Shown here piece after piece: positions 1 to 64,000 of a DNA stretch of 64,000 nucleotides (positions are counted from its first letter, which is position 1; each line of letters opens with the position of its first letter). The DNA is taken from the NCBI GenBank assembly GCA_900618425.1, contig UZAN01040058.1, forward strand, positions 1 through 64,000, in the 5' to 3' direction. The translations under genes were made by a program, and so were the position numbers. The notes beneath the pieces are model-generated. The model had not been told where the DNA came from and did no database searches. It saw nothing but the letters and a program-made list of their open reading frames with translations. This DNA comes from Echinostoma caproni. Lineage: Eukaryota; Platyhelminthes; Trematoda; Plagiorchiida; Echinostomatidae.

Positions 1-400
1 TCTGGATAGTTTTCACTCCCAAAGGAAATTCATAAAAAGCGGTGAATGCGGGATAGGGAGGGGGGGATGAAGAGAAGCTTTGCGAAGTGATCAGTTTCTC
101 AAACTTAACGCCGAGTTTTATGAAAGACGTGTATTTGAACTCGTTCAAACTCTGGCGCAGACTAAGGTCGGCATTTGAGCCCAAAATGACACTTCGTTCA
201 ACCATGAAACAATTGTAACTGTTCAAAAGCAACGAATCTTCAAGTAATTTTTAGAACTTCAGCAGAACCCCTATCCCGATTGGTGAACAATAAAGACGCC
301 ATCTGTCTGTCTCTCTTTCTCCAATTTGTTTCGCTGAACAGATAATTTTACATGTATGCGCATAATCGAGCTCACGATTTTCATTTACCACTGTTTTCAG
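1..400. other. Left edge of window, no exon seen
   Basis: No short exon with acceptor and donor is visible here. Exon 1 is of the alpha class, so a class A exon is expected further left, outside the window. Confidence 0.5.
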
Positions 401-415
401 ATCTGGAAAAGAATA
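401..415 (+). CDS. Micro-exon 1 (alpha, 15 nt)
   Basis: Exon atctggaaaagaata lies between acceptor ccactgttttcag and donor gtgagt. Phase 1 gives L-E-K-N. Its first two bases close a codon begun upstream of the window's first visible exon. Confidence 0.85.
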
Positions 416-3400
416 GTGAGTTTCTTCTACTGACTAAATAAAAAAGTATGGATGCAATGCGTTAGTTTTACGCTGAAAACATATGGTGAGAAAGCCGTAG
501 AGCATTTGACCCTTCATTAATCCATTTACCGGACTTTGCGCTCATGATGCAAATCAGATACCTGTCTAAAGGCATTCACTTCCACTTTATCCGATTTATG
601 TATTTAAAACATCTCAGTTCGATAAACAATAATTCCCATCAAACCGATAAGGAATCGGTTTTTTGCGCTAACAGCTCACGCAAAGTAGAGTGGTGGCTCA
701 CCGAGCACCCAAGAGACGTGTTTTTATATCACCAAGTAGACCGCGTAGTGACCCTCTTGATATCTTATTATCGATTGATTTGCTTTCAACAAAACATTCT
801 GACTTGATCATAGTGATAAGTGATCGAAATAGTATTACAATATAGACACCACCGGTAAGATTTCATCTTTGTATGAGTTCTGAAAAACACACTCGGTATC
901 ATTTAGGTTTACGGTCCTATAACACACTTCATGATGAAACGTATCATGTAATCTCAGGCAAGCACTCTTGACCAATGGTGGTGATAAGCATAGGTTAAAG
1001 TCATACATTATGCCCTGGAGAAAAGTTGAGTCAGTGCGGTAATGATTATTATTATTGTATGATGAATTCGTCGTGTAGATGAGACATGAGCTGAAAAGCT
1101 AGGAACCACTGGATAGCTATTTCAACCTGGTTAGGTCTCATCGGCAGTGCGTGATTCCATTGGCCTAACTGGGGATCAAACCCGGGATGTCACAAATAGA
1201 AAGTAAGAATACTACCAACTCTGTCATTGGGCAGCTAAGCAGACCGTTTCCCAATTTGAAGATTAAGAATATAGCACAAACCATGTTTACCAGCTTCCTG
1301 CTGATAACGGATCTCGCTGATCTCAGTACAAGGCTCCAAGGTTATGAACCAAGTGGAAAACTTTATATATTACTATTATCATAAAAATAATAATCAATAT
1401 TATTATCAATATTCATTAGGCATATGTGAGCGCAAAGTGTTGCACACTTTAACCACAAACTTAAAATATACGGCACACAACGAATTAAGGCAGACTGGGA
1501 CGAACTATGCAGTCTGAAATCAGAAAACCGTTTTTCATGTTTCGAATATACTTCGAAATGCACACAATCTGTAGACATTAGAAACAATGACGACTGTTCA
1601 CCATGAGCCTTGAGCACACATTTAAACAGATTTTACTGGCATGAATTAGAGGCGGATTTGGATTGATTTGATCCACAAACAAAGATCTACCATTCTTCCC
1701 TTTTGATTGTTCCTAATACATTTTTAAATTGATTTTGTATGCAATTATTTTAACCTGAAATATGACTTTAAAATCTCACTGATAACTGCTGCCAATTCAG
1801 AACATGATCAAGGTAAGTTAAAAAGAGGTAAAAAACTAAGGCTTGACGGGTTTCAGAAACCCCATAAGATAGTAAATGTAGATGATTTATATTTCTAAAG
1901 GTGATATTTTCAAAAATTAATTGGTATCATACACAAATTGCATCCATTTTCAAACTTTATTCCACTGTTCCGCTCCAGAAAATGCTTTCACGAGTAAGTG
2001 AATGAATGGAATCACACAGACCGTTAAGCTACTTCAAATGATAGAATCAGCACTTTACATAACATGATTCAAATATTATCTGATTAAGTTTCACAGGCCG
2101 GAAACGGCTTTAGGTCACCGAATGCCCAGAGTTTTGCTTTGGCTGGAATGATGGCTCTCGGAGAGTTTCATACTCCCCTTCGGTAGAAATTAGGTTCATT
2201 TAAAGCCAAACATGGAGCGGGCGCTTTTTGGTTGGTGAGGAACATGGAACAGCTTTTGCAGTGAAATAGACTGTCCTTGATTACGTCTGGTAGCCTCCTG
2301 AGTGCGTCCGGTAACCAACAGACTGGTGGTGTTTAATTTGTTTAATTTGTCTCCCCCATTATTGATAAACTGAGGCCTGAACTGCGCCGAAAATATGCTC
2401 CTTTTCATTGGACACACTACAAAATTTATCAGGGGCTGGCATCCACTTATGTTTGACCTCCGTCACAATAGCGCTTTCTATGAGGTCGGCGTTTTACAGT
2501 TTTCTCTGTACGGAAAAGGATCCCAAACTTTAGAACTTATCATTGCGCTCGTTTCGTTTATTTCCAACATCATCCCACTTGCCAAACTTCACATTTTCTT
2601 AATGCACTGGATATCCTTCCCCAATTGCGACACCTATGTTTAAACATGGCATTCCAAGTGCAATTTATTCATTACATTATGTGAACTTATGAAAACGCTA
2701 TTCTTTAGTAACGAGGTCGACAATAAAACGGTCCCCTAGCTTTTCAGGTAGTGACCCAGAACCGATGACTGGATCTGTCATATATCCTATGTATGCAAAT
2801 AAAAAAGTAAGCGTTGAATTAAGTAGTTCGTTTAGTTGCAGTGTGCACACAGCCGGTCCGCAGGTGAGTGATCAAGAGCCAACACACCAGCGTTTCACAA
2901 AACCGAACATATTATAAGGGAGCCCTTGCGTTACATGAATTCCGGGTGCAATCAAAAAGTTTAGGCAAGAAACCAATATCTTAGTGAGCGCGGAGAATTA
3001 ACTACTAAAATCTGATTGGCTGCAACAGATCAATTTTTTAATGGAATAAGTCCACATGATGTGTATGCGTTTGTGGTCGCAGGCAGCATCGATCAATCAG
3101 TCAGACCATATGTATGAATGGCCAACGCTTCAGTCGTTTTGTAGGCTACGGTTGGGCTTAAAGTCTTTAGGGAAAAGCATCCCTGGGTCCTTTATCAAGG
3201 TCAATAGAGTTTTAGGCACTTTGGCTTAGTGCCTCATGTTGTTCAGGACGTGGCACTTGATATTATTCAAATCTAAGCCTCATGTCTTTGTTCCCTAATG
3301 AACCCTGTCTTGATAGATTCTTAGTGGTCCAGTGATCCAGATTTCGTCTCTTTGACGTTGTGCGCAAGGATGGCAGCCAGGGTTATTGGTATGTAACAGC

Positions 3401-6400
3401 CGAATTTCCAAATCCATAGTACTTTACTAGAAATGTCATTTTCCTTGAATGGGGATTTGTCTACAGGGTAAAATGTTTATGGTATTGCGAAAGTCCCTAT
3501 CAGTCTGAGACAGGTCGAATCCCTAACCACTGATGAGCAGAAGTTGAAGAGTTACAGCATCAAATTCCAGCCTGTAATCTCAGAGGAATTTTTGCTCATC
3601 TACAACGTCACTTCTACTTCCTGATTTGCGATTGCATAAACTCGTACGAAATCGCGTATCTGAAGGTATTCGGTTGACTTCCAAATATTACAAGCGTACC
3701 GACTGCTCCATTTGAATTCTAAATAGTTTATGATTCCGTAAGGTGGGCCGTTGACCTTGTGCTCCAGTGACTATATTATTGAATTACACCGGTATGTTTG
3801 GAAAGGTCACTGTCAGTGGCGTGCTTTAAATCCTCGGGTTCTGGGTTTGGACAGTGTAATCTTCGGTAGTAGAGAGCTTTGCTGTCGCTCTGCTCAATAC
3901 TGCGGCTATATAGTAGCTTTTGCAGTTCGAGTAGTTGGAGTATCATTTCAAGCTATCCCAATATCATTTCAAGCTATGTGTGGTTTTCCCCCTTTATTGT
4001 TCATCATACAGTAGTGTATGCACCATGAAAAACTATGTTACAGCCATTATTGTGGCCTTCATCTGTTGAAAGCGACTGCCATTAACATATCATGTCTACT
4101 AATTTTATATAAATTTGGTGAATGCTCTGTCATAAGCATTCTGTCATAATGCCATAATTATTCAGAATATGTGGAAGGTAAGTTCACAGTTGAATATGAC
4201 CATTACGACAAATAACCAAAAAAGATTCCGAAACTGCATCAGTTGCTTTGCGACACATATGTAGAATTCAAGCTGGAGCAAGTTGCATGTCACTTAAACT
4301 TTGAAATACTACTAAGCTGGGAATTATTGTCCGCAGAACATCCATTGTGACTCTTCTAAGTCCCGTGTCATTGTTGCTTTATAATATTTGTTAGTTTCAT
4401 TTCGTCTGATTTAAGATTGTGTCCAATGTATCAGTATATGAAAGATAATCAGGTGTTTCGACCGACATAGTAATACAGTCTCTAGAAAATATATCATTTA
4501 CCCTAGATGAGATCGATATTCAACTTTTTACGTTTATGAGTGTTTTTTCATACTTCTCCAACCATATCGAATCGAATAATTTGAATCAGAAAACAAAATT
4601 TCATAAAAACCTATAAAACGTAATCAATAAAATAATCTATAACAATAAAACTTGATCTTATTTGGCGTTTATGGTAAAAGCTATTTGCTGCAAAGTCAAT
4701 AATTTCGACTTACAGGTAACACATAAGTTACGGGTAGACGCAGTTTCCAAGACAGTGTGCTGGAATTTCTTCTGAATCACTATCCTTGTTTTATTAAACG
4801 TTTTTTGCCATGAGAAGTCTCGTCACTTGGAATGATAATTGTCTAATTGACTAGACTGACTAATGTTTTGTAAAAATTGGCTCAATATCGATGCAGACGT
4901 GAAAGAGCGCAGTAAGTATTGTGAAATGTTTTGTTTTATTTTCCCTAGAGTCGGACACGAACGTTTGATAAAAATTGATTAGGAATAATGAATGAATAGA
5001 GATATTAAAGAAGCATTGGAATCCCTGTTAGAAAGACCGTCCAAACCAAAGCAAGACCAAAGTTCCCTCGGGCTAGTATGTTCTCTATTTTATGGTCGTA
5101 GTGTTTTTGACGGATTTTTCTTGACATGACATTTTCTTGCAAGATATTCGCTTTATTTAGCCTGTGATAAATTCCGATTAGGGGCCTAATTGAGTTATAC
5201 ACCCATCACAGCTCATCTTTGGTGCCTAGACACTGTTTCTTGTGACGTTCTGCACTTTCACTGACAGTGACATAAAGGACATATCTCATGCGCATTTGAA
5301 GTTTGGCCTTCAACGGAGAACCTATTTGAGAGATCCAAGTGCTTAGTACATCAGAATAAGAAATATCTGTCCTCGGATTCGCTATTCATGATCGCAAACA
5401 CAGATGAAATAGTTCAGATGAAGCGTTTCTTTGATGTTACGTTGATGTTTTGACCCGAACTGGTATATGTAACTACTGCCGGCAAACTTATTTTGTTTCC
5501 TATCATTTACAACCGGTTACATTTCTGCATCACCTTATGTAATATGTTAGAACAAACAAGCTGTGAGTTTTTCGCTCTCTAGACATTTGCATTTTTTTGC
5601 TTTATTCTACTGGTGAAATTACTTGAGATAATTTCGTCCTATAAGAATACTCAATTGGGATATCCCCGTGTAAACGTTTTAGTATACTTAGGTAGCGTTT
5701 GCGTAACCAGATGCTGTCAGGCAAAATCAGTGGTAGAACTCATTGTTTTCCGACCGTTCCAGACCCTTTTTGCTTTAAACACGACTAACAAATACACCAA
5801 AACTGGTCCAATCTACAAATTATACAATATGCCAAGTGTTTGTCATCTAGCCAACAAGCTCTAGGGTTTTGAATTTCTAAAATTGTCTCATTCTGTCAGG
5901 TTGCAGTATAGTTTCCATGTTATATTCACGCCAAGAAGGGCCTATTTTCTTCTATTGCAGTTACTGCCTTTCAAAGTGAGTTCATTTTTCTGTTTTACTG
6001 GTCTCTGGCTAACAAAACTTGTAGTCTGTTGCGTATGCTCGGAGGAGGGGTTTTTACCGTTTGCTAACTACTATGAAAAACTATTAAATAAGGCAGTGAC
6101 TAACTGCTTCCATTGTCCTAAATGGGAACTGTATACCTGCAAAACAAAATAAACCACTGATCAGATATTGTTTCGATTGTTAAAGAGCCTAGAATAGTTT
6201 TCTTTAAATGACCTCTTTTTTGATTCAGATATGGTTTAAAAGTCAAACGTTAGAGAGAGAGGATCAGTAAAACTGAAGGCGGCCAGAATTTGGTTGAGGT
6301 ATTTTTCATGAGCAAATCTCCGTAATCTTAGAAAACAGTGTCACGGAAACTGATAAAAGAGAACAAAACAGAAAGAGCCTTGATTCATGGAACAATGTTA

Positions 6401-9400
6401 TTTTGTCTTAATGATTGGTTGACCATTGATATCCCGGTCAAAAAAAGTTACCGACGCGTAACACAGTGAGTAAATATGGAAGACAACGGTGTGTGTTGGT
6501 AAGGGTGGCCATGATTCAGGGCTTGCATGCAGCAAAAAATGAAGTAAAATCATGCAGTCGGGTGAGACTGAATCATTCAATGTACAACAAAAGATGTTTT
6601 TGCAGCCAACACACTATAAGAACCACTTGTACTTGAAAGATGACTTTGTCTGTAAACATGTATTTTAACGTTTTAAGCACCACCCCATACCAAGTTGCTC
6701 ATAAGTCAGAACTGGGGACAATGAACCTATTATCGACATATGGGCAGAGTGGCAGAGAAGGAGTCTGGACAAGGTGTACACAAACAACGAATCAGGGTTT
6801 TTTGTTTCTTATCTATTGTGCAAAACAAGGATAAGAAATGGGGCAGAATAGCTCTCATAAGGGTTTAAACAAGGTGAAACTTTACCAGTGAAGGAACAAA
6901 GGGAGGGAATGAAATGTTACTTGTTTCACACGGTACCGATGGGGCTAACTTTGAATATAGAATAAAACAAACATTACCAAATGTTTTTGAATTGATTGAA
7001 CCGATTACGAATAAGATGAAGGAAAATATAAGATTGTTGATAAAGTTTGTGACGAGTGAAAACATTCGAGTTAACTAACTTCCCAATATAGAATTACGGC
7101 TAGGACAGAGAACAACCGGTTCGAAAAGGTTCGAATTCGGTGACATGTTCGGAGCTTTGTATTCCTCTATCTGATCACGTGTTCAATAAAATGATGATTA
7201 TGATTTTGGGCTGTTTTGCTCAACTCATACGTATTGCACGCCCTTAAAACCTTGTTTCAGATTACGTGGCCGGTATGTATTTTTAGTGATTACCTCCGTG
7301 CATTCACATTTATGCACGAAAGATGTTTGTATGTACGGTGACGTTGATTTTACTGGAAATGGACAAGTGATAGGATGCAGTTCGGATAACCCTATTCAGT
7401 AACTGACCACTTGTGAGTATTTAGTCCAGGCAAGGTTACGCATTGATGCGGATATACTGGTACTCTGAACGGATAAAGTTTCTTAACTGCAGACACATTT
7501 TTTCGCCCTATTGAATTTGTCATGAACAGGATAAGATGATGTTACTCAAGGCAGATCATCAGAGGACCCATTCACATTCATTGCGTTTTTCAGACGTCTG
7601 GAACGAGTTAATCTTAACTAACAATTGGACAACCACAATTTCCTAATTCACGGGAGCTACCAAATAGAGTGATTTGAACCTTTCCTCGATTAATTGTTTG
7701 AATTCCCCAACACCAGATGTTTTAAATAACTCTTCCACGTTATAACTGATGAAATGAAGCAATCGATGACCTCGGTGAATAATGGCTAACTTAATTCGAA
7801 ATCTCGACACCACCACCAACCATGTAAAAACGTTTCACGGGACAGCTATCGACAACTTACCATCGATCATATTTAAAATACAATTAGTAGAAGACATTCC
7901 GAACAATTCAGCAGGATACATAACTAAGAGCGGACAAAATCATTATTTCACGCTGTGTTGTAAGTTTCACAAAGTGGTAATACAGTCCGACGTTTGCCAA
8001 ATAGAAAAAAGGAAAAAGTGTTAAATCCTAAACTGCAACAACATGGTTTGCTTTTCATCCGAATATGCTATCCATCATAGCAAGAAGGCAACACAATGTA
8101 CATGATCAACGGCTCGATCTTACGGTGTAAATTCCACGGGTGCATCGTATTTGAAGAACCTGTTCAGCACAACTCAAAACCATCAGTCGAACATTTTACG
8201 CGATTTTTGGTAGTCATAACTGGTTCTTTGGTTTCTTTGTCGCCGATAAAATTGATTGTTCTTTTGCTGGGGCATTTCACCCTTAAGTTTTATCCGGAGA
8301 TTTGCGTGATTCTATCCGTTTTACCTGTTTAATACATTACTCGAGTATAACCAAGCCTAGGGAACTTCTCTGCCGTTTCTTGACCATAAGCGGTCAATGA
8401 TGTACACTTCTCCCATGTCAAATCTATGTTTTTTGTCATCTTTAGAGAACAAAATAGGCGTGAATGTGCTGTATAATTTGAGAAATTTATTGATTTTATT
8501 GATGGTATGTATAAGAATCTGTCAGCTCATTTGATACAGTGTCCTGGAAGATCCTGGCAGTTTACTTTGTGGACAATGTTACTCCACAATTTGCATATGG
8601 TCTTTTCCTTTCAACGAAGTTACCTTTAGTTTATTCCACGCTAATTCATCGGCAAACGGTTTATGTATAGCTATTATTCTACGGCTTTAATTTCTTGAAA
8701 TTTTATTAAACTCATATTTCTGATTCTCCTCCCGGACTCATTAACAATGCCAACTACTTTCTTATCTCTCGGTGTGATTTGAATTGCCAGCTCCCGGGGC
8801 TGGGAGTCGAAATCTCTACTTATTTGCTGCACAGTCAATGACTAACACGTGTGCGTCGTTTGTTCTTGTTTTTGTCCGTGGAAATTTCTGACCTTAAGGT
8901 GCATCGTTTTGCATACCATTGACATGTGAATGTACTCCCTGCTCTTGGAGCGCAACAGAGTTGAAAAAGGTGCGCCACAAGATTTCTATCCGTTTGTTTC
9001 CTTTGCGTCCCGACACGATACAAGCAGTTATACGAACGACGGGTACGGAAAATTGTTAGGAAACGCTGGAAAACAGGTCATTAGTGAGCTGGGGTTTACG
9101 AAAGATCTGCAAATATGAAGGAAACTAAGTGACGTGAACCCAGAAGGTTCACTGAGATACTGGTACTCATCATGAAATAGAACTGGTGTGACTCCCAAAA
9201 GTTACAGCATCAGGGGTACACAGACTGTATGCACAGATGATGATATTTTAACCGGGCGGAAACAGGTGCCCAGTGTCGTTTGTTTGTCATGACATAAGAT
9301 TCTCCGAATTCAATTTGTTCTTTAGGCTTTGAAAGATTGGCAGTGTATAGAGGATTATGTCAATTATGATATCGTGATTTCCGAGACGTCGAGGAAAAAA

Positions 9401-12400
9401 TATACATTTCAGTTTAAAGTTTAACCGAAACTCGTTCGTGGCTCCAAAGTTTTCAGTACCGCCTAGGTTGGTCAAGATGTCCGGAAATGCTATGGAATTA
9501 ACTTTCTTAGTCTTCATTGCGAATTGAATATCGTTGAACTTGATAGTGATTTAGTGTGTGACCTTTCTAGTTCAAATTTATCCAAGAAGGAAAATGTGCC
9601 GTAACGTCCTAGCGTATTTCTCAGTGGAAATACCATCGACAGTTTCTGCATTACAGATTTTTTTACGTGTCCGAATATTGAATACCCTAATGGCGTGGCT
9701 TTTAGTTGCTTTTGGATTTCACTTTCAAATATACTTATACGACTTAGCAGGTAGCTGCTTGGTTCTATGAATCAGGTTTTTGTACGCTTGCTTATCAGGT
9801 ACCGAAAAGTGGATATTTCCAGGTTTAAATCAATCTCGATGAACAATGTGGTAGCGCCAAGGAAATTGTGATATCACCTTTGTGCATGCAGATAATGTTG
9901 AGCTTACTGAAGGTCCTGTCCGTGTTTGACTAGGTTACGTGCAAATTCAAGATTGAGCGATTTTCGTCATTTCAAAAATTCTTTCGCTAGCATGTATGCA
10001 ACAGTCTCATCATAACCCGACAACAGTTATCAAAACGGACTCTATGTTCCGCAGATTATGCGGGCCTAATCGACTGAATTTCAGAAAATGAGTCTAGTAC
10101 AACACTATTCACAAGCCTGTCCAACAGAAGCTGAATTGATACATTTAAAAGGCGAAAATTTTATTATTACAAATCATTTTCACAAGTAAAGGTATATCAT
10201 TTATTCATAGTGTTAAGTCATATTTTTTCTGACTTTCTGCAACTACAGAAATTGAAACTAAAAGTGAGTGACTAGTCAGGAACAATGACAATTTGCATAA
10301 CAACTAGTCCACAATTCATTTGAGAGCACCATGATAACTTGTAGCATGTAAAATTTTGTGTCTATCATCGAGTCGAAAATAAGTCAGATTGCTCCTCTAC
10401 ATGCTCCACAAATTGAATCTCGGAATGTGAAGTAACTCGGGGGCTTAACAAAACTCATAAAAACAAAACAGCTAGCGGATAGTGGGGCAACACTAACACT
10501 GGTACAAACTAAAATATTGAAAGAAGTTCCAAGAACACCGTGAGAAAACCGATTTCAGATCCTTAAGTGATCAGAGTATGTGAAAAAATTATGTTGTATC
10601 TTTGATGAAAAATACTTCTTTTATGCTTTATTGGTACAGATATTTAACTTAGACTTGGATCTACTCCTCTGAACAGCGTTTGTTTCTCCATTTGAGTCTG
10701 GTGATCATACCCGAAACCTAATTTCAAGATTAGAGTTTCTTTCAAGAGAATAAAGCCATCTCAGTTAGATATAGTTTTACCTTGAGCGTTCGAATTATAG
10801 CCCTTCTGTTTTGTTCAGCAATCATGTGATTAAGGATCAAAGCCGTCGGTCTGCAACTGCTGTTCAGCTTATAGCGCGTACTCAAGCGCAAATCGTATGG
10901 GGTTTTAAATCCCATGAAATGAAGTTTATTCTTATGACGGAATGTGCTGCATTGAGTTTTCATCAAAAATCCAGAAAACAATGAATCATTAGCATCCATT
11001 CATTTTCTGTATGCTTTATAACATATCGCAAAACATCGTTCTGCTTATAGAAACGGAACAACGTAAGTTTTATTCTTGCGAGCCCTGTGCATTGCGTAAA
11101 TCATATTGCATCTGTTTTAACGCATCCGCCACTGTTATGATAAACTAGTACACGACTGCCTTCGTTTAGTATGCTAAATAAAGTCCGGTATCACTGTATT
11201 AGAAAACGTTTGGCAAAAATGAAGTTTTTTCAGTGAGCAAAACATCCTGTTTTATTCTCTCCAGGAACAATTCTCGAAAGTACGTTACAATTCTGTGACA
11301 CGTGATTCTATATAGACAGTTTACTTTCCGCTCAAGGCAAAAACCCGAGGGTTACCGAAGTTTATATATAATATATAGTTTTATCCAGATTTATCTGAAG
11401 TTCCGGTCATATCAATTAGATCCTTAACATTCCTGTCACAATTAACAAACTCTCATAGATTTATGGTAGTAAAATAATTACCACTGTATATGTAAGCACA
11501 CCAATGCGGTAAAAATCATTGCATTTTGTATTTTCCTGCTAATGAAAATTTCAAATATTTATTGCGAAACCGCTGCAGAATATATTGTTGGTAAGTAAAT
11601 TTGACCAACTCTGATCGCATCGGGTAAATTTACATTATTACTGGGCAACAGGTGATCCGTTGGAAACGTTCAATTTTAGCTGAGACAATCCGTTGAACAG
11701 TCGCCTTCAGACTGAAAGCACTCATGATTTTACTACTCACTTGTGTTCGAATGCCATCTGGCAGAATTAGTTCGGATTTACGTTCCCTCCCTCGCAAATG
11801 GCCGATGGACATACTCTCTTGTGGAATTAAAACCGATATTCTCAACAGTATTGAGCCTTCTTATTCGTATATGCACCTCTAGCCTTAGCACATTCAAATT
11901 TAATGAGTGAGACACCGCAATCATTCCAACCAAGGTGGTGTTAAGCAAATGGAATGTTTGCCCCTTCCGGAAAGTTAAGAATGATCCAGGGTCAGCGAAA
12001 GTACCCTCATCGATAGAATTTCAATTTGCCACGTCACAGTATTGTCTTTAGACTCTTATGGCGTCGAATGGAGAGAGCTTAAAATATATCAACTCCTCGC
12101 AAGCTGCCACTGCTCGTCCGGCGTTGCTTTTCCAGCGGCTTAGAGCCCACCTTGTTCGAGAATCATCATCAGTAATTCGGTGGCCCCTCCCCTTTTGGGC
12201 GTTAGTATACAACGCTTGTATTGGCATAAATCAGATGCTGGTTTGACCCATTCTATGCTGTTGTCATTTACTCTAAATTGGAAAACGCATAACAGCTCAT
12301 TGCAAACTGCAAACGAAGTAGTGATGTCCAGTATATTGCACAAACTCAAAATCGGAGTGTTTCTGCGGTGCGGTTTTCACTATGCTAGCAATAAACCTTT

Positions 12401-15400
12401 TTTCTGAGAGATTGATGTTGTCCAAACATATAATTTTCCGTGGACTGTGTTTTAAAAGCTGGTTCTTATTGTTCGTTTGATTTCACTTGTTCGTGTGAGA
12501 AATACAAGTTACAATTTCATTCTATATTGAAATAGAAGAAATACAACAACTGAATAGTTGTCTCTGTTCCACAAACCGGATATGACTGACCTTGGTCTCA
12601 GATTATTTTGCATCACATTTACATTGTGTTTCTCACGTGATTTGAGAGTTGGAGTAGGCGGAGGCTGTGAACATTAATGATTGATTTCAGATAAGCAAAT
12701 TGCCTCATATGAAGTACTTTCTTCTTACACTATTGCAATCTATTCGTCCTATTTTCAGATATGAATAACGAAAGTAAGCCTGTTCAATTAAACTTTACTA
12801 TTTGATAGTTCTATCATATTACCAAGTATCAGTTTATTTGTAAACTTATATGTTCAAAGCAAAAGTATGAACATATAAGTCATTTGATAGCATAATGGAA
12901 ATAGTGCTTCCGGAGTACAAGACACACAAGACAAGAGGCAATCACTTCAAAAATTCTCCTGCGGTTAGTTCCTGACAGGATAAGTCACCTTCATCACCGT
13001 CTTGTAGGATAGCGCTTCGTAAGTCGGAGCTCAGAGGGCTCTGGTTTTGCTTCTCGAGCTGAGCAACGAAGAGAGATTACAGTTTCTCCACGTCATGATT
13101 AATAGCGCTGAATCCCGTCTCCCTATGTCCTCCAAGTCACCAATGCAATACGGTAATAGAACAGGCCAGATATACTTTTTCTACTCCTCTTTGTTTGGGT
13201 TTTGAAGAAGGCCTGTAAACAAATGCGATGAAAATGTTTGAGATGACCGACAAAGAGTACTGGATAGGTGTTTTGTTCTGTTTGGGACTCGTCAGCAGTG
13301 TGTACTTTGTGTCCCTGTCAGGACACGAACTGTCAACATTCGGGTCGGGAATTCAAAGCCTTACTCTTGAACTATACAGTCGACGGTTATCATTTTGTGC
13401 CAATGGTTCAATCTATTTCGAAATACGAAGCTTGGATTAGCCCAATCAATTGTTCAGAGACACCAGGCACTCTTGATGGGCTTGAGTGTGGGTTTCACAT
13501 CTTGGGAGTTCGGTAATTCCCCACTATTAGAATGCATTGAAATGCACTGGAAATGCTTGTGACAATCGAAAACGATCACTGGATACTAGACTCCGTTCTC
13601 AATTGATTGACCTATTCGCACAAGGTGATGGCTGTCAACCATGTAGCTCAGGGTTAAGGGTTAGAAGCCCCGACCCGAAGGTTCACGGTCTGAGTTCTAA
13701 CAGGGACACGAGACGTACGCTGTTGAAAAGTCCCAAACGGGGCGAAAAAGTTGTCCAATTAGTCATCTCAAACGTTTCCGGCGCATTTCAATGCAATAAA
13801 ATAGTGGAAAATTACCGGTCTCTCAAGGAATGAAACCCACAACCAAGACCACCAAGAGTGCTTGGTGCCTCTGAACAGTTGAATAGGCTAGTCCAAGCTG
13901 GATACTCTAAAAAGGCCTGTAAATCATTCAAGTCATTGAGGTTTAAAAAAAGGGTTGGCGGTTTGATATCGCTAAAGTGTGTTGGCATTTAACATTCCAC
14001 TTGAGGTCATGTCACTCCAAACGACTTAAAGGGTCTCTTGAAAACGTTAACAGTTAAAGGCCTTTTGTCTTTCTACTTCCTAAGTGTGCCGCGATTGTTT
14101 GATAATTTGAAGTGTGTATTGATCAACTGATGCCTTAGTAGCTCGCAATTTAGTTAGGAGACCGAAATTATTGCTTGCTCAGAGCGTTTTTAAAAGTTTA
14201 GGATGAACGTTTCTGATATTTTTGAGGTGCAATGTACCGTTGCCTTTGACCTGCTTATTTGAAGGGATGGAGAGTCCCTTATATTCAAATTATTAAACAT
14301 TTTAATCAGCTTGAAGTCGATAAATGTTCTAGGCTTGAAATATGGCGCACTAGACGAAACGATTTTGGTCTTCGATGCATTGATTTCTAGTCCCGTGATG
14401 TTTGCCAGGAACACCATATGATGCACAATTGGTTGTAGTGCAGCTAAGTTGTCGCGTAAAATGGTGATGTGGCATGGAACTTTTAAATCAGCCTGGTCAA
14501 CGTATGAGCTTAGTTTGATACCATAATAGTCATTGAGCCCTTGAGTCAAAAAACAAATAGTGGATACTGCAAATTATTAGTTCTTGCAATGAACGGTGGT
14601 CGCGGCAAACATAGGAGATGAAAAACCGGTAGACTCGTCTATACATCTTCTTTCAAGCTTATTCGGGTAGTATAATACAATGAAATCGTCAANNNNNNNN
14701 NNNNNNNNNNNNNNNNNNNNNNNNNNNNNNNNNNNNNNNNNNNNNNNNNNNNNNNNNNNNNNNNNNNNNNNNNNNNNNNNNNNNNNNNNNNNNNNNNNNN
14801 NNNNNNNNNNNNNNNNNNNNNNNNNNNNNNNNNNNNNNNNNNNNNNNNNNNNNNNNNNNNNNNNNNNNNNNNNNNNNNNNNNNNNNNNNNNNNNNNNNNN
14901 NNNNNNNNNNNNNNNNNNNNNNNNNNNNNNNNNNNNNNNNNNNNNNNNNNNNNNNNNNNNNNNNNNNNNNNNNNNNNNNNNNNNNNNNNNNNNNNNNNNN
15001 NNNNNNNNNNNNNNNNNNNNNNNNNNNNNNNNNNNNNNNNNNNNNNNNNNNNNNNNNNNNNNNNNNNNNNNNNNNNNNNNNNNNNNNNNNNNNNNNNNNN
15101 NNNNNNNNNNNNNNNNNNNNNNNNNNNNNNNNNNNNNNNNNNNNNNNNNNNNNNNNNNNNNNNNNNNNNNNNNNNNNNNNNNNNNNNNNNNNNNNNNNNN
15201 NNNNNNNNNNNNNNNNNNNNNNNNNNNNNNNNNNNNNNNNNNNNNNNNNNNNNNNNNNNNNNNNNNNNNNNNNNNNNNNNNNNNNNNNNNNNNNNNNNNN
15301 NNNNNNNNNNNNNNNNNNNNNNNNNNNNNNNNNNNNNNNNNNNNNNNNNNNNNNNNNNNNNNNNNNNNNNNNNNNNNNNNNNNNNNNNNNNNNNNNNNNN

Positions 15401-18400
15401 NNNNNNNNNNNNNNNNNNNNNNNNNNNNNNNNNNNNNNNNNNNNNNNNGTATGCTTAAAATCTTTTAGGGAATGTACAAAGTGATGATTGAATTAAACTG
15501 AACTCATCAAACAGTCATAATTGAAGATCCAATGGCAAAAATCCGAAGCAACGGAAATTCATGTTTCCAGTTCAGTTTGATCGCATTGCTTCTTCAGTTA
15601 GACGCGATTTGTTAGAAACGTGCCATATATGAAGTACTGATCAATCAAGTTTGTAAATACTATATGCTGATACAGAGGAGAAACACCGTAAGTTCACACT
15701 TGATATAAAGTGCACACTATATGAATTGAACCAAGTACTTGTGTTCTTCCTTTATTGTCAATTTAAGTATTTTTATTGATAAATCGATAACCGTTGTTTA
15801 AAATAAAATCAAATTTACACATGTTCAGAGATGGGTATTTTGTTGACTGTCTCTATTTTGACCATACTGCTTCTTCCAGTTTTGGAATATGAACGTGAGT
15901 TGTCGGAAAATAGCACCCTTGAATTACGCCGGAATGTCTAGAAAATAAAGTTTTATAAGGTTTGAAAGCCAGATATTTTAATTCTAGTGCAAATTTCTAT
16001 TAACTGGAACACCTCTGTTATTTCTAACTAGTATTAAGATACACATACCCAATAAACAAGTTCAACAAGGGAAAAGATATTCCCAAGTTTGTTTACAATC
16101 TTGTTCTGTACAATACTTTTGTTCAACTCATTAAAAGCCGATTACAATCCAAAGACGGTAATACGTGCTGGAGCCATCGAAAACTACATAGCTTTTGCCT
16201 CATTGAGTTTGCACTCTTCAAAAAATTGACTTTAAAATACTAAAGGGATGATCTTAGAGAGGTTATAACTGACTAAGTTCATTTGAAAATGTAGGAAGTT
16301 AGCTTGCAATCTACGTTTTGTGATGGAATTCCAGCTAAGGGTATAAAATAATCCTTAGTGAAAACATTAGCAAGCAGCTGAAATGTTAGTTATTGCTTTG
16401 GAATCACAAACCGTCACATCCATCTGCAAACACGATCTTCGATTCAGCCCAAGAATCACAAGCTTGATATATCCCAGGGTCGAGAGTTTCGCTTTCATTC
16501 AAGCTCATAGATCTTGTGCGTAAGCACAAGTTCATCCAAGGATTTGATCCTTGAACTCCTTTCATAGACACGGCGACATGCTTTTGACAATGCCGGAGCA
16601 TTGTGGATTTGTCTTCTTAGGTTAGCTGATTTTTTCCACATCGCTAATGACGCACGTATAAACAAATTAAACTGAAAAGTCATATAGTTTTATTTATCCA
16701 CTTTATCAGCATAGACCATTCTAACTTAGTACGACCCTTTTAATGTTGAATTTCGAGGACCCCAACTAAACATCGACTAGATAATCAAATACATCAGTAA
16801 ACGGATAATAATTGAAAGCAATGGGGCGTTTAACAGAAGTGAAATGACCAATCCATTGGAAACAAAATACAATAAGTCTTATGTGAGTTGTGGCTAAAAA
16901 TTGAAATATGGTTCCAATAGATATTGAACTATTTCTTCCTTAGGAAATACTTTTGAAATTCACAAAGCAAATAAATCTTTGCACATCCATACAACATTCA
17001 TATTTCAGACCACATTGAAAGTAAGTTGAGTTGCAACATACATACACTTCCCTTCAGCTGAATTCGATGTTCTGTTCAGGGTATCAGATCCAAATTTGCA
17101 ACGGATGTCTGTGAAGAAATTGTGCTTTGTGCTCATAGTATAAGATCCTTATGGGAATATTTGGATTACCTACAACTAGAAAAAACCAAAAATGCAATTT
17201 TCGGTTGTGTTATTTGACTTTGCATATGCACGGGCTCAAACGAAATCAAAACATGGATTTATCGAGGAAAAATAGGATAATGATTTCAACCGTTTTCTCA
17301 GATGAAACATTCATTTTCAAGAAATATTAGAAAACGTTTGAAGAACGCAAGCCAATGAGTGTACTATGTGCACTTGAAATGAAATCCCTGAAAACTGTAC
17401 CTTTTCAATCACAGCAAACCAAAATACCGCCAAAACAGAACTGCGGGCTACCAAAACTAAAGTACGCCTGTTCACTCTAAATTTAATTCCTATCGAAAAG
17501 CCTTCCCAAGACATCGAGTATCTTAGATGATTAGTTGTGCAACTTAAACTCAGTCAGAATGAAAGATGACACATCAAGGCTGGTCTATGGGAACTTAAGT
17601 GGGGACCAATTGCCTTGGTTTTAGCGATGCTTATACTGCTATAGTTTAGTTTTAACATGACCTACTTTTGTTTCGGCAACATTTGCGTCAAAAAGACAGT
17701 CATCACTACCCCTAATTCTCATATTCAATGTTTGTGATTGTTACACCCTTCCGCTCTTCTCGACTGGACGTCATTTTGTTCTTTTTCCGTTCCGCCAATT
17801 TCATTACGCACAAACCAGACTTAAAGAACAAAGGTGAGTCGCATTTGTTTAGCCACGATTGAAAATGCAAATTGATCGAGATTTTACAAGGATTCGCTAA
17901 ATAAGACTATTGATTTTAGTTAAAAATCGGACGTTGCTTTTGTTTAACTTATTCAGAGGTCAGTGCATGAGAATTAGGGACAGACAGTGCTTTGCTTACG
18001 GGGTTGACAAAATGTCATCAATTATACTTTGTTAACATCTCACAGATTTGAAGGAAAGTAAGTCCAAAATTAATTAAAATCACCAATCCTTATGGTGTGC
18101 ATATCTGAAAATCCTATCCACAGCGATATTTGGTTGTCGATATTGAACGTTTATATGAATATCAGTTTTGTAAGCCAATTGCATGATCAGTATGCCATTT
18201 GGTCAAAAGTTAGACCCTAAGACCTCGTTACCTGTTGGATCGCGTTATCCCGATAAGCACCGCCTATGACCGCAGTATCGATTTTAAACTCAACCTGTAT
18301 TTTATTTCGTCTGTTCGCCGAGCTTGGCAATTTGTTTACAAACGTTTCATCACCAGTCGAGGTGACATTATTAGTGCTTGTGAAGTGGCCACTTCACAAG

Positions 18401-21400
18401 CTCGGCGAACAGACGAAATAGAATTCAGTTTACCGGAGCTACGAGAACCAATTTTCAATACTTTGTCAACTCAACCTGTGTCCAGATGTGTTTAAACGTT
18501 ATTTTTGGTTTATCGTAGTTTAAAACATCGCATGCCATCACATAGAAAACACATTTTCTCAGCCTCAGACAACAAAAAGCTCACCAAGATGTTTACACTC
18601 ATTTACATCCGTATAATAAATACTTGAACAATCAGTATGCACAAGACGAGTTCTTCTCGGAACGTTTGTTTCCGAATTTCATAGACCTCACCCCCACCCC
18701 ACAAAAAATCACTACACAGTCGTTCTGCGGTTATCACTTTTGTGACATCAGAACTCCAAATTATGGTTTTAAAAATAGAAGGTTTTACTTTAAATAGAAA
18801 AAAAATGTGAGGCAGAAATTGGTGCTATTTATTTAAAGTTATTACATTTATTGCATTGCGGTTAACATAAATCGCTCTTTCTCGTAATATTGGCTCATTG
18901 GGCTAGTTTAATATATCATTCGTTGAAAGCAACTTATAATTGTCTTCCGTTTCCAGAAACGACATGGTTCTCAAAATTTATTATGAGATTTAAACTGCCG
19001 CACAAACCGTTGATAGATAACCCAACAGTGTAGCAGACAATAACCGACAATGTTGGTCGACATGGCGTCCCACAATTTGTTTCACATCAAGGCAAGGTAT
19101 GAAATCCGGCGTGATCCGTAGTCAACAGGATCCTACTATACTGTGAGAACAAAATCACATTTACAAATTAGCAGAGAATTTGTTCACAGTTTTTTGTTTG
19201 ACCAATACGATGAATTTTAAGATTCCATCAATACGGAGGGAAGGAGAAAGTGGTCGCGAGATGTTGACATCTGTGGCTGAACCCTTCCCCTCAGTCGCAA
19301 GCGTAAACACAGGCAGATACACACATACAGCACACTGATTTTAACCCGCGTAAGTTTTACGTGCAGGGGTCTGTGTGTTGGCACGCAATAACGCGCTTTT
19401 CAAAGTGCATCAATGACTCCTGACCTGTGGGGATATAAAAGTAAATATTACTTTTTTCAAATTATTGCCTAACCGCACCAATGTAAGACGGATATGATTA
19501 TCAAATTTATTCATAGTTCTCGTAAAAGTTGGGATCAATAAATCGATGAAATGTCTCGGAATATTGAATCGGAAAAAATTACTCAAAGCTGTCTGTCGTG
19601 ATTTGAGATCATAACGTATTTCTGGGGTCGAGAAATTGTATATTGCATACGTAACGTTGGTCGACTGATAACTTCGTTAAAAAACACCTGAAGGTTCCTA
19701 TTTAGTATCCAGCTACGCCATCTATCTAGCCTATCTACCCATTATCTGTATTTTCCCAGACAGCCTTTGTATGGCCGCGGCCTTCTTACTGGAAGTTTGT
19801 TGCACACTTTTATAATCAATAAACAAGAAAAATAAGTAAAAACATTTAGTNCATTTAGTGTTATTATCGGTAATTGACGATTTGGTTTGATAATGAGGTA
19901 AATTTTGTTGTGTTAAGAGCAAATAAAAAAATCATTGGAAAACTGGGAAGTGCTGGACAGCTGTTTCGATCTGGTTGGTCTCATCATCACGGCAAATCCA
20001 TCGACGCAGCTGTTTCCAACGAGTCATAAGCTAGGAAACTAGTGCTCAGATGGCCAATGTACGATAATTGCATCAAGCTCGTAAAGTTGGGTTGTGCTAT
20101 ATCGTATACAATGAACATGAAAAGCAGTCCGAACAGATGGCCGGTGACCGGGTGTGTCGTATGCTCGCGTTCCACTTATGAGATCCTGAGTGCGATCCCC
20201 AGTTGTTCGGTCAATGGATTCACGCACTGCTGATGAGAACTAGCAGGATGGAAACAGGTGTCTATTGCTTCTTAGCTTTACAGTTCACTCTTGCATTTCC
20301 GAGTAAAAGACGGGAGTAACCGAAATGAATATTGTTCTGAATAATGCACACGTATGTCCACTGTTCATAAATATTACTGTCAATCGGTCCTACCAAATGA
20401 AAACAGTTGAGCATTGAAGTTGGGAAAATAAATCACTCAATAACCTGCCTGTTGACTAGAGTACGGTAGATTTCTGAATTGGTGAGTAATCTCGGTGGAT
20501 TTCAAACCTAGACATGAAAGCTGTCCACGTTTTGTACAGCTGAGGCCTACCCTACCAAGTGAGCTACAAGGCCACATTTGTGGCCAAAAGACTCACAGAG
20601 ACATGTGGAAACCACCAGTGGAGGTAACCCATCTGTTATGGTCGAGTCAACCAAATGCGAAAAGTTCAGTGCCGCGGCTATGACCTCGTAAACGGACTTG
20701 TAGAGCGTGTTCTGTTCACTAGCGATTTCGATTTCAAACGAGGTTATAAAATACTTCGTAATTATTTTAGCATTAGGTAGCAATACAAGTTGAGTGGAGA
20801 ACTACATCACATATCGTGTGCATGTGACGGTGTTTTGGCTTTTCCATCATGATGAATAATGTCATCTTATGGTTCTTCCTTTACATTGTGTGCATGGACT
20901 ATTATTCAATAAACAACAACAACAACAAATTTTGAACCATTATTCAGAGGCCGAGAGAAGTAAGTATATATCAGGGTGTATGTTTGTTTCTTAGCCTCAC
21001 TGTGATTTTGTGTATGCAATAGGTCAATAGGTTTTACGTATGACTATAGAACGAAAATAACTATTTTTGTCACCCCACGTCAACAAAAATCTCATCATCT
21101 CAAAATTTTCTTCAGACGAAACCCACCAAAGTAAGTGTAGTTTGAATGAGTTTATTTGTCTGCCGGCAAATCGCATGACATACTGTGCCCGTCCCGGTGT
21201 GGTTCACTTTTCAAGTTGCAAAGGACTTGTTTCCCACAATCCACAAGGGACAAAGTTGCTTGATACATTATCAATGTGAAATTAACATTTTATCTGATGA
21301 GCAGGTTTATTACTCTCGGTTTTATGGTTTCTAGTGCGGTGATCGAAATGATTGGTTAAGTGACCATCTCTATGACAAACTCTCTACTTGCTAGTTCATA

Positions 21401-24400
21401 ATCGAGATACGGGTAGTAAATGTTGGTGCATAAAACTGTCCTTTATTAAGCATTTATTGACGGTGAACACTTGTTTCCCTTGGATGCGTGTCTATCTGTA
21501 TTCAATGATAAACAGTATGTCTGAAAACTAGCCCCGTACAGTCCTACAATCGGTTACCTTATTTCACAAACTGTTTTCTCGTGAGGGTATTTGTATTTGC
21601 GTAACTTGTGTGAGTGTGGTGATTAAGCAACGAGCACGCATGCACCACAGTATAGATTCCAGATAACCCATCAGGAAACAGATTTCGCGACGAATCCCGT
21701 GGTCTCAAGTGACATCAAGCGGATTGGCTGAATGCAAAAAGGAAAACAAATGAATCTTATCGTTGTCGATTGGACATTGAAGAATTGGCCAAAGATTGTT
21801 GGATGCTTGTGATATTTATTTGTATGATGTTTGGAATAGAATTAACTGCATCAACAGCTCGTCCGGGTACTACCTGATTTTGCGCTATTCAGGGTTCTTC
21901 AGTCTGACTCTGAGTTTTCACTTTTCGATTCTGAAAGCTGCAGTGAGCTTACATGTATGCATTTCAGTTAGAAGTGTACGCTGGTCGTCACATGGAATGA
22001 CACGTACAAATTAAAAAAACACGCAACTTGAAGGTGTAGCTAGAGTTGGTTTATGCACACTCATTCAGACATCATTCAATAAAAACCGTGGATTTTCAGT
22101 TTGGAGTGGTGCAGATAAGGCATAGGGAAATTGGCATGACTGTTAGTATAAAAGAGTAGGTTCCGAAACGAGGAGCATGTTGATCAATAGGAACGAAAAG
22201 AAGACAACTCAACATGCAGTGGATAGAGAGGGTCGTCTGGAATCTTGTTGGTCAAGTCAGCTCGTGCAGCAGTACATTCTGTGATTAATGAATCCGCTAA
22301 AATAAAGGACACACAACGGATTCTGTGATTTTCCTTTACTCGGTCTATGGTGCGTCAAGCTTTTTCGCAATCTGAATAGGTAAACTGAGTATAGCAAAAT
22401 TAAATTCTTATTCGCTATAGACTTTAATATATTACTGTTGACATCCACTCGTAATAGAATTCATTGAGGGTAAGTGAAGTCCACATTTGTTCCATTTTAT
22501 TAATGCAAAGATGTTTCAAAATAATCTGTTCGATCGGTATTGTTCAGTTGATATCACTTGACAATTCTCGTTTTGAATAAACTTGAAAATTTACCCACCG
22601 GGTTTTGCCACATATTGCAGATTTGGAAGATCAAAGTGAGTTCTTATTCCAACTAGCTTAAATGAGAAATAATTGCTTGCCACCTATTCCCTACCCTCCA
22701 GTTAATTGGGGATGGATGTGTTGCACAAATACTGTTCCCAGCACATCTGAAATTGATGAAGTCACACTTGTACCCACTGGATTTGATTCGGTGATTCATT
22801 GGAACCAGTGGGAAAGCTATTGTGAATACACAAGAACGGACCCCATGACTGATCCCTTTTCACTCGAAATATGCCAGCCCCACAACGAAAACTATTTCTC
22901 ATCACCAGCGATGACGGGACAGGGTAGTACAAGAACAAGCAGGATTAAATAACCTCTGCTGTTGTTTATGAAATAATAATGGAATACCTGATGAGATTAT
23001 ATGAAGAACTTCCTCGTGTACGATGCGAATGAGGCGTGAACAAATAGTCAGATTCGGTGTGTTTTTAGTCGGGCCCCAACCCTAGGACGCATGCACTGAG
23101 ATGAGCCAGGTATGATGCTCGCAACAAGCTGGCCAAATTGGGTTGTTCAAGAACGTGGTTGTTCCGTAAGCACCAATAATATTTGAACTTTCTATTCATT
23201 TGTTAATATCAATAGAAAGCGAACATCGTAAGTTGTTCATTTAACCACTACAGTGTTTCAAGATAACACCATATAAAGATAAATGATACAAACTATTTAT
23301 GTTAAAAGAAGTATTTTTGATATCATACGCATATTTTCTAGACACGGATGACTGTATTGACGTGAAATTTAAACTTCAGCACCATCTAAACGCCGAAACG
23401 TTTGACATCTACAGGATTATAATTTATCCTGGCAACTTGGGTAAAACGCCTAATGCAATTATGCTATTCGTTTGGAGCATTTGAATCCGGAAGCGATTAA
23501 TTCTGTCATTAAAGTAAAAAAAATCAATATACATAGGATGCCACATTACTCGTTCTTGAAAAATCGATATATATATATGTATATATATATACCGATTTTT
23601 CAAGAACGAGTAATGTGGCATCCTACGTATGTTGATTTTTTACCATATATTTATATATATATAAGTATATTAAGTTTCATTATTCAATTAGTAAACCAAA
23701 ATAGTTTATCATACAAAAGGGTTAGAAAATAATGTTTTGGTTTACGCTAATCCGAATTAAGAGTGTACCAGGCAAATAATGGCCAAGAATAATTGATGAA
23801 TTACAACTAGTGAACGAACTGCTCCTAGGGTGATAGACTGTCAAGTTGTTAAAGCAGGTATTTCCCCCCGAGATTTGCAACCAGTTCTCTCGATTAGTCA
23901 AGTCTGACCCGTAAAATAGCAGGGTACTAAGTGAATATCTCTGTTTATCTATAGCCAGTGTCTGACCAGATGAATGTGTTGCTTCTAAGAGCTTATACAC
24001 GCCTCCGTTTTGACCAATATGTCCTATTATCTAATCGAGCTGACGAATTTCATGATGTTCGCTTATAAGCTTCTTTTTTATAGGTTTAAAATGTTTTTCT
24101 AGACTTTGTCATTGAGATAACTATTGGTGGCTTACCAACCCGGCTATAACCCCGGTAGTTGAATCTACAGTGGATCTAGCATCTGTAAAACAAAGCATAG
24201 GACATGAAAACCGTCAACTGATTTTTATGGTGCTCCAGGCTTCGTGGTTCATTCATAGAAAATCGATTACGTCCAAAAGAGGTTTATCTTTAAAAGGACA
24301 ACAGAGAGCTAAACTGAAAGGCTGAGACCAAATCGCTCTAGATTTTTCTTTCTACATCCAAAGTTCAATGACTGGATTGTGGAGCGCAATAATTACGAGC

Positions 24401-27400
24401 AATATTTTGATCACAGCTAATGAGAATTACAATAAAAGGGGACATCCTCATGGTCAACGAGCATAATACAAAAAGGGTAGAGACTAATCATGTTATATTC
24501 TGCATTAGATGCTGAGAGTGTAAGTTTGTAAGTAGGAGGAAAGACGGAATGTGGGAGGATTTTCCATGACTTGGCAGTTTGGGGAACAAAGATGATTGAA
24601 GTATAGACGTATAACACTCGATGCCAAAAATTCAATATGGAACATTAAACGCCTGTGTACAGGATGGACTTGTGCTCAAAATTTATGGAAAGTGAAACCT
24701 CCGAGGCAAGCTTAAAAGAACAAAAATCAGAGCAGTAACTGCAGACAAGGAACAGCAAAGCAGCTGGCCGACAATGAGCTGCAGCTTTGAGGGAAGGAGA
24801 ATCGAACAACTGAATGGCCTATCATTGAAGGTGATCAAGAAGGGAAAGAGAAGAAGATGAAACTTCACCCCACACGTGACTGCAGTATTCAAGAACAGGA
24901 CGAACGCGAGCTTTGCACAGTAAAAGAAGATGAGCAGCGAGTGAAAAAACCTTTGGTGGGGAATAAAAATCTTGCGCCTAGCACGGGAAGCATAAACATG
25001 TTATAGACAATCCAGGAAGAGAAAAGATTTGTGTGGCGCAGATCAGTGGAAGCAAAAGTGGTAGGCAAATGAAGTGTTTCAGAAAAATTGAAAAAAGTGA
25101 GTTTGTGAAGCATTGATCGAAACAGTTTTACTTGCCTTCGGAGGAGATATGTTCCAGATCTGAACCCAATGGAACATTAACTGCATCACGGTTGCGATCG
25201 ATGTTTGTTTGGGCATGGTAATTAGGGCGGCAGAAGGAATAATAGTGGAGAGCGTCGTCATTTGCAAAAGAGTTGAATGGATTAACAATTTTGGAAAGGT
25301 GATTATTGGTAAATAGATAAAAGGGTGTAGGCAAAAGTACTGAACCTTCGAGAACGGCTGAGATAGAACCCCATCAATCCGGGCGGAAATTGTTCGCTTA
25401 CTTTGGTTATCGAGTGTAGCCAACCAAGAATGTGAGACAAGAGCCAGCCAGTCACTGGTGGAACAACGCCGTCAGAAGCCATACTGGCGGTCACTCGTCA
25501 GCCCTTTACGTTCGAGGACCGCATGTAATTGGTCCGAGCTGATAGTTTGAAGTACTTTCGAAAGAACTGACGAGAGGGTAATGGGTCGGTAGTTATTGGG
25601 ATTAAGAGCGCTCCGCATTTGGGAATGGGAAAAATAACAGCGTGTTTCCAAGGGGTTGAGCAAATGGATTGGTGGAAAAGACAGACCAGATGACTCGGGA
25701 ATACATATTTTAAGGATCAGACTAGGTGATTTGTTTTCGCTTAGAGAGAGCAATTTTTCTGTGGAATCGACCAGCTATAATGTGTGGTAGAAAAGGATAA
25801 CCAATGAAATAAGAAGATGGTGGAGTAGGATAACTGGGTAGAGTGGAGTTTACAACAAAACGGGAAGCAAGAATCTCAGTTTTGTTGCATGGTTAACAAA
25901 AAGACCACAGGAGGTATTACAAATAGGGGAAGTTGGAAGGGAAGAAATTACTGGAATTTGCTTCGGCAAGAGACAAAAATGTTCCACCACCGTTGGTGGG
26001 CGAGACCAAATCTTCAGCTTTACGGACGTGGAGGCGTTTTTTAGTTATCTGTATGATTGTGGAGCCTCGGTATCTAGTTTAAACGAACAGCTGATGAGAG
26101 GTGGTAATTAGCGAAGAGAACTAGTGGCGAAATACTGCATTTCTTATGGATACGGCATGAACATATGCATGGTTAAAACACGGGTTTGCTAAATTTTGAG
26201 ATAAAATGATGCACATTTTAAAGAACAATCTCGGTGGAGTTGGGAACAGCTTCGGAAAAGTCCGAGGTGGAAAAACAATCGTTCAAAGGACTCAAAGCTG
26301 TGAAAAGCTGAGAAAACCGCTCTAATTTGCTGAGTTGTTGCGCCAAAATGTAAGTTTACAGGTGGGTACAGAATGGGAGAAAGTAAACTTGGTAGAGCAA
26401 GGAACAACGCGATGATTCGATGAGTCAGGTGGAGGGAGAGTACATATATCTGAGAAGAAAAAAAAGAGGTCGAATTGAGAATTAGATCAAGGCGTGGGCA
26501 CGATCGCCAACTCGATCAGGGATACGTGTGGGGAGGTCAACTAGTTGGCTCAGGTTGTTGACCAAAGCGAAATGTTCGGCTTTCTGCCCAAAAGAAGAAG
26601 AAGCAAATGCATGTTCCAATCATTCCTGTTTATTAACGTTGAAATCACTCAAGATAGTACCGTCTCAGTTGGATTCGATAGCAAACATGTGAGCAATCAA
26701 GGATGCAGAAGTTGTCACTACTGGGAGAACGATAGAGAACACGAAAATACTGTTTGACAGTCGGAAGTCAAGGGTTGATTTTTAAAATTGGAAAAATTGG
26801 GTATTCTGGAGATGGCGACTAATTGATGGATAAAGGCATAAACGCCAACTATAGGCACAAAGAAGACGTGGGGAGTGTAGTGGGAATTTGAAGATGGGTA
26901 TCGTCTGACGAGGGGAAGATTTGTGCTTCGATTAGAAATAGGGCGAAAGGAGACGAGAATTGGAGAGATCAGTGTACAGAATTAAGTTTGCAGTTCAGCC
27001 GACGAATGTTCGTGAATGAAAGAAGTTCATATTCTTTTGTAAGTGAGTAGAACGAGTGACAGCGTGAATGATTCCCCATAGTGTCATATGCATGCTGTGA
27101 GAAGGAAACCGGCAACTATGATCCTCCAGCTTGGAGTGGCGGACCACACAATACCTCGGTAGATCAGGTGTGGTAGTGAGCCAGGCGATTTCTGAGCTGT
27201 CTCCCTTTTGTATGAGATACTGACAAAGATAGCTCATTCACGGTAACAGTATTGGTGACGTGAAATCAAACTTTTCCACACTTAAATCCTCACACATTGT
27301 GGCACTTCCGCTGAATATAAATCACTCTCCGCATTATTGTGAACAATACCGATATGTTAAACAATCTCAATAGCTAATAATAACATGAATGAACTAATTA

Positions 27401-30400
27401 CCTACCATATGCATGTGCGATCATGCTCTATGGAAGGTTTGTTGTAACCAGAGTTTTCTCAGTGCGCACCCTGATCAGATTCTGATTTGATTCACGGTGG
27501 AGACCGAAATTAAACAAAGTGAAATTAAAGTCCCCCTCAGGAGACACACAAATACACCCGGTGGAAAGGTCGCCTAGGCCAAATATCAAAGCAGAGTAGA
27601 AAACAATTACAACCCAGCGCACGATTGACAGCCGATCATAATGCCAAGGCTGGAGAAACTCCATCACAGAGCCACCGATCGACGTTTTGTTCTAAACGAT
27701 CAAACCAATGTGGTGGGGACAGTGGCGGAGAGACAGGTTGCTTCCCTGCTTATACGTATATCACTAAAACGGTCAGAGAGACAACATGAGACACATATGT
27801 AACATCCTCCTGCACGATTGTAGTTTGACCGCTCACAATGGAATGTGTGTCTGTGTATGAATAGATTCCGAATTGGATCGGCTGCCTCCTCTACTGCAAC
27901 AGTGCAATGATTCCTGTGTACGACCTTCAGATTTTAAAACAGTGTAACGCAATATTATTGATGGTTTAAATCGATGAGTGCATTGCTGTGAAAATTGGGC
28001 ATTTGTAACATTCGAATGTGAAAAGATAAGTGCTATCGGTGTGGCCTCGTAGCTCAGCTGGTAGAGCGGGCGTGTACAAAGCGTGGGCAGCATCTATGCG
28101 TGGGTTCCAATCCCACCGAGGCTACTGAACTTTTCACAATCGCCATACAAACTTCAAATCTGCCAAACAACAATTTGAACATCTGTAACTTATCATGAAT
28201 AATATTNATTATGTGACGATCTGTTTAATTTTCAGAGGCTGATTTTGATGGTACGTTTAAACCTTTTCCAGGATTTCAAACTCAAAAACATTTTGCTAAT
28301 TGGTAAACATAAGGGAAGGGGTATAGTGTCAATCGCCTCAAGATAAAGAATTATTAACTAGCGTAGCATAGGCTGCGTAATAAATATAAAGTTGACCGGT
28401 TTAAAACGCCAATATTTGAAATGCTAAAAACAATTTTTAAAGCGATTAATTCATGATTCCTTTGAGAAATAATGACTGTTATGTTGATTCCTTTCAGCAT
28501 ACATCGAACGTAAGTTGTAATATAAGCAGTATCCATTTTCATATTTTTTGTAATAGGTGTAATTTGCACTGAGCACATAATACGCATCATGTATCAAGAA
28601 TCACGGACGCCACGTGAGCACTGAATTGCACAGGTACTAGCACGACAGTATCCCACATAACCGAGGTGCGAGGAACAGACCACCAGAATGACAGTTGGTT
28701 TGTTGAAAGAAATCATGGGGTTTAAACAATATGTACAAAAAAGTTCATTGGTTATCCAAGACTCTGCCAATCGCGTGCTACTATTTCTGGGGTTGTACAG
28801 CTCCTGTATGAGTCGCATGCTTTCTGATTGGTTGGTACAATCGGCCTGTGGTTCGTAGTCTAGTAGCTGTAACGCGTAAGCGCTTTGCTGGTGTCACCTG
28901 GGAAGCTTGACTCATCGCAGTTGTCCGTAAACTGTAACATGTCACCTCGTGATTCGCGTCATCCCGTAATCCAAGATCACCAGAGTTTTCCATAGGAAAA
29001 ACGAAATATACCAGGTATCGGTTGTGCTCCCGATGCAGACTCAACATGGCACTCGTCACTCTATATGCACGTTATAACTGTTATAACATTGTTGGAAAAC
29101 AACGTCTATACTTGACTGTTTGGTCTGTATAGACGTATAGAATGGAGAACACAATCTGCCATGTTCTGGTGGACAATAGCTGTCGAAGAAGTCCTCAATA
29201 ATTGATCTTACTTTTCGAGATTACACAGTGTGCCCGATATATATTGTAACATATTGTCTCTTTGAAGTCGTACTATCAGACCTTATGATCAGTATTTTCT
29301 ATTCTAACCTAGCCTCTACACGTTATTCCTGTAGATGAATAGTTGTATTAGGCAGGATATGAAGAATCAATACCATCAATTTTCGATGAAAATATTTCGA
29401 CCCATTTTTAAGGCCTTTTTTTCTGTAGAATTGCCAAGCGAACATGAGAACGAGTCACACGAGAACCTGCGGTGATAAAAAGAATGCAGTTCGTGTTTTA
29501 TTTTTCCAGTAGGAAATGCACATTCTGTGTGGGTTCATAGTTGTAAATTACATTAGGGAATGGTCTAAATGAACCCGGGGATGTAAAACGTGACATACGA
29601 TGTATCTTACTGGTGGTTCTGCGAAACTTTGTGATGAGGAAATCTGGTGAGTTGCGTGTGTTAAGTCACTCGATTGACACATTTGAGTGCCTCACTGATT
29701 CCAACTGATTCTCTCAATCTATTTCCGCGCGATCTACGGAGGGAAATTCAGCTATTTGCTTTTTCTCGTCATGGCCAAACTCGACGTTTCTTTATAGATC
29801 CAACACTATCGAACACTGCCATCAACATGACGAATAATTTCTTCAAAATACTTGCTTAAAACAGGGATCCGATATTACAGATATTTAGCACGTTAGTCAG
29901 AAACAATTTATATGACTATATCGCTTTGCTGTTGATGATTCAGAATTGAACAAGCAAAGTAAGTTGCCTGGTGTCATTTAGATACTCAATGTGCATCGCT
30001 ATCTGTTCACTTCAATCGATATCAATCATTGTCACCGTGTACGAGGAAGGTCAATCAAGATCAAACAACGGAGCGTACAATAACTTGCAAATCGCAAATC
30101 TCCATTAACTGTTCAACAGACACCGTACTGATGAATTTTTTGCATGGCTTGTTTAGGATAATTGATTCTAATTTAGGTAAAGACATGTAAGAAGTCAACA
30201 CAAGAAGAAATATTTGAGCCAAATTGATATTGGCTATCAATTTCACATGCTCTCATTCAGCTGTAAACGCATGTGTGAATTCTGCTGAAATCATGTATGC
30301 GCTGAGAACGTGATGCGGTAGAAGTGATCACCCTGTTCGTCGTTAGGGAATGTATTCCAGTTTATCCAGCTCCCTCCCGTTTATTTTTGCACTGGTGCCG

Positions 30401-33400
30401 TAGGAGAACTGTAAACTTCCCTGGCCCCAGGCATTAGAAAATTCACTCAAGTGGTTCCAGTTGAATAGCCGGCTATCACTTCAAGGAATGAGCGGCAGTG
30501 ATTGAGAAACTGGGGAGGGGAGGGTTCCGTCTGAAATAAAATGCCTAAGGTGGTCAAAGAAGGCATCCTAATGTTTGACCTGGCACCGATGTGAGCATCT
30601 TCATTATCACCCTGATGCTATACAGATCGTACTTGGTTGTGCAAGATCAGGAAAAAAGAAGCTGAGGGTTACTGGGAATGTCATTTTGCACCATAAACCC
30701 AACAATCTTCATGGCTTCTTCCACAAAGCCACCCGTAAGTAGAAGTATATCCCATCCAAACGTATTTATTACACTAGAATCAGGACTAGTTAATCTGTTA
30801 CCAACCCTGAATTTAGTGAATATTCTTTGTTGTTTGAACTTATTTCTACATGTCTCTGCTGAACAGAAAAGTTTGCCATGTATTTGGTCCTGCAGGTTGA
30901 CCAGAGTTTTTAAACAGTTGCTTACGAATGGTTTCATACTGACGCATCTTTGTATTACATAATATTTTATTTCTTGATTTCACCAGCCAGTGCTTGATAC
31001 TATTTGTGATACAGTAAAATCGCGATGTGCTTTTTAATCTAAACTTTGTGATCGAGTTGTACTAGTGAAACATGGTTTTCATTTAGATTTGGAACAAAAT
31101 ATGTGGATAAGTATTTTGAAACTACGGATTTGTTGGTCAAGTCTAGAAGGCACGGATGAATGTGCCAGCCATGGGGTTAGTGTTTTCGTGAGTTTGCACG
31201 ATTATGCTGACTTACGTGACAGTTCTTGAAGTGTAAATGTAGATGCTAATAAGCATATTGTAATGAACGCTTTGTGATATCTCAGCTAATCTTAGCTTAA
31301 CTACTTGGGCACAGTTGTCTTTGAATAGCTTCGCTTCTTTCATTATTGGTACGCAACATTGGTACGTTAGTAATCGCGGGAAATTCTCACTTGGTAATCA
31401 GATTGTGAAGTCAGTATCGCCTAACAGAGGTCATGGCAGTGGTCATCTTTTAGGTCAGCTGCAGATCATAACAACTGAAGTTCTTTGACGAGTCTCAGCT
31501 GTGCACACGTTGATGGGTACAGTAGTCTATAGTTGGCACTGCTTCAGCGTTAACTAATTGGTTTCTCTGTGCGCAATTTGATCCGCCTTGGGGTATTCTT
31601 TGTGTGTGTACCTTTCAGATGATTATTACCGACTTAGAATCCGTTTTTTTCGAGAAATGGATTAAGCTTTCTCCAATTACGGTTTTCATACATTCAACCA
31701 GGTCGGTTTGTGCTCCTTGATTCTGCGCTAACCATCAAGTCATCTGACCTATATAACGTTTTTCCATACGCAACATTGTGGTCAAATCGCTTGATCTGCT
31801 CTGACTTCAAGCCGACCTGTTAGACGAGCACGACCGTGACCACTTTCATTCAAAGAAGACGTCAGAATCAGTTACCGCCAAATGGTGGAAGTGTTGGCAG
31901 TCAAAGGGTTAAGAGAATCCCATTGCCAATTAAATTTCCAGCTACTGTGCGTATCTGAAGTTGAAGTTAGAAAAGCACATTCATGATATTATTTTTGATA
32001 CCGCTTGTCGTTACTGGTAAGCAAATCTCCTTTTTGATGATCGAATATTGGATATGCGAAAAAGTGCTAAGGGCTGGTGTCAACATTATTACTATTATGG
32101 ATTCGATGTAATTCATCATTTTATTGTGGAACTAGACTCGAATAAAGTAGACATTATCATTCACTATGAAGCGAAACCACCTACCAACTCTAATTTCAGA
32201 CTGATCAATCTCCCGTGATCTCAACAGATCTTCAGGGAATGTTCCGCTCGAATAGTCCACGCAACGGACAATTTGGGACGTACACTTGGTGCCTAATCTT
32301 GGGGCACTGTTCGAATGAGAAGATTTTAGGGTTTCTCAAATAAGAGACTATTTACAGCGGTGCAGCGCATACAATCTCTCAAGCATGAATAACAATCAGG
32401 AGCTTCCAAAACGGGACAAATTAACCGAATAAAATATATAAAGGGTACCGCATAGCACGAGAATAATTCCTACCCTTTTAATGCTTGATGCTCATTTCAG
32501 AGGACGAACAATGTAAGTTTTTCTGTGATGCTGCTCCTATCATCTGTGCTAATCTGGGTCACCGCTTGTGCGCATTTTTGACATTTAACCCGTTAAAACA
32601 AGAATATACGAAATATTTATTTAGTGGTACTAGAGGCTGATGTTTTTACTGTTTTTGATTAAACACTTTTATTACAGTGCAATCTTCTAAACGTGAGTTA
32701 CAAGGATAAAACGTTCTAATACAGTTTGATAAATACTTGGAATCCTTTAGGTTTTGCTATCAAGGATAACTTTAATCTTGTCAGATAATACAAATCACAT
32801 TCTGGAATTTGCAGTAAACTAAATTCTAAACCATAGGCTTAACAGCCTGACGCACAGCCGATCCAATTTGAGGTACTGTTCTTTCTACAGACTGCATCTT
32901 TTACCGTGTTCTCCTTTTCAAATGAAACGAAGATGAAGTGACCCACTGCATAATGGGATATATTTCTCTAAATCATTCATTGTTGTCATATAAGGAATGC
33001 ATCATAAGTTGCATTTAGAGACGGTAGCTGAGCAATTTCTAGTTCCAGGGATTCATATTTCAAGCGGAGTGGGTACAAAGAGAGATTGTGTAGAATTAGT
33101 GCGGGACGCTAATAATGTGTTTTGAACTGCATAATTAAGCAAAACAGCACTTGTGACCCAACTTCACCGTTATTTACTCACTCAAATCGACAAAAAGCAT
33201 TCATGTGTTATACAATCGTACTGTTTTTACTAAACGTTTTGCTCTCGATGCCGAAAACTTGTTGATATTAGCTCGTCTTTGCATTACTTATTCACTGACA
33301 GTTTCTGACAGTTTCCCGACAGTTTCCATACAGACCGTTGTTTTTATGCAAATTTATCAAGTCAAAACTGAGAGAAACATCCCAAAACACTTCTTCTCAG

Positions 33401-36400
33401 CTGCTTGTGGCAATGCATCACGTAGTTGCCCAAGCCAATCCCCTAACGATAGAAGCCATAACCCTTCTTGAACTTTTTCTCTGCCTGCATAACAGAATTT
33501 ATTCAGAGTGAGTTCCAAAAAAGAGTGGGACATTTGTGTTCTACTCCGTCTTCATTATGAGGCTGAGTTCCGGATAAGGATGATAATGAACTAGTGCGTG
33601 CAGTAAGGTCTTTGTTCGGTTGATTCTTTTTAATACCGTAAAAATTAGACTTTGGTCTCGCAAGATTTAGTTCATCGTTCGCCTATTTATATGAGAGGTG
33701 GAATACCACAATCGCGTTCTTTGTGTTAAATACCTTTGTGCGGCTTGTATAGACTCGCATGTTATAGAATGTCAGCTAACCGCTGCGTAGTACCTGTTTT
33801 CGTCCAACCCTAGATTATGATCATCTTGCTTTCACCGTGTACCATTTGATGGTTTTGATTGGTCGCAATCTCATCTTGAGCGTGAACGGGAGTTCACGGA
33901 GGGAAAATTAGTCAATCGGAGTGGGAACCGAGCCGCTCCAACGATCCACACAAACTTAACGTACCCATATAAAGCTTGAGACTATTCTCAAGACAACTTG
34001 AAGCCAAAACTCGGTCTTTGTTCTGCAACTAGCCGGGAAAACAATCCCAGGATGTCTACAAGACAAAGCTATCACCCGTTCAACCAACTCAATGGGAATA
34101 GCCTAAAGAAGAAGGGGCATGCCATTGTCAGTAACCGGAGAGATGTGACAAGGATAAGTGAACAACATGATTGTGCATCGTTCCGCTGTGCGGCTGGGAC
34201 TGAGCTGTATATAATCCAACTGTGGCTTAGTTCGAGAGCATACGTTCACCTGTGTATCGTAAAAGGTCGGGTGAACAAGTACCTTTTTAGAACAAAAAGC
34301 GGAAGAATTAAACGGTGTAACCGACAATTAGGACATTGTAGAAAACATTTGTGATCTCGCTAAATGTTCGTTTTAAACATCTTTTGTTTTACAGAACTGA
34401 TAGAGAACAGTAAGTATTTATACTTGTTTCTTTCAGGTGATAGCATAAACCAAAAGGAGGAAATTATTCAAATGAGATATTGTAATCGACAAAATGAGCA
34501 AATCGAGAATCCCCATGCGCTGTCAACGCTCATCAACACAAGAAAGTATAGGTGGGCAGAAGTGTTCTTAGTCACCAGTTTCATGTGATTTCAATCAACT
34601 GTAAACACATATTTATGCAAAAATGTCAGACAAAGAGACAAACAAAGTGAAGTCAGTCAGTAGAACAAAGTGATAGACAAGTGATTTGCATATTCGGGGT
34701 TATGTTAACCTAGGTACGAAAGTTGATAATAAGTTATGATAGTGCATTGTTTAGAAGACGTAGATGAATGTGAATGTAACACAGACAACAAAATTTGTGC
34801 CACATAATTTTTAATGTATTTGCAGATGAAATCAATGAATAAGTATCGTTTCTGAAAATCGCCAGTATGCTACGATTTTCGTAAATTTGGTTCGTCCGAT
34901 TGGTGGCTAGCGTCTAGCGTCTAGCAGATACCGTGCAATTACACTCGATTTAGATAGTTCTTCGATGCATATACAGGACTTTAGGAAGTAGTTGCAAATT
35001 CTGGCTGGCAGGTGACATTCTATGCTTCCAAATTATCTCTCACAGAGATTGAATTGACATGAATAAATAAAGTACGTTGCATCAGTGTCTTCTCTATTCA
35101 ACTTAGTGCGGATGACGGCAAAACGGCTCGTGGAAAAGCATTCTTCGAGTGGCATTGAATAGATTTTTCCGCACCATGTGTTAAACGAAAAGAGATTCTG
35201 GTTATTATTTCATCGTCTTTAGATATTAGGTTAATTTAACATTCTTTCTTCTTAGTGATGAAGGGAATGGATCTGAGGTCTAAAGGATGGCTTTACCAAT
35301 GGTTAAACGTAAGACGATGACCATTAACAGAAGAGCACGGGTAAATCTTTATAGTTCACCTGGCAAATCCGCATCGGATCTCGTTCATAACTGTGGGTCT
35401 GAAACTCTTACAAGGAAGTTGTTTTCTCGTTCAAGTAAACCTGCGATACCTAGAAAGTGAAATCCTATCGTCTGACAATCGGTAGAACATTTCTGACAGA
35501 ATCGGAAGCCCGGTTCCGACAATCGTCGTTATTAGGAATGACAATCCACGAACCATAATGGGAAATTCGAGTATTTTTATCACTTTCAGGTGATCTATAG
35601 AATCAGAGGGTTACAGGGTTACAAGGATACAGTTGAATTGTGTAATAAACAGGTTGAATGAGGTACAAACCATTGTGCTTCAGGAAAGGGTTCAGTTGTT
35701 TCCGGTGCACTCTACATAAAAAAACTCTGTTATTTGCCTTGCCTGTACCCGTATGTGTTTGTCTCCCTGACCAACGGCTTATAAGCATTCGGGAAGAAGT
35801 AGTTATTAAATATAGGGATAGCACAAAGTTGTACAACTTGGTATCTTTGAGAATTTTATGTTGGCTTAGCCTGCTCATTCAGTATAATGTAGCTTGATAA
35901 AAATGTGAAACAGTTTGTAAGACCTACGGCACATCTAGTCTCTAGTAAACATCGTCTAACTCCAACTGTGCCGTGTCTTTTATTTCAGAGACAATTGAAC
36001 GTAAGCGTACTCTGGATTCAATTGCAAAACTTTAACTTTACCCTTTATCAGTGAAAAGGAAAATAGTTCTATTGTCAAATGGGAGAGAAATGAGAAACTA
36101 AGAAAAAATACACCCAGTTTATAAGAAGCCGTAAAGAATAAACACGTCCCCGTTTTTACTTCAGTTTGCAATGCACGAGACACATACATTGGTTCACTTG
36201 GCACCCTAGTGTAGGCACCTTAAAGATTGTAGACAAACTCATGAAATCCACTTGGAAACATCTTAGCTCAATGTATCAGAAATCGTGTAAAAACTGACTG
36301 ACAGTCGTTTCCCATCTGCGAGAAATGGGGTACAAATGAGCTTTTAAGCCTTATGTATTTTTTTCTTGATTTTGATCAGTCAGAAGTGTATTTCATCTCT

Positions 36401-39400
36401 AATAATATATACCTAGAGTTTACCTGAGACAAAAAAGTCGTTTGCAGATTCTTCTTCTTCAGGTGTCACTTACATATGCGTACATATATTTACATGTATA
36501 TCAAAGAGAGAGAGTAGTAGTAGTTACTATGTGAAGGAATGAAGAACATTTCCTGTGAAGCACTTGACCAGTTTTGCTGTGCACACCCGGTAATCTTTCA
36601 CGTAAACCTTTACTTCTTTGAATCCATGATGCATTTTTTCATCACAATTATGTGATCTGAGACAAGAAGGGTAGTTTTGTGGATATATACTATATTTAAG
36701 AAAACCATTTCGTCGTCGATCAACATGATGTTCTTGATACTCTTCACAACGTTCATTTCTAACGAATGAACCCGCGAGTGTATCCTTTAGAAACCGAAAA
36801 TAACTGGTCGTCGTCAATCAGACTAGCAGTGAACAGGCACAAGATAAAAAGTGTGATGTGTTTAGGAAAATTTGATTAAATGAGAGTTCGACGTAGATCA
36901 AGTGCACACTTCCATAAAGTACACGGTCAAATCAACGCAGGGAAATCGGGTGGTGTCATACAGTTAAAAGGGACAATAACCAATTCAGAGTGATCGACCG
37001 GCAACCAGCTCTCGAACTATTGGGACCCNCCACTTCAAAATCAATGGGCAGAAGGTTTATTTAAATGTCAACCAATCGCAGAACATGATCATATTGATTA
37101 GGCATGCATGTGTTCAAAGAGTGAAATAAATTTGTATTGAAAAAGAAATAAGTATAAAACTGTTTTTTATATAACTCAAGTAAACAATGAGTGGTTATTC
37201 AATTAGTCCAAGATTCAATCTTAGAGATGGGATAGTTATAGTACGTTTGCCATAACAAAGAATGTTGTCTCAATAAATAAAGAAGCTCAAAATTTGATAT
37301 GCGGTACTAGATAACTACGTACATTTACTTGATAATAAAAAGCGATAAATTTAACAATAATGTATCACTTCTCATGACCGTCAATCCATATGAATTCACT
37401 TTTTTTCAGAACAAGCCTTACGTAAGTTTCGGACGGTCAAAAAACCACTGAAAATATATTAAAGTACAATAATACTATAAATAATAAACACATTATGCTC
37501 CATGTGGAATATTTTGTGAGCATCACTCACCACTTATCCCATCGTTACAGATGAGGCACATGCAAGTGAGTCCGGCACTTTTGCTCCCGTATGGAATGGG
37601 TTTTCAGTTTTAATCGCAATGGAACATTTTGGTTGATGTTTGTGGAGAGCTAACTGAATAAGTTTACTATGATTTTCAACGGTGATGAATGCCATAAAAC
37701 TCTCATCTTTCAATTATGAGCAACGAAGGAAATCGTAAAACTGCTTAGTGCTCAGTCATTCAGGCAGTTGTTATATCTGACTGCGTTAGCAATAAAAGCA
37801 ATTTGTTTTTTCTGTGCAGTTCACAGTTGTGAGGGAAATTACCGGTGGAAGCGACCAGTGAGGATGCAGAGTTTCGAAATATGCATGCTCAGTGAGATAA
37901 CTTATAAATTACAATGAAATAATGCAAATAACATAAATGAACAATAGATACAAAATTGTAACTTCGAGTATTTCAGACAAGGAATTCGTCAACCTGTAGA
38001 GCTATGCGCTAGACTACAAGAACGTTTGTTTACTTAAATGATTGAATGAAAGATTGATCTATCCACGCACATCATGAGCAATTCCGATTCGTTTCAATGG
38101 AATACTCATCTCGTAGGTATCACGCAACTTGTTCTTGCGTATAGAGCTCTGGAAACAATTCTGCAGAACAATTCCACTCCGAATGAGATGTGCCCTACGC
38201 GAAAAGCGGGAGTTAGGGAAGAACAATCTGTCCTCTATTTTTTCCCGGACCGGCTAAGACAAACGATTTCCTATATCACTATTCTGTCATTGATTATATA
38301 TTTACCAAAGTGCTCTAACTATCCTCTACAGAATATATCCATGGTAAGATTTCCTTAACATTTATCTAAAGTTTTACTGTTGTGGCCTTGAAACTGACTG
38401 CTGAAGCAAGACAGATGTAATTAACAATACTCATGTGATGCTTCCTTCAGCACATTGGTTTTCTTCCCCAAATTTAACAATAAAATGTTTAAATATCTTT
38501 AAAAATTCCCTTTGTTTCTGACTGCATTAATTTATAGACTTGGAACAACAGAGTAAGTGCAGCTGTGTCATTACAATGGGAGAAGAACCACTTTTATTCA
38601 GTAGAGAGATGACTTCATAAAAATCACGATATTTTAACCATCATGACTACTTAAAAAGCAGGAAGCACGATAGGCTCCTCGTATTTTCACACGAAAACAT
38701 TACTTTCGTCAAAAATACTGTCCTGGTTTTGGGATGTATTTAATCGTCTACCTGTTGCACGAACTTCACACGGTTGACGGGGAGAGACAACGTTTCAATG
38801 GATATCATCAACAAATTCGCACTCCGTGGATTCATCATGGTGAAGTAACTAAGCTTGCCTGTACCAAGCCTCATCCGAGAAACTGTCCAGTTTTACCGCT
38901 TTTGTTCATTTGGATCACAAGAATGGATTTTTGACGTGATGCAATTGAACTATTTGAACTTTTCGCCACTAGTAACGTCACATAAAATAATCATAAAACC
39001 AACTTTATACAAAGTTTGAGGGACTACGAAAATTTGTTTAATCATTTACAGAGAAACAACAAGGTGAGTGAACTTGAATTTTTACATATTTAAGTTTCAA
39101 TAAACATTAAGTCTTACCATGCGTGTGTAATATGTTGGCGGTAGGAATTTTCGATTCACTCACTTACCATACCTTTTGTAATTCAAGTTTTCCTAATATC
39201 ATATCAAAATGTTCGGGCATCGTTTCAAGTTTTCTGACTATTATTTTAAGATGTCGTCGCATCTGTTCAAGCTGTCGCTTTGACCCCATCGGTGCTGATA
39301 AGCCTCCCAGTGATGTCTGGATGACCACCATGCAGCATCGATTTCTCTACCTCCCGTTGAAGCGCGGGGGAAGATTGTGAGGCATTCTTCGGTCACATAC

Positions 39401-42400
39401 GCCTCAATTCTCACGCATACATATCAGTTGTTTATCTTGCTAGTACGCGTACGCTTCTGTGTGTGTGTGATTGTCCCCCTGCGCTGATACCAGTGAATCA
39501 TGCGCGATCAATGCTTGAACCATTGCTTACCTCCATCACATAATGCTGCAATACAATGCTCGGACAACTTGAAATTATCTCCGGATATCTTTATATGATA
39601 TAGGGAGAACTTGAATTGAAAAAGGTACAGATTAACCGCGATTCAGCTGAACAGCCTCCACGTGAACCGGTTGTAGCACACACGCACGCACGCACAAACT
39701 CTTCGCGTGAAGCGCTTAGAGTTCGAATCGCAGCCGAGTCTGTGCATGTGTACTAACGGTACGATTTGGTGAGGACAAGAATCGAGTCCAGTGTTTTCCG
39801 ATCGGATGAAGTGAAACCTTGCTTNTGAAGTTTGAATGACGGTCAGCTAGAATCAATTCTCCCAACACCACTACTCATAGGTTACATCGATTTAAACGTG
39901 ATCAGAGAAAAATGATTGGGAAATTGACAAAAAGAGATCTCTACTGTGATCCTAAAGTCTAGCGTTATGTTTAAGTAGTATTTATTCGCATCTAAGAGCA
40001 TGCTGAAAAACAAGGACGTTGAGTTAAGAGACTAAACAAAATCATCTTTTGTTGTATTCATGGTTGTTTATGTGACCGCTATTCCCTATTGTGCACAGAG
40101 CGCAAGATAAAGGTTGTAGGCAAAGAACAAGCAAAATTATTGATACAAGTTCTTTGATGTAATGCATGCTTACTCTGCCAGGATGGGCTTTTCAAGGTTC
40201 TCTTTTGATGCCAGGGGTTTTGGTAATGTTGCACAAATAAAACTGAATAGAGAGAGAGCATAGTCCACCGTTCTAATCTTTGATTGAATAATGTCAATTG
40301 AAGTTGAGAGTCTAAAGTTAAACAATCCACACAAAATGACTTGACCTTTCAGAGGACGCATTCAACGGTGAGTGTGGTATACCTTTCGTATCAAGGAGAG
40401 GGAGGAAGCAGACCGATTTTATCCTATCAGGCAGGGCTATTCAATGACCTTCACCGTCTCATCTCCAGTTACTCTGTGCACACCTTAATACAACACGCAT
40501 GGAGACAGTTGAGTAGTTGGCTCGCGTGATATAGGGCCGAGTCATAGTTTTGATGAATGAGTATAGGCCAATTTTGAAGATGTTGAAGTATTTTTTCCAG
40601 ATTTGACCTTTCTGAGCAGACAACTCAAGAAGATAGCTTTATCGACTAAGCCAGACCCTATTTTAATTTTATTCAGATAAAAATAAATATTTTTGATGAC
40701 CCAAATATGTCGACGAGTCACAGTGTGGTTCATGTAATCTCCTGTCACCATCACTCTCTGAAACACGGCCAAATGTGTAAGGAACAAAGAAAGGGCGTAG
40801 CCTAGATAATGCATGACTGAGATCATTCGCTTAGTTAGTGGGTCATTACGTTATATCAGTTTTTAGTTAACGAAACGCGGTGGAACCATAACTTAAAGGC
40901 TTTCAAGCTATAGAAAACACAATACGTCACAGCAAAACTATTTGAATACCGAATTGCCTCCGGTGTAAAAATATGACCTTTTGCAGTGAAAAAATGTCAA
41001 AAGTAAATAGAAAAATCTGTGATACAGAAACGTCCATTGATTGGTATTTTGTCACTTCCATCTATAAAGTTCGATTGCGACTGATGTCGATCTGTTATCC
41101 ACTGCGTGCAATGTAGGTATACCATGCTGCTTCCACCATACACCTATGTTTTCCTCCGTAACGCGTTACTTTTGAATTTGTTCCAGAATTTCTCAAAGGT
41201 AGGTTATCACGATTTTGCCGCTTATCTCTCACAACTGATTCTCTCTATCCACTCTATTATAACTTAAAGTTTTATCACCCATACTAATCTGATTCCATGC
41301 TTCCCCTCTTTTGTTCAAGTTCTTTGTCGTATGCTTCTAAACGGGCCTATATGATCTACAGTTCATCACATTTACTAGTTGCATTCAGGACGATGCCATT
41401 GCGTTCAGAAACGACCTAACCAGGTCGTGAGTTACGATGGAACAAGCTGTACCTTCGCGATACGCCCGAGACCAAAGATAAGATGAGGGAATAGAGTTGA
41501 GTTGTTCACAGGCGATTAGGGTACACATATAGGGTCAATTTCCATGTTTTGTTTGGAACAAAGCCACATAGAGGACAGCAGATGTGACCAGATTACGAGA
41601 AAATGCGGCGAGATAATGAATTTTCATATACAGCTGCAAAATGAGGTGAGGTGACACGGATTTGAAACTGCAGAGAAAACCTGTGATTGAAGATCAAGGA
41701 TTGTACATCGCATTTTGGGTTGCATGTGGTAGACTAGGAAGTTGTTTGACCTACTTTGTGATCACTTTTTTCGTAATCGTTCAATAAAATAGACTATAGA
41801 GCGAAGTACAGAACTAGGACAGGGATGGAGATTTATCACTTTGATATGCTGTAAATCAATGCATTCCAAAAGTAAAACATCTTTGTTATTTATTCTGATG
41901 TAGAACGTAATGAAATGCTGAAGCAATTCATTCTACTACTTGTTTATTTCAGCTGAGCAGCAGCACCGTCAGTAGTACTTTATTAGTCACCCACTTCCAG
42001 TAGTACGTGTGAAAAGATTATCCGCAGAAAAATAGAAAAATGCTTGAATTACATCAGCTCAAATATGCTGTTCATTCTTTTTTCAACAATCAAGCGTTAC
42101 CTAGTCTGTGCAGTTCACTGTACATTCATATCAGTTTCGAATAAAAATCTAAGCTGAAAACAAACATAATAATCTGATAAATTCCCCCCGTCCCCTACCT
42201 AATCTTGCCGTTGATTTCAGATTTGGATAAACGCAGTAAGCCCGCTTTTTCCAACAATTGAGTGAAGAACTAATTGTGTCATATCCATGCCTTTAGTTTA
42301 CTGGTCATACGAGTACCCAATTCTCAGAGAGAGAGAAGAAGCGATCCAAAAACATGAACAGGATTGCAGAGTTCGTTTACGGCTACGTCAGAAACATAAC

Positions 42401-45400
42401 TGGTCGGTAGACGGATAAATCAACGAACTGGGTACCAGTAAATCAATGGATCAATAAGATGGTGTTGCTGTTTATCTGACTATTCGAACGGAACAATGTG
42501 ATGGATAGGCCTATTTATTGTTCTGTCACTTTCGTCCAGTCGATTGTGTGTGATTTGCACTTTGGTCGACTGGTGTGTTCGCTTGAGTTTGATGACCATT
42601 CAGACGTTCCGTCCGGAAGTATTTTCAAAATTGGTAGTCTTATACTAGATTCAGATGTCAAGCTCTGAAAATAATGAATAATGTATCTAATGTCATTTGG
42701 ACTCTGAAGCGAAGTTCATTGATAGCACACCACTATGGGAGGTCAGTTGTTTGAACCACTTTAGTTACTTCACATGGGAGCTTTTCACATGGTTTAAACT
42801 CAGCAACTTATTGCCATTGGAATTTATCTGGGACCATAATTGTCGGACGACCTGGGCTAGGTAATTTCTTGAAAGAGGAGAAGCAATTACTATGGAATTT
42901 ATAAAAATGGTACTCGATAGACAACAGGAGAGGTTAATTTACTTTTGAATTAGTGACTGGAGTTGGTCAAATAAACACCTTATGACAATCTTATATATAT
43001 ATATATATATATATATCAAAGTCAGAGGTACAAAGATGTGTGGGGACTACCCATACTACTTAGTCGTTGATCACTGCTTGCTGATCTTTCTTCAAGTCCA
43101 ATCTAGTCCAGTCAAGGAATCACTCCATACACCTCGAACGTTGGATATTCCTTGTTCTTCGAAAAAGTGAGCCATTTCGTCCATACTGAAAATGAAAGCA
43201 TTTTGCGAGATCTTAGCGCTTGGCTTAATCTCCTAATTTGCGGACGTAAAACATGCTGGAGGCTATACAGTACACTGGATTAAACAGTCTTAGGTCACGA
43301 CAGTGTACAAGCCGAAATAGATTACTAAAAGTATAAGGTCACTGTCAACCCCACGGAAATTGATTGATTGCGTCAACAACGTTGATATGCATCAAATTGT
43401 TTCATTCAATTGATTAAGCATAGCTTTACAAATCGCAAAACATCTAGCATTGCAATTACATAAAAGCGATTAGGGTCAACTGTGTGCCACATTATCGTGA
43501 GATGTTTTTACAAAGGATTACTTCAGGCTTATTGTTATTGCCCGACCATCAGTTGTCAGTTGTGTCATCGCTATAGCTAACCCCTTAAAATTGTGTTGGG
43601 TCCTCCGTTGTGATAGTATGCATCACCAAAACTGCAAGCTAACTGATACCCACTGCGAGAAAGAGAACCATGTCTACGCCTGTGCAGACCAATTCTGATA
43701 GTGAAAACAATGAGGATCAGTTGAGCACCTGAGAAAGTGCGATCAAGGGCTGACCTCAACTTTGGCGTACATCGCTGAAAACGTTATGACCTTTGAATAG
43801 TGTAGTTTTACTTCCCTGTTATTTGCTGAATGTATAAATTTACAATCAGTTTTCAACAGCAGAGCTGTGACCGATCAAAGGTTATCCGGCAAAGCACAGA
43901 AATATGGACGATAGGCGGTGATGGCGAGATTCGAACTAGAAAAGTCTATGTTGTTGCCTATACGACCTCAGCCGTTTGACCACCGCCACCAAACTTCATG
44001 TAGATATTCATTTTGTTAACTCCTTCGGTTGAGTTACCTTTTAAAAACTGTTCATAAACCATTTTGGGTAATCATGTGTAGCAGTGTTCTTGACAGAAAT
44101 AGCTCTGTAATGAATCTCAGGTTTGTAAGTCATGGAGGAAAAGCTGAGAGATGAAGGTACTGGTCTCCGTACATTGCTTTTGGTAAAGAGAGCATTGTAA
44201 TGTCCCATTTATTCATATCTTTGTTTATAAATATCGAAGCACGATTGTATCGTTAGTTTCTTCCGCATGAGTGAACCTTTTACATCTGTTTTCAGTAGTC
44301 TTTGTTTGCATGTACCCGGTCGTTCACAATGATTGATCAATTCAAACGTCACTTCTGTCCCTAATTTTCGGTTTTATAATGTTCGCTAAATGTTTAATGA
44401 ATTTTACATTATTCCATAGAACAAGACAAACGTAAGTTAATGAGCGTATTTGTACACACATCTGTCTGTGTGAAAAGTTCACACGGAGGAAAATCTTATG
44501 GCATTTGTGTCAAATAAATGATACAGTTTTTTTTAATGCAGGAAATAATCAGCAATACGATGCAATACGATTACCAATGTTTCTCAAACCTGCACCACTT
44601 GATTTCTTTTGGCAGTTTTGGCCTATCAGGGTAAGCCAGGATTGAATTAATTCCATAAACCGTTGACTGATTGCTTAGCTATTTGAGGTTCACCATGTTT
44701 GGACAGATTCAGTTGATCTTCTCCACATTTCATTCGACTTTTTCCGAAAACCAGTATGCATGTTTTTTGTTTTCAGTTTTTCCCTGCGGTGCCACTGCTG
44801 TCTGTACTATATATAACTTTTCTATTCGCATTTCACAGGTGCGCTTCTGTTGAATCAGGTGTAGAGGAGGCTGAATGATGTGCTTTCCTTGCTTTTAGCC
44901 GGAAGCGCTTAGCGCCCGAACCAGATTATTTGTGTTGAATTTACTCCGCGTGACTACCGCACACGGCCACACAGATGTGTATATTACCGGGGAAACTCTT
45001 GAAGCAAATGAACCCGAAAGGAATGTTGCAGTTTATTTGCTGTAATACTGTTTACATTTGTCTATTTGAATAATTTAATGACCGTGTTTTTTGTTTTAAA
45101 ACGTTCTAGAATACGTTAAGAGTAAGTCCCAACTTTCAAATTGCACGGTCATGATGCAACATATACGACAAATCGGTAATCTCTATCCAAAATCCACTAC
45201 TGAGCAATGAAAGATAGATACACATTTCGAGAAGACTAGTCTTTGTTTTAAATGTAGCATTACACCACAATGGACAAAGTACGATGTACTCATTTCTTTG
45301 CAGTGATACAATCACATGTGTAAGCTTCATTCTAACAAACGGTACACTCAAATTCCACAATCAGAAATGGAACATGAAGGTAAGTCACATTCTGATGTGA

Positions 45401-48400
45401 AGTCGTTTCCCACTTCGTTGGGGAATTTTTATCCCCATTCATCAAATATGAACTGGTTTTATAAATTAACTGCACTTTCTCACTGAGTGAAGACAAAGAG
45501 ATGAACTATCGATCAGTAATACAAGTGTTGTTTTTGCTATCTAATAACCGAATATGTTATAAAATCAGTTTTACAGTTGCATAAAGCTAACGATCTACGT
45601 TTTATCTCATTCGATATAAACTCAATTTTAGAAAGCGTTCAACGTGAGTGAAACTCGCTAATCCCATTGATTTTCTGTTTTCGTTTATTGGAAAACTGCT
45701 GTTTGCTTATGTAACGAACATCATTGATGACCTCGTTCATATATAAAAGAAAACTCGGGTAGACTAAATACGCAGGAATTTGGAAATAAAAAAGGAGCAT
45801 TTACATGACAGAAATAGTAATGGCTGTAACATCTTGCAATGTGATGTCTCTGTTAGCGTATGAGATGAGCGACAACGGATGGAAAGGAGTGATGAAAATA
45901 CATTAATATTTGTAAATACTTGTACTCTGCGACGAGTTTGGAAATTTGGTGAGTTATGATGTTGGTTGGAGATGGTTATAGCACTGCCATCGGTGCATAG
46001 AATGAATAAATAACAATTACCGTTACTTCTGGACTGATCACCTGATAAATAATTTGATTTCCCAATTTTTAGAAGATGAAATGAGTAAGTGGTTATTGAT
46101 TGAAAGAGCATGTGTGTATCTCTTTCAATTTCGATATCCCTAACTCTGGGTATTCATTTCTGTGCTCGTGATCTACATGGCATTTTTTCTGTATGTTTGC
46201 TATATTCTAGATCAATCTGTTGAAAGTGAGTTCCAGAATACCTCTGTGTACTGTAGCTGTTTCATCTCGTAACAGCTCCCGAACTGAATTTCCACTGAAC
46301 CCATTTTCAGCGAATTTAGTTATCTTGAACAACTCGCCAGGACAATACACACTTGAAACGTCAACAAGAATTTAAGATTGTCCCATATCGTTTTTCACTG
46401 TGCATACGGTCTCTCATCATCATCTCGTCAAATGTACATGAGTTCTGTTTTAGGTGAATGCAGATTTGCATGGTCACACCAACAATTTTAAAAGTGGCGT
46501 TCTATTTAGATATTTTCTGTTGAGTGTGGTGTTAAGGGATCGCACAGTTATCGATATAAAATACGATTCTCAAGAATATTGAAAGCAGTTCTGTCATGAA
46601 AATTGTAATTGACTAATGTCTCTTCACCAAACAATATCCTTTCGAAAGATGTGTAGAGCGAAAACATGGAACAATATTTTGTTCACATAAATGACGTGTT
46701 CTATCTTCTCATTCACTTGGATTGGCCCATGTTTCGTTGATAGTCCCCATTTGCAAACAAAGCATTTGCTTCAGTTGAGAACCAGTTGTTTAATTTCGTC
46801 TTGTGAATACTTCGCTTTATTTCAGAATATGTCAGTGGTAGGTCTCCTTAAATCACATTTTTAAATGTTCTCGTATAAATTCCCAATTCGTATGAATGAA
46901 ATGAATGAAATTCATATACCAAAACTTCGTTGCAGAGCTCCAAGTGAAGAGTGAGTCCTCCGTTAAAAACTCTGTTTAAGCAACAAATACCAATATCTTG
47001 TATCGTTATCTATGTTTTACTGATCATACAAGCTCCCATTCATTAGCCTCAACAGTGACGAAGTGGACACTACACAATGACAGTATCCGCCACTGGTTTT
47101 ATAACAAAACGATAAGCCTAAAGACAGATCAGGTAATCAAAGTCGGACAAAAAAATCGATAGATTTAGTTATTGGGTTATTGTCCAATCAGGTTCTTATT
47201 AAGATCCAGTCATGCACAGCGATACTAGTCACCAATCATGCTCGCCGTAGCTGGATGAAGTTTCGAATGTTCCGTTCAACAACATCTGTGTTTGTGGTCC
47301 TTTTAACGGTCACCATGACAACTAGCGTGCTCAATGTGATCCTCGGTTGAATAAAACCTTCATCTAACTCAACAAACGAAGGTAACTTCATCATAGTTTA
47401 TACAAGTGCGTTTCCAAGGCTAGAGTAGAAGAAGATGGCAGTTACTTATTGAGTGAGTTATTGTGGACGATATGCTGTGATACCCAAAGGCTTAGCGAGT
47501 TTTCATAGGAAAAGCGGTATTTGTACTTTGGCACAGAAAGTTGTGTTGTGTCGTTGACCATGGAATTCCTAGTTTCGCTGAAAACAACACAATCCCGAGA
47601 ACACGGAGACAATGGACCAAGTTACTGGAGATCTTTTAACTAAATAGAAGCCATGTATTTTCGTGTGATCAAGCAACAAAAATGAACCAAAATATTGAGA
47701 GAACGAGACCATGCATTTTAATTAGAATCCTAAATTTAAAGAACCACGAAACTTGGGCGCCTGATACCGGACTGAGTCAAATTTCTTCGGTGTGTTAAAA
47801 GGAGATTTAAATTCCAATATTGTTCTGTGTACTATACCGGGATGAAATTCCGTTCGACTAATTCAGAACTGACAATAAAAAATGTAGAAACCTGAAGAAA
47901 AATGATTTGTGCAATGCGGCATGTGAAATTAGATTTTGTTCTGTTCGATTGGTTGTCTTTTCATCTGATTCATCACTTGTTTGAGTTTTGTTCCTGTGAT
48001 TGTGGACGGGATTTCTAGAAGAATAAATGAATGTGATCTTTGATCAGGAACAAATCTTACTACAGTCTAACATTCACTTATGATCTGGCTCCCTCTCTTT
48101 CATGACATCGGTGATACCGTCACCAATTATCACCCCGGAGGAGGATGTGTGTTCGAATCCCACCACCACCACCGACTGTCTTTCCCCATTATGTGTTGTA
48201 TGGCAGCTCTTTAATTGGCCACTTGCCCCTTCCTGAAAATGTTATCTTTGTATACTCAATAAAAGGAAGTAAAATGGAACTGAAAATGACATTATTGACG
48301 TTTAATTTTGTGTTTTAACCCTAACCGTCTAGAACAAAACGAAGGTAGGTGAAATGCAGGCAGTGTGAATACTCTTAATAAGCGCGCAACAAAATGTAGC

Positions 48401-51400
48401 TCTCAAAACCGTCGAAATCAACGGAAAATATCATTATTCTTCTCTTTTCATGCAACTCATATTACAGAACTGGACAAGGCCAGTAAGTTTTGTGAACGTA
48501 ATAACCGGCCTATTTTGTTGCGCAACAGGTTGCTCCGAAATGATAAAGTGTGTTCCTTCCGATCACTCATCACTGTTCGTAAAATGTGGCCCGATCTGTT
48601 CGATTGTTCCGTTACCAGAGTGAATGTGATCACCCAGTGAACGTCAGTAGTTTACACAACTTCCATTTATATATCACTGCCAGGGTAAAAAGAGGAAAAC
48701 TGACGGCATTTAATTCCTCGCCTCAAAATACACTGTGTAACTCTGTAACTTTCCAACCTCGGTGATAAATAAATAAGCATTATGAATCCAGGTCTTACAA
48801 ATAACAAAAAAAGGTATTTCTGGCTGCGTATTCAAAATTTATTTGTCACCGACGGATATATTTTCCTGAGTGAACTCCCAATTGAATGTCCATTTGAATT
48901 GTTTACTCTTCAGAATTCATCGAAAGTGAGTTTTTCAAATTTTCAAAGCATCTCGGATAATTGTTTTGTTGATTCTGAACTGTTTTGAATGGTTGCGTCA
49001 TGAACACTGTTGTCCCCTTTAATTTAGAAAAAGGTAACCTCTGTTTTGGGGCATCCTGTTCAAAAGCCTTTCAAAATCACTTTCACGATCTTAAGATCTC
49101 CTATGACTTGAGTATGAACAAAACAGATTTCCTGTGGTGAATGCAGATGTGCAGGCGAAGCAGAAACAGTTTGTTTGCATCCTCGACCCGGGGCGATAGA
49201 ATGTGAGGAGATATCATCTTTTGTGTTTCGGGCATCGCGTCAATCCTCCACTTGAATTTTATTCCATTTGAGGGCTTCAAGTTAGTCCGGTAAAATGTTG
49301 CACGTACACCGCAGTCACTGGATCTCTCACTGTGACTGACTTCGTTTTTTCAAATGAACTGTAATCCTCTCCCGGCATTGGTTGTTATTTGATCGACCTA
49401 GTTAGTCTGTTCATTCGTTCAATATTCCACCAGCTACTTACGTGCACATTTGGTGCGCATTCGAGTTGCTCAAAGAAGCAATCCCATTGGTTCACCCCCA
49501 AAACGGACTTACCACATGCCATCAAGAGTATGAACGAATACCCTTCTGATCGACTCGCTCGACCAGTAAGACAATACAAGGCACGCCAGTGGTGCCACCA
49601 TCACATCACTGCTGATAATAAGGAGAGTTATTAAAACATTCTAAAGTGATGATCAAACAGTTTGGATGGGGATTCCCAAACTGCGAAAATCGCGAGACAT
49701 TATCCAATTAGGTCTAGAAAAGTTTTGACTAGGAAATAAGCTGTATTTTTAGACAGGGGAAAGAAAAGATGTATGCCAAATTTTCTTTTACAGCTGATTA
49801 AGTGTGATCGAATCAGCTGAATGATAGATAGATGTGGAGCTCTCCATTTTGACGTCCCAATTTCTTTTAGAAAAGTTTTACTTTTGATAATTAATTCACT
49901 CATTTCTGAGTGGAAATGCGTTTCCAGTCGATGGGTTTTGCTTGTGTATTCCNGTTCTGGGTGCTTGCAATGCTTGTGATCTGAGCGTGCATGACCTTTG
50001 CTCGGTAATTGTGAGTCTAGTATGAACGAAGGGCATAGGAAGCGATATGAACTTTATTAGAACACCTTTCTTCATTTGAAACCTCTAAGATTTTGTATAC
50101 CTTGAATCCCCTTCCGGTCTAGACAATGTGAGAATCAAGTTTAGCGGCAGGGTTTCATTTGCCTCGATGCGCAACGATAGATGAAACTTGAATTTGTCCG
50201 GTATCCAATAAAATGACCGAAACCCAACATCTAACTCCTGATGGAATGTATTTTACTATTTCAGCGCTGAACAGTCAAAGTGAGTGCTACCTTTTAACGT
50301 TTCGGTGGACAAATAAATAGTGATAAAACCGAATAAAATGTTAATTTGTATTCACCTTCGGTTTCATGCTCGTGCTCATCATGGTGTATCGCACAGTCAC
50401 GAAAAATCGGAATCGTTTGGTTCATCAGATATCGGGAGTAATTATGTAAGACGGGGTGAATGAGTGCAAAAAAAAGGCACAATGACATCGTGATGACGGC
50501 AAGACTGCATTCATGAGACGAAATGTCTCGAAGCGAATGCGGGCAGGAAAAGGAAGGGAAGAAAACCAAACACGAACAGACTAACATCAATGAAGCTAAT
50601 CTGTACTTTGTGGGAGTTCCGGAAGATGACTGAAAGAATGGCTCAAAACCGTGGAAATATTCGCCGGAGAGTAAACCTGGGAACAACAAAATCCGAATGA
50701 ACTTCGGTGAACATGGCAAATATTGATGATGTGTGTGAGGAGACAGGCTCGAAATAAATCTTGCAAATCTAAAGAAGAAAACATTTGCCTTAGATGCCTC
50801 TAGATGCCTCTTCATTTTTTCCCAACATTCACTCTAAAAGCTTTATTAGAAAATGGTAATTGCATTCATTCCGAACTGTTTTAATAAATTTTGAAACTTT
50901 CTCCAATGATTGTTAACAGAGAAGAAAAAAGGTGAGTCCCCACAGACAAAAACAGTGACTCGCTTGTCGGAGGACGTGATTCAGTCTTGACCACGTTGCA
51001 TTGTTCCCATAGCGTGCTCAATTACTGCCCCCTTTTGGTACGAAATCATTCGATAGGAAAGCACCGATTTCGATTCAAGTGTTGGGTTTATTGAGTGCGG
51101 TCGCACAAACAAGAGAAAAAGCTTTAGCTTAAAATGGTCGCAGATAGCCTTACCCGTATAAAACACGAGACTGAATGAAACCTCTTTCATTTGAATAGTT
51201 AACCAGTTTTGTTTTCAATCAGCCAATTGGCGAACATGAGAAGTATTTGTTAGTCTGTATGTATTAGTTAAACTTTCAACCCATGCGGAAATTTAATAAT
51301 TTGTTTAATAATTTAATAATTTATAATCGATAATGGTCATTGGTTTTTTGACAAGATCGCTTTGGAAAGTGATTTTCCTCATTGAACTCTCAGTTGAAAT

Positions 51401-54400
51401 TTCAGCGGTTTCTTAATCCACGTGATGGTGGCAAGTACACCAAAAATGAATGTAAACGGATCGTCAAATCGAGGTTCCTACAAAATACATCGGATTAAGT
51501 AGATTACTGTTTTTGGTAAAATCTCGAATGACAAAGAATTGGGTATTATTAAGACTTCGTTTGGGTTCAGGAGTATCCTTTTTCTCTCAGAAAAATTGAG
51601 GGCTTTTATTCTTTGTTCAAACCATTATTTTTTCTTGCATTTGACTGTTCATATTTTGTGCATATCACCGGGGATAACTTACTTCCCATCATGGGTTGTG
51701 CTATGTCGTGTACGGACTAATCGTTTTATTAGACTCTCAGTAGTTACGTTGTTACACTGTTTGCCATACACCCGTGAGACCCCGGGTTCAATCCTCGGTT
51801 GGGTCAATGAATAAAGGCACCGCTGAGATTCAGAAGTTCATAGAGAAGAGAAGTCAACACGCACAATTATGATGTAACGTAAATGTTGGGTTTATTTCCT
51901 TGTTAGACTGTGCAGGAATAAGCCTGCAAGCTTGCTTGGCAGGGGATGTTTCCTACATACGCAATACTTGGTAGCCAATGTCAACCCAAAAGGTTTTATG
52001 GACTAACTTTGAGTTATATCCAACCTCAAAAATCTGATTGAATTGTTGTATGGTGATATGAGTTAATTTATAAAATAATGGCGAGTAACAGTGCAATTGA
52101 AAAAAATATACACCAGTACCGCATCTCCGTACCTGACGTTATTCAAAGGAATTCATGCTTGACTGGGCCAACGGAAAAACAACGAGCAAAAAACGAGCGC
52201 ATTGTAACACACCCACGAACTGCGAAACAAGGTAATCGTCATGGTAATCGAAGCACCAAAAATGCACTCCTAATGTCGTAGGACTGGTTGAGAATTGGCA
52301 CTGTGAATCAGGTGACAGTAATTGTGAGCACCATCAACTTTTGTTGGCGACGACAGGATCTGAACCGCGATCTTCAAGGCCAAAATGTGCAAGCGAGGGA
52401 GTTCGTCACCGCGCGAAGCAAATAGGCGAAACGAGAGTGCGGATCAGAATAAACATGTGCAGGAACACGCTACATCAGTGTTAGATGAAGACGTAATGGG
52501 AGAGACATTTATTTTGATTTTTTGAGTGTAACAGAAGAATATAGAAACCGACTACTCCGGTGGTGAACGGGAGTTGACTGTGTGAGAAATGCCTGACACG
52601 TGACGCACGAGGTCTGACAATGACTGGGGACATGCTACTGCATAAGTCTCGAATGGAATTAGACCATGGATAAGGTGGTAAACAGATTTAACACAAGGCA
52701 ATCCGAAATTGAGCACTGTTGGCATTTTACATAAAAACAGCATACATTGCACAGTAAGTAAGTGTAGTTGAAATCCGCAGGAATGTTCTCTTAAATCATC
52801 ATGATATAAAGACGACGAAATGTATCAATTGTTACAAATAGCAATTTTAATATCTTAACCTCGAGGACTACACCTCATTGTATTTTTTATTTTCGATTAA
52901 ATTTTTACAGAAGAGGAATATCAAGGTAGGTTTCATTGACTCTAAGTGAGAAAGTCATTTCGCATTGTGAAAGATTTATGTCATAATCATTATTGCCCCT
53001 GTTTCAGTGAACGTAGAAGATAACGACGAAGAAAATGCTCCTTTCAGTGACGAAATATCTCCATTGCTTGCTGTCCGACATCAGCCGATGAAGCCTTGGA
53101 AAAGATTCTTTCAGGAATACGGGGTGTTCTGTATGTTTGTTTTCTATGCTTTGACGTTCCATTAGAATACAAAACGAATATTAAATAACTGAAAATAAAT
53201 CATCAAACAAGAGCTTGGAGGAAACCTTTTCCAGAATGGATTAGAGTTCCGATATCAGAGAAACTGTGACCGTATTNCCAGTTATCGGAAAAGGCATAAG
53301 TCGGTGAACTGGCTGAATGCTTGTATATAACTCGCCAAAGCTTTACTACACAAAGAAATAATAAACATTGTATCGATTGTAACTTAATGAATATCGACAG
53401 AAAGCCTAACTGATCAACCACATGCTGCCAAATGAGAATTTTATAAGTCACGCGAGTTCTTGCAGGCGAAGTTTGAATTGTATTGCAATTATTTTGCTCA
53501 TTTAATTCCGTTTGATTCAAGTGAAATCCACTTTTTCCGCAAACAGAAATAAGCGTATTAGCTTAAATTAGTATCCGTACCCAGAGAAGGACCTGTGTTT
53601 TCACGGTATATTTCTATATGAGTTATTCTTGGACAGATTGTTACCACATTCGATATTTGTAGACTGCATTCCTAGGGCATGATGTTCAAGGTGGTGTATA
53701 CGCTCTCAGATGGGTTGTTTTCGAAGTAGCTCTGGATAGTCTCGGCATCTTTTGGCAGTCAAACGCGATGATGGTCTGTGGAACGCATTCGAAAGTAAAC
53801 GCCTTAGCCGTATTCATGGGCCAAACCGAGAATAGAAGAAAGTAACAATCAGTTTTATCTTTGAGTAATGAGTCTGTGGCAATTGAGTTTATCTTAGGTT
53901 AAATAAAATGAGTACCCCAATAACAATATACGCACAGGAAAGTTTCTACTACGCAGTATGGAAAGCTGAACAGCTTATTCGTCAAATGAAGAGCAGAACC
54001 TGATGGATTGGTCAGCTCGCTAGAAAACATAATATGAAAAGGTTTGTACTTGCTTATTTAGAAGGGGTTTCGAAACACATTTCGATTGTTTTGTGAAAAC
54101 ATGGTGATATGTTTTGGGTTCATAGAATAAAGCTTGAATGATAGCTTTGTTAAAGAAAAACTTACCGGTTAGGAACTGAATTTAAATTTATGTTCTCAAA
54201 TCGACCTATTTCAATCAGTAAAATTGAACTACTTGTCTGATGACCTTTGGACTGCTTTCCGTCGATTGTAGAAATTACTTTTACATAAACTATACATAAA
54301 CTTTGCATAAACTTTTACATTAACATCAGTGCACGCCTGGTTGGACTTTTGGGAATCTATTCGAATTCAAATTGTGCTACGTGTCGCGCATGCCGGTGGT

Positions 54401-57400
54401 CGGATTTATTGATTGATTGGTTGACTGATTGATAGATGCTGTCAGCTAGTACACACGCACGCACTCAGGCCATGCGGACTGTCTTCACCACAAAATCGAT
54501 CGCCCCCAGCCAATCAGATATTATTATTGGATGGTTCCTACGCTGATTGATTGGTTGACTGTTTGAATGCCTGCTTGACCGTTTTTGGTGGTTGAGTGAC
54601 GCATGAGCCAGTTGTTGACCTGGCTGTCTGCCTGCCATCCTAAGTGTTGCCCATTTCTGCCTGCACACCGGTCTACGGATCGGCTACACATGTGCCCTTT
54701 ACGAAAATGTATTGCATAACTGATTGCGTGCTCATTTACGCACTAAATATGAATTCATAGTAGGAGATTCCTTTTGGAATAAAGGGTATAACATATTCGG
54801 ACGCTAAATTTCACAGAACCAACGTATCACTTCTTTATGCACACAAACAGACAATTTTCGGCGTATTTGCTTTCAGAACCACTTAGAATTTCTGGAAATA
54901 GGCATCTTCTGTAAGCTCCTCGGACTTGGGATAGTTCATTTGTAACAGGACCTGTTCTCTCGCAGAAAATTCACCCGCTATGAATCGTCAATAGAAACAC
55001 CAATAAATTACTTCAATTTGAATACATTCGCTTAGAACACAAACGTGTTTTCAAAACGGTTGCAGCTCACCATGCTACACTTACCCACCAGCAGCGTTAA
55101 GTTCCTCCAGTTTCGCGACTGACTGCACTGTGCACTAAATGTCAAAGAGGAACAATCGATTTAAATTGTTCGTTTTATCGGTTAGTCTTTCCTTCAGTCC
55201 CCTATGAGACAGGTGCTGCCTGAGCAATAAACGTTCGCTCCAGACAAAATCAACTACAGCTCAAGCATTACACAACTGCCTTGGCCGCAAACCAGTCACA
55301 TATGTAGCACTTCACACTGGGAATACAGAGAGAGCGAGAGCATGACGCACCGCACTTCATTAACAACAAATTTGTTGTTTTTGGTAAAACCATGGTAATG
55401 AATCACAGAAAGAAACGATTCGTCTTTCATTGCATATTACCATCTTTTTACACTGGTCATTTATCGAACTTCCGATTCAATCATTAATTTAATTTAGTTC
55501 CAGAGCTCTTTGTATTGAGCGCAATCTACCCTCCAACTCATATTAAAAGTATTGTTCAATTCAATCTTTTGGTAAAATGATGTGTACCTGTTTTGTTTCA
55601 GATTTTATTCGCGGTAGGTTGCTTCTATCGTACGGTTGCATGTAAACATGGTCAGCTTCAACCGCAAACAGGCTACTTATTCCATACGGCATGGGTTTGA
55701 AACTCCAAAAAGTTTACAATGGTTTTACAAATGGCATACACCAGTGCTTCCGTTTTGTTCTGTTTAATTTGTATCTTGCAAGGAGTGTAAAGATATATAT
55801 ATATATATTGATCAAACTCATGCAATGTCATGGTGTTGCACGAGTTTGGTCAATACCTGCATCGATCTTTTGCGTCGTAAGTTGCACAAATTCTTAAACC
55901 TTAACTAGTATGAGTAAAACAATTTACACATCATAATCAGGGCTGATGTTAGCTACTCATTTTGAGTACTCTTCATCACCTGTCTCCGAAGATTATTTGG
56001 GTTTGAATATTACAAAATAATGTTGGTGACTCGAAGAATATATGGTTGGTTCGTAACAACCAAATTCATTTTAATTCAAACCGGGGTAAAGAGTAGTACG
56101 TCGAGATGAAACCGGAATAGAAGAGGTCAATATATTGAAACATGTACTTAACAAACGTTGAATAATCGCGACTGATTGAAGCATGAAGGTGGTTATGTAC
56201 TACAGAATGGATCAACGGTTCATTTAATTAAGGTCAACAACTAGAACGGATATACAGGTTCCATATCAACGAGCGTTGGACAAACCAGGTAGGTTGATTG
56301 AGTTACGTAGGACGGAAATAAGAAAACCGGATTGCCAATGATTGCGTTGGAGGGATGGGGGCTAATGCTTTTATCAAATACGGGTTTTACTGTTGATTGA
56401 CGATGGCTAACTAAGTGAAGAAATTATGCAGTGCGTATTCAGTGTCAAATGGAATTTACTGGAACGAATAACATCGAGCATTTAAATCACCATTTTAATT
56501 ACAGAGTTGGAAGAACAAAGTGAGTCGTTGGTGGCCAAGATAAAACCATTCGGTCCACTGTTGAACCACTTGTGAGATTAACTCTTTTTAAATATGCTGC
56601 CGTATTTACCACGGTTTTTAATTTGCAGAGCTTTGGTCTCTGTTTCACGTTCATTCATACGAGACAACCAGTCATAAGCACAAAAGCAATCATGCCCAAT
56701 GATTCTAAAAGCCAACCACATGGCAGCCTTCAAATGCTATGAATCAATTAAACGAATCATGAAATTTCGGAACAACCGTTTTCCCGTCTTGGTTTCATAA
56801 CTAAGTTTAAAGTCAACAAGTTGTATTTCAGATGAATATTCCCCACACTAATTAACCAAGTTCAACCCGGTAAAATCCTCATAACCCGTGGTCTATTTTC
56901 TATAAATCACGGTTGCCTGGACAAAGATGCCTCAACTAAATGCGTGATATAAAACACAATCACACAGAGTAACTTGAAATTAAGCGTCAAAATCATGGGA
57001 ATAATGTCGTTTGGTGTGATCATACTTGTTCATCTGCTGCGTACTCTATCTACCTTTATATACGCGTGCGCGTATGATCAACATGTGTGCCTAGTAAAAT
57101 GTGCGCACACTGTCCAGGGCTTACAAATGAAATGAATGACCAAAGGGGCTTCATGTACAATAGTTTATATCTCGGTGGCGCACAAACCATTACCCAATCA
57201 CATACAGGCGGTCGACAAAATATTAAAAATCTGTTCTCGTAGCTAGGGTGAACTGAATTCCATTTCACCTGTTCGCTGAGCTTGGCAATTTGTATGCAAA
57301 CGTTTCATCACCAGCTGAGATGACATCACCATTGCTTGTGAAGTGGGAGTGTTCTGCTTGCAATCGTTCGTTTATATAGGTGTTCTTCTCCATTGATTAT

Positions 57401-60400
57401 TTTTATCCCTTGTCCTCACTGTGTTAGACTCGGTTCTCCGTTGAACTGGGTCGGGGGGAAGAGGATTGGAGGGGAGGAGACTTGGCACTCTTCAATCAAC
57501 TCAATAAAACAGGGACATCGAACTGGATCACGTGTACCCGCCAATGCAACCCAAGGGCCAAATGACGCAGCAGAAAATGTCATGCGGTTAACTGAGAAGG
57601 GACGAAAACCGCAATCAGGACGAAAGGACAAATTCCTCACCCACAACCCTCATCTCCTCGCACCAGTTCAAAGGAGAAACGAGTTGAACATAGTGAGAAC
57701 AAGGGACAAAACAGTCGGTGAAGAAGAACAGATGTATAAACAGCCGGGTGCGAGCAGAACACTGCCGCTTCGCAAGCACTGATGATGTCACCTCAGCTGG
57801 TGATGAAAAGTTTGCAAACAAATTGCCAAGCTCAGCGAACAGCCGAAATGAAAAATATAGGCTAGAACTCGCTTCACGGATGAACCGCAGTGGTACCAGA
57901 AAACGTTTTCCCCAGGGTAGCAATCTCTCTCTCTGTGTGCACAATTAGTTGTCGATACCCGTGGAAAGGGGTGTGATGTGTGCGAATTCGGCCCGTCATT
58001 CCCAATACCCTGTTCCAGGTAGCAGTTAGAAATGTAAAAGACAAACCCGCTTTCTCGAGCATAAGATCCAAGTATCACTGGGATGTTTCTGTAAATCAAA
58101 TGTCTATGATACTTCATGGATTCCTCGTTGGGGACAATTTATCCACTCTCAACAGAAAGTAACCTGCACGTTTACAATGTGACTGGTGCTCTCTACTTCT
58201 ACTGCCAGATATCAGTAGCTTTACTTGCATACACATGAATTTGACACAATATTACCTCGGGTTTTACAGGAAAACAATATCGTAAGTGAACCACATCAGC
58301 TAGATGTCTTTTTGAGGCACCATATGAATTTATTATGTGAATCCCATTTTTACAACTGAGTGATTATTGAGGAAAATATTTTTTCAACAACCAATGCGAC
58401 TATAGAGCTAAACGGTTGCCAAGTTTAATTCATTGCTTGTGACATTCTCAGGGATTCCATTTAAATTTGCTAATACAACAATGACTTTTTCTGCATTGTT
58501 TCAGAATCAGCCTTTCAAGGTGAGATTTAGCATTCTGTTATAAAAACAACCTCTTATTCCGAAAATATTTTCATCCTTCTATTTATCAGCAATACAAAGT
58601 ACCGAGTAATCAATTACACGTGTAACCATCCAGTGTGGGATTTTCTAGTCTTTGGCGTAAGATATTTCATATAAGTCATCTATCAATCAACGTGGCCTCA
58701 CGTAAAAATAACTCGTAACTCACTTGCATTTCAGAATACCTTCAAAGTGAGTTCAGTTTTCTTAGTGTATACTGTTTGAATCAACCTCGCTTCATCTTAG
58801 TGTCAAACTGGGAGTCCACACCAGACATTGTTATATGCTCTGAGAGAAAAAGTGATAAAAACGCGACAGCAGTAGGATCATTTTGCTCTCTTTGACTGTA
58901 CGTGTCACAGAGAAAAGGGCAAAGTGTAGTTTGCCAATCTGCTATCCCATCACAACCTTTCAAAATGCCATCAATTCTAAAGGAGGATCTGCAGAGATAC
59001 GCTCGTTATCGAGGAAAGACAACGAAAAGCAGTGCAGGTTGTAACCGACTGGCACTCACTGAGGTGTATAAAGGTGTCAGCAGAAAATCCTCGAATGCAC
59101 TTTTTCAGTGATATTTGAATTTTGCGGCTGCATGGCTGAAAAACCATTTTGTAAGCGGAGTGTGGTACCACTGACACATTTTGAACAATGACGATATTTA
59201 ATTTCATATCAAATTTCATGAAACCTATTCTCCTGTTTTAAATACCCGATATTTTCAATTACAAATTTACAGAATTAGAAGATCAAAGTGAGCAATCCAC
59301 GACTTTAATACCTTTTTGTATTTATAACCTTAAAAATGATTTCTACATGTTGCTGTTGTAAATTAAGTGAAAAAGTGTTTGATCACCACTCTGAAGGTAT
59401 TCATCACCGGAGAGGGGGCTGGAAATTTGTTTTGACTCACGTATTTTGGCTGCTGTTGTTGTTCAATTTGCAAAACACTTGTTTCATTTTGGAAACACAA
59501 GTTTATCGATACAGGACCTGTGATCAAATGATCATAATACATGTAGGACATTAGTGTGTTCAAAATAATGACCAACTGTAGTGGTTTTAGTAGCGTTAGT
59601 AGTAGTAGGCAATGAACACAAAACACGAATCACGGAATACGAACCACTGGCCAGCATTCACGGACGGCACTGGATCGCACCGGCACTTGCAAGCAATATT
59701 TCACGTAACCGAGAGGCGAGGAAAAGGTCACTGTAGAAGTAGTTCGTTTATTGAAAGAAATAAGGGGGATTAAGCAATATATACAAAACAAACTCATTCT
59801 GGCGTCTGCTAATAGCGTTCTAATATTGCTGCCGTTGCTCAACTTCTGTCTGGGCCGCACGTTTTCTGATTGGTTGATACAATCGGCCTATGGCTTGTAG
59901 CCCAGATGGTGTGGTATGCACACGCTTTGCTGACGTCACCCGTGAAACTTGATTAATCACAGTTGTCCTAAAACTGTAACGTGTCGCTCCAGGGTATGTG
60001 CCATCTCGCCTGGATGGGATCATCGCACGAACCTATAGAAAAACAAAAAACCACAGTAAGTGAACCAATTAGGGATCGGATACAAGCTGATATCGAGAAT
60101 ATCTCCCCTTCGGATCGTGACACAAGCAGGACCCAAAACTTAATAATTTTGCAACTGCATCTTGTTTTGGAGCGAGTTGTCACCCTAACAGTCGAATGTT
60201 TAAACTGCACAGTCGCTGCCTGACTTTCACCATGCACTTGTAACCAATGACAAACTTCTCATTGGGAGAAGAATAATGTACGAGTGAGGCCCCTATACGA
60301 ACAGTTGTACGGGTGCACAGTTTTCAACGTGACAGTTGGTACGTATCAAGTGTATCAAAGTCAATTGGTTTGCTGAGGATTGAATAAGCAAGTGTCTAAG

Positions 60401-63393
60401 AGTGATGATCGAACTGTGGTCTATTAATGGTGAACGCATTGACCACAATGCACTCCACGATGTGGAGTGGAGGTTGAACTGGGAGGGGGGTTCGCAGGTG
60501 TACAAACTGCTTGGATCATGGATTGAATGATGTGGTGAGTTTCTCCAAAACACTTTACTAGCGGTTTATTGCGATGATATCAGATCAAACGAATTAAAAT
60601 AGCACTGTAAGGAACGCAGAAATGGTCACTATACGAACAGCATTGGTCTAGTCTGAACCATACAAGAGGCACAGCTGACCCCGTTCAAAAATTAGACCAC
60701 CTAATAGATCGTGGTATCAGATGAACAGTTGACCATTCAAACTCCTCCAACATCTGCAATCCGCAATCTCATAATCTGCTGACAAATGGGCCCTGTTCTT
60801 GAAAGAACGAGATTGCACAAAGCCAACGACAGAAAAATCGGTACAATCTGTATTAAAAAATTACGTGTTTGTCGAGTCTGGTGCATGAACACGTTAGGCA
60901 CGTCTAATATTACGTTTAAATTGTAAATAAATATCTGAACAATAACAGTTACTTGGATTTATTAACATGGCTTCTCCCAGCGAATCTGTTTTCCCATCAG
61001 AGCTTTATATAGTAGCATAAAATGTTGCTTTCCATTGCAAGTCTTTTACCTGAAACTACCGTCTGAAATGAAGCCTGCTTCGCTCGTCTCCTTGATACAT
61101 ATGTTATTTTGTTGCACTCAATCCATTTTGTTCATTTTAGGAGAACAACAGCGTAAGTCTGTTCTCCCTTAATTCCGATGGATAAATTACCTTTGCCAAT
61201 CCTACTGCGGTGTGTCACTAATGGACTTGCGGCTAGGCCGCTTGTTGCATTTCTTTCGCCGATGGAGATTTTGTTTTATTTATTGATCCACTAAAGTCAC
61301 TGAAAATAATTTTCACCGTCTAAACTGATTGAGCCATTCGCACAAGGTGATGGCAGTCGACCGTGAAGCTAAGGAGTAAGGATTTGAAGTCCCAAACCGA
61401 AGGTTCACCGTTCGTGTCGTGATAGGAACACAACATATATGCACGGTTGACGAAACCTAAACGGGTAGAAACAGCTGTCCAGTGCCCTTTGTCGGTTATC
61501 GCAAACATTTCTATCATATAGTGAACAATTAGCGATCTCCCAAGGAGTGAAACCCACACCCAAGATTATCAACAGTGCCTGGTGCCTCTGAAAAACTGAC
61601 TGGGCTAATCCAAAAATTTACCGTCTAATTTTCACTTTGTTTACAGTTGCGGAATATGCGGGTGAGTACTGAATTGTTTATTGCCATATGATTTAGGCTT
61701 TTTTTTGTTATCATGAATCAATTCACTAATCACATAATCAAAACCGGACCGGAATGAGTAGACAATGATCGGGCCAGGTGCACTTGTGTTGCCAGTTTCA
61801 TAGGCCAAATAATGAGACCGCTGGTGTAGCTTATTATAAGGGGTCCGCGGGTTGACTAAAACGTACAGCAAAAATACTCCATTGATCCAGCAGAATTCAC
61901 CACCATCTACTGCATTTCTCATTTCACCTGTGAAGAACAATTAAGCTTTACAAACTGACAACGGCTGACACAACCTATACTCGTCAATACGTTTTGATGA
62001 CCACTGAAGAAGCTTAAGAGTTCCTGTTTCCTGTTTGTCTATGAAACTATGGTTCTGTCAGAGTTGTTCGCATCCACCACCCTAACCCAGTGATTGAGCT
62101 AATCACAGTAAGCCTCATCAGTATAGTAGTTATATTGTAATACACAGGATTCGAGTAGGAGTGTACTGGAACACGATGCATGATGTCAAATATCTTTAGA
62201 AAATGTCTGATATTCAAGAACATAGCATTATCAGAGAAGTTGCAAACCAGTCGACGTTTTCGTTACTTTCGTTAACCGTGCTCCGTGTTTTGTTTTGTGA
62301 ATTTGTCAAACTGAGTTTAGATTTTCGCTGAACGTCATTTGAATCCATGCTTGATACCTGAGTTTCTCTCAGCAATGGAAAAATTGATTTCTCCTTCCCA
62401 AAACATCCCAAAATGGCCTATGATTAACCTGCAGCGATATGAAAACCGGACCTTCAACAAACCAAATACCCTCAACAACGCACACTTTCCCTAATTGCAA
62501 TAGGCGAAATACTCTGATGATCACTCGAACAACTGCTAGATGGTTAGCTAAGGTGGATCTGAATGTCTGCATAGCACCAGACAAAACAAGAAAATCGTCT
62601 CAATGTAACAAACACATTTCTGAAATTCGTGACAGTTGTATTCAATTCATCAGGTATTATCCAGTCCCATAACTAACCTATTTTCAACAAAAACCCATTT
62701 TACGAACAGCATATCTTAAAGGCAAGTGAAGCTGTTTTTGGAACCATCATACATACAAAATTAGATGCTTTTACAGTTGTCAGAGAAATTCTGTGTCCAC
62801 GACGAACAAGTGGCCTTTTCCTGGGACCGCAATGCACACTGTAAATAAACACAGATTTTAAAAATAAAAGCTAGCGAGAGACTTTCACTGTTGCGTTTAA
62901 ATTATCCCGTGGCCGGTTTTTTATCGTCTCCAATAACGAGGGCCAATGTGCTTATTATTTTTGAATCCACTGGTAATGATGAATTTAAAATTGACATTGT
63001 GTGTCCAATAACCATTTTTTCAGGTCTCCAAGAAGAAGGTGAGTGAAATCACATTTGAGAAAATAGTGAACCAGACTGTGCGCCGTCTGTTTGCTGCGCG
63101 ATATAATTAAGGTATCAAACCCTTTACCCGATCCGTAATTGAAAGTAAACATGTACCGTTTTCCTCCAGAATGAAATAGTTTGTGCTGAATACCCGAAAA
63201 TCCACGCGGATAAATTAAAAACTTGTAAATCATTCATGCATATATACATGCATGACGCTGCATCTTGCATTCATGCGGATTTTACATTAGAAAAAAACAC
63301 AATTCATTCGGTATTTTGTGAAAAATGTATGAGTAGTGCGCAAAGTAAAATCCTCTTTGTTCACATTGATTTTAATTTCAGCCCAAAAGAAAA
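401..63393 (+). CDS. Giant micro-exon gene, 18-residue-repeat helical protein (partial, both ends open)
   Basis: What I see: 65 exons of 12 (34) or 15 (31) bases plus one of 123 bases, each flanked by AG and a consensus-like donor, all reading open in phase 1 with no stop in or across any junction. Exon order follows a cycle A(12)-alpha(15)-B(12)-beta(15). All 15 A exons encode an aromatic residue or His followed by V/I/L. All 16 alpha exons begin with L, I, V or M. B exons are mostly D/E/K/Q/N/S/T. Nine of 15 beta exons have F or Y third. The split codon at alpha-to-B joins is Lys in 11 of 16. Inference: the product is a rod of about 330 residues in this window, amphipathic, with an 18-residue (7+11) repeat. 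What is known: schistosome micro-exon genes have symmetrical exons of a few dozen bases or less that allow exon skipping without frameshift, often behind a signal peptide. I do not recognise the protein family. No N-terminal exon is certain. It could also be two or three tandem genes, but the cycle keeps register throughout. Confidence 0.85.
416..1800. other. Intron 1
   Basis: Contains a dispersed-repeat fragment near 1095-1190. A 9-nt candidate exon acaccaccg at 846-854 (donor gtaaga) has a weak acceptor and does not fit the exon cycle. Nothing else seen. Confidence 0.5.
1095..1190. repeat. Dispersed repeat fragment, related to 19940-20240
   Basis: Reads ...ctggatagctatttcaacc...ggtctcatcggcag..., closely resembling ctggacagctgtttcgatc...ggtctcatcatcacgg at 19953-20000. 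The end, gatcaaacccggga, looks like a decayed B-box. Confidence 0.5.
1801..1812 (+). CDS. Micro-exon 2 (B, 12 nt)
   Basis: Exon aacatgatcaag; acceptor ctgccaattcag, donor gtaagt. Junction codon Lys, then H-D-Q. Confidence 0.88.
1979..1993 (+). CDS. Micro-exon 3 (beta, 15 nt)
   Basis: Exon aaaatgctttcacga; pyrimidine-rich acceptor tgttccgctccag, donor gtaagt. Junction Glu, then N-A-F-T, matching the A-F core of exons 7, 37 and 59. Confidence 0.87.
1994..4165. other. Intron 3
   Basis: No exon, repeat or RNA gene recognised. Open frames here are short and unsupported. Confidence 0.5.
4166..4177 (+). CDS. Micro-exon 4 (A, 12 nt)
   Basis: Exon aatatgtggaag; acceptor ccataattattcag, donor gtaagt. 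Junction Lys, then Y-V-E, the archetypal A exon. Confidence 0.87.
4897..4911 (+). CDS. Micro-exon 5 (alpha, 15 nt)
   Basis: Exon acgtgaaagagcgca; acceptor caatatcgatgcag is poor in pyrimidines, donor gtaagt is strong. Junction Asp, then V-K-E-R. Its size and class fill the slot between A exon 4 and B exon 6. Confidence 0.7.
5551..5562 (+). CDS. Micro-exon 6 (B, 12 nt)
   Basis: Exon aacaaacaagct; acceptor tgtaatatgttag (moderate), donor gtgagt. Junction Lys, then Q-T-S. One of only two micro-exons ending in T. The next exon begins tt, so the join is TTT and not a stop. Confidence 0.7.
5961..5975 (+). CDS. Micro-exon 7 (beta, 15 nt)
   Basis: Exon ttactgcctttcaaa; strong acceptor ttttcttctattgcag, donor gtgagt. 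Junction Phe, then T-A-F-Q. Confidence 0.87.
5976..7260. other. Intron 7
   Basis: Nothing recognised beyond the splice sites. Confidence 0.5.
7261..7272 (+). CDS. Micro-exon 8 (A, 12 nt)
   Basis: Exon attacgtggccg; acceptor aaccttgtttcag, donor gtatgt. Junction Asn, then Y-V-A. Confidence 0.85.
7273..10248. other. Intron 8
   Basis: Nearly 3 kb without an in-cycle exon. A 48-nt candidate at 7912-7959 is open in phase 1 and has donor gtaagt, but its acceptor is mediocre and it sits between an A and an alpha exon where none is expected. Confidence 0.5.
10249..10263 (+). CDS. Micro-exon 9 (alpha, 15 nt)
   Basis: Exon aaattgaaactaaaa; acceptor tttctgcaactacag, donor gtgagt. Junction Glu, then I-E-T-K. 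Confidence 0.85.
11051..11062 (+). CDS. Micro-exon 10 (B, 12 nt)
   Basis: Exon aaacggaacaac; acceptor tcgttctgcttatag, donor gtaagt. Junction Lys, then T-E-Q. Confidence 0.87.
11265..11279 (+). CDS. Micro-exon 11 (beta, 15 nt)
   Basis: Exon gaacaattctcgaaa; acceptor tttattctctccag, donor gtacgt. Junction Arg, then T-I-L-E, a beta exon with aliphatic residues where others carry an aromatic. Confidence 0.85.
11579..11590 (+). CDS. Micro-exon 12 (A, 12 nt)
   Basis: Exon aatatattgttg; acceptor gcgaaaccgctgcag is weak, donor gtaagt. Junction Lys, then Y-I-V. Confidence 0.78.
12759..12773 (+). CDS. Micro-exon 13 (alpha, 15 nt)
   Basis: Exon atatgaataacgaaa; acceptor gtcctattttcag, donor gtaagc. 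Junction Asp, then M-N-N-E. Confidence 0.87.
13228..13530 (-). repeat. Dispersed repeat, inverted copy
   Basis: The reverse complement matches 13590-13880 and 61310-61600, for example in the segments around gtgaaacccacac and gtgcctggtg. The small overlapping frames here are repeat sequence, not genes. Confidence 0.6.
13590..13880 (+). repeat. Dispersed repeat, direct copy
   Basis: Begins near cattcgcacaaggtgatgg-like sequence and ends with caagagtgcttggtgcctctg. The same order is found at 61330-61590. It forms an inverted pair with 13228-13530. Confidence 0.6.
14190..14549 (-). pseudogene. Non-LTR retrotransposon reverse-transcriptase fragment
   Basis: A 119-codon open frame on the minus strand contains G-L-E-I-N-A-S-K-T-K-I-V-S-S about two thirds of the way in. 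This resembles the GLxIN-xxKTK motif that follows the YADD box of LINE reverse transcriptases. The catalytic YADD region itself is not recognisable and the flanks are decayed, so this is a dead fragment that inserted into intron 13 in antisense. Element family uncertain. Confidence 0.6.
14693..15448. other. Assembly gap, 756 Ns
   Basis: Run of N. The apparent open frame across it is an artefact. Single Ns also occur at 19851, 28207, 37028, 39825, 49953 and 53277. Confidence 1.
15676..15687 (+). CDS. Micro-exon 14 (B, 12 nt)
   Basis: Exon aggagaaacacc; acceptor atatgctgatacag, donor gtaagt. Junction Lys, then E-K-H. Confidence 0.83.
15880..15894 (+). CDS. Micro-exon 15 (beta, 15 nt)
   Basis: Exon ttttggaatatgaac; strong acceptor actgcttcttccag, donor gtgagt. 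Junction Leu, then L-E-Y-E. Confidence 0.87.
15895..17008. other. Intron 15
   Basis: A 9-nt candidate atcttgtgc at 16511-16519 (donor gtaagc) is out of cycle. Nothing else seen. Confidence 0.5.
17009..17020 (+). CDS. Micro-exon 16 (A, 12 nt)
   Basis: Exon accacattgaaa; acceptor acattcatatttcag, donor gtaagt. Junction His, then H-I-E. The only A exon with His in place of Tyr or Phe. Confidence 0.86.
17819..17833 (+). CDS. Micro-exon 17 (alpha, 15 nt)
   Basis: Exon acttaaagaacaaag; acceptor acgcacaaaccag, donor gtgagt. Junction Asn, then L-K-N-K. Confidence 0.83.
18046..18057 (+). CDS. Micro-exon 18 (B, 12 nt)
   Basis: Exon atttgaaggaaa; acceptor ttaacatctcacag, donor gtaagt. Junction Asp, then L-K-E. 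The next exon found is again class B, the first of three B-B junctions. Confidence 0.85.
18303..18420. mobile_element. Miniature fold-back element, relative of 57261-57850
   Basis: Inverted arms of 22 bases (18303-18324 and 18399-18420) match perfectly. A 24-base perfect palindrome centred on aagtggccactt lies at 18377-18400. The left part (gcttggcaatttgtttacaa and acgtttcatcaccag) matches the arm of the 57261 element. It looks like a non-autonomous, internally deleted copy. Confidence 0.65.
19940..20240. repeat. Dispersed repeat
   Basis: Two partly inverted segments share the ctggacagctgtttcgatc / ggaaacaggtgtc-type ends, and the left end matches 1095-1190. Small overlapping frames here are not genes. 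Confidence 0.5.
20948..20959 (+). CDS. Micro-exon 19 (B, 12 nt)
   Basis: Exon aggccgagagaa; acceptor gaaccattattcag, donor gtaagt. Junction with exon 18 is Lys, then A-E-R. Opens the first 13-exon block (exons 19-31). Confidence 0.85.
21116..21130 (+). CDS. Micro-exon 20 (beta, 15 nt)
   Basis: Exon acgaaacccaccaaa; acceptor aaattttcttcag, donor gtaagt. Junction Asn, then E-T-H-Q, with His at the usual aromatic position. Confidence 0.87.
21131..22457. other. Intron 20
   Basis: Nothing recognised. Confidence 0.5.
22458..22469 (+). CDS. Micro-exon 21 (A, 12 nt)
   Basis: Exon aattcattgagg; acceptor ccactcgtaatag is below average, donor gtaagt. Junction Lys, then F-I-E, the same peptide as exon 51. 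Confidence 0.8.
22621..22635 (+). CDS. Micro-exon 22 (alpha, 15 nt)
   Basis: Exon atttggaagatcaaa; acceptor tgccacatattgcag, donor gtgagt. Junction Asp, then L-E-D-Q. Exon 61 encodes the identical tetrapeptide with a different leucine codon. Confidence 0.88.
23216..23227 (+). CDS. Micro-exon 23 (B, 12 nt)
   Basis: Exon aaagcgaacatc; acceptor gttaatatcaatag, donor gtaagt. Junction Lys, then S-E-H, close to T-E-Q of exon 10. Confidence 0.82.
23514..23643. repeat. Near-perfect hairpin with AT loop
   Basis: Arms 23514-23566 and 23593-23643 are complementary. The inner 32 bases (23535-23566 against 23593-23624) match perfectly, and the outer part has a few mismatches. The loop is an ATATAT tract. 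In RNA this would be a long stem, or it could be a MITE-like element. Confidence 0.85.
24420..26980 (-). mobile_element. Degenerate CR1/Jockey-like LINE, antisense
   Basis: Read on the minus strand, from high to low coordinates. An endonuclease segment at about 26680-26480 carries L-S-D-F-N-V and then L-P-T-R-I-P-D-R-V-G-D, with an internal stop. Reverse transcriptase follows at 25600-25480 with N-Y-R-P-I-T-L-S-S-V-L-S-K-V-L and S-D-R-Q-Y-G-F. The catalytic region is near 25300-25250, where F-A-N-D-D stands for the usual FADD-type box. KTQ-like sequence lies near 25085. A C-terminal segment, A-K-S-W-K-I-L-P-H-S-V-F-P, is near 24560. The frame changes repeatedly, so the copy is dead. These motifs are typical of CR1/Jockey-type elements in flatworms. 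The 5' limit is uncertain and could reach about 27240. Confidence 0.8.
28044..28123 (+). repeat. tRNA-like sequence (tRNA pseudogene or SINE head)
   Basis: The acceptor stem gcctcg pairs with cgaggc. The A-box-like tagctcagctggtagagcg has D-stem gctc/gagc. The B-box-like gggttccaatccc has T-stem gtggg/cccac. The anticodon arm is irregular and the variable region too long, so a functional tRNA is unlikely. Confidence 0.6.
28236..28250 (+). CDS. Micro-exon 24 (beta, 15 nt)
   Basis: Exon aggctgattttgatg; acceptor gtttaattttcag, donor gtacgt. Junction Gln, then A-D-F-D. Confidence 0.86.
28498..28509 (+). CDS. Micro-exon 25 (A, 12 nt)
   Basis: Exon catacatcgaac; acceptor tgattcctttcag, donor gtaagt. 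Junction Ala, then Y-I-E. Confidence 0.88.
28605..29060. repeat. Dispersed repeat, copy 1
   Basis: Shares long stretches with 59635-60025 in the same order, for example tctgattggttg-tacaatcggcct and cgctttgctg-gtcacc. Minus-strand frames here belong to the repeat. Confidence 0.65.
29944..29958 (+). CDS. Micro-exon 26 (alpha, 15 nt)
   Basis: Exon aattgaacaagcaaa; acceptor gttgatgattcag, donor gtaagt. Junction Gln, then L-N-K-Q. Confidence 0.87.
31619..31664 (+). CDS. Possible alternative terminal exon
   Basis: After acceptor tgtgtacctttcag, phase 1 reads D-Y-Y-R-L-R-I-R-F-F-R-E-M-D and then TAA. The R-F-F-x-E core recalls the R-F-F-Q-E near the end of exon 55. No close AATAAA is visible, so this could be chance. 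Confidence 0.3.
31983..32016 (+). CDS. Possible first coding exon with signal-peptide-like start
   Basis: ATG opens M-I-L-F-L-I-P-L-V-V-T and leaves one base before donor gtaagc, exactly the phase 1 needed by every micro-exon. An in-frame stop lies a few codons upstream, so this is the first ATG. An acceptor-like aattaaatttccag ends at 31951, suitable for a 5' UTR splice or spliced-leader addition (inference). Joined to exon 27 the junction codon is Glu, then D-E-Q. The hydrophobic stretch is short for a signal peptide. Alternatives are an alternative promoter of the long gene, the start of a second gene, or chance. Confidence 0.4.
32501..32512 (+). CDS. Micro-exon 27 (B, 12 nt)
   Basis: Exon aggacgaacaat; acceptor gatgctcatttcag, donor gtaagt. 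Junction Lys, then D-E-Q. Ends in T and is followed by an exon starting tg. Joining it to exon 29 instead would create TAA, so skipping exon 28 would truncate the protein. Confidence 0.88.
32678..32692 (+). CDS. Micro-exon 28 (beta, 15 nt)
   Basis: Exon tgcaatcttctaaac; acceptor acacttttattacag, donor gtgagt. Junction Leu, then Q-S-S-K, an unusually polar beta exon. Confidence 0.85.
33496..33507 (+). CDS. Micro-exon 29 (A, 12 nt)
   Basis: Exon aatttattcaga; acceptor tgcctgcataacag, donor gtgagt. Junction Gln, then F-I-Q. Confidence 0.85.
34395..34409 (+). CDS. Micro-exon 30 (alpha, 15 nt)
   Basis: Exon aactgatagagaaca; acceptor cttttgttttacag, donor gtaagt. Junction Lys, then L-I-E-N. Confidence 0.88.
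34410..35988. other. Intron 30
   Basis: A near-exon atgaaatcaatgaat after tttgcag (34826-34840) lacks a GT donor and may be a decayed micro-exon. Nothing else seen. Confidence 0.4.
35989..36000 (+). CDS. Micro-exon 31 (B, 12 nt)
   Basis: Exon agacaattgaac; acceptor tgtcttttatttcag, donor gtaagc. Junction Lys, then T-I-E. Last exon of the first 13-exon block. Confidence 0.88.
36001..37409. other. Intron 31 (B-B junction)
   Basis: No convincing beta, A or alpha exon found. A 15-mer attcttcttcttcag at 36448-36462 has the right size and phase (S-S-S-S) but a poor donor (gtgtca) and acceptor context. Confidence 0.5.
37410..37421 (+). CDS. Micro-exon 32 (B, 12 nt)
   Basis: Exon aacaagccttac; acceptor cactttttttcag, donor gtaagt. 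Junction with exon 31 is Gln, then Q-A-L. Opens the second 13-exon block (exons 32-44). Confidence 0.88.
37551..37565 (+). CDS. Micro-exon 33 (beta, 15 nt)
   Basis: Exon atgaggcacatgcaa; acceptor cccatcgttacag, donor gtgagt. Junction His, then E-A-H-A, comparable to E-T-H-Q at the same place in the previous block. Confidence 0.86.
37820..37828 (+). CDS. Possible extra 9-nt micro-exon
   Basis: ttcacagtt lies between a very good acceptor, ttttttctgtgcag, and donor gtgagg. Phase 1 gives H-S and the exon is symmetrical. It sits between beta exon 33 and A exon 34, outside the cycle, so it may be an optional exon or chance. Confidence 0.3.
38332..38343 (+). CDS. Micro-exon 34 (A, 12 nt)
   Basis: Exon aatatatccatg; acceptor aactatcctctacag, donor gtaaga. 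Junction Lys, then Y-I-H. The cycle predicted a missing A here before I located it. Confidence 0.85.
38538..38552 (+). CDS. Micro-exon 35 (alpha, 15 nt)
   Basis: Exon acttggaacaacaga; acceptor tgcattaatttatag, donor gtaagt. Junction Asp, then L-E-Q-Q, close to L-E-D-Q at the same slot of the previous block. Confidence 0.87.
39052..39063 (+). CDS. Micro-exon 36 (B, 12 nt)
   Basis: Exon agaaacaacaag; acceptor ttaatcatttacag, donor gtgagt. Junction Lys, then K-Q-Q. Confidence 0.87.
39064..40352. other. Intron 36
   Basis: Short CACACG/CACGCA low-complexity tract near 39678-39700 and a B-box-like gagttcgaatcgc near 39720. No exon seen. Confidence 0.45.
40353..40367 (+). CDS. Micro-exon 37 (beta, 15 nt)
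   Basis: Exon aggacgcattcaacg; acceptor gacttgacctttcag, donor gtgagt. Junction Glu, then D-A-F-N. Confidence 0.88.
41187..41198 (+). CDS. Micro-exon 38 (A, 12 nt)
   Basis: Exon aatttctcaaag; acceptor gaatttgttccag, donor gtaggt. Junction Glu, then F-L-K. Confidence 0.87.
41953..41967 (+). CDS. Possible extra 15-nt micro-exon
   Basis: ctgagcagcagcacc follows a strong acceptor, ttgtttatttcag, and reads E-Q-Q-H in phase 1. The donor gtcagt is weak, and A exon 38 and alpha exon 39 already adjoin in the cycle. Possibly a decayed or optional exon. Confidence 0.3.
42221..42235 (+). CDS. Micro-exon 39 (alpha, 15 nt)
   Basis: Exon atttggataaacgca; acceptor gccgttgatttcag, donor gtaagc. Junction Asp from exon 38, then L-D-K-R. 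Confidence 0.87.
42236..44419. other. Intron 39
   Basis: Contains the (TA)n tract at 42992-43018. No exon or gene recognised. Confidence 0.5.
42992..43018. repeat. (TA)n microsatellite
   Basis: Uninterrupted alternating T and A of about 27 bases. Shorter AT tracts lie at 23640-23665, 55793-55810 and 63598-63630. Confidence 0.95.
44420..44431 (+). CDS. Micro-exon 40 (B, 12 nt)
   Basis: Exon aacaagacaaac; acceptor tacattattccatag, donor gtaagt. Junction Lys, then Q-D-K. Confidence 0.87.
44616..44630 (+). CDS. Micro-exon 41 (beta, 15 nt)
   Basis: Exon ttttggcctatcagg; acceptor gatttcttttggcag, donor gtaagc. Junction Leu, then L-A-Y-Q. Also found by asking what the cycle was missing at this place. 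Confidence 0.86.
45110..45121 (+). CDS. Micro-exon 42 (A, 12 nt)
   Basis: Exon aatacgttaaga; acceptor ttaaaacgttctag, donor gtaagt. Junction Glu, then Y-V-K. Confidence 0.85.
45365..45379 (+). CDS. Micro-exon 43 (alpha, 15 nt)
   Basis: Exon aaatggaacatgaag; acceptor aaattccacaatcag, donor gtaagt. Junction Lys, then M-E-H-E. The M here is internal, so this ATG is not proposed as a start. Confidence 0.84.
45632..45643 (+). CDS. Micro-exon 44 (B, 12 nt)
   Basis: Exon aaagcgttcaac; acceptor aactcaattttag, donor gtgagt. Junction Glu, then S-V-Q, matching T-I-E at the end of the previous block. Closes the second 13-exon block. Confidence 0.86.
46073..46084 (+). CDS. Micro-exon 45 (B, 12 nt)
   Basis: Exon aagatgaaatga; acceptor tttcccaatttttag, donor gtaagt. 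In phase 1 it reads D-E-M, so the apparent tga is out of frame. Third B-B junction, only 429 bases after exon 44. Confidence 0.86.
   Translation, partial: KMK
46211..46225 (+). CDS. Micro-exon 46 (beta, 15 nt)
   Basis: Exon atcaatctgttgaaa; acceptor tgctatattctag, donor gtgagt. Junction Asn, then Q-S-V-E. Confidence 0.86.
46826..46837 (+). CDS. Micro-exon 47 (A, 12 nt)
   Basis: Exon aatatgtcagtg; acceptor tcgctttatttcag, donor gtaggt. Junction Lys, then Y-V-S. Confidence 0.86.
46936..46950 (+). CDS. Micro-exon 48 (alpha, 15 nt)
   Basis: Exon agctccaagtgaaga; acceptor aaacttcgttgcag, donor gtgagt. Junction Glu, then L-Q-V-K. The preceding intron is only 98 bases. Confidence 0.87.
46951..48332. 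other. Intron 48
   Basis: A B-box-like gtgttcgaatcccac at 48151-48165, followed by a short CCA run, suggests a SINE tail. No exon seen. Confidence 0.45.
48333..48344 (+). CDS. Micro-exon 49 (B, 12 nt)
   Basis: Exon aacaaaacgaag; acceptor ccctaaccgtctag, donor gtaggt. Junction Lys, then Q-N-E. Confidence 0.85.
48468..48482 (+). CDS. Micro-exon 50 (beta position, 15 nt)
   Basis: Exon aactggacaaggcca; acceptor caactcatattacag, donor gtaagt. Junction Glu, then L-D-K-A. It occupies a beta slot but looks more like an alpha exon. Confidence 0.86.
48914..48925 (+). CDS. Micro-exon 51 (A, 12 nt)
   Basis: Exon aattcatcgaaa; acceptor ttgtttactcttcag, donor gtgagt. Junction Lys, then F-I-E. Confidence 0.88.
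48926..50264. other. Intron 51
   Basis: Apart from the 6-nt candidate I see nothing. The overlapping frames on both strands at 49385-49634 have no recognisable motif. Confidence 0.45.
49028..49033 (+). CDS. Possible 6-nt micro-exon
   Basis: aaaaag follows acceptor tgtcccctttaatttag and precedes gtaacc, a weak donor. In phase 1 it would add two residues (junction Lys plus Lys). Out of cycle, between A exon 51 and alpha exon 52. Confidence 0.2.
50265..50279 (+). CDS. Micro-exon 52 (alpha, 15 nt)
   Basis: Exon cgctgaacagtcaaa; acceptor ttttactatttcag, donor gtgagt. Junction Thr, then L-N-S-Q. Confidence 0.87.
50920..50931 (+). CDS. Micro-exon 53 (B, 12 nt)
   Basis: Exon agaagaaaaaag; acceptor atgattgttaacag, donor gtgagt. 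Junction Lys, then K-K-K, a tetralysine. Confidence 0.83.
50932..52910. other. Intron 53
   Basis: A B-box-like gggttcaatcctc lies near 51784. At 52741-52752, catacattgcac resembles exon 25 but is followed by ag instead of a GT donor. Nothing else seen. Confidence 0.45.
52911..52925 (+). CDS. Micro-exon 54 (beta, 15 nt)
   Basis: Exon aagaggaatatcaag; acceptor ttaaatttttacag, donor gtaggt. Junction Glu, then E-E-Y-Q. The next intron is only 82 bases. Confidence 0.88.
53008..53130 (+). CDS. Exon 55: 123-nt exon, acidic and dileucine-like tail
   Basis: Strong acceptor attgcccctgtttcag. Phase 1 stays open and the length (41 codons) is again symmetrical at donor gtatgt. It encodes an acidic start (N-V-E-D-N-D-E-E-N), then F-S-D-E-I-S-P-L-L (a [DE]xxxLL-type sorting motif, by sequence only), then R-H-Q-P-M-K-P-W-K-R-F-F-Q-E-Y-G-V-F. 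This is unlike the helical repeat on either side. If the donor is ignored the frame continues C-M-F-V-F-Y-A-L-T-F-H to TAG at 53163-53165, with AATAAA at 53194-53199, so it could be a terminal exon with a short hydrophobic end. I do not recognise the family. Confidence 0.75.
53194..53199 (+). promoter_or_regulatory. Possible polyadenylation signal
   Basis: AATAAA begins 29 bases after the stop reached by reading through exon 55. Such hexamers are common by chance in AT-rich DNA; the position is what makes it notable. Confidence 0.35.
53200..55601. other. Intron 55 or possible gene boundary
   Basis: No signal-peptide-like first exon was found. A 34-nt open segment 54877-54910 between ttgctttcag and gtaagc is asymmetrical and does not fit phase 1. 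Otherwise nothing. Confidence 0.45.
55602..55613 (+). CDS. Micro-exon 56 (A, 12 nt)
   Basis: Exon attttattcgcg; acceptor cctgttttgtttcag, donor gtaggt. Reads F-I-R. The junction is Tyr after exon 55 or Asp if exon 55 is skipped; both are open. Confidence 0.87.
56505..56519 (+). CDS. Micro-exon 57 (alpha, 15 nt)
   Basis: Exon agttggaagaacaaa; acceptor cattttaattacag, donor gtgagt. Junction Glu, then L-E-E-Q. Confidence 0.88.
57261..57850. mobile_element. Fold-back (long inverted-repeat) element
   Basis: The outer arms, 57261-57359 and 57752-57850, are close reverse complements (ttcgctgagcttggcaattt against its complement). Weaker complementarity extends inward to about 57475 and 57640, giving arms near 210 bases. 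The arm family recurs at 18303. Open frames inside on both strands mirror one another because of the inverted structure. It looks non-autonomous; no transposase motif seen. Confidence 0.75.
58270..58281 (+). CDS. Micro-exon 58 (B, 12 nt)
   Basis: Exon gaaaacaatatc; acceptor cctcgggttttacag, donor gtaagt. Junction Arg, then K-Q-Y. Confidence 0.86.
58505..58519 (+). CDS. Micro-exon 59 (beta, 15 nt)
   Basis: Exon aatcagcctttcaag; acceptor tgcattgtttcag, donor gtgaga. Junction Gln, then S-A-F-Q, nearly the T-A-F-Q of exon 7 over 50 kb away. Confidence 0.87.
58735..58746 (+). CDS. Micro-exon 60 (A, 12 nt)
   Basis: Exon aataccttcaaa; acceptor actcacttgcatttcag, donor gtgagt. Junction Glu, then Y-L-Q. 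Confidence 0.88.
59273..59287 (+). CDS. Micro-exon 61 (alpha, 15 nt)
   Basis: Exon aattagaagatcaaa; acceptor attacaaatttacag, donor gtgagc. Junction Lys, then L-E-D-Q, identical in protein to exon 22. Confidence 0.86.
59635..60025. repeat. Dispersed repeat, copy 2
   Basis: Collinear with 28605-29060. An apparent donor gtaagt at 60056 just beyond it has no symmetrical exon upstream. Confidence 0.65.
61141..61152 (+). CDS. Micro-exon 62 (B, 12 nt)
   Basis: Exon gagaacaacagc; acceptor ttgttcattttag, donor gtaagt. Junction Arg, then E-Q-Q. Confidence 0.88.
61310..61600 (+). repeat. Dispersed repeat, third copy
   Basis: Same family and orientation as 13590-13880. Fills much of intron 62. Confidence 0.6.
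61647..61661 (+). CDS. Micro-exon 63 (beta, 15 nt)
   Basis: Exon ttgcggaatatgcgg; acceptor tcactttgtttacag, donor gtgagt. Junction Leu, then A-E-Y-A. Confidence 0.87.
61662..62709. other. Intron 63
   Basis: Nothing recognised apart from the splice sites. Confidence 0.45.
62710..62721 (+). CDS. Micro-exon 64 (A, 12 nt) with GC donor
   Basis: Exon catatcttaaag; acceptor cattttacgaacag. The donor is gcaagt, the usual context of GC-AG introns. Junction Ala, then Y-L-K, exactly the A class expected between beta exon 63 and alpha exon 65. Confidence 0.65.
63024..63038 (+). CDS. Micro-exon 65 (alpha, 15 nt)
   Basis: Exon gtctccaagaagaag; acceptor ataaccattttttcag, donor gtgagt. Junction Gly, then L-Q-E-E. 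An unusual start, as most exons begin with A. Confidence 0.86.
63382..63393 (+). CDS. Micro-exon 66 (B, 12 nt)
   Basis: Exon cccaaaagaaaa; acceptor gattttaatttcag, donor gtaggt. Junction Ala, then Q-K-K. Last exon found; a beta exon should follow to the right of the window. Confidence 0.84.
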
Positions 63394-64000
63394 GTAGGTT
63401 TCAATTGAAACACCCGTACACAATTACCAAAGATAATTATTTTGGAAACACGTCTTTTTGTGATGCATTGATACAGCAGGTCTTTCCTGGTTTACTAATT
63501 TGGTATTTTTATATCATAAACATACCTCCACCAATTGAAAAATAATAGTAGAGGATGACGATTACCAAGCTCAGTTTTACAACACAATGATGTACTTTTA
63601 TATATTTATATATAGATATATATATATACTTTTGCATAGATTTGACTGAGAGCACAAAATGCTGTGCTCTGTTCTGGTGTTCCAGGTTTTTCGGTTTGTG
63701 GACCACTTTCGAGTATCGATCGGATTAATTTAGTGTTTTCTGTCAACTTGTACTTGCTTTGTATGGATATTTTAAAAATATTCAGTACAAACGGACCATT
63801 CTACAATCAACTCACTCGTGCGTTCTTTCTAGGTGGAGTTCAGTAGAACAAGGGATTCTTCGATCAAACCTCCCTGATGTAAGGGCGTGAGTAGCGTTTG
63901 CCGGCTTAAAACCTGTTCAGCAACTGTTGTCCACACCAGAACACAGGAAAACTGAAACATATGAAACAAGATGCCTCTCAAAATCGACGATGGTTTGTTG
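63394..64000. other. Right edge of window
   Basis: An AT tract near 63598-63630 and no further exon. No stop or terminal exon is visible, so the gene appears to continue. Confidence 0.5.

Follow-up and report, generated by a model that had tools for sequence, protein, structure and literature searches.

A four-class cycle of 12- and 15-nucleotide micro-exons encoding a predicted helical repeat of 18 residues in a probable flatworm gene

Whether exons correspond to structural units of the proteins they encode is an old question, and one seldom answerable because exon borders are few and irregular. The locus considered here, a stretch of 64,000 nucleotides (the window), presents dozens of exon borders at fixed angles round one predicted helix, and so raises the questions of what kind of gene the window belongs to and how its exons relate to that helix. 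A first-pass annotation had read the window as a four-exon cycle, A-alpha-B-beta, that encodes an 18-residue helical repeat and maps structural modules one to one onto micro-exons.

Micro-exons of two lengths in a single frame

Acceptor-donor pairs enclosing 3 to 60 bases were collected on both strands of the window. On the plus strand, strong pairs number 33 at 12 nt and 28 at 15 nt, while the remaining 56 lengths have 0-5 each. The minus strand, which serves as a control, has 0-3 at every length. Curation gives a chain of 65 micro-exons on the plus strand, spanning positions 401-63393, each of 12 or 15 nt (Table 1); one A exon (62710-62721) was found by a relaxed look where the cycle was short of an A. 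All 65 are in phase 1-1, beginning with the last two bases of a codon and ending with the first base of the next. Spliced together, they encode 290 residues with no stop codon, the other two frames containing 11 and 22 stops. Among whole codons lying inside single exons (64 exons), stops number 0 of 223 in phase; the two alternative phases have 17 of 223 and 11 of 287. The 290 residues include no proline, no cysteine and a single glycine (in the other two frames, prolines number 9 and 9 and glycines 0 and 25), and with 51 K+R and 67 D+E the chain is net acidic. Chance splice-like matches as the source of these exons are rejected by the length and strand controls, and by the recurrence of exons of this type elsewhere in the genome.

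Table 1. Curated micro-exons of the window, in order along the chain
Exon	Residues	Length (nt)	Position	Strand	Remark
alpha	LEKN	15	401..415	+	
B	HDQ	12	1801..1812	+	
beta	NAFT	15	1979..1993	+	
A	YVE	12	4166..4177	+	
alpha	VKER	15	4897..4911	+	
B	QTS	12	5551..5562	+	
beta	TAFQ	15	5961..5975	+	
A	YVA	12	7261..7272	+	
alpha	IETK	15	10249..10263	+	
B	TEQ	12	11051..11062	+	
beta	TILE	15	11265..11279	+	
A	YIV	12	11579..11590	+	
alpha	MNNE	15	12759..12773	+	
B	EKH	12	15676..15687	+	
beta	LEYE	15	15880..15894	+	
A	HIE	12	17009..17020	+	
alpha	LKNK	15	17819..17833	+	
first of five-exon unit's 12-nt pair	LKE	12	18046..18057	+	perhaps the extra 'stutter' exon
second of pair	AER	12	20948..20959	+	
beta	ETHQ	15	21116..21130	+	
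A	FIE	12	22458..22469	+	
alpha	LEDQ	15	22621..22635	+	
B	SEH	12	23216..23227	+	
beta	ADFD	15	28236..28250	+	
A	YIE	12	28498..28509	+	
alpha	LNKQ	15	29944..29958	+	
B	DEQ	12	32501..32512	+	
beta	QSSK	15	32678..32692	+	
A	FIQ	12	33496..33507	+	
alpha	LIEN	15	34395..34409	+	
first of five-exon unit's 12-nt pair	TIE	12	35989..36000	+	
second of pair	QAL	12	37410..37421	+	
beta	EAHA	15	37551..37565	+	
A	YIH	12	38332..38343	+	
alpha	LEQQ	15	38538..38552	+	
B	KQQ	12	39052..39063	+	
beta	DAFN	15	40353..40367	+	
A	FLK	12	41187..41198	+	
alpha	LDKR	15	42221..42235	+	
B	QDK	12	44420..44431	+	
beta	LAYQ	15	44616..44630	+	
A	YVK	12	45110..45121	+	
alpha	MEHE	15	45365..45379	+	
first of five-exon unit's 12-nt pair	SVQ	12	45632..45643	+	
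second of pair	DEM	12	46073..46084	+	
beta	QSVE	15	46211..46225	+	
A	YVS	12	46826..46837	+	
alpha	LQVK	15	46936..46950	+	
B	QNE	12	48333..48344	+	
beta	LDKA	15	48468..48482	+	
A	FIE	12	48914..48925	+	
alpha	LNSQ	15	50265..50279	+	
B	KKK	12	50920..50931	+	
beta	EEYQ	15	52911..52925	+	
A	FIR	12	55602..55613	+	
alpha	LEEQ	15	56505..56519	+	
B	KQY	12	58270..58281	+	
beta	SAFQ	15	58505..58519	+	
A	YLQ	12	58735..58746	+	
alpha	LEDQ	15	59273..59287	+	
B	EQQ	12	61141..61152	+	
beta	AEYA	15	61647..61661	+	
A	YLK	12	62710..62721	+	GC donor, weak acceptor; least certain exon
alpha	LQEE	15	63024..63038	+	
B	QKK	12	63382..63393	+	array continues beyond window to contig end

The alternation of lengths and the class-specific content that the first-pass annotation described are both borne out. 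Lengths alternate at 61 of the 64 steps of the chain, the three exceptions being 12-12 steps; for the 61 strong pairs, 51 of 60 steps alternate, a number as high in none of 20000 shuffles. Numbering the 18 positions of the unit from the residue split by the intron before A, every A exon (15/15) reads (Y/F/H)(V/I/L)x, with Y or F at position 2 in 14 and H in one, and V, I or L at position 3 in all 15. All 16 alpha exons start with L, I, V or M (position 6), and position 17, the third residue of beta, is hydrophobic in 11 of 15, being F or Y in nine. The beta position at 48468-48482 carries an alpha-like sequence, possibly that of a converted or shuffled exon.

Exon content recurs with a period of four. 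Similarity was measured as mean BLOSUM62 per residue, with shuffles made within size class. In a set of 62 exons, from which the first exon of each 12-12 pair is left out, it amounts to +1.24, +1.25, +1.26 and +1.31 at lags 4, 8, 12 and 16, against -0.77, -0.94, -0.75 and -0.80 at lags 2, 6, 10 and 14. On all 65 exons the signal slips, since the extra exons shift the count: lags 4, 8, 12 and 16 give 1.22, 1.16, 0.93 and 0.08, and lags 5, 9 and 13 give 0.66, 1.05 and 1.18. The contrast between lag 4 and lag 2 is 2.01 and 1.87 in the two sets, and none of 2000 shuffles reaches either. The four-exon cycle does encode an 18-residue repeat, but its order is not strict, because the window holds three five-exon units of 22 residues, each with an extra 12-nt exon (18046 and 20948, 35989 and 37410, 45632 and 46073).

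Introns in the window range from 98 to 5008 bases, and no similarity between the introns of different units was found beyond dispersed repeats (seeds of 14; E 1e-5), so that the exons stand out. Similarity among the 62 exons does not fade from lag 4 to lag 16; taken with the absence of detectable intron similarity, this suggests that the units are old and that selection has kept the template. Introns between B and beta are short in the window (p 0.0009), a tendency not repeated elsewhere (p 0.13). The longest intron (23228-28235) contains a purine excess on the plus strand at 24001-28000 (GC skew 0.196, AT skew 0.132), a tRNA match at 28043-28124 (Rfam, 46.3 bits) and a palindrome at 23518-23641 with 61-base arms, 95% complementary, and a 2-base spacer. 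An inverted repeat with 146-base arms (83%) lies in the intron at 57258-57853, and a related 90-base arm (88%) at 18300 (18292-18431), also intronic; the two are probably a dispersed element. A run of N, either gap or masked sequence, occupies 14693-15448, between the exons at 12759 and 15676.

Searches of databases were uninformative. Four of the 16 longer ORFs of the window were scanned against Pfam with no match at E 0.001, and several others are runs of masked bases. A protein database search with 277 spliced residues examined 1103 candidates and found no relative at E <= 1; coverage of flatworm proteins seems poor there, since a reverse-transcriptase query also gave only three relatives, none with an informative name. 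The spliced residues gave three Pfam families at E up to 1, none above the curated cut-off, and three solved structures at E up to 1, the best at 0.035. A search of the genome for COX1 found no match.

The splice sites themselves bear on the encoded residues. Exons tend to begin with A after the AG of the acceptor and seldom end with T, and with phase-1 junctions this makes the junction codons K, N, E, D, Q or H. The junction consensus (A/G/C|AN) would in this way write a polar residue every four or five positions, and junction positions 1, 5 and 10 are never any of LIVMFYWC. The fourth junction behaves differently: five of the 15 beta exons have T as their first base, and in each of the five residue 14 is L or F, as against 0 of 50 other exons (p 0.0004), and outside the window the counts are 9 of 29 beta-like exons and 7 of 108 others (p 0.001). 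Thus, the protein appears to overrule the splice habit where a hydrophobic residue is favoured. As all exons are symmetric, skipping any of them would keep the frame.

The 18-residue unit and its hydrophobic stripe

Hydrophobic residues (LIVMFYW) along the 290-residue chain give one dominant helical peak, at 3.618 residues with a power of 34.6, which was not equalled in 1000 shuffles each of residues, of exons, and of exons within size class. The helical periodicity expected of the repeat is therefore present, but at 3.62 rather than 3.60 residues. A simple heptad coil (power 1.0 at 3.5) and a pure hendecad coil (power 0.6 at 3.667) are both rejected. The sharp peak at 18 residues that had been predicted is absent from the raw chain, where the power is 0.1 at 18 and 13.8 at 19, because the three 22-residue units shift the phase; it appears, with a power of 20.2 alongside 37.8 at 3.6, once the first exon of each 12-12 pair is left out. 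Leaving out the second exon instead gives a weaker helical peak (31.7 at 3.599), and the first is perhaps the extra one. Even in the raw chain the best power between 17.5 and 19.6 beats all 1000 of each kind of shuffle, in keeping with the claimed 18-residue periodicity, and the autocorrelation at lag 18 is 0.55.

The hydrophobic stripe follows the 11-then-7 spacing proposed for it. In a hendecad, the register letters of the hydrophobic positions are a, d, e and h, and positions 17, 2, 3 and 6 have the spacings of this register, the remaining seven positions (10-16) forming a polar heptad. The hendecad runs from the end of beta through A and into the start of alpha, and the heptad comprises B and most of beta. 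Both blocks straddle exon borders, and the one-to-one mapping of modules onto micro-exons must for that reason be given up. In 13 of 16 units K or R occupies position 10. With this position about 22 degrees off the centre of the hydrophobic face, the stripe is broken once in each unit. The notion that all splice junctions avoid the hydrophobic face is accordingly rejected in part, the junction before B being the one at 22 degrees. With 3.618 residues per turn, the stripe falls within the 3.5-3.8 of a coiled coil, broken by the basic position 10. The mean hydrophobic moment is modest, at 0.29 (shuffles average 0.20 and reach at most 0.25); the best 18-residue stretch has a moment of 0.50, and the mean hydrophobicity of the chain is 0.04.

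In the coiled-coil geometry described in PMC4786415, 18 residues make five turns and 11 make three, and an insertion of four residues is a stutter. A 12-nt exon contributes four residues, and hence one such exon equals one stutter; in the coiled coils of that description register is read from the protein sequence, whereas here each stutter is a whole 12-nt exon. Across the whole contig, five-exon units number five of 21, for which the mean helical period is 3.618. This count was made partly by hand and assumes that unit 18 lies partly inside a masked stretch (another run of N, at contig positions 69931-73308, may hide exons); two of the five were assigned by hand, one straddling the window end (63382 and 64694) and one beyond it without a strong beta exon (77362 and 79402). 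The extra exons are rather evenly spaced, but this is no more than suggestive, since 8.4% of 20349 placements are as even.

If each residue turns the helix by 100 degrees, a single 12-nt exon moves the face through about 40 degrees and a pair of adjacent exons (9 residues) through about 180, while four leave it where it was. The shift per exon being predictable, a direct test of the relation between exons and structure becomes possible by reading isoforms.

The array elsewhere in the genome

The contig that holds the window (C1114) is 88,661 bases long and carries 18 more strong exons past the window, the last at 88184. The array runs to the end of the contig, and recurs on four others (C432, C806, C1159 and C2493). 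Across 426.5 Mb, a pattern built on the alpha exon has 20 matches (controls 0 and 0), on these five contigs and on C2811, where no micro-exons were found around the site. The corresponding A-exon pattern matches 17 places (controls 1 and 1), and adds contigs C994 and C3547. One alpha-exon site of 22 bases is identical between the window (56503) and C1159:31941, and is the only exon to align between the two 3-kb loci.

A further 137 micro-exons were collected from stretches not used to define the model, namely the remainder of C1114, the portions covered of C432 on either side of the interval from 118 kb to 136 kb, and parts of C806, C1159 and C2493. Of these, 73 are of 12 nt and 64 of 15 nt, other lengths (3 to 63) having at most four each; part of this sequence was centred on alpha matches, which favours 15-nt exons, and the longer stretches of C432 and C806 were chosen by place. 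In phase, no stop occurs among their 475 internal codons; out of phase, stops number 16 of 612 and 34 of 475. The order of classes is also retained, with an A-like exon followed by an alpha-like one in 19 of 21 cases against 7 of 31, and a 15-mer bearing F or Y followed by an A-like exon in 11 of 12 against 5 of 36.

For the window's own gene, no start or end was found on its contig. On C432, two arrays run in opposite directions away from starts that lie close together, at about 122.6 kb (minus strand) and 123.9 kb (plus strand); they are apparently two micro-exon genes arranged head to head. Upstream of each start stands GTATATAAACCG, and each has a hydrophobic leader-like first exon, MLRTVFSSWAPVLGLLIFMN and MFRIWFTTWVFGFVLLVDFMT respectively, followed by a possible second exon of 30 nt. 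Leader exons were found by an in-phase start and hydrophobicity alone, and the two were chosen among four candidates (one on the plus strand, three on the minus strand) for their mutual resemblance and shared TATA box; their phase and nearness suggest that they belong to the arrays. The distance between the starts (C432:122560-123960) is about 1.3 kb; their TATA boxes match, and their leader-like exons are related. A pattern made from them, which would miss more distant first exons, has no other match within 2 mismatches and 13 places at 3 (controls 1 and 1). On the plus strand of C432 the regular cycle starts only at about 137.6 kb, preceded by a few doubtful exons. The minus-strand array has an in-phase terminal exon of 89 residues (14677-14411) that occurs once in the genome, with a 12-nt exon-like site beyond it at 13521. 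On C806, a 27-nt exon at 98452 and a 3' exon at 99501, which is in phase, possibly form the end of the array.

The genome also carries a flatworm spliced leader, one of 37 bases known from the liver fluke Fasciola. Its last 29 bases plus GTAAG have an exact match at one place (C6287) and a match with one mismatch at another (C1629), with five more places at 3 mismatches and controls of 0 and 0; a leader of the Schistosoma type has no match in the genome within 3 mismatches. The matched leader is listed as 'Platyhelminthe 2' (PMC3795323), and through it the genome is placed in the Platyhelminthes, the group to which MEGs belong.

Known micro-exon genes and alternative readings

In fibrillar collagen, a single 54-nt exon encodes one 18-residue structural unit of Gly-X-Y triplets. 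The numbers are alike here, but the 54 nt are split over four exons, and the structure is apparently an alpha helix.

The array is of a kind already known, from flatworm MEGs and, by convergence, from the aphid megacycle. MEGs are flatworm genes with a signal peptide, the coding sequence of which consists mostly of small symmetric exons (PMC4350168), as does the part of the gene seen in the window. In S. mansoni, as far as described in PMC10526429, MEGs have 10 to 20 very short exons, those of 15 nt prevailing, and introns of 100 to almost 5000 bases, close to the range in the window; the 65 exons of the window, only part of a gene, differ from this in scale. A rule used for Hymenolepis asks for seven or more exons, of which half are shorter than 70 nt with a length divisible by three, in runs of at least four (PMC7653826), and the window's exons agree with it, though the rule was made for whole genes and only part of one is seen here. 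The window array departs from MEGs in that it uses just two exon sizes, keeps to a fixed order of four classes and has a unit of 18 residues. In those parts of the openly licensed literature that were covered, no description was found of micro-exons in a fixed cycle of four classes with a helical unit of 18 residues. The aphid megacycle is described as having over 100 micro-exons, a secretion signal and internal tandem duplications with matching intron places, and in one species 118 exons in about 100 kb encode 2092 residues (PMC9168663). It differs in being an insect gene with longer exons on average, and its description, in the portion covered, includes no 18-residue helix.

We consider it very probable that the window covers an interior stretch of a very large flatworm gene of the MEG kind, probably that of a fluke, encoding a long helical repeat. 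The array would have grown by tandem duplication of a module of four symmetric phase-1 micro-exons (12-15-12-15 nt) into a run of 18-residue units. Each unit would form five turns of one continuous alpha helix and present a hydrophobic hendecad and a polar heptad with a mostly basic position 10, and the occasional extra 12-nt exon would add the four residues of a stutter. Taken together, units of 18 and 22 residues average 3.62 residues per turn, which is close to the natural pitch, so that the hydrophobic stripe would stay on one face. On this model the array would be transcribed as one mRNA, the protein is predicted to fold into a long, nearly straight helical rod or coiled coil, and by analogy with MEG proteins it would be secreted, with isoforms produced by in-frame exon skipping. 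Such arrays probably encode giant secreted proteins of the MEG kind.

A different function for the helix is unlikely, though it deserves consideration: the repeat could be a multiplied form of the membrane-active amphipathic helices proposed for schistosome MEG-12 and MEG-26, and not a structural rod. Secreted micro-exon proteins with an amphipathic helix are known, some MEG-26 proteins having two repeated domains (PMC5825161), and the hydrophobic face of the window's repeat is regular, with the best stretch, as noted, reaching 0.50. The moments reported for S. japonicum MEG-12 and MEG-26 exceed 0.4, those of MEG-9 and MEG-19 being lower (PMC5825161). The mean moment of 0.29 in the window falls below these values, the mean hydrophobicity is only 0.04, the composition is net acidic, and every unit has a polar half. 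The known proteins, as far as described, have one or two short helices, in contrast to the run of units in one chain encoded here. Given the lower mean moment, a rod with a structural or binding role would be more likely than a peptide active on membranes.

That the four-exon order is a relic of duplication without structural meaning, in an array decaying or rarely translated, is highly improbable. The lack of detectable intron similarity between units would fit old duplications, but no stop occurs in the 290 codons of the window or the 475 internal codons elsewhere, and exon similarity does not fall along the array in the set of 62. The intact splice sites do not count against decay, because the search required them.

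Aphid genomes are poorer in G+C than the window, where G+C runs from 0.32 to 0.42. A micro-exon secreted effector from a lineage other than flatworms, such as the aphid bicycle and megacycle genes, is scarcely credible in view of this composition and of the exact flatworm spliced leader (controls 0 and 0), even though bicycle genes share the exon phase and megacycle combines internal tandem duplication with over 100 micro-exons (PMC9168663).

The MEG-kind reading has a consequence for annotation as well. MEGs are reported to be difficult for gene finding (PMC7653826), and a gene in which all exons are of 12-15 nt may be missed altogether.

Tentatively, and with more doubt than confidence, the plus-strand array of C432 and those of C1114, C1159, C2493 and C806, perhaps with C994, might be parts of one gene of about half a megabase (the sum of the lengths of those contigs), encoding a secreted single helix of about 1,900-2,100 residues with its register kept by 12-nt stutter exons. 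Such a gene would have some 400 or more micro-exons, provided that the density on C1114 holds, and would in this exceed titin, which has 363 exons. Splicing could then cut rods of many lengths by dropping whole four-exon cycles.
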